Origin: a virus | Virus record (IMG/VR): IMGVR_UViG_3300034101_001224 | Coordinates: 1 to 37,166 of that record | Strand: one strand, 5' to 3' | DNA length: 37,166 nucleotides | In this document: positions 1 to 37,166 of the stretch, in pieces | Layout of the letters: each line of letters opens with the position of its first letter | How positions within the stretch are numbered: position 1 is the first letter of the stretch | The notes under the pieces: generated by a model | The model's database searches: none | What the model was told of the DNA's origin: nothing | The model's input: the letters and a program-made list of their open reading frames with translations, nothing else | Position numbers and translations under genes: made by a program

Positions 1-496
1 GCTTACCAGTGACGAATTGTGCGAATTGCTCTGCCAGTTGTTGCAGGTGTGTGGCCGTTGCCTGTTGCTCTACAATCTTGGTAGGCTCCCGGCGTAGGAC
101 TTGGCGTTTGTCCATGATGGTATTGAAGGCTGTGGTCAGATCGCGCATCTTGGCAGGAACGATACGCTCTTTGCCTGTGCGGGGGTCAATAACTGTCTCA
201 CCATTGACGATCCTGTCAGTTACACCATCAATCGCTAATTCCAATGCCTTGGTTAGCTTGACGTCCATCTTGTCACTCGCCTCTTCCCGGCGGTTCTTGA
301 TCTTCTCTTCCCACCACTTGCTCTTGCGCCAGTCTTGTAGGGTATAGTAGGAGATACCTAACTCGCGGGAAACCTGCATAAGGTTGCCACAGGACAGGAA
401 GATATCAACACCTTTTGTTTTAATCTCGTCGTCCCAGCCACCTGCTCGGCTAGCTTTAGGTTTCTTACTCTGAGCGACGTATCTATACGTAGTCAT
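1..496 (-). CDS. terS: Terminase small subunit, 5' part (runs off left edge)
   Basis: Only the first 165 codons are visible; the frame is open to the window edge. The ATG at 496 has GGAG eight bases upstream. Residues about 36-60 contain a helix-turn-helix (GNLMQVSRELGISYYTLQDW), followed by a basic, Trp-rich stretch (KSKWWEEKIKNRR). This is the usual N-terminal DNA-recognition arrangement of phage small terminases. The family binds the packaging site and hands DNA to the large terminase. The gene reads leftward, away from the early genes, so it should be at the head of the late operon driven by the promoter at 540-568. The large terminase would follow beyond the left edge. The assignment rests on the motif and on position; I could not run a profile search. 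Confidence 0.75.
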   Translation of the reverse strand, partial: MTTYRYVAQSKKPKASRAGGWDDEIKTKGVDIFLSCGNLMQVSRELGISYYTLQDWRKSKWWEEKIKNRREEASDKMDVKLTKALELAIDGVTDRIVNGETVIDPRTGKERIVPAKMRDLTTAFNTIMDKRQVLRREPTKIVEQQATATHLQQLAEQFAQFVTGK

Positions 497-539
497 CTAT
501 AAATCTCCAAGTTAAAATTAAATTACCATTTATACTACT

Positions 540-568
540 ATTATACCATACTTTTAATGATTTGTCAA
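540..568 (-). promoter_or_regulatory. Leftward sigma70 promoter with extended -10 (late/terminase)
   Basis: On the minus strand the -35 TTGACA (568-563) is separated by exactly 17 bases from the -10 TATAAT (545-540). TG stands one base before the -10 (TATGGTATAAT), which is an extended -10. It lies about 45 bases upstream of the small terminase ATG. This is a textbook match to the bacterial housekeeping promoter. It would launch transcription of the terminase and, if the map is circular, of the whole late operon. Confidence 0.85.
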
Positions 569-670
569 GGGGCAAAGCCCTGTGGACCTAGTTTTTGAAG
601 GAAACTGATTGTTTTAAGCAGCAGTAGTATTATTCTAAACAGGAGAAGTATTAATCAATAAAAAGGCCTA

Positions 671-699
671 TTGACTTTTAAACAGAAGTATGTTATAAT
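671..699 (+). promoter_or_regulatory. Rightward sigma70 promoter with extended -10 (early)
   Basis: TTGACT (671-676), a 17-base spacer and TATAAT (694-699), with TG at 691-692 giving an extended -10. It is oriented toward the early genes. Transcripts would have a leader of nearly 800 bases before the first credible ORF at 1491, crossing the A/T tract and the hairpins at 1418-1465. Confidence 0.8.
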
Positions 700-863
700 A
701 TATATTGTATTTATATATAGTATTATTATATTATATTATTATAGTATTTATTATATATATATATATAGGTTTTATATATTATTATATTATAGTTATTATA
801 TATTAGGTTTTATTATTATTATATTATATAGGTTTTTATTATATATTAATATATATATATATA
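694..863. repeat. Almost pure A/T low-complexity tract
   Basis: About 170 bases made of TATAT, TATTAT and TTATTATT runs, with only isolated G residues and essentially no C. TAGGTTTT recurs at about 766, 804 and 829 inside it, giving imperfect repeats. It starts inside the -10 element of the early promoter and contains many overlapping TATAAT-like hexamers. Such a tract would melt easily, so it could serve as an unwinding element or as an unstructured leader. A shorter similar tract follows the promoter at 14319-14347. Confidence 0.7.
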
Positions 864-1041
864 AGGGTGCCCATTAAAAGCTTCACCGTGGCACCAGTGG
901 GTGGTTCATTCACTGTGTTCATTTCACCAAGCGCGGTAGCGCTGCCGGGTATTTGTCAAGAGTACGTCTAAAACAAACAGAAACCCACCTACAATCAATT
1001 AATCCTCTGTCAGGAATACCAACATAGCCTGAAATATAAAT

Positions 1042-1059
1042 AATCGCTTAAATCGCTTA
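1042..1059. repeat. Tandem 9-mer AATCGCTTA x2
   Basis: AATCGCTTA occurs twice head to tail with no spacer. It lies within the non-coding control region and is a possible protein-binding repeat. Confidence 0.5.
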
Positions 1060-1210
1060 AAAACCACCTCTATGGAGAAATCCCTGTATTTATGCCGCTT
1101 AGAAGGTCAAAAAAGGGAAAAAGTCAAAAGTTACTAGAATTATGTCAGTGTGCATCACCCACTTTCCTTGGGGGCCCAAGTTTCCCCCCCACCCCCTTCA
1201 AAGTGTATCC

Positions 1211-1240
1211 ATCTCCTGTGATCTCCTGCGATCTACTGCC
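1211..1240. repeat. Three in-phase 10-bp direct repeats
   Basis: Three consecutive decamers of the form ATCTMCTGYS (1211-1220, 1221-1230, 1231-1240) repeat at one helical turn. This is iteron-like spacing, so a protein could bind all copies on one DNA face. The copies differ at one to three positions. Confidence 0.5.
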
Positions 1241-1417
1241 AAGTCTTATATAAGAGTATGCTTATATTCACATGGTATGTCTATCAAAGGGTTGTCTCCT
1301 CTAACACACTTAGGGGCAGTCTGTCAAATGTGGGTGTTGTATCCATGCAACAAAGGGGGGCTTGACAAGGGGTGCCGGACTATGAGAGAATCGGGGTGTT
1401 GTAAAGATGTAGTAGTG

Positions 1418-1450
1418 CTTCAGTACCTTAAACGGTTAAGGTTACTGAAG
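1418..1450 (+). promoter_or_regulatory. Long hairpin containing CCTTAAACGGTTAAGG
   Basis: CTTCAGTA (1418-1425) plus CCTTAA (1426-1431), the loop ACGG (1432-1435), then TTAAGG (1436-1441), one bulged T and TACTGAAG (1443-1450). This gives a 14-bp stem with a single bulge. It lies 40 bases upstream of the ATG at 1491, in what would be the leader RNA. The CCTTAA/TTAAGG core recurs before two other early genes. It could be an RNA regulatory element or a duplex operator. Confidence 0.7.
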
Positions 1451-1465
1451 GGCGCGAGGTGCGCC
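1451..1465 (+). promoter_or_regulatory. Second leader hairpin GGCGC-GAGGT-GCGCC
   Basis: A perfect 5-bp GC stem with a 5-base loop, directly abutting the longer hairpin at 1418-1450. A short U-poor stretch follows, then the ribosome binding site GAGGAG at 1475-1480. The loop itself (GAGGT) resembles a Shine-Dalgarno sequence. There is no clear T-run, so it is not a standard terminator. Confidence 0.5.
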
Positions 1466-1490
1466 AACCTTTTAGAGGAGATTTGCAAGC

Positions 1491-2201
1491 ATGAAAGCTA
1501 AGACTAAACCCGCCGCTGTTATATCCTTTCCTGCCGCCACGGTCGTTGGCGACGTTGAGCAGGTTGTGCGGTCAAGCACTGACGCACGTACGGGTATCAA
1601 GACAGAGACCATCGCCCGCGAAGAGACCCTTGCCTACGTCAAGGACGACCAAACCCGCATAGCCGTACTGTCTGGTGCCAGTGAGGCAAGCAAGTCACTG
1701 TGCGCGGTATGCCTGTCCATTGTGGCCGATGTTATCAACGACACTCCCCATATTGCCAACATGGCGCAAGATGCCAAGGCATGGAAGGGTGCCTTTGCCA
1801 AGGTGGAAGAACAGTACTTCGCCAACGGCACTAACCAGATGTGGCAGACCGTCAAGAGCACGGTTAAGGCATGGCTTGCCAAAGATCAACAGGCATTGAC
1901 GGGCGACCGCGTAGTCATGACGACTGACGGCCAGTTGAATAGCCTTCGTTACCTGAAGTCACTTACTCCCAAGGCCGAGCGAGTCGCACTGACCCCAGCG
2001 GAGAAGATTGCCGAAATCCTTGCTGCCGATGATGTAGTAGCCGATCAGGTACTGGCTGATGTGCTCAAGCATGAAGCACTCAAGCTTGACACAATGATTG
2101 AAGCCGTTATCTACCGCTTCGGGGAAGAGGGAGTGCGCGAATATCTGGCGCACCGTATCAAGGCGGAGCGTGTCAAGCGCAGCCTGAAGATCGCCGCCTA
2201 A
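1491..2201 (+). CDS. Hypothetical early protein, 236 aa
   Basis: First credible gene of the rightward early region. Its ATG is preceded by GAGGAG ten bases upstream, and the gene is closed by a strong terminator at 2220-2245, so it may be its own unit. The protein is alanine- and lysine-rich, helical and soluble, with no signal peptide or membrane segment. The C-terminal half looks like packed helices (EKIAEILAADDVVADQVLAD) and ends in a basic tail (KAERVKRSLKIAA). Codon use is visibly GC-richer than that of later genes. I do not recognise the family. Position and isolation suggest an abundant, immediately early protein, possibly host-interacting or DNA-binding; that is inference. Confidence 0.8.
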   Translation: MKAKTKPAAVISFPAATVVGDVEQVVRSSTDARTGIKTETIAREETLAYVKDDQTRIAVLSGASEASKSLCAVCLSIVADVINDTPHIANMAQDAKAWKGAFAKVEEQYFANGTNQMWQTVKSTVKAWLAKDQQALTGDRVVMTTDGQLNSLRYLKSLTPKAERVALTPAEKIAEILAADDVVADQVLADVLKHEALKLDTMIEAVIYRFGEEGVREYLAHRIKAERVKRSLKIAA

Positions 2202-2219
2202 CCCATGGCGCAGCACGTA

Positions 2220-2245
2220 ACCCCAGCGAAAGCTGGGGTTTTTTT
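2220..2245 (+). terminator. Rho-independent terminator
   Basis: CCCCAGC (2221-2227), GAAA tetraloop, GCTGGGG (2232-2238), then seven T residues. It lies 19 bases after the stop of the 236-aa gene and would insulate that gene from the next. Confidence 0.9.
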
Positions 2246-2272
2246 CGTCCCTTGTTTTTAAGACCTATCAAA

Positions 2273-2288
2273 CCTTAATCGGTTAAGG
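2273..2288 (+). promoter_or_regulatory. CCTTAA-TCGG-TTAAGG hairpin/operator
   Basis: Six-base-pair stem with a TCGG loop, 25 bases before the start at 2314. Its last two bases are also the first two of a GGTCGGTCAT copy (2287-2296), so the two repeat families abut here. Confidence 0.65.
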
Positions 2289-2296
2289 TCGGTCAT
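2287..2296 (+). repeat. GGWCGGTCAT decamer, copy 1 (T form)
   Basis: GGTCGGTCAT in the intergenic leader of the 63-aa gene. This is the only copy that is clearly outside any reading frame. Confidence 0.75.
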
Positions 2297-2313
2297 TCTG
2301 AATGGAGCGCGCC

Positions 2314-2505
2314 ATGCTTAAATCATCTTTGAATCACAAGGTTACTCGGAAGCCCGCTACAATGATTCGGGTAGTCTGGTGGAATCAATCAGTTGGCGAT
2401 GTTGTCAAGCATTACAAAGCCAAAGGGTTACAGGATTGTGCTCTGATGCGTGGTTTTATTGTAAAGAACTGGCAAGTCGTGCCACCTGTGGCCTACAGCA
2501 AATGA
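2314..2505 (+). CDS. Hypothetical small basic protein, 63 aa
   Basis: I chose the ATG at 2314 rather than the in-frame ATG at 2302 because GGAG (2304-2307) sits six bases before it; the upstream ATG has no ribosome binding site. The protein is small and basic (starting MLKSSLNHKVTRK) with a WWNQS segment and no membrane helix. Family not recognised. Its stop overlaps the next small ORF. Confidence 0.6.
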   Translation: MLKSSLNHKVTRKPATMIRVVWWNQSVGDVVKHYKAKGLQDCALMRGFIVKNWQVVPPVAYSK

Positions 2506-2624
2506 GGTCGGTCATGCGTGCCTATGAATCAATGATGCTGTGGTTCATAGCTTTGCTGTTCAGTATCCTGATATCAATTGATGTTGGGAGTCTTGTTGTT
2601 AATTTCACTTCATGGGGTAAATAA
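2502..2624 (+). CDS. Small single-pass membrane protein, 40 aa
   Basis: ATG at 2502 overlaps the previous stop (ATGA). A second in-frame ATG at 2514 has GAGG about seven bases upstream and may be the true start, giving 36 aa. A hydrophobic span (LWFIALLFSILISIDVGSLV) would cross the membrane once. A GGTCGGTCAT copy ends exactly in the second ATG. Function unknown; small early membrane proteins of phages often alter host envelope or superinfection, but nothing here shows that. Confidence 0.55.
   Translation: MRSVMRAYESMMLWFIALLFSILISIDVGSLVVNFTSWGK
2506..2515 (+). repeat. GGWCGGTCAT decamer, copy 2 (T form)
   Basis: GAGGTCGGTCATG: the copy runs from a Shine-Dalgarno-like GAGG into the ATG at 2514. 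Confidence 0.75.
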
Positions 2625-2836
2625 TGGAAGAAACCCTTAAAATCAAGCCAATCGTGCAATACTTGCCCAGTAATTTCAATGTAATCAAGAAAGGGAAGCG
2701 TGCTTACATCTTCCCTATTGACCATCCGAGCGAGTTGGTCAGTAATAACACAATGGTTATGACTAGTCCTGTTGTTGAGGTAGGTGCAACCTACTTCGAG
2801 ACTGAAAATACCCTTTATTTTATGGAAGGAGCCTGA
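2624..2836 (+). CDS. Hypothetical protein, 70 aa
   Basis: The ATG overlaps the preceding TAA (TAATG), with GGGG about nine bases upstream, so translation is probably coupled. Beta-rich small protein without cysteines or a membrane segment. Hydrophobic strands alternate with a charged N-terminus (MEETLKIKPIVQY). Family not recognised. It is followed one base later by the next gene. Confidence 0.6.
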   Translation: MEETLKIKPIVQYLPSNFNVIKKGKRAYIFPIDHPSELVSNNTMVMTSPVVEVGATYFETENTLYFMEGA

Positions 2837-2837
2837 A

Positions 2838-3107
2838 ATGGAACTATCTACCGAACAAATGATTGAGGTAATGCAGGCCTACCTTGATGGGGAAGATATT
2901 GAAATCCGTCTTCCTCAAGGGAACTGGATTCAAGTGTACGGCCCTAGCTGGAACTGGGATAACAATGATTATCGGGTAAAAGCAAAACCCAAGAAACTGT
3001 ATGCTTTTGTGGAGTCTCGTGGTAGAGTCATTCACAAAATTGATACAGATTCACCGGGGATTGCCTTCAAACGTGCCGAACAATTCGATATTACTTTTGA
3101 GGAGTAA
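2838..3107 (+). CDS. Conserved phage-type hypothetical protein, 89 aa
   Basis: I chose the ATG at 2838 because GGAG (2827-2830) precedes it and it follows the previous stop by one base; an upstream in-frame ATG at 2784 would overlap the neighbour by 53 bases. The segment PSWNWDNNDYRVKAKPKKLY is a pattern I associate with small proteins found in many tailed phages. An acidic N-terminal helix (MELSTEQMIEVMQAYLDGED) precedes it. Cytosolic; role unknown. Confidence 0.7.
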   Translation: MELSTEQMIEVMQAYLDGEDIEIRLPQGNWIQVYGPSWNWDNNDYRVKAKPKKLYAFVESRGRVIHKIDTDSPGIAFKRAEQFDITFEE

Positions 3108-3109
3108 TC

Positions 3110-3256
3110 ATGCTATATAATCAACAATGGCAACAAGTCAAGATCGGACATGGGCAACAAGTGCCTGTATGGGTACGGGAGAAGCTGGAACCATTGCCAC
3201 ACAATGGTCATCCATACTTCCGGCTTGACCAACGTGCCAAGTTCAAGGTAAAATAG
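3110..3256 (+). CDS. Small hypothetical protein, 48 aa
   Basis: ATG at 3110 with GGAG at 3101-3104, two bases after the previous stop; stop TAG at 3254-3256. The protein begins MLYNQQWQQVKIG and ends in a basic tail (RAKFKVK). The spacing, ribosome binding site and same-strand packing with its neighbours support it being real. Family not recognised. Confidence 0.55.
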   Translation: MLYNQQWQQVKIGHGQQVPVWVREKLEPLPHNGHPYFRLDQRAKFKVK

Positions 3257-3292
3257 GCCATAGCCTCATGCCTCTAGCAATGGAGGCATCGG

Positions 3293-3318
3293 GATATATC
3301 CTAATGGTTAGGTATATC
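3293..3318 (+). promoter_or_regulatory. GATATA-(T)-CCTAA / TTAGG-TATATC hairpin
   Basis: An 11-bp palindromic stem with one bulged T and a 3-base TGG loop, 25 bases before the ATG at 3344. The core CCTAA-TGG-TTAGG is a variant of the CCTTAA-N4-TTAAGG elements nearby. An ATGCCTC/GAGGCAT stem (about 3269-3290) lies just upstream without a T-run. Confidence 0.6.
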
Positions 3319-3343
3319 ATTAACTTCTATAGAAAGTAATACA

Positions 3344-3910
3344 ATGAAAAAGATCATTACGCTCCTCGCTGCATCCATGCTGTCTGTTTCTGCCTTTGCT
3401 GGTGGTTCCTTCCTTGGTGATACTACTACGGCCACGGCTATTGCCAACCCCATTGCCAATGCTACTTCTGTGAGCAATGCAACTGCGGTCGGTCATGCCT
3501 CAGCCGTCGTTGGTGTCGTCACCAATCAAGATCAAGTCCAAGGTCAGCTCCAAGGCCAGCAACAAGGCCAAAGCCAAACCAGCAAGCAAGCCAACACACA
3601 ATCCATGACTTATAATGAGTCATCGAATGTGCATTACAGTGGTAAATACACTGTCAAGACCAATGCTGCCGTGTTTGCACCCAATGCCTATGCTTCCAGT
3701 CCTTGTCGTATTGGCCTCAGCGCAGGTGTTAGCGTTGTAGGTCTGGGTCTGAGTGGTGGTGGTTCCGTTGAAGATGAGGGTTGTACCATGCGTGAGAATG
3801 CGCGTATCCTCAATTCTCTTGGTGCCAACGAGGCCGCCTTGCTGCTGATGTGCTCGGATGCTAATGTTGCTCGTGTGCTCAGTATCTGCCCACAACCTGC
3901 TGCTGAATAA
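3344..3910 (+). CDS. Exported low-complexity protein, 188 aa
   Basis: Residues 1-19 are a clear Sec signal peptide: positive N-terminus MKKI, hydrophobic core, and a cleavage site after SAFA. The mature part has an Ala/Thr/Asn stretch of repeated ATA/AN units, a Gln-Gly-rich patch (QVQGQLQGQQQGQSQ), then a compact C-terminal region with four cysteines, a Gly/Ser run and CTMREN. Two disulfides in the periplasm are plausible. The C-terminal pattern resembles a phage family of periplasmic proteins of unknown function. It lies alone between two leader hairpins, so expression may be separately controlled. It could be a periplasmic exclusion or envelope-modifying factor; a virion role is also possible. 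Confidence 0.75.
   Translation: MKKIITLLAASMLSVSAFAGGSFLGDTTTATAIANPIANATSVSNATAVGHASAVVGVVTNQDQVQGQLQGQQQGQSQTSKQANTQSMTYNESSNVHYSGKYTVKTNAAVFAPNAYASSPCRIGLSAGVSVVGLGLSGGGSVEDEGCTMRENARILNSLGANEAALLLMCSDANVARVLSICPQPAAE
3487..3496 (+). repeat. GGWCGGTCAT decamer, copy 3 (T form)
   Basis: Inside the exported-protein gene; read as (G)GTC-GGT-CAT, encoding VGH. Confidence 0.7.
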
Positions 3911-3924
3911 GTAATAAATCCAAG

Positions 3925-3951
3925 CGGCCTCTTAGTTGAGGCTGCTTCAGT
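3925..3951 (+). terminator. Possible terminator hairpin
   Basis: AAGCGGCCTC, a TTAGTT loop and GAGGCTGCTT form a 10-bp stem with one G-T wobble, soon after the stop of the exported-protein gene. The downstream tract (CAGTTTATTG) is only weakly T-rich, so termination may be partial. Confidence 0.5.
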
Positions 3952-3964
3952 TTATTGCTTATAA

Positions 3965-3980
3965 CCTTAAACGGTTAAGG
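3965..3980 (+). promoter_or_regulatory. CCTTAAACGGTTAAGG hairpin overlapping a ribosome binding site
   Basis: Identical to the core at 1426-1441. Here the 3' arm (TTAAGG) continues as AAGGAG, the Shine-Dalgarno of the gene at 3988. Folding would hide part of the ribosome binding site, so this is a candidate translational operator. Confidence 0.65.
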
Positions 3981-3987
3981 AGTTATT

Positions 3988-4209
3988 ATGAAATGGGACT
4001 GGACTAAGGTTCTACTCATCTGTGGTTTGGTTGGTACTTGTGCTATTGCTTACTACCATGTACAAGGGATCAAACGTGAGGTAGTATGCCCATTAGGGCA
4101 GGATAAGTTGGTAACTGTCATTGTTGAAAAGAACAAAGTTACCTGTGTCTACACTAAAGAGCCATTAGGCTTACGGCGGAAATACACAAGGGAAATGTGG
4201 AATGAGTAA
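3988..4209 (+). CDS. Small membrane-anchored protein, 73 aa
   Basis: ATG at 3988 follows AAGGAG by seven bases, and that site is embedded in a hairpin. An N-terminal membrane segment (VLLICGLVGTCAIAYYHV) is followed by a basic, cytoplasmic- or periplasmic-facing tail with two cysteines. The small size and single anchor fit an early phage envelope protein; function unknown. The next gene starts eight bases before this one ends, implying coupling. Confidence 0.65.
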   Translation: MKWDWTKVLLICGLVGTCAIAYYHVQGIKREVVCPLGQDKLVTVIVEKNKVTCVYTKEPLGLRRKYTREMWNE

Positions 4210-4510
4210 GACCCGCTATTACATCATAGCCAAGTGCTATAATAAGCGCGGTGTGCTGATTGGTATGGGTACTAATGACTATAAGAAGTCACATCCATTA
4301 CAGGCATACTTCGCTAAAAGGGTCGGTCATCCTGAGCGTATCTTCCTTCATGCTGAAATTGCTGCTATACTAGCGGCTAGAAGTACCAAGATTCATGAAA
4401 TTCAGGTTGAACGTTATGACGCGGACGGACAACCAGTCTTAGCAAAACCGTGTCCAATATGTGCAGAGGCTATTAAGGCCTTTGGTATCAAGAAAGTGAG
4501 CTATACATGA
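4202..4510 (+). CDS. Cytidine/dCMP deaminase-fold protein, 102 aa
   Basis: Carries the zinc-deaminase signature: His50-Ala-Glu52 (LHAEIAAI) and Pro83-Cys84-Pro-Ile-Cys87 (KPCPICAEA). His50, Cys84 and Cys87 would hold the zinc, and Glu52 would be the proton shuttle. Members deaminate cytosine-containing nucleosides, nucleotides or other bases. At 102 aa it is a minimal fold. Possible role: making dUMP for the ThyX encoded at 21206. The substrate cannot be told from sequence, and phage deaminases of this type sit in varied contexts, including next to modification genes like those downstream. It overlaps both neighbours by a few bases and contains a GGTCGGTCAT copy. Confidence 0.75.
   Translation: MSKTRYYIIAKCYNKRGVLIGMGTNDYKKSHPLQAYFAKRVGHPERIFLHAEIAAILAARSTKIHEIQVERYDADGQPVLAKPCPICAEAIKAFGIKKVSYT
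4321..4330 (+). repeat. GGWCGGTCAT decamer, copy 4 (T form)
   Basis: Inside the deaminase-fold gene, encoding VGH at residues 41-43. Confidence 0.7.
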
Positions 4511-4851
4511 TTAAAGAATCAATTAAGTTATATGATGAACCTGTACCTATGTATTTACAATCCACCTCCCATAGTTGTACCACACAAGAGGAAGTGCTGA
4601 CGGCTATCAATGAGGCCAAAATGGTTGTACGTATTGGTGATAGGTTCCGTTACAAACACAATCCTACCAATGTTATGAAAATCATTGGCTTCGAGGAAAA
4701 TCCGGCCAAAGTCTGCTTTTATAAGGGTGAGGTAGCCCCTATTATCATGCAGAATGAGCGATCAAAGGCCGAGAATAAATATTCTTTGGGTGAGTTGTTT
4801 GATTCTTATATGGAACCGATGGATGGCGAGGAGATTGTAACATCATGCTAA
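4507..4851 (+). CDS. Hypothetical protein, 114 aa
   Basis: Start overlaps the deaminase stop (ATGA), implying coupled translation. Soluble mixed alpha/beta protein without obvious motifs. The central GDRFRYKHNPTNVMKIIGFE resembles a small beta-barrel-like strand pattern seen in uncharacterised phage proteins, but I cannot name the family. The next small ORF starts seven bases before this one ends. Confidence 0.65.
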   Translation: MIKESIKLYDEPVPMYLQSTSHSCTTQEEVLTAINEAKMVVRIGDRFRYKHNPTNVMKIIGFEENPAKVCFYKGEVAPIIMQNERSKAENKYSLGELFDSYMEPMDGEEIVTSC

Positions 4852-5018
4852 AAGTAATCGCAGGTAAGCGTAAGCAGTTTTATGACATCTTTACTGGTGA
4901 CGGTTGGAAAAACTGGAGCAGGTATGTCATGAAACAAGACAAACTGTGTTATCTGGCTGGTAACAAGCTGTCAGCCGTTGAACTTAAGGAGGTCGGTCAT
5001 GTTCTTAATCACGCCTGA
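4845..5018 (+). CDS. Small basic hypothetical protein, 57 aa
   Basis: ATG at 4845 (TCATCATGC) overlaps the upstream gene; stop TGA at 5016-5018. Lys/Tyr/Trp-rich, starting MLKVIAGKRKQFYDIF. The ribosome binding site is GAGGAG at about 4828-4833. Family not recognised. The overlap with the next start (4999) is 20 bases. Confidence 0.5.
   Translation: MLKVIAGKRKQFYDIFTGDGWKNWSRYVMKQDKLCYLAGNKLSAVELKEVGHVLNHA
4991..5000 (+). repeat. GGWCGGTCAT decamer, copy 5 (T form)
   Basis: AAGGAGGTCGGTCATG: follows a strong Shine-Dalgarno and ends in the ATG at 4999, the same arrangement as copy 2. Confidence 0.75.
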
Positions 5019-5232
5019 TCCACTTGAAACCAACATCACAGCAGACAATACCCGTTTTTGTATGTCTGATGATCCTGATTTAGTGTATGCCTATCTAAAA
5101 GAACTGGCACACGCATCAAATAATGGTATGTTCTTTGTCTGGTCTGTGGGCCAGAAAATCAAGGTCAAGAGTAGTATTGAGATTGTCCAGAAATATGCAG
5201 TCAATAACAAAGGTGAGGTACTGCCAGCATGA
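4999..5232 (+). CDS. Hypothetical protein, 77 aa
   Basis: I chose the ATG at 4999 because AAGGAGG (4985-4991) lies seven bases upstream; an in-frame TTG at 4978 has no such site. Acidic, cytosolic, beginning MFLITPDPLETNITAD. No recognised motif. It overlaps the amidotransferase gene by four bases (ATGA), so it may be translated with the modification block and could be its first member. Confidence 0.65.
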   Translation: MFLITPDPLETNITADNTRFCMSDDPDLVYAYLKELAHASNNGMFFVWSVGQKIKVKSSIEIVQKYAVNNKGEVLPA

Positions 5233-5843
5233 TCCTCTATTCAGCTTCCAAACGTGAATTACGCGACCCTTTCGGTCTGTTTGATGCAGTTGAGTATATT
5301 GAACATCCTGAAAATCTTACATCCGGGGCTTTGATTCTGTGGGGTGGTGAGGATATTGGTACAAGCCTGTATGGTGAGGCACCTAACAGCTTTTGTATGG
5401 GCTTTAAGCCTAGTATGCGTGATTATCGTGAATTACATCTGCTAGGACAGGCCAAAAAGCATGGGCTACCTGTTATCGGTATCTGTCGGGGTGCTCAATT
5501 GATGTGTGTCAAGGCCGGTGGTAAGCTGGCACAGCATATTAGTGGACATGGGCATTCTCATCGTGTTACACTTCATGATGAGGGTGGGGTAGAAATTACC
5601 TGTAATTCCTCACATCACCAGATGATGCTGCCAGACTCAACTGCCAAAATCCTTGCAACTGCCGGGCCTACTACAGGCTTCGGGGCACATGATGTACAGT
5701 ATGAGCATGATCGTGTCAATGAGGTTATATATTTCCCAACCTTAAACGGTTTAGGTATTCAAGCCCACCCAGAGTGGGATGATTGCTCTGCTGAGTTTAT
5801 TTCTTATTGTCGTCGTAAAATCAAGGAGTATCTGCATGTTTAA
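5229..5843 (+). CDS. Class I glutamine amidotransferase (peptidase C26/PuuD-like), 204 aa
   Basis: Catalytic triad visible: the nucleophile Cys86 in the elbow GICRG, and His180 and Glu182 in AHPE near the C-terminus. An oxyanion-type GGEDIG loop is near residue 40. The family either hydrolyses gamma-glutamyl bonds (PuuD-like) or releases ammonia from glutamine for a partner enzyme. Length fits a single GATase-I domain. It opens a block of overlapping genes that also encodes two amidoligases, a class II amidotransferase and an ATP-grasp ligase, so it may trim or recycle a gamma-glutamyl product. A CCTTAAACGGTTTAGG near-palindrome lies inside the gene at 5740-5755. Confidence 0.85.
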   Translation: MILYSASKRELRDPFGLFDAVEYIEHPENLTSGALILWGGEDIGTSLYGEAPNSFCMGFKPSMRDYRELHLLGQAKKHGLPVIGICRGAQLMCVKAGGKLAQHISGHGHSHRVTLHDEGGVEITCNSSHHQMMLPDSTAKILATAGPTTGFGAHDVQYEHDRVNEVIYFPTLNGLGIQAHPEWDDCSAEFISYCRRKIKEYLHV

Positions 5844-6261
5844 CTATGATGAAACCCTACCAGACCACATTAGTACCTTAATATGGGGTCTAGCCATTGG
5901 GCAAATGAAGGAGTTTGCTATAAAGTATGGAGTGGAGATTTATTATGATAATAATGATAAATCTTTATGTATCGGCGGTATTGCACTTCAGAATTTCCCC
6001 GGTGATTGTGGTGCTCTAATTCTTAATGGCGCCAACACTGCCACGCTGAAGTCACTAGCAATAGCTGAGGATTATGCCAGCCGTTCAGGCTTCAGTGTTA
6101 TAGTTGGTACAATCTGCGCGAAAGATGTCTCGTCTCAATTGGAAGTATTCAAAGCAGCAGGTTGGGAGGCTGTTAATTCATATGCCTCAAATCGTAATCC
6201 AGATAAAACCCATGTTGTTGTAGTGAAGCGCATCAAAAATTGTTTAAAGAAAGGATATTAA
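5836..6261 (+). CDS. GNAT-like acyltransferase, 141 aa (tentative)
   Basis: I chose the ATG at 5836, eight bases before the previous stop, with AAGGAG just upstream. The C-terminal half reads like a GNAT core: a helix (TLKSLAIAEDYASRSGF), a strand (SVIVGTI), a helix with AGWEAV, then NRNPDKTHVVVVKRI, matching the usual order of the second half of acetyltransferases. The classic acetyl-CoA loop (Q/RxxGxG/A) is not evident, so it may be degenerate. Sitting between an amidotransferase and an amidoligase, it could acylate the product or be a peptide-forming enzyme of the Fem/GNAT type. Confidence in fold moderate, in function low. Confidence 0.55.
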   Translation: MFNYDETLPDHISTLIWGLAIGQMKEFAIKYGVEIYYDNNDKSLCIGGIALQNFPGDCGALILNGANTATLKSLAIAEDYASRSGFSVIVGTICAKDVSSQLEVFKAAGWEAVNSYASNRNPDKTHVVVVKRIKNCLKKGY

Positions 6262-6262
6262 T

Positions 6263-7024
6263 ATGATTAAGTTTTCCATCGGGTGTGATCCCGAATTCTT
6301 TCTGACACAGAACAATAATTATAAGTCAGCGGTTGGCCTGATTGGTGGTAGTAAGTGGGCACCCAAACCAATCGACAAGGACGGTCATGCCATCCTTGAG
6401 GATAACGTAGCAGTAGAATTTAACATCGCCCCGGCCAGTACCTATGAGGCCTTCCGGGCTAGTATTCACAAGGTTCTTGACCATTGCCGGTCAATTTTAC
6501 CCGGCTATGAATTCAGCCATTCTAGTGCCATTTCTTTCCCTGAGGATGAACTAAATACACCACAAGCACAAGAGTTTGGATGTGAGCCTGATTATAATGC
6601 TTGGACTCAACGACGTAATCCGAAGCCACAAGCCAAGGATGAGAACTTACGCTCGGCAGGTGGGCATATTCATGTTGGTAATGATGTAGCTATTGAGCGC
6701 CCACTAGAGGTGATTCAGGCTATGGACTTGTTCCTTGGTGTCCCTGCTCATGTGTTGGACAATGGGGAATTACGTAAGGAACTCTATGGTAAGGCCGGAT
6801 GCTTCCGCCCGAAGCCATATGGTTGTGAGTATCGTACCTTATCCAACTTCTGGATTTGGGAAGACTCTCTTATTAAATGGGCCTATGATGGTACACAACG
6901 TGCCCTTGAATTTGTGGCACAGGGTAACAAATTGTCTGAAAAGGACGGTCATCTAATTCAGATGTGTATCAACAACAACGACCATGAGGCATACAAACAA
7001 CTGCAGGGAGTATATGCACTATGA
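6263..7024 (+). CDS. phiEco32-like COOH-NH2 ligase (amidoligase type 2), 253 aa
   Basis: Matches from memory the phage amidoligase family of the glutamine-synthetase/GCS fold. Metal/ATP-binding acidic motifs are GCDPEFF (Glu11) and EDNVAVEFN (Glu46 and Glu52). Histidines occur in RSAGGHIHVG (His135, His137), and a late GCEYRTLSNFW (Glu189, Arg191) fits the conserved E-x-R element. Such enzymes use ATP to join a carboxylate to an amine. The gene is in the middle of the overlapping block, two bases after the GNAT-like gene and overlapping the next by four. Substrate unknown. Two copies of the GGACGGTCAT decamer are inside it. Confidence 0.85.
   Translation: MIKFSIGCDPEFFLTQNNNYKSAVGLIGGSKWAPKPIDKDGHAILEDNVAVEFNIAPASTYEAFRASIHKVLDHCRSILPGYEFSHSSAISFPEDELNTPQAQEFGCEPDYNAWTQRRNPKPQAKDENLRSAGGHIHVGNDVAIERPLEVIQAMDLFLGVPAHVLDNGELRKELYGKAGCFRPKPYGCEYRTLSNFWIWEDSLIKWAYDGTQRALEFVAQGNKLSEKDGHLIQMCINNNDHEAYKQLQGVYAL
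6379..6388 (+). repeat. GGWCGGTCAT decamer, copy 6 (A form)
   Basis: Inside the first amidoligase gene, encoding KDGH. Confidence 0.7.
6943..6952 (+). repeat. GGWCGGTCAT decamer, copy 7 (A form)
   Basis: Inside the first amidoligase gene near its 3' end, again encoding KDGH. Confidence 0.7.
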
Positions 7025-7695
7025 CAGCAGCCAGAGCATGGACTAACCTTACGGATATGTTCAACCAAGATGATATTGTGGCCGAGATGACCAAGAAATA
7101 TCGTGATACATGGTTGAAACTTACCGTAAATAATAAAAGCTTTCTTGCCTACTATAAGTATTATGAGGCTGGCTATCACTACTTTAAAGATGAGCAAGGG
7201 GGTGACATCCGCCTGACAATGGATACTGATATTGATATTAATATCTTTATGCCTCGTCGTGGATTATACAATACCAAACATGGTGTTGTCTTTTTCGTTA
7301 GAAATCCCTTCCGCCAATATCGGCGCGGTATTAGTAAGGATAGTGCCTCTGCTACTCGTCTTTACTATATCCTGAATGGGCATGAGGTATATAACGAAAT
7401 GCCCCAACATATTTGGGACATTGCAAAAAAAGAACTACAAGAGCCTATGTCCTTAGACGAAGGTCTTCAAATCCTCAAAGAAAAAGGAGATGTCGCGCTA
7501 TCGCGTGAATTTGCTATCAGCTTGAATCATCTTAATGACGACCCAACTACAACTTCTCTGTTCTATGAGGATGTTTATATTGGCTCAATTAAAGATAACA
7601 AGATCAAGGTTATTACACCAATCTTGTATCAGGAAGTGATTGACAATTCCCATATTTGGGGTAAACATTACACTGTGGAGTTAGTAAATGGCTGA
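7021..7695 (+). CDS. Unknown protein in amidoligase block, 224 aa
   Basis: Overlaps the genes on both sides (ATGA with the upstream amidoligase, eight bases with the downstream one), so it is almost certainly co-translated with them. Tyr- and Asp-rich mixed alpha/beta protein with no cysteines, signal or membrane span. RNPFRQYRRG and a beta-rich C-terminus (VYIGSIKDNKIKVITP) are the only notable segments. I do not recognise the fold. Its fixed position between two amidoligases suggests a subunit, a carrier or the modified substrate. Confidence 0.7.
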   Translation: MTAARAWTNLTDMFNQDDIVAEMTKKYRDTWLKLTVNNKSFLAYYKYYEAGYHYFKDEQGGDIRLTMDTDIDINIFMPRRGLYNTKHGVVFFVRNPFRQYRRGISKDSASATRLYYILNGHEVYNEMPQHIWDIAKKELQEPMSLDEGLQILKEKGDVALSREFAISLNHLNDDPTTTSLFYEDVYIGSIKDNKIKVITPILYQEVIDNSHIWGKHYTVELVNG

Positions 7696-8788
7696 ACAAC
7701 AAGAAGTACCACAAATAATCTCAAAGATGTATGATTTCCCCGGACTTAATGTTAATCGGGAAAAACATATGGTCTATGAGAAAGGGAAAATCAACACATA
7801 CCCTATCTTACATCCAACTGCTCTTGTTGGTATCGAGATTGAGGTAGAGAATATCAGGGATATGGTTCCTGTTGATTTCTACTGGCAGTATAAAGAGGAT
7901 GGCTCTTTGCGTAATCATGGGGCTGAGTTTGCATCTATCCCGCTTCGTGGGAGGCAAGTTGAGTTTGCACTAGACTACCTGAATACACAGATGCATATGT
8001 TTAATGAGCCTGATTTCTCCAATCGTACTTCTGTACATGTGCATTTAAATGTACGTGATATGACATGGGATCAGATCAAAGTCTTTACTATTCTGTATGC
8101 TATGTATGAACGCCATTTCTTTCATCAAGCAGGTACAAAACGAGAATCTAGTATCTTCTGTGTCCCTTTGTATAAGACACATCAGTTACGTCATTTTATG
8201 GATAATCCAGATGGGTCGGCCAGCCAGTGGCACAAGTACAGTGCGGTTAACTTAGGTACAATTATAGGTAGTGAATCCTGCTCTAAATTTGGTACAATCG
8301 AATTCCGACATATGTATGGCACACTGGATACCAAGCTACTTATTAGTTGGATCAATCAAATTCTGTGTCTACGTCAGGAAATGATTAATACTACATTACC
8401 TGACTTACTGGACAAACTGAAGCGCACTAACACTACCTCTGAGTATATTGTAGATTATCGGCGTATCTTTAGGGAGTATGCTTTACCCTACTCTATTATG
8501 GAACAGGCAGACTTTGAATCATGTATCACTGCCACAAAACGGGCTGTGTTTTCTCGTGATCTTTACAAGTATAACACCTGTTTACGCCCCTCTGTGCTAT
8601 TTACCTACCAAGACCAGAAAAATACAAAACCAAAACTGGATAAGGAAAAGCTGATAACTGCATGGGAGAACGCCAAGGTCAAGGCACAACTACAACCTCA
8701 TAATGCAGGTCAATGGTTTGTTGGTAATATTGGCATGCCTAACCTCGAAGATGTACAGTTACAACCAGCAGTACCTACGGAGTTTTAA
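7688..8788 (+). CDS. Amidoligase (Amidoligase_2-like), 366 aa
   Basis: A second amidoligase of a different subfamily. The N-terminal metal motif GIEIEVEN (residues 48-55) is followed by KEDGSL...GAEFAS (70-83), TSVHVHLNV with His117 and His119, and FGTIEFRHMYGT with Glu205 and Arg207. This order (E-x-E, D-G-S-L, E-F, H-x-H, E-x-R) is that of the GCS/GS-like COOH-NH2 ligases of the putative amidoligase family. The longer C-terminal region is helical. ATP-dependent amide formation is the known chemistry of the fold; the substrates are unknown. Two different ligases in one block suggest two sequential additions. Confidence 0.85.
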   Translation: MAEQQEVPQIISKMYDFPGLNVNREKHMVYEKGKINTYPILHPTALVGIEIEVENIRDMVPVDFYWQYKEDGSLRNHGAEFASIPLRGRQVEFALDYLNTQMHMFNEPDFSNRTSVHVHLNVRDMTWDQIKVFTILYAMYERHFFHQAGTKRESSIFCVPLYKTHQLRHFMDNPDGSASQWHKYSAVNLGTIIGSESCSKFGTIEFRHMYGTLDTKLLISWINQILCLRQEMINTTLPDLLDKLKRTNTTSEYIVDYRRIFREYALPYSIMEQADFESCITATKRAVFSRDLYKYNTCLRPSVLFTYQDQKNTKPKLDKEKLITAWENAKVKAQLQPHNAGQWFVGNIGMPNLEDVQLQPAVPTEF

Positions 8789-8789
8789 T

Positions 8790-10043
8790 ATGTGTGGATT
8801 AATTGCAGCAATCTCTAAAGGTAATCAAGGTTTTGAATATAAGGCCGACCTTATCTTTACCCAAATGCTCTATGCCAATGCTCTACGGGGTATGGACAGC
8901 ACTGGCCTGTATGGTATCAATAAACATGGCAATCTTGATATGCTGAAGTCAGCGCAGCCTTCTGCTGACTTTATCCGTACCCCAGAGGCTAAGGAATTTA
9001 TTGATAAAATCTATATGAATTACCGGATTGTGGTCGGTCATAATCGTGCTGCCACAAAAGGTGCAGTCAAGGACGAAAATGCCCACCCCTTTATTGAAAA
9101 TAACATCTGCCTAGTACATAATGGTACGCTGTATAATCATAAACAGTTAAAGGATGTGGATGTAGATAGCCATGCTATTACTCATGCTCTGGCTGAGGGT
9201 AAAGCAGAGGATGTTATCCCAAGCCTTGATGGTGCTTTTGCCCTTATTTGGTATGATGCAGCAAAGAAAAAGCTGTTTATTACACGAAATAATGAACGGC
9301 CTCTTTATCTTGTGGAAACAGAGAAAACTGACTATATTGCCAGTGAAGATTCCATGCTAGAATGGCTGCTAGCCCGTAATGGCCACGCCAAGGTAACAGC
9401 TAAATACTTCAAACCACATCAGTTATACTCCTATGATCTTGATAAGCTGTCTGAAGGTTTTGATGTGGAGGAATTGCAAGAAAAAAAGCTATTACCAGTC
9501 GTGGAAAGAACAGTACCTCTACGGCTGGTGAGTCAATCACAACCACATGGCACAAAATCATCGGAGAAATGTTTCTATAAGTTCTATAAGTACGGGGACG
9601 TTATTCCGCTTGAATGGAAGAAAACACAGTATAATGGCGAACTAGTAATCATGCATGGTATTACTCTAGATAGCACAGAGACTGCATGGTCCTATGCCTG
9701 TAAGGCAAATGCCTATGATAATTACACTGGTGTTGATTCCTTCCTTGGCACAACAACAGGTGTTTCCTATAAGGATGGTAAGGCAACCCTGATTATGGGT
9801 TCCCTGAAACCGGAACAGTATCATGTATCTTGTAATGATGTCTGTGTCTCTGAGCTGGAGGTAATGAATCATAATGATGGATGTTGTGATCTATGTAATT
9901 CTATTATTGATTTTGATACTGAGCAATTCTGGGTTAGGTATAAGGGAGGACAACTGAAGACAGTGCACTGCGAATCCTGTGTAAGCAAGAATGGTAACCT
10001 GAAACATTTTCTAGAGAAAGCGAAAAATGATGCCACATTGTAA
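8790..10043 (+). CDS. Class II glutamine amidotransferase with zinc-ribbon tail, 417 aa
   Basis: Starts MCGLIAAI: Cys2 becomes the N-terminal nucleophile of the Ntn fold after Met removal, which fixes the start at 8790. Glutamine-site elements follow: RGMDSTG (33-39), GHNRAATKG (83-91), NAHPF (97-101) and HNGTLYNH (110-117). The last roughly 75 residues hold CNDVC, CCDLC and CESC pairs typical of a zinc ribbon. I see no synthetase domain, so ammonia is probably delivered to a separate partner such as the amidoligase or ATP-grasp enzyme next door. The zinc tail could bind that partner, RNA or a carrier. It overlaps the ATP-grasp gene by 17 bases and contains decamer copy 8. Confidence 0.85.
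   Translation: MCGLIAAISKGNQGFEYKADLIFTQMLYANALRGMDSTGLYGINKHGNLDMLKSAQPSADFIRTPEAKEFIDKIYMNYRIVVGHNRAATKGAVKDENAHPFIENNICLVHNGTLYNHKQLKDVDVDSHAITHALAEGKAEDVIPSLDGAFALIWYDAAKKKLFITRNNERPLYLVETEKTDYIASEDSMLEWLLARNGHAKVTAKYFKPHQLYSYDLDKLSEGFDVEELQEKKLLPVVERTVPLRLVSQSQPHGTKSSEKCFYKFYKYGDVIPLEWKKTQYNGELVIMHGITLDSTETAWSYACKANAYDNYTGVDSFLGTTTGVSYKDGKATLIMGSLKPEQYHVSCNDVCVSELEVMNHNDGCCDLCNSIIDFDTEQFWVRYKGGQLKTVHCESCVSKNGNLKHFLEKAKNDATL
9032..9041 (+). repeat. GGWCGGTCAT decamer, copy 8 (T form)
   Basis: Inside the class II amidotransferase gene; it encodes the VGH of the conserved GHNR motif. Confidence 0.7.
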
Positions 10044-10800
10044 TCGTGTAGTGATTATCCCCTACCTGCTTGGTTCTAACTCCGCCAAGGGGCTGCAAAC
10101 AGCCTTGCAGGGGCTACTTAATGTCCCTGTACTACGCGTATCCAAGTATAGCAAGAAGTATCAACCCCGATATACTGACTATGTAATTAACTGGGGATGC
10201 TCGAATCCTTGGGACTTTATCACCTTGGACAAGAAGGACGGTCATAAACAGGCCGTCAATAAGCTTCAATTCTTTCAAACGGCGCAGGGTAAAGTCAATA
10301 TCCCAGAGTGGACAACAAGCCAACAACAAGCACAGGCGTGGAGTGCTGCCGGTAAGACAGTGATTGGCCGCAAAATCCTTAACGGGAACTCTGGTAAGGG
10401 TATTGTTGTCTACGAACCAAACACTACTGTGGGGGAGTGCCCACTCTATACTCTGTATAAAAAGAAGAGACATGAGTTCCGTGTGCATGTTTTCAAAGGT
10501 AATGTGATTGATGTAGCCCAAAAGAAAAAGAAGAAAGGGTATGAGAATGTCGATAGCAAAATTAGAAACCACAAAACAGGATGGGTATTCTGCCGAGAAA
10601 ATATTATTGAGCCGGCGGGACTTCGTACTCAGGCTATTCAAGCCTTGGCTGCTTGTGGCCTTCCTTTTGGCGCTGTTGATATAATCTGGAATGAGGCAGA
10701 AGACAAGTGTTATGTGCTAGAGATTAATACTGCTCCGGGTATTGAAGGGAGCACTCTCCAGTATTATACCAATGCTTTTTTTAAGGATATTACAAAATGA
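10027..10800 (+). CDS. ATP-grasp ligase (RimK/glutathione-synthetase-like), 257 aa
   Basis: ATP-grasp features in order: Lys116 followed by the phosphate loop NGNSGKGIV (119-127); HEFRVHVFKG (149-158) with the E-x-R element; a lysine cluster in AQKKKKKG; GAVDIIWNE with Asp218; and LEINTAPG with Glu232 and Asn234 as magnesium ligands. The family activates a carboxylate as acylphosphate and joins it to an amine or thiol, often adding amino acids to peptides. A compact single-chain form. The start overlaps the amidotransferase by 17 bases; an adjacent ATG at 10030 is equally possible. It contains decamer copy 9. Confidence 0.85.
   Translation: MMPHCNRVVIIPYLLGSNSAKGLQTALQGLLNVPVLRVSKYSKKYQPRYTDYVINWGCSNPWDFITLDKKDGHKQAVNKLQFFQTAQGKVNIPEWTTSQQQAQAWSAAGKTVIGRKILNGNSGKGIVVYEPNTTVGECPLYTLYKKKRHEFRVHVFKGNVIDVAQKKKKKGYENVDSKIRNHKTGWVFCRENIIEPAGLRTQAIQALAACGLPFGAVDIIWNEAEDKCYVLEINTAPGIEGSTLQYYTNAFFKDITK
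10236..10245 (+). repeat. GGWCGGTCAT decamer, copy 9 (A form)
   Basis: Inside the ATP-grasp gene, encoding KDGH. Confidence 0.7.
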
Positions 10801-11534
10801 AATTTGAAGTAACAGAATACAATAAGGGTATTGGTGTAGAATCGCAAGACCTTGAGGTACAGTTTGCCTTTGCTGTTAAAGGGAAAGACGATACATACAC
10901 CAATATCTGTGACTTTAGCATCTGTCGTGATTTCCTTGGGGATGTTGTCGTAGCTAATGTTACAGGAAAATCATGTAGTATCTATGGGTTTTCTTATAAT
11001 CCAAAGAAACAGAAGAAGATGGACATGGCGCATACCTACCTAGCCTTGCGTAGTACCCCAGAGGTTCTACAGAGTTTCAAGGAAAACCTTAACCGTTTTA
11101 GGTCATGGTTAGGTAATATGATTGGTCATCATAATTACTTTAATATCATCGAAGTTGACACATCTGACGTTATTGTGGTACAATGTAATCCTTGGTGGCA
11201 AACAACAACTGTAGGTATTTCTTATCTATCCTATCTTTTCAAGTGTCTTTGCTGGAAACTACCAGAAGATAAAGCAAAGTTGTTTGATGCTATTCTGGCC
11301 CTTGAGAGTAAAGAAACCCCATGTAAAGAGGCTAGATATATCCGTAATTTAACCAAGGAAGCGCAGTACCTACTACAGAATCTGGAAAAACTCTCATATG
11401 CCCACACAACACCACATGGTTATCCAGAACTAGAACAGCACATTAGTAAAGTACATAATAACTCAGGTTTTAACTTTACCATTCAATGGAAACGTGATAC
11501 ACTTGCTGGTAAATTTATAGCGGAGATGGTATAA
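10797..11534 (+). CDS. Unknown protein of amidoligase block, 245 aa
   Basis: Overlaps the ATP-grasp gene (ATGA) and the next gene by one base. Soluble, with a beta-rich N-terminal half (LEVQFAFAVKGKDDTYTNIC) and a helical C-terminal half. Six cysteines are scattered without a zinc pattern. Family not recognised. The tight coupling points to a role in the same pathway. CCTTAACCGTTTTAGG at 11087-11102 resembles the early hairpin core but is within coding sequence and less symmetric. Confidence 0.65.
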   Translation: MKFEVTEYNKGIGVESQDLEVQFAFAVKGKDDTYTNICDFSICRDFLGDVVVANVTGKSCSIYGFSYNPKKQKKMDMAHTYLALRSTPEVLQSFKENLNRFRSWLGNMIGHHNYFNIIEVDTSDVIVVQCNPWWQTTTVGISYLSYLFKCLCWKLPEDKAKLFDAILALESKETPCKEARYIRNLTKEAQYLLQNLEKLSYAHTTPHGYPELEQHISKVHNNSGFNFTIQWKRDTLAGKFIAEMV

Positions 11535-11863
11535 TGGACTACCTTGATGTCACTGATATAGATAGTTGGTGTGCTGGTAAAAATGTATCAGGCCTAACTG
11601 CTGATGTACTTAATAAGTATAGTAAATCATATATAATCTCTAAAGTGCTTGAGGAAGGGGGGTCGGTCATCCTTGTGACTGTTAATGAGACAGAAACGGA
11701 AGTTATGGAGAAATTAAAAGAGTGGGGATTCACCAAAGGTAAATGGTTTAGGAATTGGGGGCATTCTGGCCGACGGACCTGTATATATACCTATCAAATC
11801 TCCAAGGAAGATTGGCTAGATGCAGGTAATACTATAGGTTCTTTTGATAATTGGGAATGGTGA
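11534..11863 (+). CDS. Hypothetical protein, possibly GNAT C-half-like, 109 aa
   Basis: Last gene of the overlapping block. Strand (SVILVTVNE), helix (VMEKLKEWGF), then GRRTCIYTYQI resembles the closing strand-helix-strand of acetyltransferase folds and loosely parallels the end of the protein at 5836-6261. It is too short for a complete GNAT. It ends in a Trp-rich acidic tail (GSFDNWEW). Decamer copy 10 lies in a different reading phase here. Function unassigned. Confidence 0.55.
   Translation: MDYLDVTDIDSWCAGKNVSGLTADVLNKYSKSYIISKVLEEGGSVILVTVNETETEVMEKLKEWGFTKGKWFRNWGHSGRRTCIYTYQISKEDWLDAGNTIGSFDNWEW
11661..11670 (+). repeat. GGWCGGTCAT decamer, copy 10 (T form)
   Basis: Inside the 109-aa gene but read as GGG-TCG-GTC-ATC (GSVI), a different phase from copies 3, 4 and 6-9. 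This argues that the DNA, not the peptide, is conserved. Confidence 0.75.
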
Positions 11864-11867
11864 TATA

Positions 11868-11996
11868 ATGAAAGAATTGATTGAACGACTGCGCTTGATT
11901 GATGGCGTGTGTAACGAAGCCGCCGACGCACTGGAGCAGCAAGCACCGGGCAGCTCTCGAAAGCCGCAGATTGTGGGTTCGCCCTCGATCTTATGA
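11868..11996 (+). CDS. Small Ead/Ea22-like fragment, 42 aa
   Basis: ATG at 11868, stop at 11994-11996. The start MKELIERLRLIDGVCNEAAD resembles the opening helix of Ead/Ea22-type accessory proteins in lambdoid phages. First gene of a GC-richer cassette (11868-13074). It overlaps the next start by four bases. No classical ribosome binding site is visible. Confidence 0.5.
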   Translation: MKELIERLRLIDGVCNEAADALEQQAPGSSRKPQIVGSPSIL

Positions 11997-12088
11997 GTAG
12001 CGCCAGAACACTTCTGGAGCAACTGAAACGATCACAAAACTCTGCGGCTTCTGGCCGCTCGCACCCGCTTTTGCATTGGGAAAACTAG
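11993..12088 (+). CDS. Very small ORF, 31 aa
   Basis: ATG overlaps the previous stop (ATGA); stop TAG at 12086-12088. Ser/Leu/His-rich with no recognisable motif. Supported only by its overlap and its position in the cassette; it may be the decayed end of a longer Ea22-like gene. Confidence 0.3.
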   Translation: MSSARTLLEQLKRSQNSAASGRSHPLLHWEN

Positions 12089-12089
12089 A

Positions 12090-12266
12090 ATGAAAGCCAC
12101 AAGAGAGCAACTCGATAGGCAACGCCACAACAGCCGCCATAACCGTGTCGTCTGTAAATGTGGTCGAGGTTACGGGAGTGAATACGACGGGCTTTGTATC
12201 CACTGCCGAGCAAGGCATAGAACTGGGTGGGAACAACAACGCATGGATGAAGGGAGGCTGAAATGA
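12090..12266 (+). CDS. Small zinc-ribbon-like protein, 58 aa
   Basis: ATG at 12090, stop TGA at 12264-12266. Basic N-terminus rich in Arg/Asn/His, then four cysteines in CKCGRGYGSEYDGLCIHC, a compact CxC...CxxC metal-site pattern. The start MKATREQ is the same as that of the next gene. Probably a small nucleic-acid-binding accessory protein. It overlaps the next start by four bases. Confidence 0.55.
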   Translation: MKATREQLDRQRHNSRHNRVVCKCGRGYGSEYDGLCIHCRARHRTGWEQQRMDEGRLK

Positions 12267-12463
12267 AAGCGACTCGTGAGCAGGTCTTGGCGATGGCGAG
12301 GAAGGCTGGGTTCCTCAAGCGTGAGATTGAACTACAGCGAGCAAGTATTGACTATTTGGTGGAGCTGGCACAGCAATTCGCGCTGGATCAGTTGAGGGCG
12401 AACGCAAAGACCTATAACGATTGCGACACAACATACTTCGAGCTACCGGAGACACTGGAATGA
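12263..12463 (+). CDS. Accessory phage protein, 66 aa
   Basis: ATG overlaps the previous stop and has GGGAGG ten bases upstream. MKATREQVLAMARKAGF and the following helix with LVELAQQFALDQLRANA match a pattern common in accessory genes of proteobacterial siphophages and prophages (a short N-terminal helix, then a hydrophobic LxELAxxxA helix). Function unknown. Part of the GC-rich cassette. Confidence 0.6.
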   Translation: MKATREQVLAMARKAGFLKREIELQRASIDYLVELAQQFALDQLRANAKTYNDCDTTYFELPETLE

Positions 12464-13074
12464 CCAAGCTAACCGATGGGAAAATCGAAGCAGAGTTGCA
12501 GTCAGTACAAGAGCCTGTGGCGAAAAAACTTATCGGATGGAGAACAGAAAATTTCCTATGGGAAACGAGCGATGCTGATAAGGCAATGAATTGGGAACCG
12601 AACATAGGGGTTCTACCAATCTTTGAAGGTGATCCAAACACCAGCCTCGTAGCTGCGCCCATCGTGCAGCCTGCCAGTGTCTGCGGCGAACCTGAAACGT
12701 CGGGCGTTCATCGTACTGATGGGCCTTGTTATCAGCCTGTGCAAGAGCCTGTAGGAATTGTGTATGCAATTGTGTATGCATCAGAGGAAAAAAGCCCCGG
12801 TCACGGACGGCATTTTTCATGGCTTACTAATCCGGCAGATATACCGCCTAACACCAAGCTCTACACCGCACCAGCAGCAGCCCTTCGCGCCGAACTCTCA
12901 GCCCTGAAAGCCGGGGATGTGGTGATGGTGCCGAGGGAGCCGACCGAGGAAATGCTACACAAGGCATTCGTGGCGTGTGTCGGAATTGGTTTTTCGGTGC
13001 CGACGCTAGTGCGTGAAGAGACTTACCGCGCAATGATCGCCGCAGCGCCCGGAGTACAAGGAGGTAACAAATGA
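12460..13074 (+). CDS. Mosaic accessory protein, 204 aa
   Basis: I chose the ATG at 12460 because it overlaps the previous stop (ATGA); an in-frame TTG at 12421 would lie inside that gene. The N-terminal two thirds resemble the variable part of Ea22-like proteins with a KLYTAPAAA junction. The C-terminus VVMVPREPTEEMLHKAF...YRAMIAAAP is a motif I know from many phage and prophage accessory proteins. The composition is clearly GC-richer than that of the surrounding genes, which fits acquisition from another phage type. Confidence 0.6.
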   Translation: MTKLTDGKIEAELQSVQEPVAKKLIGWRTENFLWETSDADKAMNWEPNIGVLPIFEGDPNTSLVAAPIVQPASVCGEPETSGVHRTDGPCYQPVQEPVGIVYAIVYASEEKSPGHGRHFSWLTNPADIPPNTKLYTAPAAALRAELSALKAGDVVMVPREPTEEMLHKAFVACVGIGFSVPTLVREETYRAMIAAAPGVQGGNK

Positions 13075-13262
13075 GTAAGATAGTTATTAGTCCAGAATCT
13101 TTAAACCTATCACAAACTATTTTTAGATATATGGAGGGTGATGATGAAATCAAGGACTTTCTTATATATGATACACTACCACAAGCTAAAAAAGCACTTC
13201 AAAAAATCTTTGAAGAAAAGTTGGAAGAAATCCAACATCTTAAATTACGGGACTTAACATGA
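13071..13262 (+). CDS. Hypothetical protein, 63 aa
   Basis: ATG overlaps the previous stop (ATGA) and has GGAGG seven bases upstream. AT-rich composition returns here, marking the end of the cassette. Acidic then Lys-rich helical protein (LPQAKKALQKIFEEKLEEIQ), probably a coiled helix. Family not recognised. Confidence 0.6.
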   Translation: MSKIVISPESLNLSQTIFRYMEGDDEIKDFLIYDTLPQAKKALQKIFEEKLEEIQHLKLRDLT

Positions 13263-13444
13263 CTAAACTATATGAAGTACCCAATAAAACATGGGTAGAA
13301 TCACTGGCTACTGGGCATAGATTTTTCTTTGACCATATTGACGGTATGTATTCTTATTGTAAAGAAGTAGGTGGTGGTATCAGTCATTACATAGCATGGA
13401 TGGAAGTCAAGATTAGTGAGGATCAAAATGTCGGGAAGGTGTAA
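13259..13444 (+). CDS. Hypothetical protein, 61 aa
   Basis: Overlaps the previous stop by four bases. Contains aromatic- and Gly-rich segments (GHRFFFDHIDGMYSYCKE) and no recognised domain. Translationally coupled to both neighbours; the next start is 17 bases before its end. Confidence 0.55.
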   Translation: MTKLYEVPNKTWVESLATGHRFFFDHIDGMYSYCKEVGGGISHYIAWMEVKISEDQNVGKV

Positions 13445-13598
13445 GGCTTGTAATGTTATCCTGACAGAACAGGAAATGTGCTCAACATACTCAGGTACAA
13501 TTGAATATCTTGATCTTTGTTTTAAATGCCTATCATTAGGTGAGGAAGGTGAGGATGACTTTGATGACCTATTTGAAGAGGAGCAACATGAAGAATGA
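13428..13598 (+). CDS. Small zinc-binding phage protein with acidic tail, 56 aa
   Basis: I chose the ATG at 13428, with GAGG about eight bases upstream; the in-frame GTG at 13416 is weaker. A CxxC pair near the N-terminus (CKAC) and a second pair (CFKC) form a probable zinc ribbon. The tail is a run of Asp/Glu (EEGEDDFDDLFEEEQHEE). It sits directly before the primase and overlaps it by four bases, so a helper role in replication is possible. Function not known. Confidence 0.65.
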   Translation: MSGRCKACNVILTEQEMCSTYSGTIEYLDLCFKCLSLGEEGEDDFDDLFEEEQHEE

Positions 13599-14329
13599 GC
13601 CATGTAATCAAGCACGAGACGTGCCCAAGGTGTGCAGCTAATGGTAGAGACAGGACTGGTGATAATCTGGCTATCTATGATGATGGCGGTAGTTATTGTT
13701 TTTCTTGTGGTTATTTCCAATCGGCTAGGGGTTTCCAATCTATTAGCAGAGAGGCAACTGGAACTGCAAAAACGCTTACTATTCCATATGACTGTACAGA
13801 CAGAATACCTGATGTCGGAAGAGAATTCCTTGCCAGATATTCCATTGGGGAATATGACCTTGCATTAAATAACATCCTGTGGTCTGAAAAATACCAACGC
13901 TTGGTCTTCCCTATTATTGTGGAGGGTGAGCTATTAGCTTGGCAGGGCAGATATCTAGGCACTGAACCAAAGAAAGCTAAATGGTTTACCCAAGGGGAGA
14001 TAGACAAGATTACCTATATATTAGGGAATCCTTATATGGAAGACCTTATTCTAGTAGAGGATATACTGTCAGCTATCAAGATTAGTACCACAGGAATACA
14101 TAGAGCAATGCCTATTTTTGGTAGTCATATCTCAGCTAAACGCCTCTTGACAATTAAACGATTTTGTGGTATGGAAATCACCATTTGGTTGGACAGAGAT
14201 AAGGCAAAAGAAGCAGTAGGCTTTGCCTATTTAGCACGGAATTTGGGGCTGAAAGCAAGGACGGTCATTACTGAAAAAGACCCAAAAGAGTATTCTAAGC
14301 AGGAGATTATAGAAATACTTGACAAGTAG
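13595..14329 (+). CDS. DNA primase (T7 gp4 N-terminal-like), 244 aa
   Basis: N-terminal zinc site Cys10-x2-Cys13 and Cys35-x2-Cys38 (CPRC, CFSC), as in T7-type primases, then a Toprim-like catalytic part with LVEDILSA (Glu155, Asp156) and IWLDRDKA (Asp200, Asp202). It would make RNA primers on single-stranded DNA. In T7, primase and helicase are one protein; here the helicase is a separate gene downstream. The promoter for that gene (14319-14347) lies over the last codons of this one. Decamer copy 11 is inside the gene in a shifted reading phase. Confidence 0.85.
   Translation: MSHVIKHETCPRCAANGRDRTGDNLAIYDDGGSYCFSCGYFQSARGFQSISREATGTAKTLTIPYDCTDRIPDVGREFLARYSIGEYDLALNNILWSEKYQRLVFPIIVEGELLAWQGRYLGTEPKKAKWFTQGEIDKITYILGNPYMEDLILVEDILSAIKISTTGIHRAMPIFGSHISAKRLLTIKRFCGMEITIWLDRDKAKEAVGFAYLARNLGLKARTVITEKDPKEYSKQEIIEILDK
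14259..14268 (+). repeat. GGWCGGTCAT decamer, copy 11 (A form)
   Basis: Inside the primase gene, read AGG-ACG-GTC-ATT (RTVI), the same phase as copy 10 and different from the rest. Confidence 0.75.
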
Positions 14330-14347
14330 GGAAAAGCATGTTATAAT
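14319..14347 (+). promoter_or_regulatory. Sigma70 promoter with extended -10 before helicase
   Basis: TTGACA (14319-14324), 17-base spacer, TATAAT (14342-14347), with TG at 14339-14340. A perfect consensus, overlapping the 3' end of the primase gene. An A/T tract (14342-14398) rich in TATATA follows, ending in AAGGAG at 14398-14403, the helicase ribosome binding site. Confidence 0.85.
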
Positions 14348-14409
14348 ATATGTATAATAGTATTAATAATATATAGTATTATATATAATATATATATAAG
14401 GAGATAAAT

Positions 14410-15642
14410 ATAATTAAATTAATAAAACCTCTGCTTAACCATCAACATTTTGTTCATTATAGTGAGTTTATCTCCGATCTCCTGTCTGAGAACAAAGAGC
14501 TATCCTTATTATTTACTTTCCTAGATAAACTCCATGACAAGTATCAACGAGACATTACATTTGAGGAATTCAGTTTGTATGTCCTGTTTAACTGTCAAGA
14601 GAAAGACAAGGCAACGTTAGAAGCAATCCTGTTGGGGTTACAGGAAGTTGATGGGTCTTCAGATATCATTGAAGATTTGCTTGTAGATGCTAAGAACAAA
14701 CAGAGTGCTTACCAGTTAGCCCTAGCCGCGCTAGAGGCATCTGAGGGGCGCAAACCGTTTGATGACTTGCTGCTGCTTACTAAACAATTTAACTCGGAGG
14801 ATTTCGCCCTTGTTGAAGAAGATGTATTTGTAACCCACAACCTACATGAACTGTATGAGAATGGACAAAGCAATCAAGGACTCCGCTGGAGGCTTAAAGC
14901 TCTCAACAAGTCTCTTGGTTCGCTCCGCAAGGGAAACTTTGGATTCCTTTTTGCGAGGCCGGAGACTGGAAAGACAACATTCCTTGCGTCGGAGGTGTCC
15001 TACTTTGCACAACAAGCTAAGGCAATGGGACTCGGCCCAGTCCTATGGTTTAACAATGAGCAGGAAGGGAAAGAGGTCTCTCTGCGAATAATGCAAGCAG
15101 CGCTTGGGCTGACTCTAACTGATTTATATTCGGATAGGGAAAAGCACAATGACTTGTATGAGGATATGATCGGTGACCACATTCTGTTGGTAGACTCTGC
15201 TGCTATCCACAGACGCTTTGTTGAGAAGTTATGTGAGCAACACAAACCCTCGCTTGTCCTGTTCGATCAGCTTGATAAGGTAAAGGGATTCTCTGGTGAC
15301 TTACGGGATGATCTGCGCCTTGGTGAGATTTATATCTGGGCACGTGAGTTAGCTAAAGCCTACTGCCCTGTAATGGGTGTCAGTCAGTCTGATGCATCAG
15401 GTGAAGGAAAGAAGTGGCTGAACATGGATAACGTAGCTAATGCCAAGACTGCCAAACAAGCGGAAGCAGATTGGATTCTAGGTATTGGACGTACTCATGA
15501 CACAGTTGATGAGTATACTCGTTACTTCTGCATCAGTAAGAACAAACTCTTGGGGGATATGGATACTGATCCAACATTGAGGCATGGTAAGTTTGCTGTT
15601 AGAATCTTGCCAGATATAGCTAGATATGGAGATATTGAATGA
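14410..15642 (+). CDS. Replicative DNA helicase (DnaB/T7 gp4 RecA-fold), 410 aa, apparent AUA or AUU start
   Basis: Walker A ARPETGKT (about residues 182-189), an FNNEQE segment, Walker B LVLFDQLDK (Asp about 286) and a downstream GVSQSDASGEGKKW loop match RecA-fold replicative helicases. There is no ATG upstream of Walker A: the first in-frame ATG (15025) lies beyond it. The open frame begins at 14389, and the only strong ribosome binding site, AAGGAG, lies six bases before ATA (14410) and nine before ATT (14413). Read from ATA, the protein would begin (M)IKLIKPLLNHQHF, a credible coding stretch that fills an otherwise empty gap. A TTG at 14575 with GAGG eight bases upstream is the alternative (355 aa). 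It works with the primase at the fork. Confidence 0.8.
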   Translation: MIKLIKPLLNHQHFVHYSEFISDLLSENKELSLLFTFLDKLHDKYQRDITFEEFSLYVLFNCQEKDKATLEAILLGLQEVDGSSDIIEDLLVDAKNKQSAYQLALAALEASEGRKPFDDLLLLTKQFNSEDFALVEEDVFVTHNLHELYENGQSNQGLRWRLKALNKSLGSLRKGNFGFLFARPETGKTTFLASEVSYFAQQAKAMGLGPVLWFNNEQEGKEVSLRIMQAALGLTLTDLYSDREKHNDLYEDMIGDHILLVDSAAIHRRFVEKLCEQHKPSLVLFDQLDKVKGFSGDLRDDLRLGEIYIWARELAKAYCPVMGVSQSDASGEGKKWLNMDNVANAKTAKQAEADWILGIGRTHDTVDEYTRYFCISKNKLLGDMDTDPTLRHGKFAVRILPDIARYGDIE

Positions 15643-15866
15643 TTACACAAACGGAGGCTATGCTTGTTGCTAAGTGTATTAGGAACACTGTGATGGCTCC
15701 AACTACAAAAGCGAAGTTTGTAAAAGAACTAGTTAAAATCTTTAAGCTCAATAGTCCTTGGTTTAAGGATAAGACATTTACAAAGTTAGCACTACTTGGT
15801 ACAGCACCGGATGGTGGCACTCAATATCACATGGATAACATGGAGAAGAAACTAAATGAAGTATGA
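15639..15866 (+). CDS. Hypothetical protein, 75 aa
   Basis: Overlaps the helicase stop by four bases. Lys-rich helical protein with a hydrophobic middle (FVKELVKIFKLNSPWFKDK) and a Gly/Asp-containing C-terminal loop. Family not recognised; its location between helicase and polymerase suggests an accessory replication role. Confidence 0.6.
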   Translation: MITQTEAMLVAKCIRNTVMAPTTKAKFVKELVKIFKLNSPWFKDKTFTKLALLGTAPDGGTQYHMDNMEKKLNEV

Positions 15867-16107
15867 TATCCCTATTAACATTTCTATTGCCGCACCTAAC
15901 GAACAACGTGCAGTAAATGAGGTGTTTGATTTCTTACGGAAGGCGTATAATGAGTTTGGACCAGAGCACTGTGTCACAAATTGGGAATACTTTGAATTCA
16001 TTACTGAAGAGAGTGGTAACACTGGATGTGGAGACTACAACCCAACACAAGGGGGATGTGCATGCCCTACAGACAAAGTTAGTGACGATTCAGGTAAAGG
16101 TAAATGA
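15856..16107 (+). CDS. Small protein overlapping polymerase start, 83 aa
   Basis: Starts 11 bases before the previous stop. Residues 1-51 (MKYDIPINISIAAPNEQR to FEFITEE) read like a real small alpha/beta domain. The remaining 32 residues are Gly/Cys/Asp-rich and read across the first codons of the polymerase exonuclease domain in another frame, so they look like overrun. Either the overlap of about 95 bases is genuine, or a frame change joins this domain to the polymerase. Confidence 0.5.
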   Translation: MKYDIPINISIAAPNEQRAVNEVFDFLRKAYNEFGPEHCVTNWEYFEFITEESGNTGCGDYNPTQGGCACPTDKVSDDSGKGK

Positions 16108-17146
16108 TGAGAAGCCACTCATCTATACAAATGAAAATTTTAGAGACTGTATTCCTGTCCTCGCTAGTGCTTCCTGTATTGTTGGTACTAATCTTAAGTT
16201 TGATCTGGCTTGGGTATGGTCTATTCTCAATTGGAAGCCCACTACCATTTGGGACTTACAAATAGCAGAGTTCCTGTTCAGCAAGCAGATGTGGAAGTAC
16301 CCCGATCTCAATACCATGTGTTTGAACTATGGTCTGGAAACAAAACTAGACATTGTCAAGACAGAGTATTGGGAGAAGGGTATAGACACTGATGCAATTC
16401 CTATTGAAATACTCTCAGAGTATGGGGCACATGACTGCAACCTTACCTATGAGGTATTTAAACGTCAGGTAGAGCGATTCTGTGCGTCTGAGGGGCATAT
16501 GTTCAGGTTGTTCAGGGTGCAATGTAACGATCTTTTAGTGCTCCTTGAGATGGAGAATAACGGGATTGTATATAACTCTGAGAAATCTATAGCTTTTTCC
16601 AAGGATTTGGAAGACAGGATGAAGGAAGTAGAGGGGCAGGTGTATCAATTCACTCGTGGAGTACCTGTGAATCTTGGTAGCCCTGAGCAGGTGTCGAAGT
16701 TACTCTACGGTGGGCAACTGACAGTTAAGACACGGATACCTAATGGTGTATATAAGACTGGGGCTAAGACAGGCCAGATCAAGTATATGATTAAGGAGAA
16801 TGTGTTTGAGTTCCCACGCTTGGTTGAGCCATTAAAAGGCACAGAGAAAGTAAAAGAAGGTATCTGGGCCACTGATATGGATACTTTGGTATCACTTAAG
16901 GCTACAAAGCTCACTAAGCACCTGATAGGCCTCTTGCTGGAATGGTCTAAGCTGGAGAAGATGGTAACAACTTATCTGCTAGGACTACCAAAGAAGATAG
17001 AGAAGAATGATTGGCCTCCTAACATGCTTTTTAGCAGCCTAAATCAATGTTTAGCTGTGACAGGGAGACTGAGTAGTTCCAATCCCAACCAGCAAAATTT
17101 CTGCAAGGAAGTTAAGAAATTCTGTGAGAGTAGGTATGATAATTAA
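16013..17146 (+). CDS. Family A DNA polymerase, N-terminal part: 3'-5' exonuclease and thumb/palm start, about 377 aa
   Basis: I placed the start at the GTG at 16013, so the protein begins (M)VTLDVETTT with exonuclease motif I at Asp5 and Glu7, the same numbering as in T7 polymerase. An ATG at 15950 would give about 21 further residues of weak sequence. Exo II (TNLKFDLAW) and Exo III (YGAHDCNLTY) are present. The C-terminus carries LAVTGRLSSSNPNQQN, the conserved T-G-R-L-SSS-PN-Q segment that precedes motif A. The frame then stops at 17146, before motif A, which is encoded in the next ORF. So proofreading and template-binding parts are here and the catalytic palm is separate. Confidence 0.8.
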   Translation: MVTLDVETTTQHKGDVHALQTKLVTIQVKVNDEKPLIYTNENFRDCIPVLASASCIVGTNLKFDLAWVWSILNWKPTTIWDLQIAEFLFSKQMWKYPDLNTMCLNYGLETKLDIVKTEYWEKGIDTDAIPIEILSEYGAHDCNLTYEVFKRQVERFCASEGHMFRLFRVQCNDLLVLLEMENNGIVYNSEKSIAFSKDLEDRMKEVEGQVYQFTRGVPVNLGSPEQVSKLLYGGQLTVKTRIPNGVYKTGAKTGQIKYMIKENVFEFPRLVEPLKGTEKVKEGIWATDMDTLVSLKATKLTKHLIGLLLEWSKLEKMVTTYLLGLPKKIEKNDWPPNMLFSSLNQCLAVTGRLSSSNPNQQNFCKEVKKFCESRYDN

Positions 17147-17873
17147 CGTCGATTCAAAAAGCTTAGAGTGGTGTACTTATTTGTTCTTATCGCAAGACCT
17201 AACAGGTATTAAGGAGTGGGAAGGTGTTGTACTTGATCCATCTAAGAATGATATCCATACAGCGAATCAATTGGCATTCAAACTTCCATCACGCCTAATC
17301 GCTAAAGTATTTCTGTTTAGATGGATTTATAGAGGATCAGCCTTTGCTTATAGCAAGGACCCTGACTTTACCCCTGTATCAAAGTCTGTGGAGTTCTGGC
17401 AGGACGTAATTGATGTTTATTACGCCAAGTATCCTAAGTTGTACGATACCCACATGAGGTATATTAAGGAAGCCACACAGACGAGTAGGATCATAAGCCC
17501 TTTTGGTAGGGAGTATGTGTTTAGTCAGTACAAAAACAAAAGAGGAGAGATGCTGTGGTCTGAAAATGACATAACTAATTGGCCTAATCAAGGCTGTGGG
17601 GCAGATGTAATGGCAGTAGCCCGAATTGCTGCCTATCAACGTGTTAAACGAGCCGGACTAACAGGTAAATTAATCAGCACTGTCCATGATTCTATCGTAG
17701 CGGATGTCCCTGCTAATGAAAAGGATGAATGGTGTGGTATTTTTAATGAGGTCTTTATTGACTTACCTGAATTAATCACTAAATCCTATGGTGTGGAATG
17801 GAATGTACCTATGGTAGGTGAAGTTAGCTGTGGTCCAAACATGCTTGATCTAGAAGATGTTAAGTTCGCTTGA
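17136..17873 (+). CDS. Family A DNA polymerase, C-terminal part: catalytic palm and fingers, 245 aa
   Basis: The ATG at 17136 overlaps the upstream stop by 11 bases (ATGATAATTAA). It begins MIINVDSKSLEW, which is motif A (Asp6, Glu11, as D-x4-E in T7). Motif B/O-helix is PSRLIAKVFLFRWIYRG (Arg53, Lys57), NQGCGADVMA is the next conserved block, and motif C is TVHDSIVADV with His184-Asp185. The common HDE has become HDS. The catalytic aspartates are kept, so the pair of ORFs should form one active enzyme, either as two chains or by a +1 shift. A GTG at 17124 is an alternative start. Its stop is inside the -35 of the next promoter. Confidence 0.8.
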   Translation: MIINVDSKSLEWCTYLFLSQDLTGIKEWEGVVLDPSKNDIHTANQLAFKLPSRLIAKVFLFRWIYRGSAFAYSKDPDFTPVSKSVEFWQDVIDVYYAKYPKLYDTHMRYIKEATQTSRIISPFGREYVFSQYKNKRGEMLWSENDITNWPNQGCGADVMAVARIAAYQRVKRAGLTGKLISTVHDSIVADVPANEKDEWCGIFNEVFIDLPELITKSYGVEWNVPMVGEVSCGPNMLDLEDVKFA

Positions 17874-17898
17874 CAAGATCACAAAAGAGTGGTATAAT
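17870..17898 (+). promoter_or_regulatory. Sigma70 promoter with extended -10 before SSB-like gene
   Basis: TTGACA (17870-17875), 17-base spacer, TATAAT (17893-17898), with TG one base before the -10 (GTGGTATAAT). Its first bases overlap the polymerase stop codon. An AGGAG ribosome binding site follows at about 17911 and the ATG at 17922, so the leader is very short. Confidence 0.85.
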
Positions 17899-17921
17899 AT
17901 TAGTATCAATAGGAGAAATAT

Positions 17922-18473
17922 ATGTCAAATTTACAGATTAAAGTAGTAGCTCTCGAAATCGTAACAGTACCAACAGCCAAGGGTTCATATCAGACTATTG
18001 ATCTAACCTATCGTAATGTTACCTTTGAGAACAAGGTAGAGACGAAGAAGATCATGTCCTTTAACCACAAGGAGGTGTTCAATACCCTAAAGGCAGCACA
18101 GGCTGGTGATGTTTATACAGTTAGCCGTGCCAAGAACGATAAGGGTTATTGGGATTGGACTGCAATTGCTGCAGGTGATACTGCTCCTGCTGCTTCAGCC
18201 CTAGCTGGTGGCTCTGGTGTTACTACAGCACCTGCCAAGAGCACTTTTGAGACGGCTGATGAACGAGCGAAGAAGCAAGTATATATCGTGCGTCAGAGTT
18301 CGATCACTGCTGCTATCTCAGTGCTTAAGACTGACAAAAAGAATCCTACTGTGGAGGAGGTTATCAACGTAGCTAGGGAGTTTGAGTCTTATGTCTTTGA
18401 CACCGGCAAGGTAACTCAACCAGCGGTTAAGGCTATTCCTGTACCAGTAGAAGACGACGACGTACCTATGTAA
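17922..18473 (+). CDS. ssb: Single-stranded DNA-binding protein, phage type, 183 aa
   Basis: N-terminal half is beta-rich and OB-fold-like (IKVVALEIVTV, QTIDLTYRNVTF). A low-complexity Ala/Gly linker follows, then a helical region with KKQVYIVRQSSITAAISVL. The tail is acidic, ending EDDDVPM, as in SSB proteins whose tips recruit partners. The gene has its own consensus promoter and a strong terminator, which fits a protein needed in large amounts at replication forks. Assignment is from architecture and neighbours (polymerase, exonuclease), not from a search. Confidence 0.7.
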   Translation: MSNLQIKVVALEIVTVPTAKGSYQTIDLTYRNVTFENKVETKKIMSFNHKEVFNTLKAAQAGDVYTVSRAKNDKGYWDWTAIAAGDTAPAASALAGGSGVTTAPAKSTFETADERAKKQVYIVRQSSITAAISVLKTDKKNPTVEEVINVAREFESYVFDTGKVTQPAVKAIPVPVEDDDVPM

Positions 18474-18477
18474 TCAA

Positions 18478-18508
18478 AGGGGGAGGAAACTCCCCCTATT
18501 TTCTTTTG
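18478..18508 (+). terminator. Rho-independent terminator after SSB-like gene
   Basis: GGGGGAG (18479-18485), GAAA loop, CTCCCCC (18490-18496), then TATTTTCTTTT. With the promoter at 17870 it makes the SSB-like gene a single-gene unit. Only a weak candidate promoter (TTGAAA at 18506, 15-base spacer, TATGAT at 18527) follows, so downstream genes may rely on read-through or antitermination. Confidence 0.85.
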
Positions 18509-18514
18509 AAACCT

Positions 18515-18694
18515 ATGCTAAGATTGTATGATTTTTACTGCAACAACTGTGAGAAGTTCTATGAGGCCCTCACTTCGGAAACTGCTAGTACGCTGTGTCC
18601 TCATTGTAATTCAACTAATACTGAAAGGCGCATCTCTGTTTCCCACTTCAAGGTCACAGGGCAAGGTGCCTATTCAAACAAAATGAAAGTATAA
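18515..18694 (+). CDS. FmdB-like zinc-ribbon protein, 59 aa
   Basis: YDFYCNNCEKFYEAL followed by CPHCNSTNTERRIS gives two CxxC pairs in the arrangement of FmdB-type regulatory zinc ribbons, ending in a basic tail. ATG at 18515; an in-frame TTG at 18506 exists. Neither has a clear ribosome binding site, and the purine-rich arm of the terminator hairpin is the only nearby candidate. The stop abuts the exonuclease start. Confidence 0.65.
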   Translation: MLRLYDFYCNNCEKFYEALTSETASTLCPHCNSTNTERRISVSHFKVTGQGAYSNKMKV

Positions 18695-19444
18695 ATGAAA
18701 GTCCTGACTGATGGCGATATTGTCGCCTACCGTTGTGCTGCCACAGTTGATTCTACTATGGAGAAGGACGTAGCATTCTATCGCATGGATGTGCTGCTCC
18801 AGCAGATTCTGGAAGCAACAGAAGCAGACCAACAAGAAGTATGGCTTACAGGTAGTGATAACTTCCGCAAGGTAGTCTATCCTGAGTACAAAGCTAACCG
18901 AAAGGACACCGTTCCACCCTGCTATTTGCAAGATTGTCGTGAGTACCTTGTAGCAAACCACAAGGCTAAGGTATCACATGGGTGTGAAGCAGATGATATG
19001 TTAGGGGTTAATCAAACGGACGATACGATTATCGCCACTATTGATAAAGACCTTTTAATGATCCCCGGTAAGCATTACAATTGGGTGAAGATGACCATCA
19101 AGAATGTGCCGTATCTAGATGGCCTAAAGCACTTCTACAAACAGATGCTGATTGGTGATAGGTCAGATAATGTAATTGGTGTTAGTCGTGTTGGTGAGGT
19201 GAAAGCTGATAGGTACATTACCCCCTTGGACAATGAGCAGGATATGTTGGATGTGGTCTGTGAGTTATATAATGATCCAGCCCGATTCGTCATGAACGCT
19301 GCATGTCTTTGGATACAACAAAAAGAAGAAAAAGAAACATGGATGACACACGCAAAGCAGGTGGGCTTGACTTTAAACAGCGAATTACAACAAGAGGCGG
19401 AAGCGATGTTAAACTTTATGAAGTCTTTGAAGGAAACTACATAA
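18695..19444 (+). CDS. 5'-3' exonuclease (FEN/pol I N-domain-like), 249 aa
   Basis: Metal-binding acidic residues of the flap-nuclease fold are all visible: DGD (6-8), YKANRK (65-70), CEADD (97-101), IDKD (116-119) and GDRSDN (154-159), followed by a helix-hairpin-helix-like GVSRVGEVKADR. The enzyme would remove RNA primers and flaps, which fits the polymerase here lacking that domain. It starts directly after the previous stop. The last 106 bases overlap the next small gene. Confidence 0.85.
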   Translation: MKVLTDGDIVAYRCAATVDSTMEKDVAFYRMDVLLQQILEATEADQQEVWLTGSDNFRKVVYPEYKANRKDTVPPCYLQDCREYLVANHKAKVSHGCEADDMLGVNQTDDTIIATIDKDLLMIPGKHYNWVKMTIKNVPYLDGLKHFYKQMLIGDRSDNVIGVSRVGEVKADRYITPLDNEQDMLDVVCELYNDPARFVMNAACLWIQQKEEKETWMTHAKQVGLTLNSELQQEAEAMLNFMKSLKETT

Positions 19445-19587
19445 ACGGGGCATGGTATGAGAAAGAGCGTGATGTATGGTATCCCTGCCAATGGACATGG
19501 GAAGGCACATATGCCTCACGTTCATCTAGCCTTGATCTAATTAACCCAACTGTGCTACGTAGGCGGAGATTACCAGATGCTTCCTAA
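19339..19587 (+). CDS. Hypothetical protein, 82 aa
   Basis: I chose the ATG at 19339; an upstream in-frame ATG at 19303 gives 12 more residues. It overlaps the exonuclease by about 100 bases. The core GNYINGAWYEKERDVWYPCQ followed by SLDLIN is a pattern of small proteins found beside replication genes in podoviruses, but I do not know its role. Basic C-terminus (RRRRLPDAS). The ribosome binding site is weak. Confidence 0.55.
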   Translation: MDDTRKAGGLDFKQRITTRGGSDVKLYEVFEGNYINGAWYEKERDVWYPCQWTWEGTYASRSSSLDLINPTVLRRRRLPDAS

Positions 19588-19957
19588 GCGGCGTAGCAGG
19601 TTAGAGCAACGCTTTGAGGAGATTCTTAGGGATAATGATGTAAAGTATAAGTATGAGGTTACAAAAATCTCATATATTATCCCTGAGAGTTCTCATACAT
19701 ATACGGTAGATTGGACTATAGATAAGAAACTCTTGATCGAAACCAAGGGCTATCTTAGTGATTATTCCGAACGTAGGAAGTATGTGTTACTGAAAGAACA
19801 GCACCCTGACCTTGACTTGCGCTTCGTGTTTGACAATCCCAATAAATTATGTGGTGGGACCAAGATGACACATGCCAAGTGGGCAGAGAAATATGAGTTT
19901 ACTTATTGTAGTATTAAAGATACGGAGACTATCCTGAAATGGGTTCAAGAGTCCTAG
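19577..19957 (+). CDS. Endonuclease I-like Holliday-junction resolvase, 126 aa
   Basis: PD-(D/E)xK nuclease with spacing like T7 endonuclease I: Glu10, Asp45 (TVDWTIDKK), Glu55 and Lys57 (LIETKGYL). Then a conserved KEQHPDLDLRFVFDNPNK segment and KMTHAKWAEKYEF match the T7 gp3 family order. It resolves branched DNA before packaging and can degrade host DNA. Size (126 aa) is close to the family (149 in T7). It overlaps both neighbours. Confidence 0.85.
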   Translation: MLPKRRSRLEQRFEEILRDNDVKYKYEVTKISYIIPESSHTYTVDWTIDKKLLIETKGYLSDYSERRKYVLLKEQHPDLDLRFVFDNPNKLCGGTKMTHAKWAEKYEFTYCSIKDTETILKWVQES

Positions 19958-20100
19958 TAAAATTGCGATACTCAGATGGAACTGAGAAGATCGGTGTGTT
20001 TGAGACACAAAAAGAACTTGATTGGTTTATTCACAATGAGGGAGATCATCTAGTAGAGGTCTCATATATCGACGATGACTGTTCATCTAATAATTCCTGA
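19939..20100 (+). CDS. Small hypothetical protein, 53 aa
   Basis: ATG at 19939 inside the end of the endonuclease gene; stop TGA at 20098-20100. Beta-rich start (MGSRVLVKLRYSDGTEKIG) and acidic C-terminus (IDDDCSSNNS). No recognised family. Supported by overlap with both flanking genes and by sensible protein composition. Confidence 0.5.
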   Translation: MGSRVLVKLRYSDGTEKIGVFETQKELDWFIHNEGDHLVEVSYIDDDCSSNNS

Positions 20101-20839
20101 CACACAGGCTAAGTATGGGGAAGACTTCACCTACCTAAATCGGATTGGTAAGTATATTGTAGAGAAAAAACCAGATGTAATCGTACATCTAGGTGACTTT
20201 GCAGATATGGAGAGTCTGAGCAGCTATGATGTAGGTAAGAGGTCTTTTGAGGGTAAACGCTATGTTAAAGACATTGAAGCGGCACAAGATGCGATGGAGT
20301 CGCTTATGGGGCCTATCAAGGAGTTTAATATTAGAGCGAAAAAGAACAAGGAGAAAGCCTACAAACCTCGAATGGTACTCACATTGGGGAACCATGAGCA
20401 GCGAATACTACGCGCAATTGAGAATGATCCGAAACTTGAAGGGTTAATTAAATATGAAGACCTTCCGTACCAAGATTGGGAAGTACATGATTTTCTATCC
20501 CCTGTATTTATTGATGGGGTTGCTTACAGTCATTATTTTCCTACCGGCGTTCTGGGTCGCCCTGCTTCTAGTGCTTCCGCTATGGTTAGCAAGTTACATA
20601 TGTCGTGCATTGCCGGCCATCAGCAAGGTCGCCAAGTCGCCTATGGAAAGCGCCCAGATGGTTCTACCATTACATGTATCATCACAGGTAGCTGCTACGA
20701 GCACGACGAAGGATACCTAGACCATCAGAGCAATAAGCACTGGCGCGGTATAATTCTTCTGCACGAGGTCGAAAATGGTTCGTTTGATGAGATGTTTGTA
20801 AGTCTCAATTACCTAAGAAAGAGATATAATGGTACATAA
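20075..20839 (+). CDS. Calcineurin-like metallophosphoesterase, 254 aa
   Basis: Metal-site motifs in order: PDTQ (Asp9), HLGDFAD (Asp41), LGNHEQR (Asn106, His107, Glu108), then SHYFP and CIAGHQQG. The first site has Gln two residues after Asp rather than the usual D-x-H. The family hydrolyses phosphodiesters, and phage members have been linked to DNA or nucleotide processing. It lies between the resolvase and the DUF3310-like gene in the replication block. Exact substrate unknown. Confidence 0.8.
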   Translation: MTVHLIIPDTQAKYGEDFTYLNRIGKYIVEKKPDVIVHLGDFADMESLSSYDVGKRSFEGKRYVKDIEAAQDAMESLMGPIKEFNIRAKKNKEKAYKPRMVLTLGNHEQRILRAIENDPKLEGLIKYEDLPYQDWEVHDFLSPVFIDGVAYSHYFPTGVLGRPASSASAMVSKLHMSCIAGHQQGRQVAYGKRPDGSTITCIITGSCYEHDEGYLDHQSNKHWRGIILLHEVENGSFDEMFVSLNYLRKRYNGT

Positions 20840-21035
20840 CATTCCAGCACACTATTCAGATACACAATTAATGGATTATTTGATTAGTCATAATATTCCG
20901 TGGGCTGAGGGTAATATTTGTAAGTATGTGGCCCGGTGGAGAGGTAAGGATGGTTTGCGTGATCTGTACAAAGCACGAGACTACCTGAATGCCCTGATTG
21001 CTTTTGAAGAGATGAGGATGCCAATTGCCGATTGA
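20829..21035 (+). CDS. DUF3310-like protein, 68 aa
   Basis: HYSDTQLMDYLISH and GNICKYVARWRGKDGLRDLY then KARDYLNALI match the DUF3310 pattern (sometimes annotated as nucleotide kinase, without proof). Small, helical and cytosolic, common in T7-like and other lytic phages near replication genes. It overlaps the phosphoesterase gene by 11 bases. Confidence 0.75.
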   Translation: MVHNIPAHYSDTQLMDYLISHNIPWAEGNICKYVARWRGKDGLRDLYKARDYLNALIAFEEMRMPIAD

Positions 21036-21246
21036 TATTGACACTTTAGACGAAGAGGGTATCAAGCGATTACGACCTATGACGGTCGGTCATGATAACT
21101 CACTTCTCTATGATGGCTTACGCTCTTGTATGCAGCGTAATGCTGAACTACAACAGGCCTTGCTGGATTCAGCAGAAATGATTGAGCGGTTAACAAGGGA
21201 ATTAAGTGAAAATCGAGCTACTACAGATAACACCCGATGCTGCTAA
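21025..21246 (+). CDS. Hypothetical coiled-coil protein, TTG start, 73 aa
   Basis: Start taken as the TTG at 21025 because GAGG (21014-21017) lies seven bases upstream and a stop codon at 21013 closes the frame before it. The C-terminal half (RNAELQQALLDSAEMIERLT) is a likely coiled coil. Decamer copy 12 lies inside. It overlaps DUF3310 and ThyX. No recognised family. Confidence 0.5.
   Translation: MPIDIDTLDEEGIKRLRPMTVGHDNSLLYDGLRSCMQRNAELQQALLDSAEMIERLTRELSENRATTDNTRCC
21084..21093 (+). repeat. GGWCGGTCAT decamer, copy 12 (T form)
   Basis: Rightmost copy, encoding VGH in the coiled-coil ORF. It is separated by almost 7 kb from copy 11. Confidence 0.7.
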
Positions 21247-21778
21247 CTTTATTGGTTCTTGCTCTGCTATCTGTTATAACAGTGTTGATAGCAGAGAGTC
21301 TAATATTAAGAGAGCCGTTGCTTGCAAAGAAAAGGGCCACCTTGCTACATTACGTTTTGCCCACGCAACTTTTCATATCTCTGGCATTAGTCGTATATGT
21401 AGTCATCAAATGGTCAGGTCAAAGCATTTAGACTTCCTACAGCGATCACAGAGGTATTGTAGAGAGACAGAGGCTGACTTTATCATTCCTACTTCTAACC
21501 CAGACCTCGAATATAGGTATGAAGCCCATTATGAGGAATGTCTGCGTGAGTATAATTACTTAATCTCACAGGGGGTTAAGAAAGAAGATGCACGATTCGT
21601 CTTACCTGAGGCCACCTACACAGAGTTGGTTGTCACTGGAAACTTCCAAGCATGGTTGGATTTCATTAAACTTAGAGCAGATACACATGCCCAATGGGAG
21701 ATTCGACAAGTGGCTAAGGAAATCAATAATATTCTTGCTGTAGAAACAAACAACACTATATATACATGGATGCCATAA
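21206..21778 (+). CDS. thyX: Flavin-dependent thymidylate synthase ThyX, 190 aa, variant motif
   Basis: GTG start with AGGGA five bases upstream. The ThyX signature region reads HQMVRSKHLDFLQRSQRY. The spacing of the RHR-x7-S motif is kept (residues 71-81), but RHR is RSK here. The C-terminal half has LPEATYTELVVTGNF and KLRADTHAQWEIRQVAKEI, as in other ThyX proteins. It would methylate dUMP using FAD and folate. The altered motif may change the substrate or donor. It works with the deaminase (4202) and ribonucleotide reductase (22509) in dNTP supply. Confidence 0.8.
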   Translation: MKIELLQITPDAANFIGSCSAICYNSVDSRESNIKRAVACKEKGHLATLRFAHATFHISGISRICSHQMVRSKHLDFLQRSQRYCRETEADFIIPTSNPDLEYRYEAHYEECLREYNYLISQGVKKEDARFVLPEATYTELVVTGNFQAWLDFIKLRADTHAQWEIRQVAKEINNILAVETNNTIYTWMP

Positions 21779-22155
21779 TGAGTCTACTACTTACTACACT
21801 ACTCTCTGCCCTACTACCTGTAGGTGTGGAGGGTATCAAACAATTAATCGTAAATAAAGCTGGTGGTGTTAAACCAACTACTATTGAGGATCAAATTAAA
21901 CTTGATGAACAAGATATTAAACGGATGCAGGTCCTTGCATCATTGGATAATCCGGGAGGCACGCCATCTCAGTGGGTTATCGATCTTCGAGGCAGTGCTC
22001 GGTATATTTCTGCTGGTGTTGTTATTCTGGGTGGTCTTGGGACAGCCATTGTTCCTGATCTGGATGTTACTGTCAAGCTTACCGCACTAGAAGCAGCTAA
22101 CATTGCATTTGGCTTCCTGTTCGGACAACGTATTGTTGCTAACTTCAAAAAATGA
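21766..22155 (+). CDS. Holin-like membrane protein, 129 aa, possible dual start
   Basis: N-terminal hydrophobic helix (LLLTTLLSALLPVGVEGI), a polar middle with DEQDIKRMQVLASL, then two membrane segments (YISAGVVILGGLGTAIV and ALEAANIAFGFLFGQ). This resembles the three-helix GTA/phage holin type. Two in-frame ATGs at 21766 and 21778 differ by four residues; the second overlaps the ThyX stop. Holins open the inner membrane for the endolysin, here encoded on the other strand at 24340-24729. Assignment is topological. Confidence 0.65.
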   Translation: MDAIMSLLLTTLLSALLPVGVEGIKQLIVNKAGGVKPTTIEDQIKLDEQDIKRMQVLASLDNPGGTPSQWVIDLRGSARYISAGVVILGGLGTAIVPDLDVTVKLTALEAANIAFGFLFGQRIVANFKK

Positions 22156-22340
22156 CACTAACTTTCCTAGAGCTAAAAGAACGTCTAGCTCGTTGGGATG
22201 AAATCGACTTGATCGAAAGGCTGGGAATTACTTCTGCAGAGATTGTGGATAAGTTTGAAGACTTAATTGATGAGAAGTTTGATACCCTAATGCATGATGA
22301 AGACGATGACGAATTCAACGAAGAAGCGGTCTCTGACTGA
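22152..22340 (+). CDS. Small acidic phage protein, 62 aa
   Basis: Overlaps the previous stop by four bases. MTLTFLELKERLARWDEID and DKFEDLIDEKFDTL form an amphipathic helix pair with a very acidic tail (HDEDDDEFNEEAVSD). A pattern I have seen in lytic phages of Gram-negatives; function unknown. Confidence 0.65.
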   Translation: MTLTFLELKERLARWDEIDLIERLGITSAEIVDKFEDLIDEKFDTLMHDEDDDEFNEEAVSD

Positions 22341-22446
22341 TAGACTTGAGCATAAAGCCAACATCTATAAGAAGCAAGAACAACAACGAGCAAAACAGTT
22401 ACAACAACAAAAAGAACTGAGAGAATTCAATGAACGCCAAAAATAA
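22306..22446 (+). CDS. Small Gln/Lys-rich helical protein, 46 aa
   Basis: ATG at 22306 within the end of the preceding gene; stop TAA at 22444-22446. Almost one continuous charged helix (KKQEQQRAKQLQQQKELREF), likely a coiled coil. Function unknown. Confidence 0.45.
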   Translation: MTNSTKKRSLTDRLEHKANIYKKQEQQRAKQLQQQKELREFNERQK

Positions 22447-22519
22447 AAAATATTGTGATCTCCCAGAGGAACAGAAACAAAAAGCCAGAGAAAGGGCACT
22501 TACCTCATATGCAGCGTAA
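22430..22519 (+). CDS. Very small ORF, 29 aa
   Basis: ATG at 22430, stop at 22517-22519, overlapping its neighbours on both sides. Begins MNAKNKKYCDLPEEQKQK. Supported only by gap filling and a sensible lysine-rich composition. Confidence 0.3.
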   Translation: MNAKNKKYCDLPEEQKQKARERALTSYAA

Positions 22520-24149
22520 TTATTTCAAAAACTCTTTTGCAGAAAACATCTTTAAGCAAAAATACGCCATGGGTGTCACAGATGATTGGGGACAATTATG
22601 TGAGCGTGTAGTAGAGGATGTATGTGGCACACGTTGGGGAAAAGATAGGGCCTTAATGTCACAAGATGACCGAGAGCAACTCGTAGAATATATGAAGGCT
22701 TTCAAGTTCGTGGCTGGTGGCCGTTACCTTTGGTATTCAGGACGGGGAAGTAGTTTCTTTAATAACTGTTTTTTGCTACGGGCAGAGGAGGATACGAGGG
22801 AAGAATGGGCAGAACTGACGAAGAGGTCAGTCAGTTGTCTAATGACTGGCGGTGGCATTGGAATCGACTACAGCAGACTACGTCCGGAGGGGAAGCCGTT
22901 GAGTCGTACAGGTGGCTTGTCGAGTGGTCCGATACCCCTGATGCAAATGATAAACGAAGTTGGACGGGGAGTAATGCAAGGTGGCTCAAGGAGATCAGCG
23001 ATCTATGCCAGTCTAAACTGGCTCCACGAGGATATCCCCACATTCCTGAAGGCTAAGAACTGGTCAGACGAGATCAAAGTAATGAAGAATAAAGACTTCA
23101 ACTTTGCTGCTCCTCTGGACATGACTAACATCTCTGTTAATTATGATGATAAGTGGTTGTATAATGCAGACCGGGCTAATCTAAATACTTTTCAAGAGAA
23201 TTGCCGACAGGCTATGATGACAGGTGAGCCGGGCTTTAGCTTTAACTTTGGAGATAAACAGGATGAAACACTCCGAAATGCCTGTACTGAGGTTACATCA
23301 GCGGATGATTCTGATGTTTGTAATCTTGGGAGTATCAATATTGGCAATATTGAGTCTTTTCAGGAGTTCCAAGATGTCGTTTCCTTGGCTTCAAAGTTCC
23401 TCGTCTGCGGCACACTTAGAGCCGATCTACCATATGACAAGGTCTATAAAGTTCGGGAGAAAAACCGTCGTCTTGGCCTTGGACTCATGGGTATCCATGC
23501 ATGGCTCCTTAAGCGAGGAGCAAGTTACGAGGTTACTCCAGAACTAAAACAATGGCTACAGGTATATAAAGATGAATCTGAACGAGCAGCAAATGAACAC
23601 TGTGAGCGTCTATACATCTCACGTCCAGTCGCTTATCGAGCAATTGCCCCCACAGGAAGCATTGGCATTCTTGCAGGGACAACTACAGGCATCGAACCTC
23701 TGTTTGCAGTGGCTTACAAACGCCGTTACCTCGTTGAAGGCACAAAGTGGAAGTACGAGTACGTCGTAGATAGTACGGCAGACCAACTTATTAAGGAGTA
23801 CGGACTGGACCCAAGCAAGATTGATACTGCCTATGGTCTAAGTCATAACTATGAACAAAGAATCAGGTTCCAAGCGGACATTCAAGATTACGTTGATATG
23901 TCAATCTCATCAACCATTAACCTTCCTAGTTGGGGGTCAAAAGGAAACGCCGAACAAGACGTTGCAACGTTTGCAAACGTTCTTAGTAGCTATGCACCAC
24001 GTTTACGGGGATTCACCTGTTATCCAGATGGAAGTAGAGGAGGTCAGCCTCTAACAGAGTGTAGTTATGAGGAAGCCACTAAGCACAAGGGCGTTGTGTT
24101 TGAGGAGAACATTGATCGTGCTTGTGTAAGCGGTGTATGCGGTCTATAA
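22509..24149 (+). CDS. nrdJ: Ribonucleotide reductase, class II (NrdJ-like, B12-dependent), 546 aa
   Basis: I chose the ATG at 22509 (MQRNYFKNSF); a GTG at 22455 in frame gives 18 more residues of low-complexity sequence. Features of the ten-stranded catalytic barrel: FFNNCFLL, MTGGGIGIDYS, MQGGSRRSAI, NACTEV then VCNLGSIN, APTGSIGILAGTTTGIEP, and a C-terminal CVSGVC redox pair. The compact size and absence of a small-subunit gene nearby favour a class II, adenosylcobalamin-using enzyme as seen in many phages. It makes deoxyribonucleotides from host ribonucleotides. Last large gene of the rightward region. Confidence 0.85.
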   Translation: MQRNYFKNSFAENIFKQKYAMGVTDDWGQLCERVVEDVCGTRWGKDRALMSQDDREQLVEYMKAFKFVAGGRYLWYSGRGSSFFNNCFLLRAEEDTREEWAELTKRSVSCLMTGGGIGIDYSRLRPEGKPLSRTGGLSSGPIPLMQMINEVGRGVMQGGSRRSAIYASLNWLHEDIPTFLKAKNWSDEIKVMKNKDFNFAAPLDMTNISVNYDDKWLYNADRANLNTFQENCRQAMMTGEPGFSFNFGDKQDETLRNACTEVTSADDSDVCNLGSINIGNIESFQEFQDVVSLASKFLVCGTLRADLPYDKVYKVREKNRRLGLGLMGIHAWLLKRGASYEVTPELKQWLQVYKDESERAANEHCERLYISRPVAYRAIAPTGSIGILAGTTTGIEPLFAVAYKRRYLVEGTKWKYEYVVDSTADQLIKEYGLDPSKIDTAYGLSHNYEQRIRFQADIQDYVDMSISSTINLPSWGSKGNAEQDVATFANVLSSYAPRLRGFTCYPDGSRGGQPLTECSYEEATKHKGVVFEENIDRACVSGVCGL

Positions 24150-24161
24150 GGATAAATAATA

Positions 24162-24290
24162 ATGATGATCGGTTTTAGCTTTATTAGTGGTTTTATGATT
24201 GGTATTGAGTATTTATTTGATGATGGTGTCTTGGTTATTGACTTTGGTATTATTAGATGTGCAATACATAGGTATCAGTCTGGAGAGTAA
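24162..24290 (+). CDS. Small hypothetical protein, 42 aa
   Basis: ATG ATG at 24162, with AAGGA about nine bases upstream; stop TAA at 24288-24290. MMIGFSFISGFMIGIEYLFD then a beta-rich end. It resembles a short family common at the ends of phage early operons. Hydrophobic enough to be membrane-associated. It sits between the reductase and the bidirectional terminator. Confidence 0.55.
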   Translation: MMIGFSFISGFMIGIEYLFDDGVLVIDFGIIRCAIHRYQSGE

Positions 24291-24301
24291 GTAGAAATAA
24301 G

Positions 24302-24342
24302 AAAGCCCACCTTGGAAATTAATCCTTGGTGGGCTTTTTTTA
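24302..24342 (+). terminator. Bidirectional terminator between convergent operons
   Basis: AAGCCCACC, an interior loop, then GGTGGGC followed by TTTTTTT. On the opposite strand the same stem is followed by TTTCTTATTTC. It lies exactly where the rightward early/middle genes meet the leftward late genes. Confidence 0.85.
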
Positions 24343-24729
24343 TGGTTTAAAAATTCTATTACCTGATTTTGGCGGGAGTTGCTGCAGATGTACCCATGTT
24401 GGCGTACTGGCAGGGTCTTCCATATACAAACCCAGTGCTTCTAGTTTGTCTTGGTTGAACACACACCATTCCTTTAATTTCCCATCCCTATCTTCAATAT
24501 CTATGGCATCACCAGTAATATGCTTACTGTTGGGTGCTCTAGGATTGATTTCCATTTGTAGCGTTTTAGGACGCCATCCCGAATTACATCCACGTTTCTC
24601 TCCAAACATATCAAGCAAGGGATTAACCTTGTCCAGCAATTTAGCAGCATTAATACAGACCTGTGTAGATAGATCAGCTTTGTACTGCTTGTCCCGCCCA
24701 TTGAAGTAGTCCTGTAGGGTTATCATCAT
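24340..24729 (-). CDS. Endolysin-like peptidase M15 (D-Ala-D-Ala carboxypeptidase type), 129 aa
   Basis: Zinc ligands of the M15 family are visible: His70 and Asp77 in KHITGDAIDI, and His114 in TWVHLQ, preceded by GWRP. Such single-domain enzymes cut cross-linking peptides in murein and act as phage endolysins. No signal peptide, so it would need the holin-like protein (21766) for access. Last gene of the leftward late operon, overlapping the previous stop by four bases. Confidence 0.8.
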   Translation of the reverse strand: MMITLQDYFNGRDKQYKADLSTQVCINAAKLLDKVNPLLDMFGEKRGCNSGWRPKTLQMEINPRAPNSKHITGDAIDIEDRDGKLKEWCVFNQDKLEALGLYMEDPASTPTWVHLQQLPPKSGNRIFKP

Positions 24730-25604
24730 TGTCCATTATTTAGGCGGGGATCATATTGAAACCGGCGATTTAGATGGTCAAAGACACCTTGTATATCTTG
24801 ATAGTTCTCCGGTCCTTCTGCTGCCATAAAACCATTAATGTCCGCTCTCCGCTCACCCGCTTGATGTGCATACAGTTCTACATTAGATACATCATTCCTA
24901 CCAGTGCGTTTGGCTGCATCTATACGCTGTTGCAGTGGTATAGAGTTTGGATTAGTTCCAAATGAGCGTTGTTCTATTCGGTGATCCAGTGGATGTTGAA
25001 GTTCATGTCCTAATGAACCACGCAATTCTTTTAGGTATCTACCACTACGGGTATTTAAAAGAACTTCCCCAGCCCCATTACCACCATACTCATATGCTCC
25101 GCCAATAAGCCCGTCTTTACCTATAGGTATATCTTTAGGTGTAAATTTAACATCTGGAGTCCGGGTATTAGACACAATATCTTTAAGTGTCATGGTTTGT
25201 GTAGAATTTGTAGGATTAATTAAAGTGCCCATAGGATGTTTCTTCCCATAAAAACTTTCAAGTAATCTATCATCTATTTTATCTGGCACATATTGATTCC
25301 AACCAAAGCCGTCATGGACTAGACCCCACCGTTGTAGAATTTCTTTAGCAGAGGCCCCACGACGTTTGGCATCACTAACAGCAGTCATTATGGCAGGAGA
25401 TAGGTTAGAGGGGCGCATTAGGCCACCATGAGCCTCTGGGGAGTATGTACCCAGTGTAGCACCTAGAGGGGCAAAAAGTGATGCTAGATCACTCATTGTT
25501 TCCCCCTTTGCCTTTGCAAAGTCATGTTTATCTTTAATGCTTTGTAAAGTAGGTCCAATATTACCCTTTGTGTCTCTGTGTCTTGATCCTATATATGTTG
25601 GCAT
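24726..25604 (-). CDS. Late protein with zincin motif (polyvalent-protein-like), 292 aa
   Basis: An HExxH metallopeptidase motif (GHELQH, residues 199-204) is followed some 50 residues later by AGERRAD, which could supply the third ligand. Upstream, GASAKEILQRWGLVHDGFGW resembles a short repeat found in large phage polyvalent proteins next to similar LHELQH domains. Probably a virion-associated or co-injected factor, since it lies after the internal virion protein genes. It could also act on murein or in particle maturation. It abuts the 1308-aa gene by one base. Confidence 0.65.
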   Translation of the reverse strand: MPTYIGSRHRDTKGNIGPTLQSIKDKHDFAKAKGETMSDLASLFAPLGATLGTYSPEAHGGLMRPSNLSPAIMTAVSDAKRRGASAKEILQRWGLVHDGFGWNQYVPDKIDDRLLESFYGKKHPMGTLINPTNSTQTMTLKDIVSNTRTPDVKFTPKDIPIGKDGLIGGAYEYGGNGAGEVLLNTRSGRYLKELRGSLGHELQHPLDHRIEQRSFGTNPNSIPLQQRIDAAKRTGRNDVSNVELYAHQAGERRADINGFMAAEGPENYQDIQGVFDHLNRRFQYDPRLNNGQ

Positions 25605-28600
25605 TTATTGTTTCTTTCCTACACCGAAGTTAAAGATACCCCTATGTTCTTTACGGAGATCAAGGTACTTCTTCTCCATTAAAACTTTATTAAGTACCGT
25701 CCAATCCTTGTTAGATTGTGCTAATTGTGAGAGTTTAGCCAGTTCAGCATCCCCCACAGAAGCAAAGGCAAGGGAATTGGTTAGAAGTTTTTCAACAGCG
25801 GCTTCATCATTACCTAGTTGTACATAGGCTTGAATATCCTTATTGAGCCTTTCCAGTTTCTCTTGTGTCTTATTACCATACAGGGATGTGTCAAGAACAC
25901 GACGCTCTATCTCCCTCTCCAATTTCTTGGATTGTTCCTTCTGCTTCTGCTGCTCTAGATATTTCTGATTATTTAGATCAGCATCCTTAGACCGCTCAGC
26001 ACTGCGAATATTACCAAAGGAAAACTCACCGGGTTGTTGTTTATGTAATACACGCCCAGTTTCACCTGAGATATTAACAGTATTGCCGCCAACCTTAGGT
26101 TTAAGATATTTGTCTTCGATCATACCACGAGCAGCTACAGGAGAAATAGCAAGGAGTTCCTTACCTTTCTCAGAGTCAGGTTCAGTGTCCCAAGAGTGGT
26201 TAGGATTCAGTCTCCGTGCAGCCGTCTCACCTATCTGCCCAATCTTACCGGCAGTGGGGAAACCTAGAACACTTGGTAAATTGTTATCACCAATAGTCCT
26301 TGCACCAAAACTAGGAGCTACACCTAGACCAACCTTACCCCATAGACCTTCAATAGCACCATCACCTACAGTCTGCCTAATCTCATTACGCAGTGAGAAA
26401 GTTTTACCATCCTTAGATTTAACATTATTGACTAACTTCTCAACTAGATCAAAGAAAGGTAGACCAACAATACCACCAAGAGCAGCCAGAGTTGTAAAGT
26501 AAGTCATAGCAGCCATAGCATCACTAGGAGACTTCTTAGAGTTCTTGATATACAGGAATGTCTGAGCGAGTTGGTTAGCAGCAAAGGACTGTAACCGGCC
26601 CATAGTATTACCTACAATACCATTCTCCGTGAACATACGGGCCTTGGCATCAGGACCATAATCCACCATGAAAGTCTCCGTGATCTCCTTGGCGCGAGAA
26701 GCTGCCTTCTCAACAGACATACCCTTACGGACACCTAGATCATACATAGAGGAGAACACAGCCCATCGCGCTGCCTGTTCAGAAGGACGGGATAACATAC
26801 CCTGCACTGCAAAGTCAGTGGCACGATTGGCAGCTTTGCTTTGAAACAGTGGAGTAGATTCAACAATAGTTGGATCAATAATCCCTGTCCGTTGTGCGAA
26901 CTCCATCTTAGTTTGGAAGGCCTTAGAACCGAAGTATTTACCCTGCTCAACACCAAAGAGTTTGGCAACCTCACTGAGTTGCTTACCTGCAAACACATAA
27001 GCATATTCAGCGGGGATTTTAGTTAGGGCAGAGGTTAAATCCATATAGTTCCCACGCTCTTTAAACAGGTGTGGGAAGATCACTGTAAGGGGCTGTACAA
27101 CGTTTTGTAGGGCATGTATAGGGGAACCCATTGATGTTAGCATTGCTGTAACAAGATTCCCTGATCTATTAGCAACCTGATTTACCTGTTGAGGACTCAT
27201 ACCAAACATATTCTCACCAATACCATGAGCAATAGTATCAACAAATGTCTTGGAAGACTTACCAATGACGTTAGAGTTGATGTACTCAGAGATCAGCGCA
27301 GCATTGTTAGGAGGAATACCAGATTCCATAACAGTCTTGTTTAGCTGGTTTGCCTTCTGTGCCGCTACCCAAGAGTAATGAGATTCTACTGTGTTAATCA
27401 AAGCCTTTTTAGCATCAAAATAATTGGTACGATCAGACTTAAGTGGGTTATTCCCAAGGTTACCTTCGTAACCTGTGTATTCCTTAAACCGATTATGGAC
27501 ACCTGAAGCAGTATAAGCTTGACTATCAATCTGCCTTGTTAATTCCTTACCAAGGGCCTGAACCTGTGGATCAGCATCTGTAAGAAGATCGAGCATGTAT
27601 TGATAGTTAGCAGCCTTGACTTCATTCACATCACCAAACTGGTTGTTACCCCAACGTGAGTCCTGATACCTACCACGAACCTTAATAGGGGATGTTTCAT
27701 AACCTTTAAGGTTTAGGTACTGTTGCATAGCCTTCAGTTGAAACTTGTTGTGAGCACCATATAGAACAGGCCTACCCTCACTAGTCTTAACCTCAATGTA
27801 CCACTTACCATCGTGGATTGATGGGATATAGTTAGGTAGTTCTGTTATTTGTTTATTCTCAGGTAGGAAAGATTGAATATCCTCCAACATGGATGTAAAC
27901 AGTTTTTCTTTCAGTGCATGTACTTTCTGCTGGGCAGGAGTTAGATTGAATTGAAAGTTAGGATCATCTTTAGCCTTGAACCATTGCTTGACTAACTCAG
28001 CACCCCCACCCGGACCAAAGAGAGTCTCTAGGTGAGTCATAGAGTTAATAAGACCTGTCTTAGCTTCAAACAGGGCCATCTCTGCCTTACGCGCATTCTC
28101 GTCAATTGTGTTCTTTAGATAACGGTAGGCTATCTTTAAACCCGGATTGTTGGAGAACTCGGCTGGCATGTAGCCACCGGGCATGAGTGTCTTGCGGTAG
28201 AGGCCAAAGTTATTAGGTGAATCCTCTGATGTCTTGAGTGACTCAATAACCTGTTCAGGTGAGATAGTCTCAAGTTTAATACCACCAAGATCATCAGTTT
28301 TAGTTAGACCTTTGGCTAGTTTGACATTGGTTATCTCTTGCTTTGCTTTATTGCCACGCTCTTGCCATAGCGCATCAATATCAGCACTAGAGATGTCAGG
28401 AGAAAGCTCACGTACACGTTTAGCAAAGTCATCAAACTTCTCCTCCTTAACAAAGAACTTGAAAGCACCTTCTTGTCCCTTCGGATTGAAGGTATGCTGG
28501 ACAGCTCCAGTTGTATTCTCCCCACGCGCTTCATAGAGGCCACGCCCATAGGCATCACTAGGTTGTAGGATACCCATCTGTTCCATACCACGACCAAACT

Positions 28601-29531
28601 CTTCCTGTAGAGCTGTCAGTTGTGTGCGAGCATTCTCACGCACTTTCTCACTAATAGCGTTGTTAGCTACCTGCTCAAGCTCTGCAGCCTGTTGTCTGAA
28701 GTTATCAATAGCAGCCTTAATCTCTGGCTGTTCTAATACCTCCTGACGTAGTGGGAAGTCAATAGTTGGATTGGTGTGGTTGGTTTTAAGGGCTTCTTGT
28801 GGGGTAGCACGGGGATTATCACCAAACAATCCGCGCTCACCTTGTGGGACTAACTCAAGTTCCAGTGGGGATTTTGGTACAGTCTCAGCAGGAGTATCCC
28901 AAGGCTTGGCCTGACGACCACCATATTGTGCGCCAATAAGCTCACCAGTAGGTTCTACAGGGGTTGTAGCAGCCTTCTGTTCCTGTTGTTTCTTGATAGC
29001 TTCAAGGAGTTGAGCTTCTTCTGCTACCCTAGCTTTACCCCTGTTAAAGTCCTTCTTCATCCCACGGAAAACACCACCAGCTTCAAGCTGCGGCATAACA
29101 GATGCAAGAGGACCAGCCGCTTCCATTAAGAACTTATTAGCTTTCTCAGTTAGGGGCTTACTTTCATCTAGTCTTGGTTCATAGGTGAGGGCTTCTGCAT
29201 ATTGCTGTGCCTTTGGCCCCGGACCTTTAGTATTGAATGTACCGTCCATAACGTCCTGAGCAGAGCCTACAGCAGTACCAATAGAACCACCAATAAGGCC
29301 AGTACCAACAGATAGGCCAGCTTCGAGTGGGGCAACCAAATGCTTCCAAGACATATCTGGTGCCGGTGCCGGTGCCCCCTCTGGTAAAAGACCGGGAATC
29401 TGATCTGCCAGACTCGTAGGTTTAGCAGAAATCCCTAGATGTTTCTTTACTACGCCATCAATAATGTCATCCTGAGTGTCGTCAGGAAATTCTAGTTTAG
29501 TCCCATCTGGGAGTTCTGCAAATTTACTCAT
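25605..29531 (-). CDS. Large internal virion/ejection protein, 1308 aa
   Basis: Largest gene of the window, in the position of the internal core proteins of podoviruses. The N-terminus MSKFAELPDGTKLEFPDDTQ, then DDIIDGVVKKHLG, is a motif I recognise from long phage virion proteins. Long helical stretches, several glycine-rich hydrophobic segments (VAPLEAGLSVGTGLIGGSIG) and a C-terminal Lys/Glu coiled coil (KYLEQQKQKEQSKKLEREIE) fit a protein ejected into the host to form a conduit. I see no clear lytic transglycosylase or RNA polymerase motif. The assignment is positional and compositional. Confidence 0.7.
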   Translation of the reverse strand: MSKFAELPDGTKLEFPDDTQDDIIDGVVKKHLGISAKPTSLADQIPGLLPEGAPAPAPDMSWKHLVAPLEAGLSVGTGLIGGSIGTAVGSAQDVMDGTFNTKGPGPKAQQYAEALTYEPRLDESKPLTEKANKFLMEAAGPLASVMPQLEAGGVFRGMKKDFNRGKARVAEEAQLLEAIKKQQEQKAATTPVEPTGELIGAQYGGRQAKPWDTPAETVPKSPLELELVPQGERGLFGDNPRATPQEALKTNHTNPTIDFPLRQEVLEQPEIKAAIDNFRQQAAELEQVANNAISEKVRENARTQLTALQEEFGRGMEQMGILQPSDAYGRGLYEARGENTTGAVQHTFNPKGQEGAFKFFVKEEKFDDFAKRVRELSPDISSADIDALWQERGNKAKQEITNVKLAKGLTKTDDLGGIKLETISPEQVIESLKTSEDSPNNFGLYRKTLMPGGYMPAEFSNNPGLKIAYRYLKNTIDENARKAEMALFEAKTGLINSMTHLETLFGPGGGAELVKQWFKAKDDPNFQFNLTPAQQKVHALKEKLFTSMLEDIQSFLPENKQITELPNYIPSIHDGKWYIEVKTSEGRPVLYGAHNKFQLKAMQQYLNLKGYETSPIKVRGRYQDSRWGNNQFGDVNEVKAANYQYMLDLLTDADPQVQALGKELTRQIDSQAYTASGVHNRFKEYTGYEGNLGNNPLKSDRTNYFDAKKALINTVESHYSWVAAQKANQLNKTVMESGIPPNNAALISEYINSNVIGKSSKTFVDTIAHGIGENMFGMSPQQVNQVANRSGNLVTAMLTSMGSPIHALQNVVQPLTVIFPHLFKERGNYMDLTSALTKIPAEYAYVFAGKQLSEVAKLFGVEQGKYFGSKAFQTKMEFAQRTGIIDPTIVESTPLFQSKAANRATDFAVQGMLSRPSEQAARWAVFSSMYDLGVRKGMSVEKAASRAKEITETFMVDYGPDAKARMFTENGIVGNTMGRLQSFAANQLAQTFLYIKNSKKSPSDAMAAMTYFTTLAALGGIVGLPFFDLVEKLVNNVKSKDGKTFSLRNEIRQTVGDGAIEGLWGKVGLGVAPSFGARTIGDNNLPSVLGFPTAGKIGQIGETAARRLNPNHSWDTEPDSEKGKELLAISPVAARGMIEDKYLKPKVGGNTVNISGETGRVLHKQQPGEFSFGNIRSAERSKDADLNNQKYLEQQKQKEQSKKLEREIERRVLDTSLYGNKTQEKLERLNKDIQAYVQLGNDEAAVEKLLTNSLAFASVGDAELAKLSQLAQSNKDWTVLNKVLMEKKYLDLRKEHRGIFNFGVGKKQ

Positions 29532-30421
29532 GGAATCCGATTCCCTTTATTGTCATATTTGATTGTTGTGTTACCTTTAGGTGCTGCAGGTTGAGCACCA
29601 TTAGGTGTAGGCATTTGAGCAGGTGCAGCATTAACAGGTGCAGGGTTCATAGGAACGCCCATACCTTGCATATCTATAGTGGGTGTGAAACTACGTGGAT
29701 TAGCTACCTGTTTGAGATATGCATCATACTCAATAAACTTTTGTGCACGTTGTTTAGCTTCAGCATCCTTGTTAGGATCAGCAAGGATTTGAATAGCCTG
29801 TGCTAGTTGTTCTTTATACTTAGGCTCTTGTAATTGTTTCTGTGCAGCCTGTGCTTTAATTTGTGCAATGTATTCGTTAGACTCATTGCGATCTGTCTGT
29901 AGTTTATCTTTCTGCCAAAACTCAGGGGTAGAACCAAGATCAGCAATATATCTCTGGCGTAGTTGCTCCATAGTTGCCCTATCTTGTGGGGAGAAGGGAA
30001 CCACATTACCTTGCTCATCAGTACCACCACCAGAGCGAAGCTTGCTATCAATATCCTGAATTGTGCGCAGAACATCCAGCTTACCCTTATCATAGCCTAA
30101 CTGAGCTTGCTCTGTCTGGCGCTTAAAGGGTGCAAGCAATTGGGCAGTCTCACCAGCAGCAGCCTGTGATTGCATCTGCCCAATAAAGCCATCCAAGGCC
30201 ATCTTGCGATATTGTGGATTGTTTAACTTGTCCTGAGCAGAGGCTGCATCCCACTGTTTGGTTTGTACATCCAGTGGTTGCATTTGTTGTTCACGTTGAT
30301 TAGCTAGGTAGGCCTTAATAATCTCTTCTTGATTAAGTGCTTCTGAATCAGCAGCATTAATACCCTGATAGACTGCACCCAATCCATACTCAGGCTTATA
30401 CCCAGTTGAGATTGGATTCAT
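29528..30421 (-). CDS. Internal virion protein, 297 aa
   Basis: Gln/Ala-rich helical protein with long coiled-coil potential (QAAQKQLQEPKYKEQLAQAI) and a Pro/Ala-rich C-terminal linker. No catalytic motif. It overlaps the 1308-aa gene by four bases and follows another Gln-rich late protein. This is the usual composition and position of smaller DNA-ejection proteins that partner with the large one. Confidence 0.6.
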   Translation of the reverse strand: MNPISTGYKPEYGLGAVYQGINAADSEALNQEEIIKAYLANQREQQMQPLDVQTKQWDAASAQDKLNNPQYRKMALDGFIGQMQSQAAAGETAQLLAPFKRQTEQAQLGYDKGKLDVLRTIQDIDSKLRSGGGTDEQGNVVPFSPQDRATMEQLRQRYIADLGSTPEFWQKDKLQTDRNESNEYIAQIKAQAAQKQLQEPKYKEQLAQAIQILADPNKDAEAKQRAQKFIEYDAYLKQVANPRSFTPTIDMQGMGVPMNPAPVNAAPAQMPTPNGAQPAAPKGNTTIKYDNKGNRIP

Positions 30422-30422
30422 T

Positions 30423-31256
30423 TTAAGCCTTTCCGTATAGTTTCATAATAGCATCAATTGCTGCTTGCTTACTGTCACTTGTCTCTGCACCACGAGTAGT
30501 ATTACCTAGAACTGATAGGAGAGGTGAAATATACCCATTAGTCCCTGCTTGTGAGGCTTGATTCAGGATAGAGGCTAGGCCACTGGAGTTTGGACTGATG
30601 TTAGCACCAGCAGGTCCTTGCAGACTATTGAAATAATTCTGAGCGATAGCAGCCTGTTGGGCCATCACACCCGGAGCAGAGGATAGCTGATTACTACGGC
30701 GACCGGCAGCCGCATCCTTAATGTTCTGCATGCGTTGTACATTATCAATCTGAGCCTTAACCATTGGTTGGTTATACGGATCATTCATTGTACTTTGCAG
30801 CGCTTGCTGATAAACAGGACGCTGAGAACCGAATGGATCAAAGCCAGCGCGTTGTGCAATACTATTAAGATCACCCTGACGCTTCTTGTTCTGACTACCT
30901 TCAAACAAAGCACCAATACCCTTAGCCATCAGAGATGGATTAGAGAACAGCCTACCTAGGAAGTCTTGTGTTCCGGCACCGGGTTGTTGCTGTGTTAAAT
31001 TAGTAGCTGCAGCGCCACCTAGGAAGTTCTGATTACCTGCATCATATCCCGGTAGTTGTTCTTGTTGCCAAGGTTGATACATATCGGGGTTTTGCATTTG
31101 ATCCTGCCATTGATTCCAAGATGTATCCGGTGTCTGACCAAAGTCCCAATTAACTCCTTGATCTTGATTTGGACCAAAGTCCATGCCTTCATCTGATGTG
31201 TAACCACTACTTGAATCCTCACTCATGTAGTCATAGTTGTTATCGTCCCAACCCAT
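30423..31256 (-). CDS. Structural/ejection protein, 277 aa
   Basis: N-terminal 100 residues are unusually rich in Asp, Trp, Gln and Asn (WNQWQDQMQNPDMYQPWQQE), probably disordered. The rest is Ala/Gln/Ser-rich and helical. This resembles DNA-transfer proteins in short-tailed phages. One base separates it from each neighbour. No catalytic residues recognised. Confidence 0.55.
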   Translation of the reverse strand: MGWDDNNYDYMSEDSSSGYTSDEGMDFGPNQDQGVNWDFGQTPDTSWNQWQDQMQNPDMYQPWQQEQLPGYDAGNQNFLGGAAATNLTQQQPGAGTQDFLGRLFSNPSLMAKGIGALFEGSQNKKRQGDLNSIAQRAGFDPFGSQRPVYQQALQSTMNDPYNQPMVKAQIDNVQRMQNIKDAAAGRRSNQLSSAPGVMAQQAAIAQNYFNSLQGPAGANISPNSSGLASILNQASQAGTNGYISPLLSVLGNTTRGAETSDSKQAAIDAIMKLYGKA

Positions 31257-31257
31257 A

Positions 31258-31842
31258 TCAAACCTCGTACTTTCCTGAAATTGTTATTGTATTACCCGTG
31301 GCTACCCATGTATTTGGATAGCACCTATCGTTTGTTGCATCTAAGACACCAGTACCTATACCAACATTGGTTGTACTGTTTGCTGTAGCGCATGTATCAT
31401 TATATGTAGCTGCAACAGGTAGAGTACAATAAGTTGTCCCTGCTGTGCTTGCTGTTGTTGCTGTTCCAGTGCAAGTAATAGTAATCGTGTAATAAACGAT
31501 ACTACCTATCTGTGTATACCTACCGGCATATGTAGCCCCGCCTGTACCATTAACAACTGTTAGGTTAGTAAAGGTAGGAGTCCATGTACCGTTAGTCGGT
31601 AAAGCAGTATATTCAGCATCAGTGAGGTGATACATCTCACCAGTAGTGCCCCCTTGTAGGTTCTGCAAATTAGCATGTGCGCGGGAGGCAATATCTGTAA
31701 TGTTCGACCCTGAGAAGTTAATGATATACCAAGGAACTGAACCTGATGTAGAGACATAGTTACGCAGTTGGCGATACCACTCTAACCAAGTAAAGCTCCC
31801 CGGCTTATCATTAACTGGGGGTGGTGGAAGTCCAGAGGCCAT
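31258..31842 (-). CDS. Tail or particle-decorating protein, 194 aa
   Basis: NLQGGTTGEMYHLTDAEYTA is a motif frequent in phage tail-fibre and appendage proteins. It is followed by a Thr/Gly-rich beta domain (TWTPTFTNLTVVNGTGGATY...GRYTQIGSIVYYTITI) typical of appended surface domains. Length suits a small appendage. It overlaps the gp10-like gene by one base. Could be a head-decorating rather than a tail protein. Confidence 0.65.
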   Translation of the reverse strand: MASGLPPPPVNDKPGSFTWLEWYRQLRNYVSTSGSVPWYIINFSGSNITDIASRAHANLQNLQGGTTGEMYHLTDAEYTALPTNGTWTPTFTNLTVVNGTGGATYAGRYTQIGSIVYYTITITCTGTATTASTAGTTYCTLPVAATYNDTCATANSTTNVGIGTGVLDATNDRCYPNTWVATGNTITISGKYEV

Positions 31843-33746
31843 TAATGATCCCCTTCATAATAAGTAACCTCAAATGATTCCAAGCGTAGTTGATAGTTAA
31901 GGGCGTTTCTGATATTGAAAGCCCTACGTCTAAATGCACCACCTCTAGCAAAGTTGGGAAAGTCGTCTGTCAAATTAACAGTCTTTGTATTAGACCATGT
32001 TACATAATCATCATCTGTCCATTTAACATCCACAGAATTTCCTGCTTCATACCTGTCACCTACTATCTTAAAGTTAGACAAGAATTTACGTTTATAGGTA
32101 TCCATGTCATACTTGTTAGTTTGTAGCTCTACTAGGATACTTGTACCATCATCCTGATAAGCAGTTGGATCAAGTTTATACAGAGTACCGTTGGAGTTGT
32201 GTAACATATAAGCAGCACCACCATGGTTATCACAGAGGTAGTCACAGGCAAAGACAGCATGATTACCTGCATTATTGCTGGACCACTCATGCCAGAGTTT
32301 TTCATCTACGTCATAGACAAGGGTACGATTAGAGGTAGGTAGATTAAGCAGGAAGAAGAGGTGACCCATCGTGCGGAAACCAAACCCACGGCAATCCGTC
32401 ATATCTACCTCAGCATCAATCATCCTGTCAATGAATTCATCACTAATTCGTTTAGGTTGAAAACCCTCTACTTGCCATACTGCCCTACCACCAGACTCGG
32501 ATTGTGCTACGAAAATAAATGATTTTTCATTCTGGTAGACAGCGTAGGGTGCAGCGCAACCCATTTGAATCGTTGTAGAGTCATTGCGTGTTAATGGTGA
32601 GCCGTTTACGTTAGCAGCATCATAGAAAAATTCTGTTGAATTTTCACCAAAAACTATGACTTGGTTGTTCTGTCTACCCAATCCGACCACTGCATCGGGG
32701 AACATCTCAGCAGTAAGGTAGTTGCTAGAATCCCAATGCTGTGGTTCATCAAGCACACAGTTATATACATCGCTTCTTTGTGGTAGGATAATATATCCGT
32801 CAATGAACGTGGGTGTGGGTACATGTGGACTCGGAAAAGCGTTAAGTGATGCTGTTGCCGTTGCTACAGTTGTTGGCGCACCAGTATGTGCAGAAATAGT
32901 TGCAGTACCGTCTGTAGTGAATGTAACAGCAGCACCACCAGAGGTCAGGCTAACCTGAAAGTCATTAGCTGTCTTATTAACTACATAATACTGAGTACCT
33001 GCTGTAATACCTGTTGGTAATGTCCCTGTAGATGTAAAAGATACACGATCAGTATCAACAAAGCCATGAGCAGTAGCATTAAAGCGTTCTGTTGCATTGG
33101 TAGCAGTTACAACTACTGAAAAAGATATAGTAGGCTCAGTTATATACCCACTACCAGCATTTGTAACACTGATAGCATTAATAGCACCACCAGAGATAGT
33201 AGCTGTAGCTGTTGCACCTGAACCACTACCACCTGTTATAAACACACGTGGGGCAGCGGCATAACCAACACCAGCAGTAGTAATAGTTATAGATCGTATT
33301 GAGTCAGAGACAATAATTGTAGCAGTACCTGTATTATCTACTACCCACCCTGACGTACCATCACACACAAATAAATAGTCCCCAAGGGTAGAGGAGTTAC
33401 CAAGCACCATACCCACTGGGCCAGTAGAACCTGTTAAGGTAGCCTTTACAGTGGGTGTTACGCCATCCTCTATAAGTTGATTACCAACCACTACATAAAA
33501 CTTATTATTGAACCAAGCACAACCTCTACCAGCACCAGTACCAAAGTCTTTATAGGTAGTGAGACCCGGCCTCTTATTAAGGAAAATCCGGGTACTCTCG
33601 ATGGCCTCAACCTTGCGAGTTTCTGGAAAGATATTTACAAATCGTTGGTCCTTGGCAGAGCTAGAACTACGATTAGTTTGTGAGCCAATTAATGGTAGCC
33701 TAACATTCTGCTCTCTTCGTTGTTTCTGTTTTGTAGACGCTGCCAT
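31842..33746 (-). CDS. Tail hub/DNA-stabilisation protein, P22 gp10-like, 634 aa
   Basis: The N-terminus VRLPLIGSQTNR followed by QRFVNIFPE and FLNKRPGL, and the C-terminal half with MGCAAPYAVYQNEKSFIFVA, match the gp10 (packaged DNA stabilisation) family that closes the portal in P22-like particles. Residues about 150-300 contain an extra beta-rich insertion with GVGYAAAPRVFITGGSGSGA and NAGSGYITEPTISF, two tandem copies of a G-x-GY-x-x-x-P repeat used as surface domains in many phage proteins. Consistent with the upstream gp4-like gene. Confidence 0.75.
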   Translation of the reverse strand: MAASTKQKQRREQNVRLPLIGSQTNRSSSSAKDQRFVNIFPETRKVEAIESTRIFLNKRPGLTTYKDFGTGAGRGCAWFNNKFYVVVGNQLIEDGVTPTVKATLTGSTGPVGMVLGNSSTLGDYLFVCDGTSGWVVDNTGTATIIVSDSIRSITITTAGVGYAAAPRVFITGGSGSGATATATISGGAINAISVTNAGSGYITEPTISFSVVVTATNATERFNATAHGFVDTDRVSFTSTGTLPTGITAGTQYYVVNKTANDFQVSLTSGGAAVTFTTDGTATISAHTGAPTTVATATASLNAFPSPHVPTPTFIDGYIILPQRSDVYNCVLDEPQHWDSSNYLTAEMFPDAVVGLGRQNNQVIVFGENSTEFFYDAANVNGSPLTRNDSTTIQMGCAAPYAVYQNEKSFIFVAQSESGGRAVWQVEGFQPKRISDEFIDRMIDAEVDMTDCRGFGFRTMGHLFFLLNLPTSNRTLVYDVDEKLWHEWSSNNAGNHAVFACDYLCDNHGGAAYMLHNSNGTLYKLDPTAYQDDGTSILVELQTNKYDMDTYKRKFLSNFKIVGDRYEAGNSVDVKWTDDDYVTWSNTKTVNLTDDFPNFARGGAFRRRAFNIRNALNYQLRLESFEVTYYEGDH

Positions 33747-35443
33747 TAGGCACCTCCAAACATACCCTGTTGTTGTCGTTGAATCAGCTTACGCTGTAAG
33801 TCAAGGGCTAGTTGTTGTTTCTCTTCTTGCGAAGGTTCTTGTGTATTCTGAGCAGAGGGTGAATTATTGTTAATAAAGCCTGATAGTGAGCCACTACGAG
33901 CACCCTGCTCTGATCCATGGATAGCTTGGTTCTGATTGAAGAGTGATTGAATCCCCCTACTAGCACCACCACCAAAGATTTTAGAAGCAACATCACCAAC
34001 AGAGTCTTTCATTAATCCTTGTAGAGAGCCACTAGCTAGATTACCTAAACCGGCACCAGCCGCAGCATACAGTGGATTAACACCCTTACCAGCGGATAGG
34101 GCAGCAAGCCCTGCTGAAGTTAATGCACCTGCCCCTTGCCCAAATGTATTAGAGAGATAGGAAGACGGGCTAGAGAAGTCAGCTAAGTCAGCACCAGAGA
34201 AACCACCACTAGGCATCTGATCGACACCAGCCATCCCAGCCATATCAGCACCACTCATATTGAGCATCCCACCAAAGATGGATGCAAGACTTCCACCCAT
34301 ATTACCATTAGCTGCACCCTGTGTTGCATCAAAAAAGTAAGAGAAGGGAGCCAATGGAGTCATCTTAAGCAGAGGACCAATTTTATTCATGAAACCTGTA
34401 AGGCTACCAGTAACTGGTGCTTTCTTGTAATCCCACGAATCCTCATTAGTCCAGCCGGGAAGTTTCTCGGCATTCTCCTTAGGCACAAACACATCCTGAC
34501 CTGTGCCCAAAGGTCTTACTAACTTAGCCCAATCGTCCTCACCCTTAAGTTGTCGCCAAAGCTGGCTATTCATATTCTCACGCTTACTATTAATAAGATG
34601 AGAATCAGAGAATGGAGAAGCATCCGATCCCGGCCCTAGGTCCATCTTGTATCCTAGTAGCTTGTCATTCATAAGCAGAGGGGTGGAACCATATAGAGTG
34701 TTTAATCCTGAGATTAAATCCCCTTGTTTATTATGAGCATGTCCAGAAAGAATATCTGCGTAGGGTGCCCCATAGCCAGATTCATGCCCCGGTGTATTAA
34801 GTGTGTTTGGAAAATACCCACCAAGGGTATTTTGTGAACCATTTATTAATTGCCCTAAAGCTTCCCACTCACTCAGAGCACTGCCATACTGCGGACTAAT
34901 AAAAGGGGCAGTCCTTGGATCAAACTCAGATTCCCCGGTGAAATCATTATAGTAGGGCTTCCATTCAGGATCAAGAGCGTTAATACTATTTTGCCTATTA
35001 TTATTAGCATAAGCAGAGATAGCATCAGATACAGAACCATAACCAGTACCTAAGGAGTTATTACTTTTATCTAGGATATCATACTTACCCAGTCCTAGGT
35101 CTTTTGTGGTATATCCCTTTGTACCAAATTGAGCACCAGAGTAGTCAGTGTCACCATAGGTGTACCACTCTGTACCATGTTTAGCAAGGGGGCCATTGAA
35201 GATAGAAGCAATACCAGCATCCACATTCTGATTGGCTGCTAGCTTACGACCAGCACCCATAAACTCAGAGGGTTGTTGTGCTTCTTGTATAATTCCAGAG
35301 TTCTGTTCTTGGAAGGCACCGGGATTCTCCATACCAGAGCGAATGGCTAGGTTACGCCTACGCCTATCGCTAAATCCGGCCCGTTGTACTACATCATTAA
35401 CTTGGTCCAGTTGTGAGGGATCAAAACCTTGTTCATTCACCAT
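33746..35443 (-). CDS. Late structural protein, 565 aa
   Basis: Gly/Ser/Asn-rich protein with a Tyr-rich N-terminal half, an Ala/Gly/Leu-rich hydrophobic stretch (PLYAAAGAGLGNLASGSL) and a Gln-rich coiled C-terminus (QEEKQQLALDLQRKLIQRQQ). The order between adaptor and gp10-like genes, and the tight one-base junctions, mark it as a virion component. It may be an ejection protein. Not recognised by motif. Confidence 0.6.
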   Translation of the reverse strand: MVNEQGFDPSQLDQVNDVVQRAGFSDRRRRNLAIRSGMENPGAFQEQNSGIIQEAQQPSEFMGAGRKLAANQNVDAGIASIFNGPLAKHGTEWYTYGDTDYSGAQFGTKGYTTKDLGLGKYDILDKSNNSLGTGYGSVSDAISAYANNNRQNSINALDPEWKPYYNDFTGESEFDPRTAPFISPQYGSALSEWEALGQLINGSQNTLGGYFPNTLNTPGHESGYGAPYADILSGHAHNKQGDLISGLNTLYGSTPLLMNDKLLGYKMDLGPGSDASPFSDSHLINSKRENMNSQLWRQLKGEDDWAKLVRPLGTGQDVFVPKENAEKLPGWTNEDSWDYKKAPVTGSLTGFMNKIGPLLKMTPLAPFSYFFDATQGAANGNMGGSLASIFGGMLNMSGADMAGMAGVDQMPSGGFSGADLADFSSPSSYLSNTFGQGAGALTSAGLAALSAGKGVNPLYAAAGAGLGNLASGSLQGLMKDSVGDVASKIFGGGASRGIQSLFNQNQAIHGSEQGARSGSLSGFINNNSPSAQNTQEPSQEEKQQLALDLQRKLIQRQQQGMFGGA

Positions 35444-36144
35444 GCTCGGAAATCTCTCTGGAAGTACAAACTGCCTTCCTCAGTTCCCATACCCAAAGCA
35501 ACATCCTTGATCTCCTTAGCTTCTGCACGGAGGGCTTGACGTTGTTCGATGGGCAGACCATACTCAGGGGCAAGGCGAACGGCTAGACCATACTTAAGTG
35601 CCTCCAGCCATTCCTGTGGGAAGTCGGGGTTATCTGTTGAAGCTACAAAATCCTCAAATGGTCTTTGGTATATAAATGATACAGTATAGTTGTTAGCTAC
35701 TGTAGCATCAGGGATGGGAAATAAATGTAAGTCCCCGTAGTTTAACTGTGGATCATAATAGCACTGAATCGGAACACCAACTGATTGTTTATTACCTAGT
35801 GTATTATATTCCTGCCTAGTCAAAATACGCATCGGTGTATCAATATTACCAGTAGTATTCCAAGCCTGTGTAATACGTAGAGGTTTAGGGATATCAATAG
35901 TTTGACCTGAACCGATACTATAAACACCAGTAGCAGTCAAAGTCATATCATATTCTTCTATACCCCACAATGGCATACCGTCAGCTTCCCAAGCTTTAAC
36001 CATTAGGTTAAGGGCTTCAGCAGCCTCTGTTACTTGTGTAGCAGTAGGAGTCTCCCCTTGTGCTACAGCACCTATCAGACGTAGAGCACCAGCGATTAGG
36101 CCGTCTCTAGTAATATTATAAGTTGAAACTCCACTAGTGCTCAT
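35437..36144 (-). CDS. Head-tail adaptor, P22 gp4-like, 235 aa
   Basis: I chose the ATG at 36144 (MSTSGVSTYNITRDGLIAGA), which overlaps the upstream stop; the longer frame from 36207 lies inside the preceding gene. DGLIAGALRLIGAVAQGETP and LNLMVKAWEADGMPLWGIEE are characteristic of the gp4-like adaptor family that docks under the portal. C-terminal RRAP-like acidic region with EYGLPIEQRQALRAEAKEI. It works with the gp10-like protein to seal the filled head. Confidence 0.75.
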   Translation of the reverse strand: MSTSGVSTYNITRDGLIAGALRLIGAVAQGETPTATQVTEAAEALNLMVKAWEADGMPLWGIEEYDMTLTATGVYSIGSGQTIDIPKPLRITQAWNTTGNIDTPMRILTRQEYNTLGNKQSVGVPIQCYYDPQLNYGDLHLFPIPDATVANNYTVSFIYQRPFEDFVASTDNPDFPQEWLEALKYGLAVRLAPEYGLPIEQRQALRAEAKEIKDVALGMGTEEGSLYFQRDFRAW

Positions 36145-36371
36145 CGTAAATGATCCCTTAAAAATACAAATCCTGCACCAAGAGAAGCACAAGCACCAAC
36201 CACCCATTTAATAAAAGAGAGAACGCCTTTAGTCTGATTCCACATAATCAGTAGATCAGTAACAGCCGATTTTAATTCTTTTATATCTTCCTTTAAGTCT
36301 TGGTACTTGGCTGCCTCTTCTTGGCTGTGTTTCTCTATAGCTTGATCTATGATATGTTGAATGTCTTGCAT
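36141..36371 (-). CDS. Small coiled-coil, C-terminally membrane-anchored protein, 76 aa
   Basis: A helical acidic N-terminus (EEAAKYQDLKEDIKELKSAV) is followed by MWNQTKGVLSFIKWVVGACA and a hydrophobic segment ending FLRDHLR. This pattern (coiled coil, W-NQ-KG, one membrane span) is common in phage late regions and resembles holin-associated XhlA-like or DUF-type proteins. It overlaps the adaptor start by four bases. A possible lysis component, far from the endolysin but in the same operon. Confidence 0.6.
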   Translation of the reverse strand: MQDIQHIIDQAIEKHSQEEAAKYQDLKEDIKELKSAVTDLLIMWNQTKGVLSFIKWVVGACASLGAGFVFLRDHLR

Positions 36372-36374
36372 AAG

Positions 36375-36611
36375 CTATTCCTCTAGGTAATCGATGGGTA
36401 GTTGTTCCCTGTTTCTCTCAATATAGTAACACTCCTGACAATGATTATTATCCCAGAAAAACAGAAAGTCTATAATCTTATATAGGAGTGGATATTGTTC
36501 TCGTAATCTCCAAGCCCTAGCAGAAAACATCTCATCAGGTTTACCAAAACCATCTGATAATTTCACCAGTGTGTTTAGAGATTGGTCTAACCCAATGAGA
36601 AAGTCTCTCAT
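36375..36611 (-). CDS. Conserved phage protein, 78 aa
   Basis: Contains GLDQSLNTLVKLSDGFGKPD then EMFSARAWRLREQYP and IDFLFFWDNNHCQECYYIER, ending EQLPIDY. I recognise this Arg-Trp/HC-x-x-x-Y pattern from a family of small phage proteins of unknown function found near lysis genes. Soluble with hydrophobic patches. It overlaps the DUF4376-like gene by four bases. Confidence 0.65.
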   Translation of the reverse strand: MRDFLIGLDQSLNTLVKLSDGFGKPDEMFSARAWRLREQYPLLYKIIDFLFFWDNNHCQECYYIERNREQLPIDYLEE

Positions 36612-37108
36612 AACTGATAGGGAGCAGCCCAGACTGCAGTTTGTGCTGCACCAGCAAGGCGCAGAGCTTCACGTAATTCCTCGCGGGTTACCATTGTCGG
36701 TGTATTGTCAGCCAGAATCCATACTGTGGTTTCCAGTGGATCAAGTGCGTTAATAGCCCGACTCATGCGCCCTTGGCTTGTTTCATCCCCGTCAAAGGCC
36801 TTGCCTGATGCAGTGGTAACAATAATTACATCAACAGTTGCCTGTCGTTGTACCTTAGCTTTAGCCACCATTACCTGTGCAATCTGCTCGTCAGACTTCT
36901 TCGTCCAAACCACATACGGAGCAGAGTCTTGTTCTGTTCTGTAATAGTGGTCTGGGTTATCAATAGCATCTTGAGGTGGCTGAGGATCAACAATCTCAAT
37001 GATACCTAAAGATGCTCTAATTTCAGGAGTATCTAACTTGGAGCGCCCTTTATATGGTGCGTAGATATTCACCCGAAGGTTTGTTTCTTGATCTATCCAG
37101 ATTGTCAT
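36608..37108 (-). CDS. DUF4376-like virion or fibre-associated protein, 166 aa
   Basis: The C-terminal half (TASGKAFDGDETSQGRMSRA ... ALDPLETTVWILADNTPTMV) is a DUF4376-like domain, often at the end of phage tail proteins or fibre-assembly proteins. The N-terminal part is variable, beginning MTIWIDQETNLRVNIYAP. It has GGAG ten bases before the ATG, within the end of the capsid-side gene leader. It may be an appendage or a chaperone. Confidence 0.65.
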   Translation of the reverse strand: MTIWIDQETNLRVNIYAPYKGRSKLDTPEIRASLGIIEIVDPQPPQDAIDNPDHYYRTEQDSAPYVVWTKKSDEQIAQVMVAKAKVQRQATVDVIIVTTASGKAFDGDETSQGRMSRAINALDPLETTVWILADNTPTMVTREELREALRLAGAAQTAVWAAPYQL

Positions 37109-37120
37109 TGTTGTTTCTCC

Positions 37121-37166
37121 TTAGCGCCCAAGGGCGAACTTGCCTGCCACGTCTGCGACGGCGTAG
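37121..37166 (-). CDS. 3' end of an upstream late gene (likely major capsid protein)
   Basis: Only 14 codons and the TAA are visible, reading YAVADVAGKFALGR. The gene order (before adaptor and gp10-like genes) is where the major capsid protein usually stands. The identity rests on position alone. Confidence 0.4.
   Translation of the reverse strand, partial: YAVADVAGKFALGR

Follow-up and report, generated by a model that had tools for sequence, protein, structure and literature searches.

The decamer GGWCGGTCAT recurs on a single strand of the viral DNA analysed here (the window, a 37,166-base IMG/VR fragment) and very probably represents a new form of the nick site of phage tf, which would place nicks in the DNA of the window virus. 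GGWCGGTCAT would be the recognition sequence of the phage's own strand-specific nickase, diverged from the nick motif of the tf/LUZ24 group and cut at GGWCG/GTCAT on the early-gene sense strand. Virion DNA would then carry about a dozen breaks in one strand, most closely spaced towards the early end. The leading candidate for the enzyme is the small HNH-like protein PHROG 4590, with a specificity that would drift together with its sites. What we infer from the comparison of sequences is that a nick is made, where it falls, which enzyme makes it and what part it might play in packaging. Nicks confined to one strand have been recognised in phage DNA since the 1960s. The present comparison widens the tf nick motif into a graded series found over many uncultured phages, yields predicted nick sites from sequence alone and names a small unannotated protein as a purifiable candidate; if true, a nickase of natural origin that cuts one strand at a site of roughly 9 bases would be an unusual enzyme.

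The window virus and its twelve motif copies

The window covers part of the genome of a podovirus-like phage, a distant relative of the LUZ24/PaP3/tf group, with no close match at the DNA level to known phage records. Early and replication genes occupy the + strand from about 1.5 to 24 kb and include a LUZ24-like early gene set, with a COOH.NH2 ligase (homologues in PaP3 and tf, among others), amidoligase, glutamine amidotransferase, ATP-grasp protein, primase, helicase, split family A polymerase, 5'-3' exonuclease, endonuclease I, metallophosphoesterase, thyX and ribonucleotide reductase. The - strand carries the late genes, those of the tail among them, from 24.3 to 37.1 kb. The split polymerase was rejected as a sequencing error because the polymerases of QDWS535 and ctOsX528 are split as well.

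GGWCGGTCAT was present in 12 exact copies on the + strand and none on the - strand across the whole window, eight with T and four with A at the W position, matching exactly the starts and variants listed in an earlier sequence-only reading. Dinucleotide shuffles gave an expectation of 0.06 copies (largest shuffle count 1), in agreement with that reading's claim of a plus-strand motif far above its by-chance count. When synonymous codons were shuffled within each gene, 0.76 copies were expected in coding sequence, compared to the 9 that lie fully within it, with a minus-strand expectation of 0.04. Both the enrichment and the strand exclusivity are direct observations. One-mismatch copies were absent (0 compared to ~2.4 expected), which alone is not significant.

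None of the 12 copies fell in the late block (P = 0.005 under uniform placement), as had been noted before. The earlier statement that density drops away from the left control region held as well, as a gradient inside the early block that is, however, modest (KS P = 0.04). The eight sites in main ORFs are in two coding phases (six in one, two in another) and sites 2287, 2506 and 4991 are in leaders or at start codons, both as previously described. The first two bases of the copy at 2287 overlap a palindrome at 2273-2288.

Table 1. Motif copies (slash, predicted cut) and selected genes in the window.
Feature	Sequence	Positions	Strand	Context
Motif copy 1	GGTCG/GTCAT	2287..2296	+	Leader ahead of ORF 2302; predicted nick 2291/2292
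Motif copy 2	GGTCG/GTCAT	2506..2515	+	Gene junction; motif AT opens an ATG
Motif copy 3	GGTCG/GTCAT	3487..3496	+	Within ORF 3344-3910
Motif copy 4	GGTCG/GTCAT	4321..4330	+	Within deaminase-like ORF 4202-4510
Motif copy 5	GGTCG/GTCAT	4991..5000	+	Overlaps Shine-Dalgarno (AAGGAGG) and ATG, ORF start 4999
Motif copy 6	GGACG/GTCAT	6379..6388	+	COOH.NH2 ligase gene
Motif copy 7	GGACG/GTCAT	6943..6952	+	COOH.NH2 ligase gene
Motif copy 8	GGTCG/GTCAT	9032..9041	+	Glutamine amidotransferase gene
Motif copy 9	GGACG/GTCAT	10236..10245	+	ATP-grasp gene
Motif copy 10	GGTCG/GTCAT	11661..11670	+	ORF 11534-11863, other coding phase
Motif copy 11	GGACG/GTCAT	14259..14268	+	Primase gene, other coding phase
Motif copy 12	GGTCG/GTCAT	21084..21093	+	Small ORF 21025-21246, upstream of thyX
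Small terminase gene		1..496	-	Truncated by the contig's left end
Endonuclease I		19577-19957		

A graded series of motifs in related phages

Relatives were selected through homology to the ligase and the ribonucleotide reductase, ignoring the motif, and dispersed 8-letter words were counted in each genome without bias towards any word. Counts on both strands yielded mostly strand-exclusive, related words, and in most motif-bearing records the top strand-exclusive word belonged to a single series consisting of GTCGGTCA, GTCGATCA, GTCGATAA, GTCTATCA, ATCTATCA, TACTATCA, TACTATGA and TACTGTGA. The chain from GTCGGTCA to TACTGTGA proceeds in one-base steps save for the two-base step from ATCTATCA to TACTATCA, with GTCGATAA as a side branch one base off GTCGATCA. 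Variants were mutually exclusive, with essentially one per genome. Compared to reversed-word controls, motif-bearing records were separate and the remaining relatives were not. A gapped-word scan for hidden motifs in the HNH-bearing, motif-negative relatives returned low-complexity coding words only.

The graded series, itself directly observed, is also seen in longer words, running from GGTCGGTCAT through GGTCGATCAT, GGTCTATCA, ATCTATCAY and TACTATCA to TACTATGAC and the TACTGTGAC of tf, the far end of the series, whose sites are proven nicks. GGTCGATCAT is carried by an isolate, Alcaligenes phage QDWS535, which has 11 GGTCGATCA sites with a predicted cut at GGTCG/ATCA. Because the words of the relatives grade into the tf motif, GGWCGGTCAT would be a diverged nick site; this homology leans on the intermediates, since several positions differ between the two motifs. 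Alignment of GWCG/GTCAT with TACT/RTGMC gives the predicted cut at GGWCG/GTCAT. A match of the motif to RTGMC in reverse complement was considered and rejected because the nicked strand of tf is, like the strand of the window motif, the early-gene sense strand.

In homologous proteins from different phages the sites were found at differing columns and in differing frames, with few shared positions. Together with the codon-shuffle excess this supports selection at the DNA level and not on the peptide; the sequence-only reading had left DNA or RNA as its target, and the comparison favours DNA. Late-region copies in relatives were few and many of them kept the early-sense strand, making them antisense to the late genes. 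In one contig with two early regions arranged head to head (G038), the motif strand flips along with the early region. Exceptions were G042 and G047, in which most copies are opposite to the early genes. On this comparative evidence the strand rule is a property of the DNA molecule. Late regions also had some isolated copies on the other strand, which may be due to chance.

PHROG 4590 as a candidate nickase

All ORFs were clustered and compared between 21 near-complete motif-bearing and 15 motif-negative relatives. PHROG 4590 was present in 21 of 21 and 11 of 15, respectively (Fisher P = 0.02), and no other small nuclease-like family was found in all 21 motif-bearing relatives. Endonuclease I was rejected as the nickase (just 12/21 motif-positive and 5/15 negative relatives). 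The early family tf_02/PaP3 ORF70 gave the best presence/absence contrast, yet it was also set aside, having no visible nuclease features; it was found in part of the motif-bearing records only.

PHROG 4590 is an HNH-like protein of ~95 residues annotated as 'unknown function', in which R36, H56, N70 and N79 are invariant and the HNH-type catalytic residues are conserved. Few members matched Pfam HNH models, weakly, and the alignment contains no CxxC zinc pairs. An AlphaFold model (pLDDT 76) has two strands and a short helix with an HNH-like arrangement and place; the best matches of a fold search of the PDB include HNH nucleases, all with E > 1, and a PDB search by sequence gave nothing significant either. 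In the open-licence literature we found no name for the nickase of the tf group and no mention of PHROG 4590 as one.

Covariation was measured as the ability of pairwise protein identity to separate same-motif from different-motif genome pairs (AUC). With coarse motif classes the AUC of the HNH protein was 0.904, with primase (0.969) and polymerase (0.959) higher. Late genes reached 0.61 to 0.72 on pairs where the HNH protein was mostly ~0.99, and the large terminase 0.72 compared to 0.83 for the HNH protein on the same pairs. GTCGGTCA is common to two HNH subgroups with different flanks (GGTCGGTCAY compared to RGTCGGTCAN); splitting this class raised the HNH AUC to 0.996, the top of the genes tested, a split that was drawn after viewing the HNH groups. 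Gene-tree parsimony did not single out the HNH gene, several other genes fitting nearly as well.

The association between HNH subtype and motif, a direct observation, was carried over to an out-of-sample set of 160 loci from HNH-based scans, from which contigs already used were removed. At GTCGGTCA-type HNH loci all 83 occurrences of G[AT]CGGTCA were on the expected strand and none on the opposite one, and GTCGATCA was seen only once overall. Among GTCGATCA-type loci, those whose upstream sequence was long enough gave counts of 20/6 for GTCGATCA compared to 5/4 for G[AT]CGGTCA. Prediction was weak for GTCTATCA-type loci (4/1). The test contigs are related to each other and therefore offer support and not independent proof. 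These results support the prediction of the motif from the HNH subtype in unseen contigs, with shared ancestry as a confounder of the link.

In about 20 relatives PHROG 4590 adjoins the small terminase, mostly followed by the large terminase; in tf and PaP3 it is located in the early block, not by the terminase. As it lies on the far side of the small terminase in these relatives, the candidate gene of the window virus would be situated just left of window base 1. A contig that is 99.5% identical to window positions 1-1296 and extends leftwards (L276) carries, in leftward order, the small terminase, an endonuclease VII-like HNH gene, PHROG 4590 and the large terminase. The core of this PHROG 4590 protein is of the GGTCGGTCAY subtype, as the window motif predicts. 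A frameshift severs its usual N-terminus (MPFMSHGKRDY), and the same N-terminal frameshift is found in a second contig (L278). From a downstream ATG, the L276 gene could nevertheless encode a product that retains the catalytic residues.

That PHROG 4590 is the enzyme is a good, testable hypothesis with evenly balanced prospects. We hold more tentatively, at slightly short of an even chance, the wider proposal that it fills the place of the missing nickase in the tf/LUZ24 group and among its uncultured relatives, a strand-specific enzyme with a 9-10 base site that would have drifted through at least eight variants with a dozen sites moving along with it, and whose nicks would be tied to packaging. 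Action of the nicks at or near packaging is suggested by the terminase neighbourhood and by the report that nicks in phikF77 reappear at a late stage (PMC3517423).

Alternative explanations and known nick systems

The nick site may be real and the nickase another protein (endonuclease I, another late protein or a T5-like pair), with PHROG 4590 a packaging HNH protein that shares ancestry with the motif. We consider this a substantial possibility, if one below even. It would account for the many motif-negative relatives with the HNH gene, for primase and polymerase trees that match the motif classes almost equally and for the altered N-terminus of the HNH protein of the window virus, and nicking in T5 requires two late genes (PMC3517423). 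Set against it are the distribution of endonuclease I and the lack of a second small nuclease-like family in all 21 motif-bearing genomes, and the late genes beside the HNH gene track the motif poorly on pairs where the HNH protein does well.

An RNA or transcription signal of the early operon (antitermination, an RNA-binding site or a phage promoter) would fit the 12 of 12 copies on the early sense strand and their crowding at the early end, but we regard it as very unlikely: in several relatives the late-region copies keep to the same DNA strand and run antisense to the genes there, positions and phases within genes are arbitrary, and in tf the homologous sites, which lie in both transcription units, are physically nicked (PMC3517423). 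In the motif region, sigma-70-like matches were no more numerous than in shuffles. A polar signal for replication or recombination (primase, replication-protein or Chi-like) is also very unlikely. Genome-wide polarity and enrichment in the replication half suit a polarised process, and recombination has been suggested for phage nicks (PMC11780129); such a signal alone, however, leaves unexplained both how the words grade into the nick motif of tf and the prediction of the motif from a nuclease subtype. Among the roles offered by the sequence-only reading, strand-specific nick sites are strongly backed by the comparison and primase, antitermination and Chi-like sites gained nothing. Chance, codon usage or a protein motif (DGH/VGH) has a negligible probability. 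Six of the eight main-ORF copies read xGH, in one phase, but the remaining copies are outside genes or in another phase, expectations were 0.06 (dinucleotide) and 0.76 in genes (codon shuffle), and the motif recurs in relatives at non-homologous positions; these tests refute it.

A diverged tf-type nick site, the preferred reading, can be set beside the known systems. T5 (R/GCGCRGG) also has one-strand interruptions in virion DNA; its nicking, however, maps to sciA and sciB. The phiKMV group (phikF77; CGACxxxxxCCTA/CTCCGG) likewise has sequence-specific nicks on one strand, but its early gene set is unlike that of the window and a search for PHROG 4590 in phikF77 gave no match. Both nick at other motifs, as had been remarked, and neither motif was enriched in the window (RGCGCRGG, 2 copies compared to 1.4 expected; CCTACTCCGG, one 1-mismatch copy compared to 0.87 expected).

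Small HNH proteins with genes often by the terminase are also known as packaging-associated or nicking proteins in other phages (HK97 gp74, the phage Gamma HNH nickase (ACCGR) and GVE2 HNHE), and several of them nick DNA (PMC8845596, PMC5304195). Their sites are of 3-5 bases, whereas the site inferred for PHROG 4590 would be about 9-10 bases.

Pseudomonas phage Rembedalsseter has 13 nicks on one strand, unevenly spread and each at WACTRTGAC, a consensus different from GGWCGGTCAT; a survey of this phage and 60 relatives (PMC11780129) scored WACTRTGAC only and other variants therefore fell outside it. Phage tf has 14 site-specific nicks at TACT/RTGMC, on the top strand only and 11 of 14 in the left half, with just three more single-substitution sites that are un-nicked (PMC3517423); the nick sites are annotated in record HE611333. 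The tf consensus, TACTRTGMC, differs from the window motif, and TACTRTGMC / WACTRTGAC was not enriched in the window (2 matches compared to 3.1 expected). The nicks of tf are measured, whereas those of the window are predicted from sequence, and its HNH gene is in the early block, away from the terminase. The likeness to the window lies in about a dozen sites on a single strand, densest in the early half and with few near-misses, and in common genes for COOH.NH2 ligase, amidoligase, amidotransferase, ATP-grasp protein, primase, polymerase, exonuclease and endonuclease I; tf also encodes the PHROG 4590 HNH protein (tf 16129-16416).

Repeated element and polymerase of the window

Five copies of a palindrome-like element, CCTTAAWCGGTTWAGG, four exact and one weaker, were located in the window, compared to a chance expectation of 0.05 matches with ≤2 mismatches allowed. 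At three sites the element precedes an early gene, and it was not found in the other relatives fetched. It looks like a putative operator or regulator site. A very AT-rich stretch with TATA-type repeats, a possible origin or control region, lies where the small terminase and the early genes diverge.

The DNA polymerase is encoded by two overlapping ORFs. This split is probably real, because the polymerases of Alcaligenes phage QDWS535 and ctOsX528 are also split.

Coordinates of features in the window and in the related contigs L276 and L278
Feature	Location	Flanks
AT-rich stretch	window 690-870	small terminase; early genes
CCTTAAWCGGTTWAGG element	window 1426-1441, 2273-2288, 3965-3980, 5740-5755, 11087-11102	
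DNA polymerase, two overlapping ORFs	window 15917-17146 and 17124-17873	
Endonuclease VII-like HNH gene	L276 1373-2129 (and L278 646-960)	small terminase; PHROG 4590

The PHROG 4590 locus

At the L276/L278 locus the start of PHROG 4590, the small HNH-like candidate nickase, is frameshifted, and the adjoining endonuclease VII-like HNH gene is possibly a mobile endonuclease insertion.

Motif form and orientation among relatives

Other relatives (L023, L043, L044) carry different, highly repeated words, e.g., ACCTTAGCG 18-24 times on one strand, which are unrelated to the nick series. The motif of genomes G055 and G056, GGTCGATA followed by CA a few bases further on, looks like a longer, bipartite form, and their PHROG 4590 subtype is likewise distinct.

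Contig 3300020045_001862 (G038; L153, L154) contains a head-to-head junction of two diverged early regions at ~5.5-6.7 kb, each with a separate ligase and a separate motif orientation, and is a chimera or a rearranged genome. In G042 (L160-L162) and G047 (L189, L190) most motif copies lie on the strand opposite the early genes, in contrast to the motif strand of other relatives.

Follow-up and report, generated by a model that had tools for sequence, protein, structure and literature searches.

What does a dense run of ligase and amidotransferase genes build for the virus that carries it? The question is raised by IMG/VR record IMGVR_UViG_3300034101_001224, analysed here over positions 1 to 37,166 (37,166 nt, hereafter the window), in which nine genes between positions 5,229 and 11,863, all on the + strand, each overlap or abut the next (Table 1). 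An earlier reading of the letters alone, the original prediction, had described a dense block of overlapping genes with both classes of glutamine amidotransferase (GATase), marked by a Cys86 triad and an N-terminal Cys2, and two distinct amidoligases, all of which is borne out. Both GATases and the three ligases retain their active-site residues, and conservation of the catalytic positions extends across the families. Two start sites were corrected: that of the 5836 gene to ATG 5836, with AAGGAG upstream, and that of the class-II GATase to ATG 8790, which makes its cysteine residue 2.

Table 1. Genes of the block in the window; the text refers to proteins by the start position of their genes.
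Feature	Position	Strand	Basis
C26-type class-I GATase-fold hydrolase	5229..5843	+	PF07722 and catalytic triad
141-aa protein, lineage-specific accessory	5836..6261	+	No Pfam/PHROG match
COOH-NH2 ligase type 2 (GS-like amidoligase), core	6263..7024	+	PF14395, phrog_3815
Near-constant fifth core protein, SH3-like barrel in predicted fold	7021..7695	+	phrog_11055, AF2, Foldseek
Second GS-like amidoligase (Amidoligase_2-like), core	7688..8788	+	phrog_7469
Class-II glutamine amidotransferase, core	8790..10043	+	PF13522, phrog_4736
ATP-grasp ligase, core	10027..10800	+	phrog_2599, profile match to 7qyr
Accessory family of the cassette	10797..11534	+	44 copies in related loci; AF2
109-aa orphan	11534..11863	+	ATG overlaps stop of 10797 gene

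The first amidoligase scores above the PF14395 cut-off (4e-11) and matches phrog_3815 (5e-77), with 21 columns invariant across 16 phages, including E11, E52, H135, H137, R171, R182, K184, E189 and R191. The second matches phrog_7469 (5e-39) and, by tblastn, the annotated amidoligases of 305 phages; its Pfam Amidoligase_2 score of 18.6 bits lies below the cut-off of 22, and G48, E50, E52, D71, S73, E80, H117, H119, Y184, E205 and R207 are invariant in 18 phages. Because the profiles of both ligases matched no solved structure, their GS-like fold is assigned from Pfam and PHROG family membership. The class-II GATase (PF13522, 2e-18; phrog_4736, 8e-68) matches only the glutaminase domain of GlmS, PurF and AsnB structures, and carries a C-terminal Cys4 ribbon in the window and in relatives alike. 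The third ligase had been called RimK-like. It is an ATP-grasp enzyme (phrog_2599, 1.5e-74; invariant K79, R152, D218, E232 and N234) whose profile matches 7qyr (2e-16), the nearest solved relative being a RimK-type alpha-L-glutamate ligase, but it falls short of the curated RimK cut-offs (Pfam 17.9 bits against 21, TIGR00768 18.8 against 143). Judged on these scores, it resembles RimK and is not filed as RimK.

The class-I enzyme fits Peptidase C26 (PF07722, 1e-16; 61.9 bits against a cut-off of 20.5) better than the Pfam GATase family (7e-6), and its Cys86/His180/Glu182 triad is conserved in 11-12 of 12 relatives. It is weakly similar in sequence to PuuD (E 1.7e-5), and its best NCBIfam match is gamma-glutamyl-CDP-amidate hydrolase, at 9e-9 and under that model's cut-off. 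Because the enzyme lies closest to gamma-glutamyl hydrolases, removal of a gamma-glutamyl group is its more likely role, ahead of ammonia supply. Both kinds of chemistry had been suggested for the block as a whole in the original prediction.

By its sequence the block is the phiEco32/LUZ24/RIO-1 amidoligase cassette and not a new gene set. It holds a COOH-NH2 ligase type 2, an Amidoligase_2-type ligase, a class-II GATase, a phrog_2599 ATP-grasp enzyme and a gamma-glutamyl-cleaving enzyme of the C26 type, in an order shared with seven related loci (L002, L003, L005, L006, L011, L013 and L016) and located 5' of primase/helicase, a primase-like gene of a family present in 75 loci lying downstream at 13595-14329. 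The literature names this set the "peptidoglycan modification cassette" (PMC5498523, PMC11945000); in RIO-1-like podoviruses it corresponds to ORFs 40-47 of PSA-HP1 and is also present in RIO-1, CW02, phiEco32, 7-11, PA11, tf, MR299-2, LUZ24 and PaP3 (PMC5498523). The window shares with the RIO-1 type the two amidoligases, the ATP-grasp enzyme, the glutamine amidotransferase, a gamma-glutamyl-cleaving enzyme and the site before primase/helicase, and with CW02 and 7-11 a 7021-type protein between the ligases. It differs from the RIO-1-type reference phages in having the C26 enzyme without a detectable GGCT and in carrying the 10797 family, for which they gave no match, and protein identities are only about 20-45%. 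The Manatee Spring podovirus MW202697 (L002) matches fully except for lineage-specific genes, with the same order of C26, COOH-NH2 ligase, 7021, amidoligase, GATase II, ATP-grasp and 10797; it has two tandem 10797 copies and lacks the 5836 and 11534 genes. Crass-like loci (Cellulophaga phage phi14:2, L009; L054, L075 and others) share both GS-like ligases, GATase II and ATP-grasp, but in a different order (GGCT, ATP-grasp, sometimes C26, COOH-NH2 ligase, GATase II, amidoligase) and with no detectable 7021 protein.

Could such a set have gathered by chance in a mobile early region? Phage early regions do collect unrelated small genes, and loci differ in their flanks as well as in the 5836 and 11534 genes. 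Against this, GATase II, the ATP-grasp enzyme and the two GS-like ligases form a group across 112 related loci, and all four occur in 93 of 105 dereplicated loci; ten of the 12 exceptions are short (<12 kb) and two are long (L021, L100). The cassette is complete in 18 of 18 reference phages, and membership and order are conserved in these and in the 112 loci. Divergence of six genes is correlated (r 0.52-0.81; 0 of 500 permutations), which, uncorrected for phylogeny, partly reflects plain vertical descent. The four core genes are found in 305, 315, 310 and 337 of 50,697 phage records, with nearly identical host make-up; matching phages include the kuravirus-like BASEL phages Bas88-Bas91, which infect laboratory E. 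coli. Chance accretion is already contradicted, and we give it a negligible probability. The predicted shared amide-bond pathway is well supported, since gene order is conserved, the genes are inherited jointly and the active sites are intact, and the proposed check of gene order across phages finds the genes together in nearly every related phage, not separately. We are highly confident in the cassette identity and the reading as one pathway, taken jointly.

The pathway looks virus-only, since only 12 of 84,980 prokaryote genomes gave a match, all on metagenome-assembled contigs. Hosts among the matches listed are diderm. One paper credits mycobacteriophage Marvin with an amidoligase and a GATase; as a candidate cassette with a mycobacterial host it was rejected, the COOH-NH2 ligase, amidoligase and ATP-grasp profiles all finding no match in it. 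A known anti-phage defence system was likewise rejected as an identity for the set, no PADLOC model matching.

Beyond the four core enzymes, the 7021 protein (phrog_11055, 2e-7) lies between the two ligases in 86 of 113 loci, which on synteny makes it a new, near-constant fifth core gene. Its AF2 model is confident (pLDDT 91.7, pTM 0.85) and predicts a fold that includes an SH3-like barrel and shows no obvious catalytic residues. Foldseek returns local matches to biotin ligase and Tudor barrels (probability up to 0.99, E 0.01), and full-length matches are uncharacterised viral proteins, including the protein in the same slot of CW02. We propose that 7021 is a scaffold or substrate binder. Scans of IMG/VR with 7021 or 10797 as single proteins found nothing, relatives coming from profile and synteny searches, and in a tblastn search of phages 7021 hit only jumbo phages, at chance level (E 0.4-0.9).

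The 10797 protein, which matched no Pfam, PHROG or NCBIfam family, represents a previously undescribed accessory family of the cassette, with 44 copies in 38 loci (34 of 105 dereplicated loci), often in tandem. His220 and Gly224 are invariant and Cys43 is present in 38 of 39; used alone as a query, it retrieves a Leptolyngbya phage, which carries the cassette. The suggested structure prediction of the unrecognised proteins yielded confident folds for 7021 and 10797 (the latter with pLDDT 88.4, pTM 0.88), both from alignments built from IMG/VR and genome-contig loci only, but the 10797 model has no PDB match at E<=0.001. The 5836 protein had been taken for a GNAT-like acetyltransferase, an assignment we reject: no GNAT family is detectable, and it has neither a PHROG match nor a Pfam match at E up to 10. 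Its tblastn search gave no match, and its only two detectable relatives, lie in the same slot of L022 and L027; the first likewise finds nothing in Pfam at that limit, the second only DUF6870 at 0.095. The 11534 protein has no relative in 113 loci, and its membership of the pathway is uncertain.

The C26 enzyme is present in 88 of 105 dereplicated loci. GGCT, not detectable anywhere in the window, is not universal, as six other reference cassettes also lack it. Among 18 whole genomes checked, seven have only one of the two enzymes, seven only the other, four both and none neither (P about 0.01 if independent, uncorrected for phylogeny); on one metagenomic contig of 65 kb (L072) neither was found. 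Because all 18 genomes carry C26, GGCT or both, the pattern suggests that a gamma-glutamyl intermediate is removed. A similar pairing is known from PuuA, a GS-fold ligase that attaches a gamma-glutamyl group, and PuuD, a C26 hydrolase that takes it off, though that pathway is without the second amidoligase, GATase II and ATP-grasp enzyme.

In PSA-HP1 the cassette is expressed first (PMC7082346), and in PaP3 its expression falls in mid-infection, with a peak of ORF22-25 and ORF32-48 at 10-30 min (PMC4707531). Because expression is early or middle in these two relatives, late modification of the virion is disfavoured. The best explanation overall, which we hold with moderate confidence, is a single early/middle pathway to an amide-linked, gamma-glutamylated product. 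The genes would be made as one overlapping run early or midway through infection. One GS-like ligase would join glutamate through its gamma-carboxyl to an amine, in the manner of PuuA; the class-II GATase would release ammonia from glutamine for the partner amidoligase to amidate a carboxylate; and the ATP-grasp enzyme would extend a free carboxyl end by an amino acid. The C26 hydrolase, or GGCT in other phages, would then take off the gamma-glutamyl group for deprotection, turnover or editing, with 7021 keeping substrate or ligases together and 10797 contributing a lineage-specific step.

The target could be a cell-wall precursor peptide, in which case the altered wall of the infected cell might block later phages or time lysis. 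This is the most likely target, but our choice is a guess, held tentatively. Among the recurrent neighbours of the loci no gene for wall biosynthesis turned up; those identified are replication genes. In naming the wall we follow Iyer 2009 and Hardies 2013, whose proposal, a hypothesis only, is taken here as later papers cite it. The block is less unexplained than first described, being a published cassette with a published cell-wall hypothesis; the papers found give no measured product for any such cassette.

A soluble product of direct use to the phage, a gamma-glutamyl peptide or amide acting for example against host defence and with gamma-glutamyl as a temporary protecting group, is a rather unlikely alternative. 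It would be in keeping with the carriage of C26, GGCT or both and with the hydrolase's best NCBIfam match, and the same enzyme pairings operate in PuuA/PuuD putrescine breakdown, in butirosin synthesis (ATP-grasp BtrJ with GGCT-type BtrG) and in Campylobacter phosphoramidate synthesis. However, the loci were not seen to share a transporter, carrier protein or tailoring enzyme, and there was no match to PADLOC models, which cover bacterial defence and not phage counter-defence. A bolder version, which we consider decidedly unlikely, is a hitherto undescribed gamma-glutamyl-protected amide or peptide metabolite from a virus-only pathway, in which 10797 would be a new enzyme fold adding a step and 7021 a scaffold.

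Modification of a host protein (ribosomal, RNA polymerase or translation), extended or amidated by the RimK-like enzyme and amidoligases and with C26 or GGCT editing the tag, is also unlikely. Early/middle expression would fit host takeover, the barrel of 7021 could present a protein substrate, and the nearest solved ATP-grasp relatives, the RimK alpha-L-glutamate ligases, modify ribosomal protein S6. Yet two GS-like ligases and two GATases exceed the needs of tail glutamylation, the RimK Pfam cut-off is missed (17.9 against 21), and no conserved substrate-like protein was seen beside the cassette across all phages. As a separate observation, the nearest solved ATP-grasp relative acts on a protein C-terminus and not on wall peptides, which speaks against a wall target.

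Nucleobases had also been listed as possible targets; on that reading the ligases would attach an amino-acid moiety to bases of the phage DNA. Primase/helicase and polymerase genes directly follow the cassette in most loci, and DNA-modification pathways of other phages also employ amidotransferases. However, no base-modifying gene recurs next to the cassette, and DNA of the cassette-bearing LUZ24-like phage U17 is sensitive to 11 of 16 restriction enzymes, with three co-tested phages resistant to 7-10 (PMC11945000), while HaeIII digested the DNA of tf, which was also sequenced by the Sanger method (PMC3517423). Because DNA of these relatives is cut, hypermodification is very improbable.

The cassette itself was already described; new here are 7021 as a core gene, the 10797 family and the presence of C26, GGCT or both in all 18 genomes checked. 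With >300 sequenced isolates, >541 metagenomic loci and essentially none in cellular genomes, it ranks with the more widely distributed biosynthetic sets seen in virulent phages of Gram-negative bacteria, and guesses about its product go back to 2009. With the components now listed, including 7021 as a near-constant fifth member, 10797 as a new accessory family and C26 or GGCT as alternative gamma-glutamyl-cleaving enzymes, the question becomes testable. If a virus-only route to a modified wall, protein or metabolite were found, it would explain an early infection step in common Pseudomonas, Escherichia and Vibrio phages.

The window record, a virus of 37,166 bases, is classed as linear and is therefore possibly a fragment; helicase, DNA polymerase A, exonuclease and ribonucleotide reductase genes lie on its plus strand and the virion genes on its minus strand. 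The gene block of the original prediction is present, with nine genes that each overlap or abut the next (see table), except for the proposed GNAT-like protein: the 5836 protein (proteins and families are named here by gene start) lacks a GNAT signal, and this assignment was rejected. Its gene starts, as read from the sequence, at an ATG with AAGGAG upstream, and it has two relatives only. The GATase II start, likewise read from the sequence, is the ATG at 8790, which places Cys at residue 2, as the class requires.

The strongest nearby plus-strand terminator-like site lies upstream of the block. Downstream of it, between the primase-like and helicase genes, one site matches a sigma-70-type promoter perfectly (TTGACA, 17 nt, TG-extended TATAAT); the sites between these two are weak consensus matches and by themselves uninformative. 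Several neighboring features were also observed. Ahead of the terminator-like hairpin is an apparently secreted protein that has a signal peptide, a Gln/Gly-rich stretch and no Pfam match. The deaminase-like gene a short way upstream of the cassette (phrog_174, 1e-13) has relatives in 9 of 113 loci, and the short Cys4-ribbon protein immediately 5' of the primase-like gene has relatives in 47. A piece of the Pfam model is absent between the two overlapping frames of the family-A DNA polymerase: the gene may be naturally split or read through a programmed shift, or the assembly may be wrong here. No PHROG matches the two large proteins of the virion strand (1308 and 565 aa).

Positions of features in the window and in compared cassette loci
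Locus	Position	Strand	Feature
Window	3344-3910		Apparent secreted protein
Window	3922-3947	+	Terminator-like hairpin
Window	4202-4510		Small deoxycytidylate deaminase-like gene
Window	5229-11863	+	Block: C26 (class-I GATase), 5836, COOH-NH2 ligase, 7021, amidoligase, GATase II, ATP-grasp, 10797, 11534
Window	8790-10043	+	GATase II
Window	10797-11534	+	Single 10797 gene
Window	13416-13598		Short Cys4-ribbon protein
Window	14319-14347		Promoter match
Window	15917-17146; 17124-17873	+	Family-A DNA polymerase, two frames
Window	25605-29531	-	Virion-strand protein, 1308 aa
Window	33746-35443	-	Virion-strand protein, 565 aa
L002 (Manatee Spring podovirus, MW202697)	8800-9471; 9477-10139		10797 tandem copies
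L004	8704-8922		~73-aa protein
L005	9197-9421		~73-aa protein
L011	10401-10619		~73-aa protein
L013	12635-12868		~73-aa protein
L016	11331-11552		~73-aa protein

The block is a known cassette. Its genes are grouped likewise in PaP3, Salmonella phage 7-11, kuravirus SU10, CW02, CVT22 and IME271, and also stand together in a Cellulophaga crAss-like phage and a Leptolyngbya phage. The four core genes (two GS-like ligases, GATase II and ATP-grasp) occur in 18 of 18 reference loci. In IMG/VR, the confirmed COOH-NH2 ligase loci number at least 541, and 80 of them were retained; after removal of near-duplicates, 105 loci were left, and 93 carry the full core. The remaining 12 comprise ten short loci (<12 kb) and two long ones (L021, L100). 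By tblastn, the amidoligase, COOH-NH2 ligase, ATP-grasp and GATase II matched 305, 315, 310 and 337 phage records, respectively, with a nearly identical host-genus make-up. Pairwise divergences of six genes are correlated (r 0.52-0.81; equally high in 0 of 500 permutations), which is what joint inheritance gives, with plain vertical descent also contributing. Among 84,980 bacterial and archaeal genomes, only 12 loci were found, every one on MAG contigs, some of them so short that they could be stray viral sequence. At this search sensitivity, the pathway is a viral property.

The class-I GATase matches Peptidase C26 (1e-16) far better than GATase (7e-6); gamma-glutamyl-CDP-amidate hydrolase is its top NCBIfam match, with a score below the cut-off of that model. 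GGCT, which also cleaves gamma-glutamyl bonds, is found in other cassettes. In whole-record searches of 18 reference phages, two of whose records (the window and L006) are possibly incomplete contigs, 7 have C26 only, 7 GGCT only, 4 both and 0 neither; zero overlap between the two absences has a probability of 0.010 if they are independent. The negative association recurs in 64 long loci (2, 8, 42, 12; P 0.0008, ignoring relatedness of the phages). We read C26 and GGCT as probable alternative removers of a gamma-glutamyl group. A ligase is paired with such a remover in PuuA/PuuD, in butirosin synthesis (BtrJ/BtrG) and in Campylobacter phosphoramidate synthesis. The cassette of L072, on a 65-kb contig, has neither enzyme and is an exception unless that contig is incomplete.

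The 7021 protein occupies the slot between both ligases in 86 of 113 loci; PHROGs divide its family (phrog_11055, phrog_4877), which an iterative profile search united. With Foldseek, its confident predicted structure (pLDDT 91.7, pTM 0.85) matched PDB entries only locally, over SH3-like barrels (biotin protein ligase C-terminal domain, Tudor, Hfq; best E 0.01, prob 0.99), and proteins of a viral library over the full length; the latter are uncharacterised and include the same-slot protein of CW02. Conserved positions are few and scattered. We infer that 7021 may be a binding or scaffold protein rather than an enzyme. Separately, long loci show a strong anti-correlation between 7021 and GGCT (2, 13, 42, 7; P 5e-7), an association confounded by relatedness, and crAss-like arrangements have GGCT and lack 7021.

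The 10797 family matches nothing in Pfam, PHROG or NCBIfam and occurs in 38 loci, frequently as a tandem pair. Divergent copies stand at the cassette end in L002, L065, L068, L069, L090 and L094. A 10797 query itself led to a cyanophage locus that proved to carry the cassette, so the link is no artefact of locus collection. The confident model (pLDDT 88.4, pTM 0.88) matched nothing in the PDB at E<=0.001; family members share His220 and Gly224 without exception, and 38 of 39 have Cys43. The 11534 protein has no relatives in the 113 loci.

Elsewhere, GATase II of the window, L002, L003, L006, L014 and L017 ends in a Cys4 ribbon (CxxC...CxxC) that follows a variable region and stands where a synthetase domain would be. 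In the PaP3/7-11/SU10/LAh9/Lyrsu02 group, GATase II and ATP-grasp are separated by a gene for a ~73-aa protein; the window lacks it, and the two genes overlap there.

A 2017 paper named the 'peptidoglycan modification cassette' in phiEco32, 7-11, PA11, tf, MR299-2, LUZ24, PaP3 and CW02 (PMC5498523), and a 2025 paper on LUZ24-like phages made the same proposal, suggesting that the cassette serves superinfection prevention or endolysin targeting (PMC11945000). We found no experiment on the cassette product in the literature. Gene expression in PSA-HP1 begins with the cassette (PMC7082346), and in PaP3 ORF22-25 and ORF32-48, cassette included, peak at 10-30 min (PMC4707531); this timing is consistent with an effect on the host cell rather than on late virions. 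The phage DNA itself is unlikely to be modified: 11 of 16 restriction enzymes cut that of the module-bearing LUZ24-like phage U17 (PMC11945000), and HaeIII cuts tf DNA (PMC3517423). The original interpretation, a joint pathway that could act on a peptide tag, wall peptide, nucleobase or metabolite, is supported in part: the genes are kept together, and the nucleobase is disfavored. Wall peptide ranks first, tentatively, because the hosts listed are diderm and because it is the target in the published proposals; a soluble metabolite as product seems rather doubtful, and a protein target, carrying a tag, slightly more so. What is new here is an undescribed accessory family, 10797, and a testable idea of the gamma-glutamyl step in this known phage cassette.
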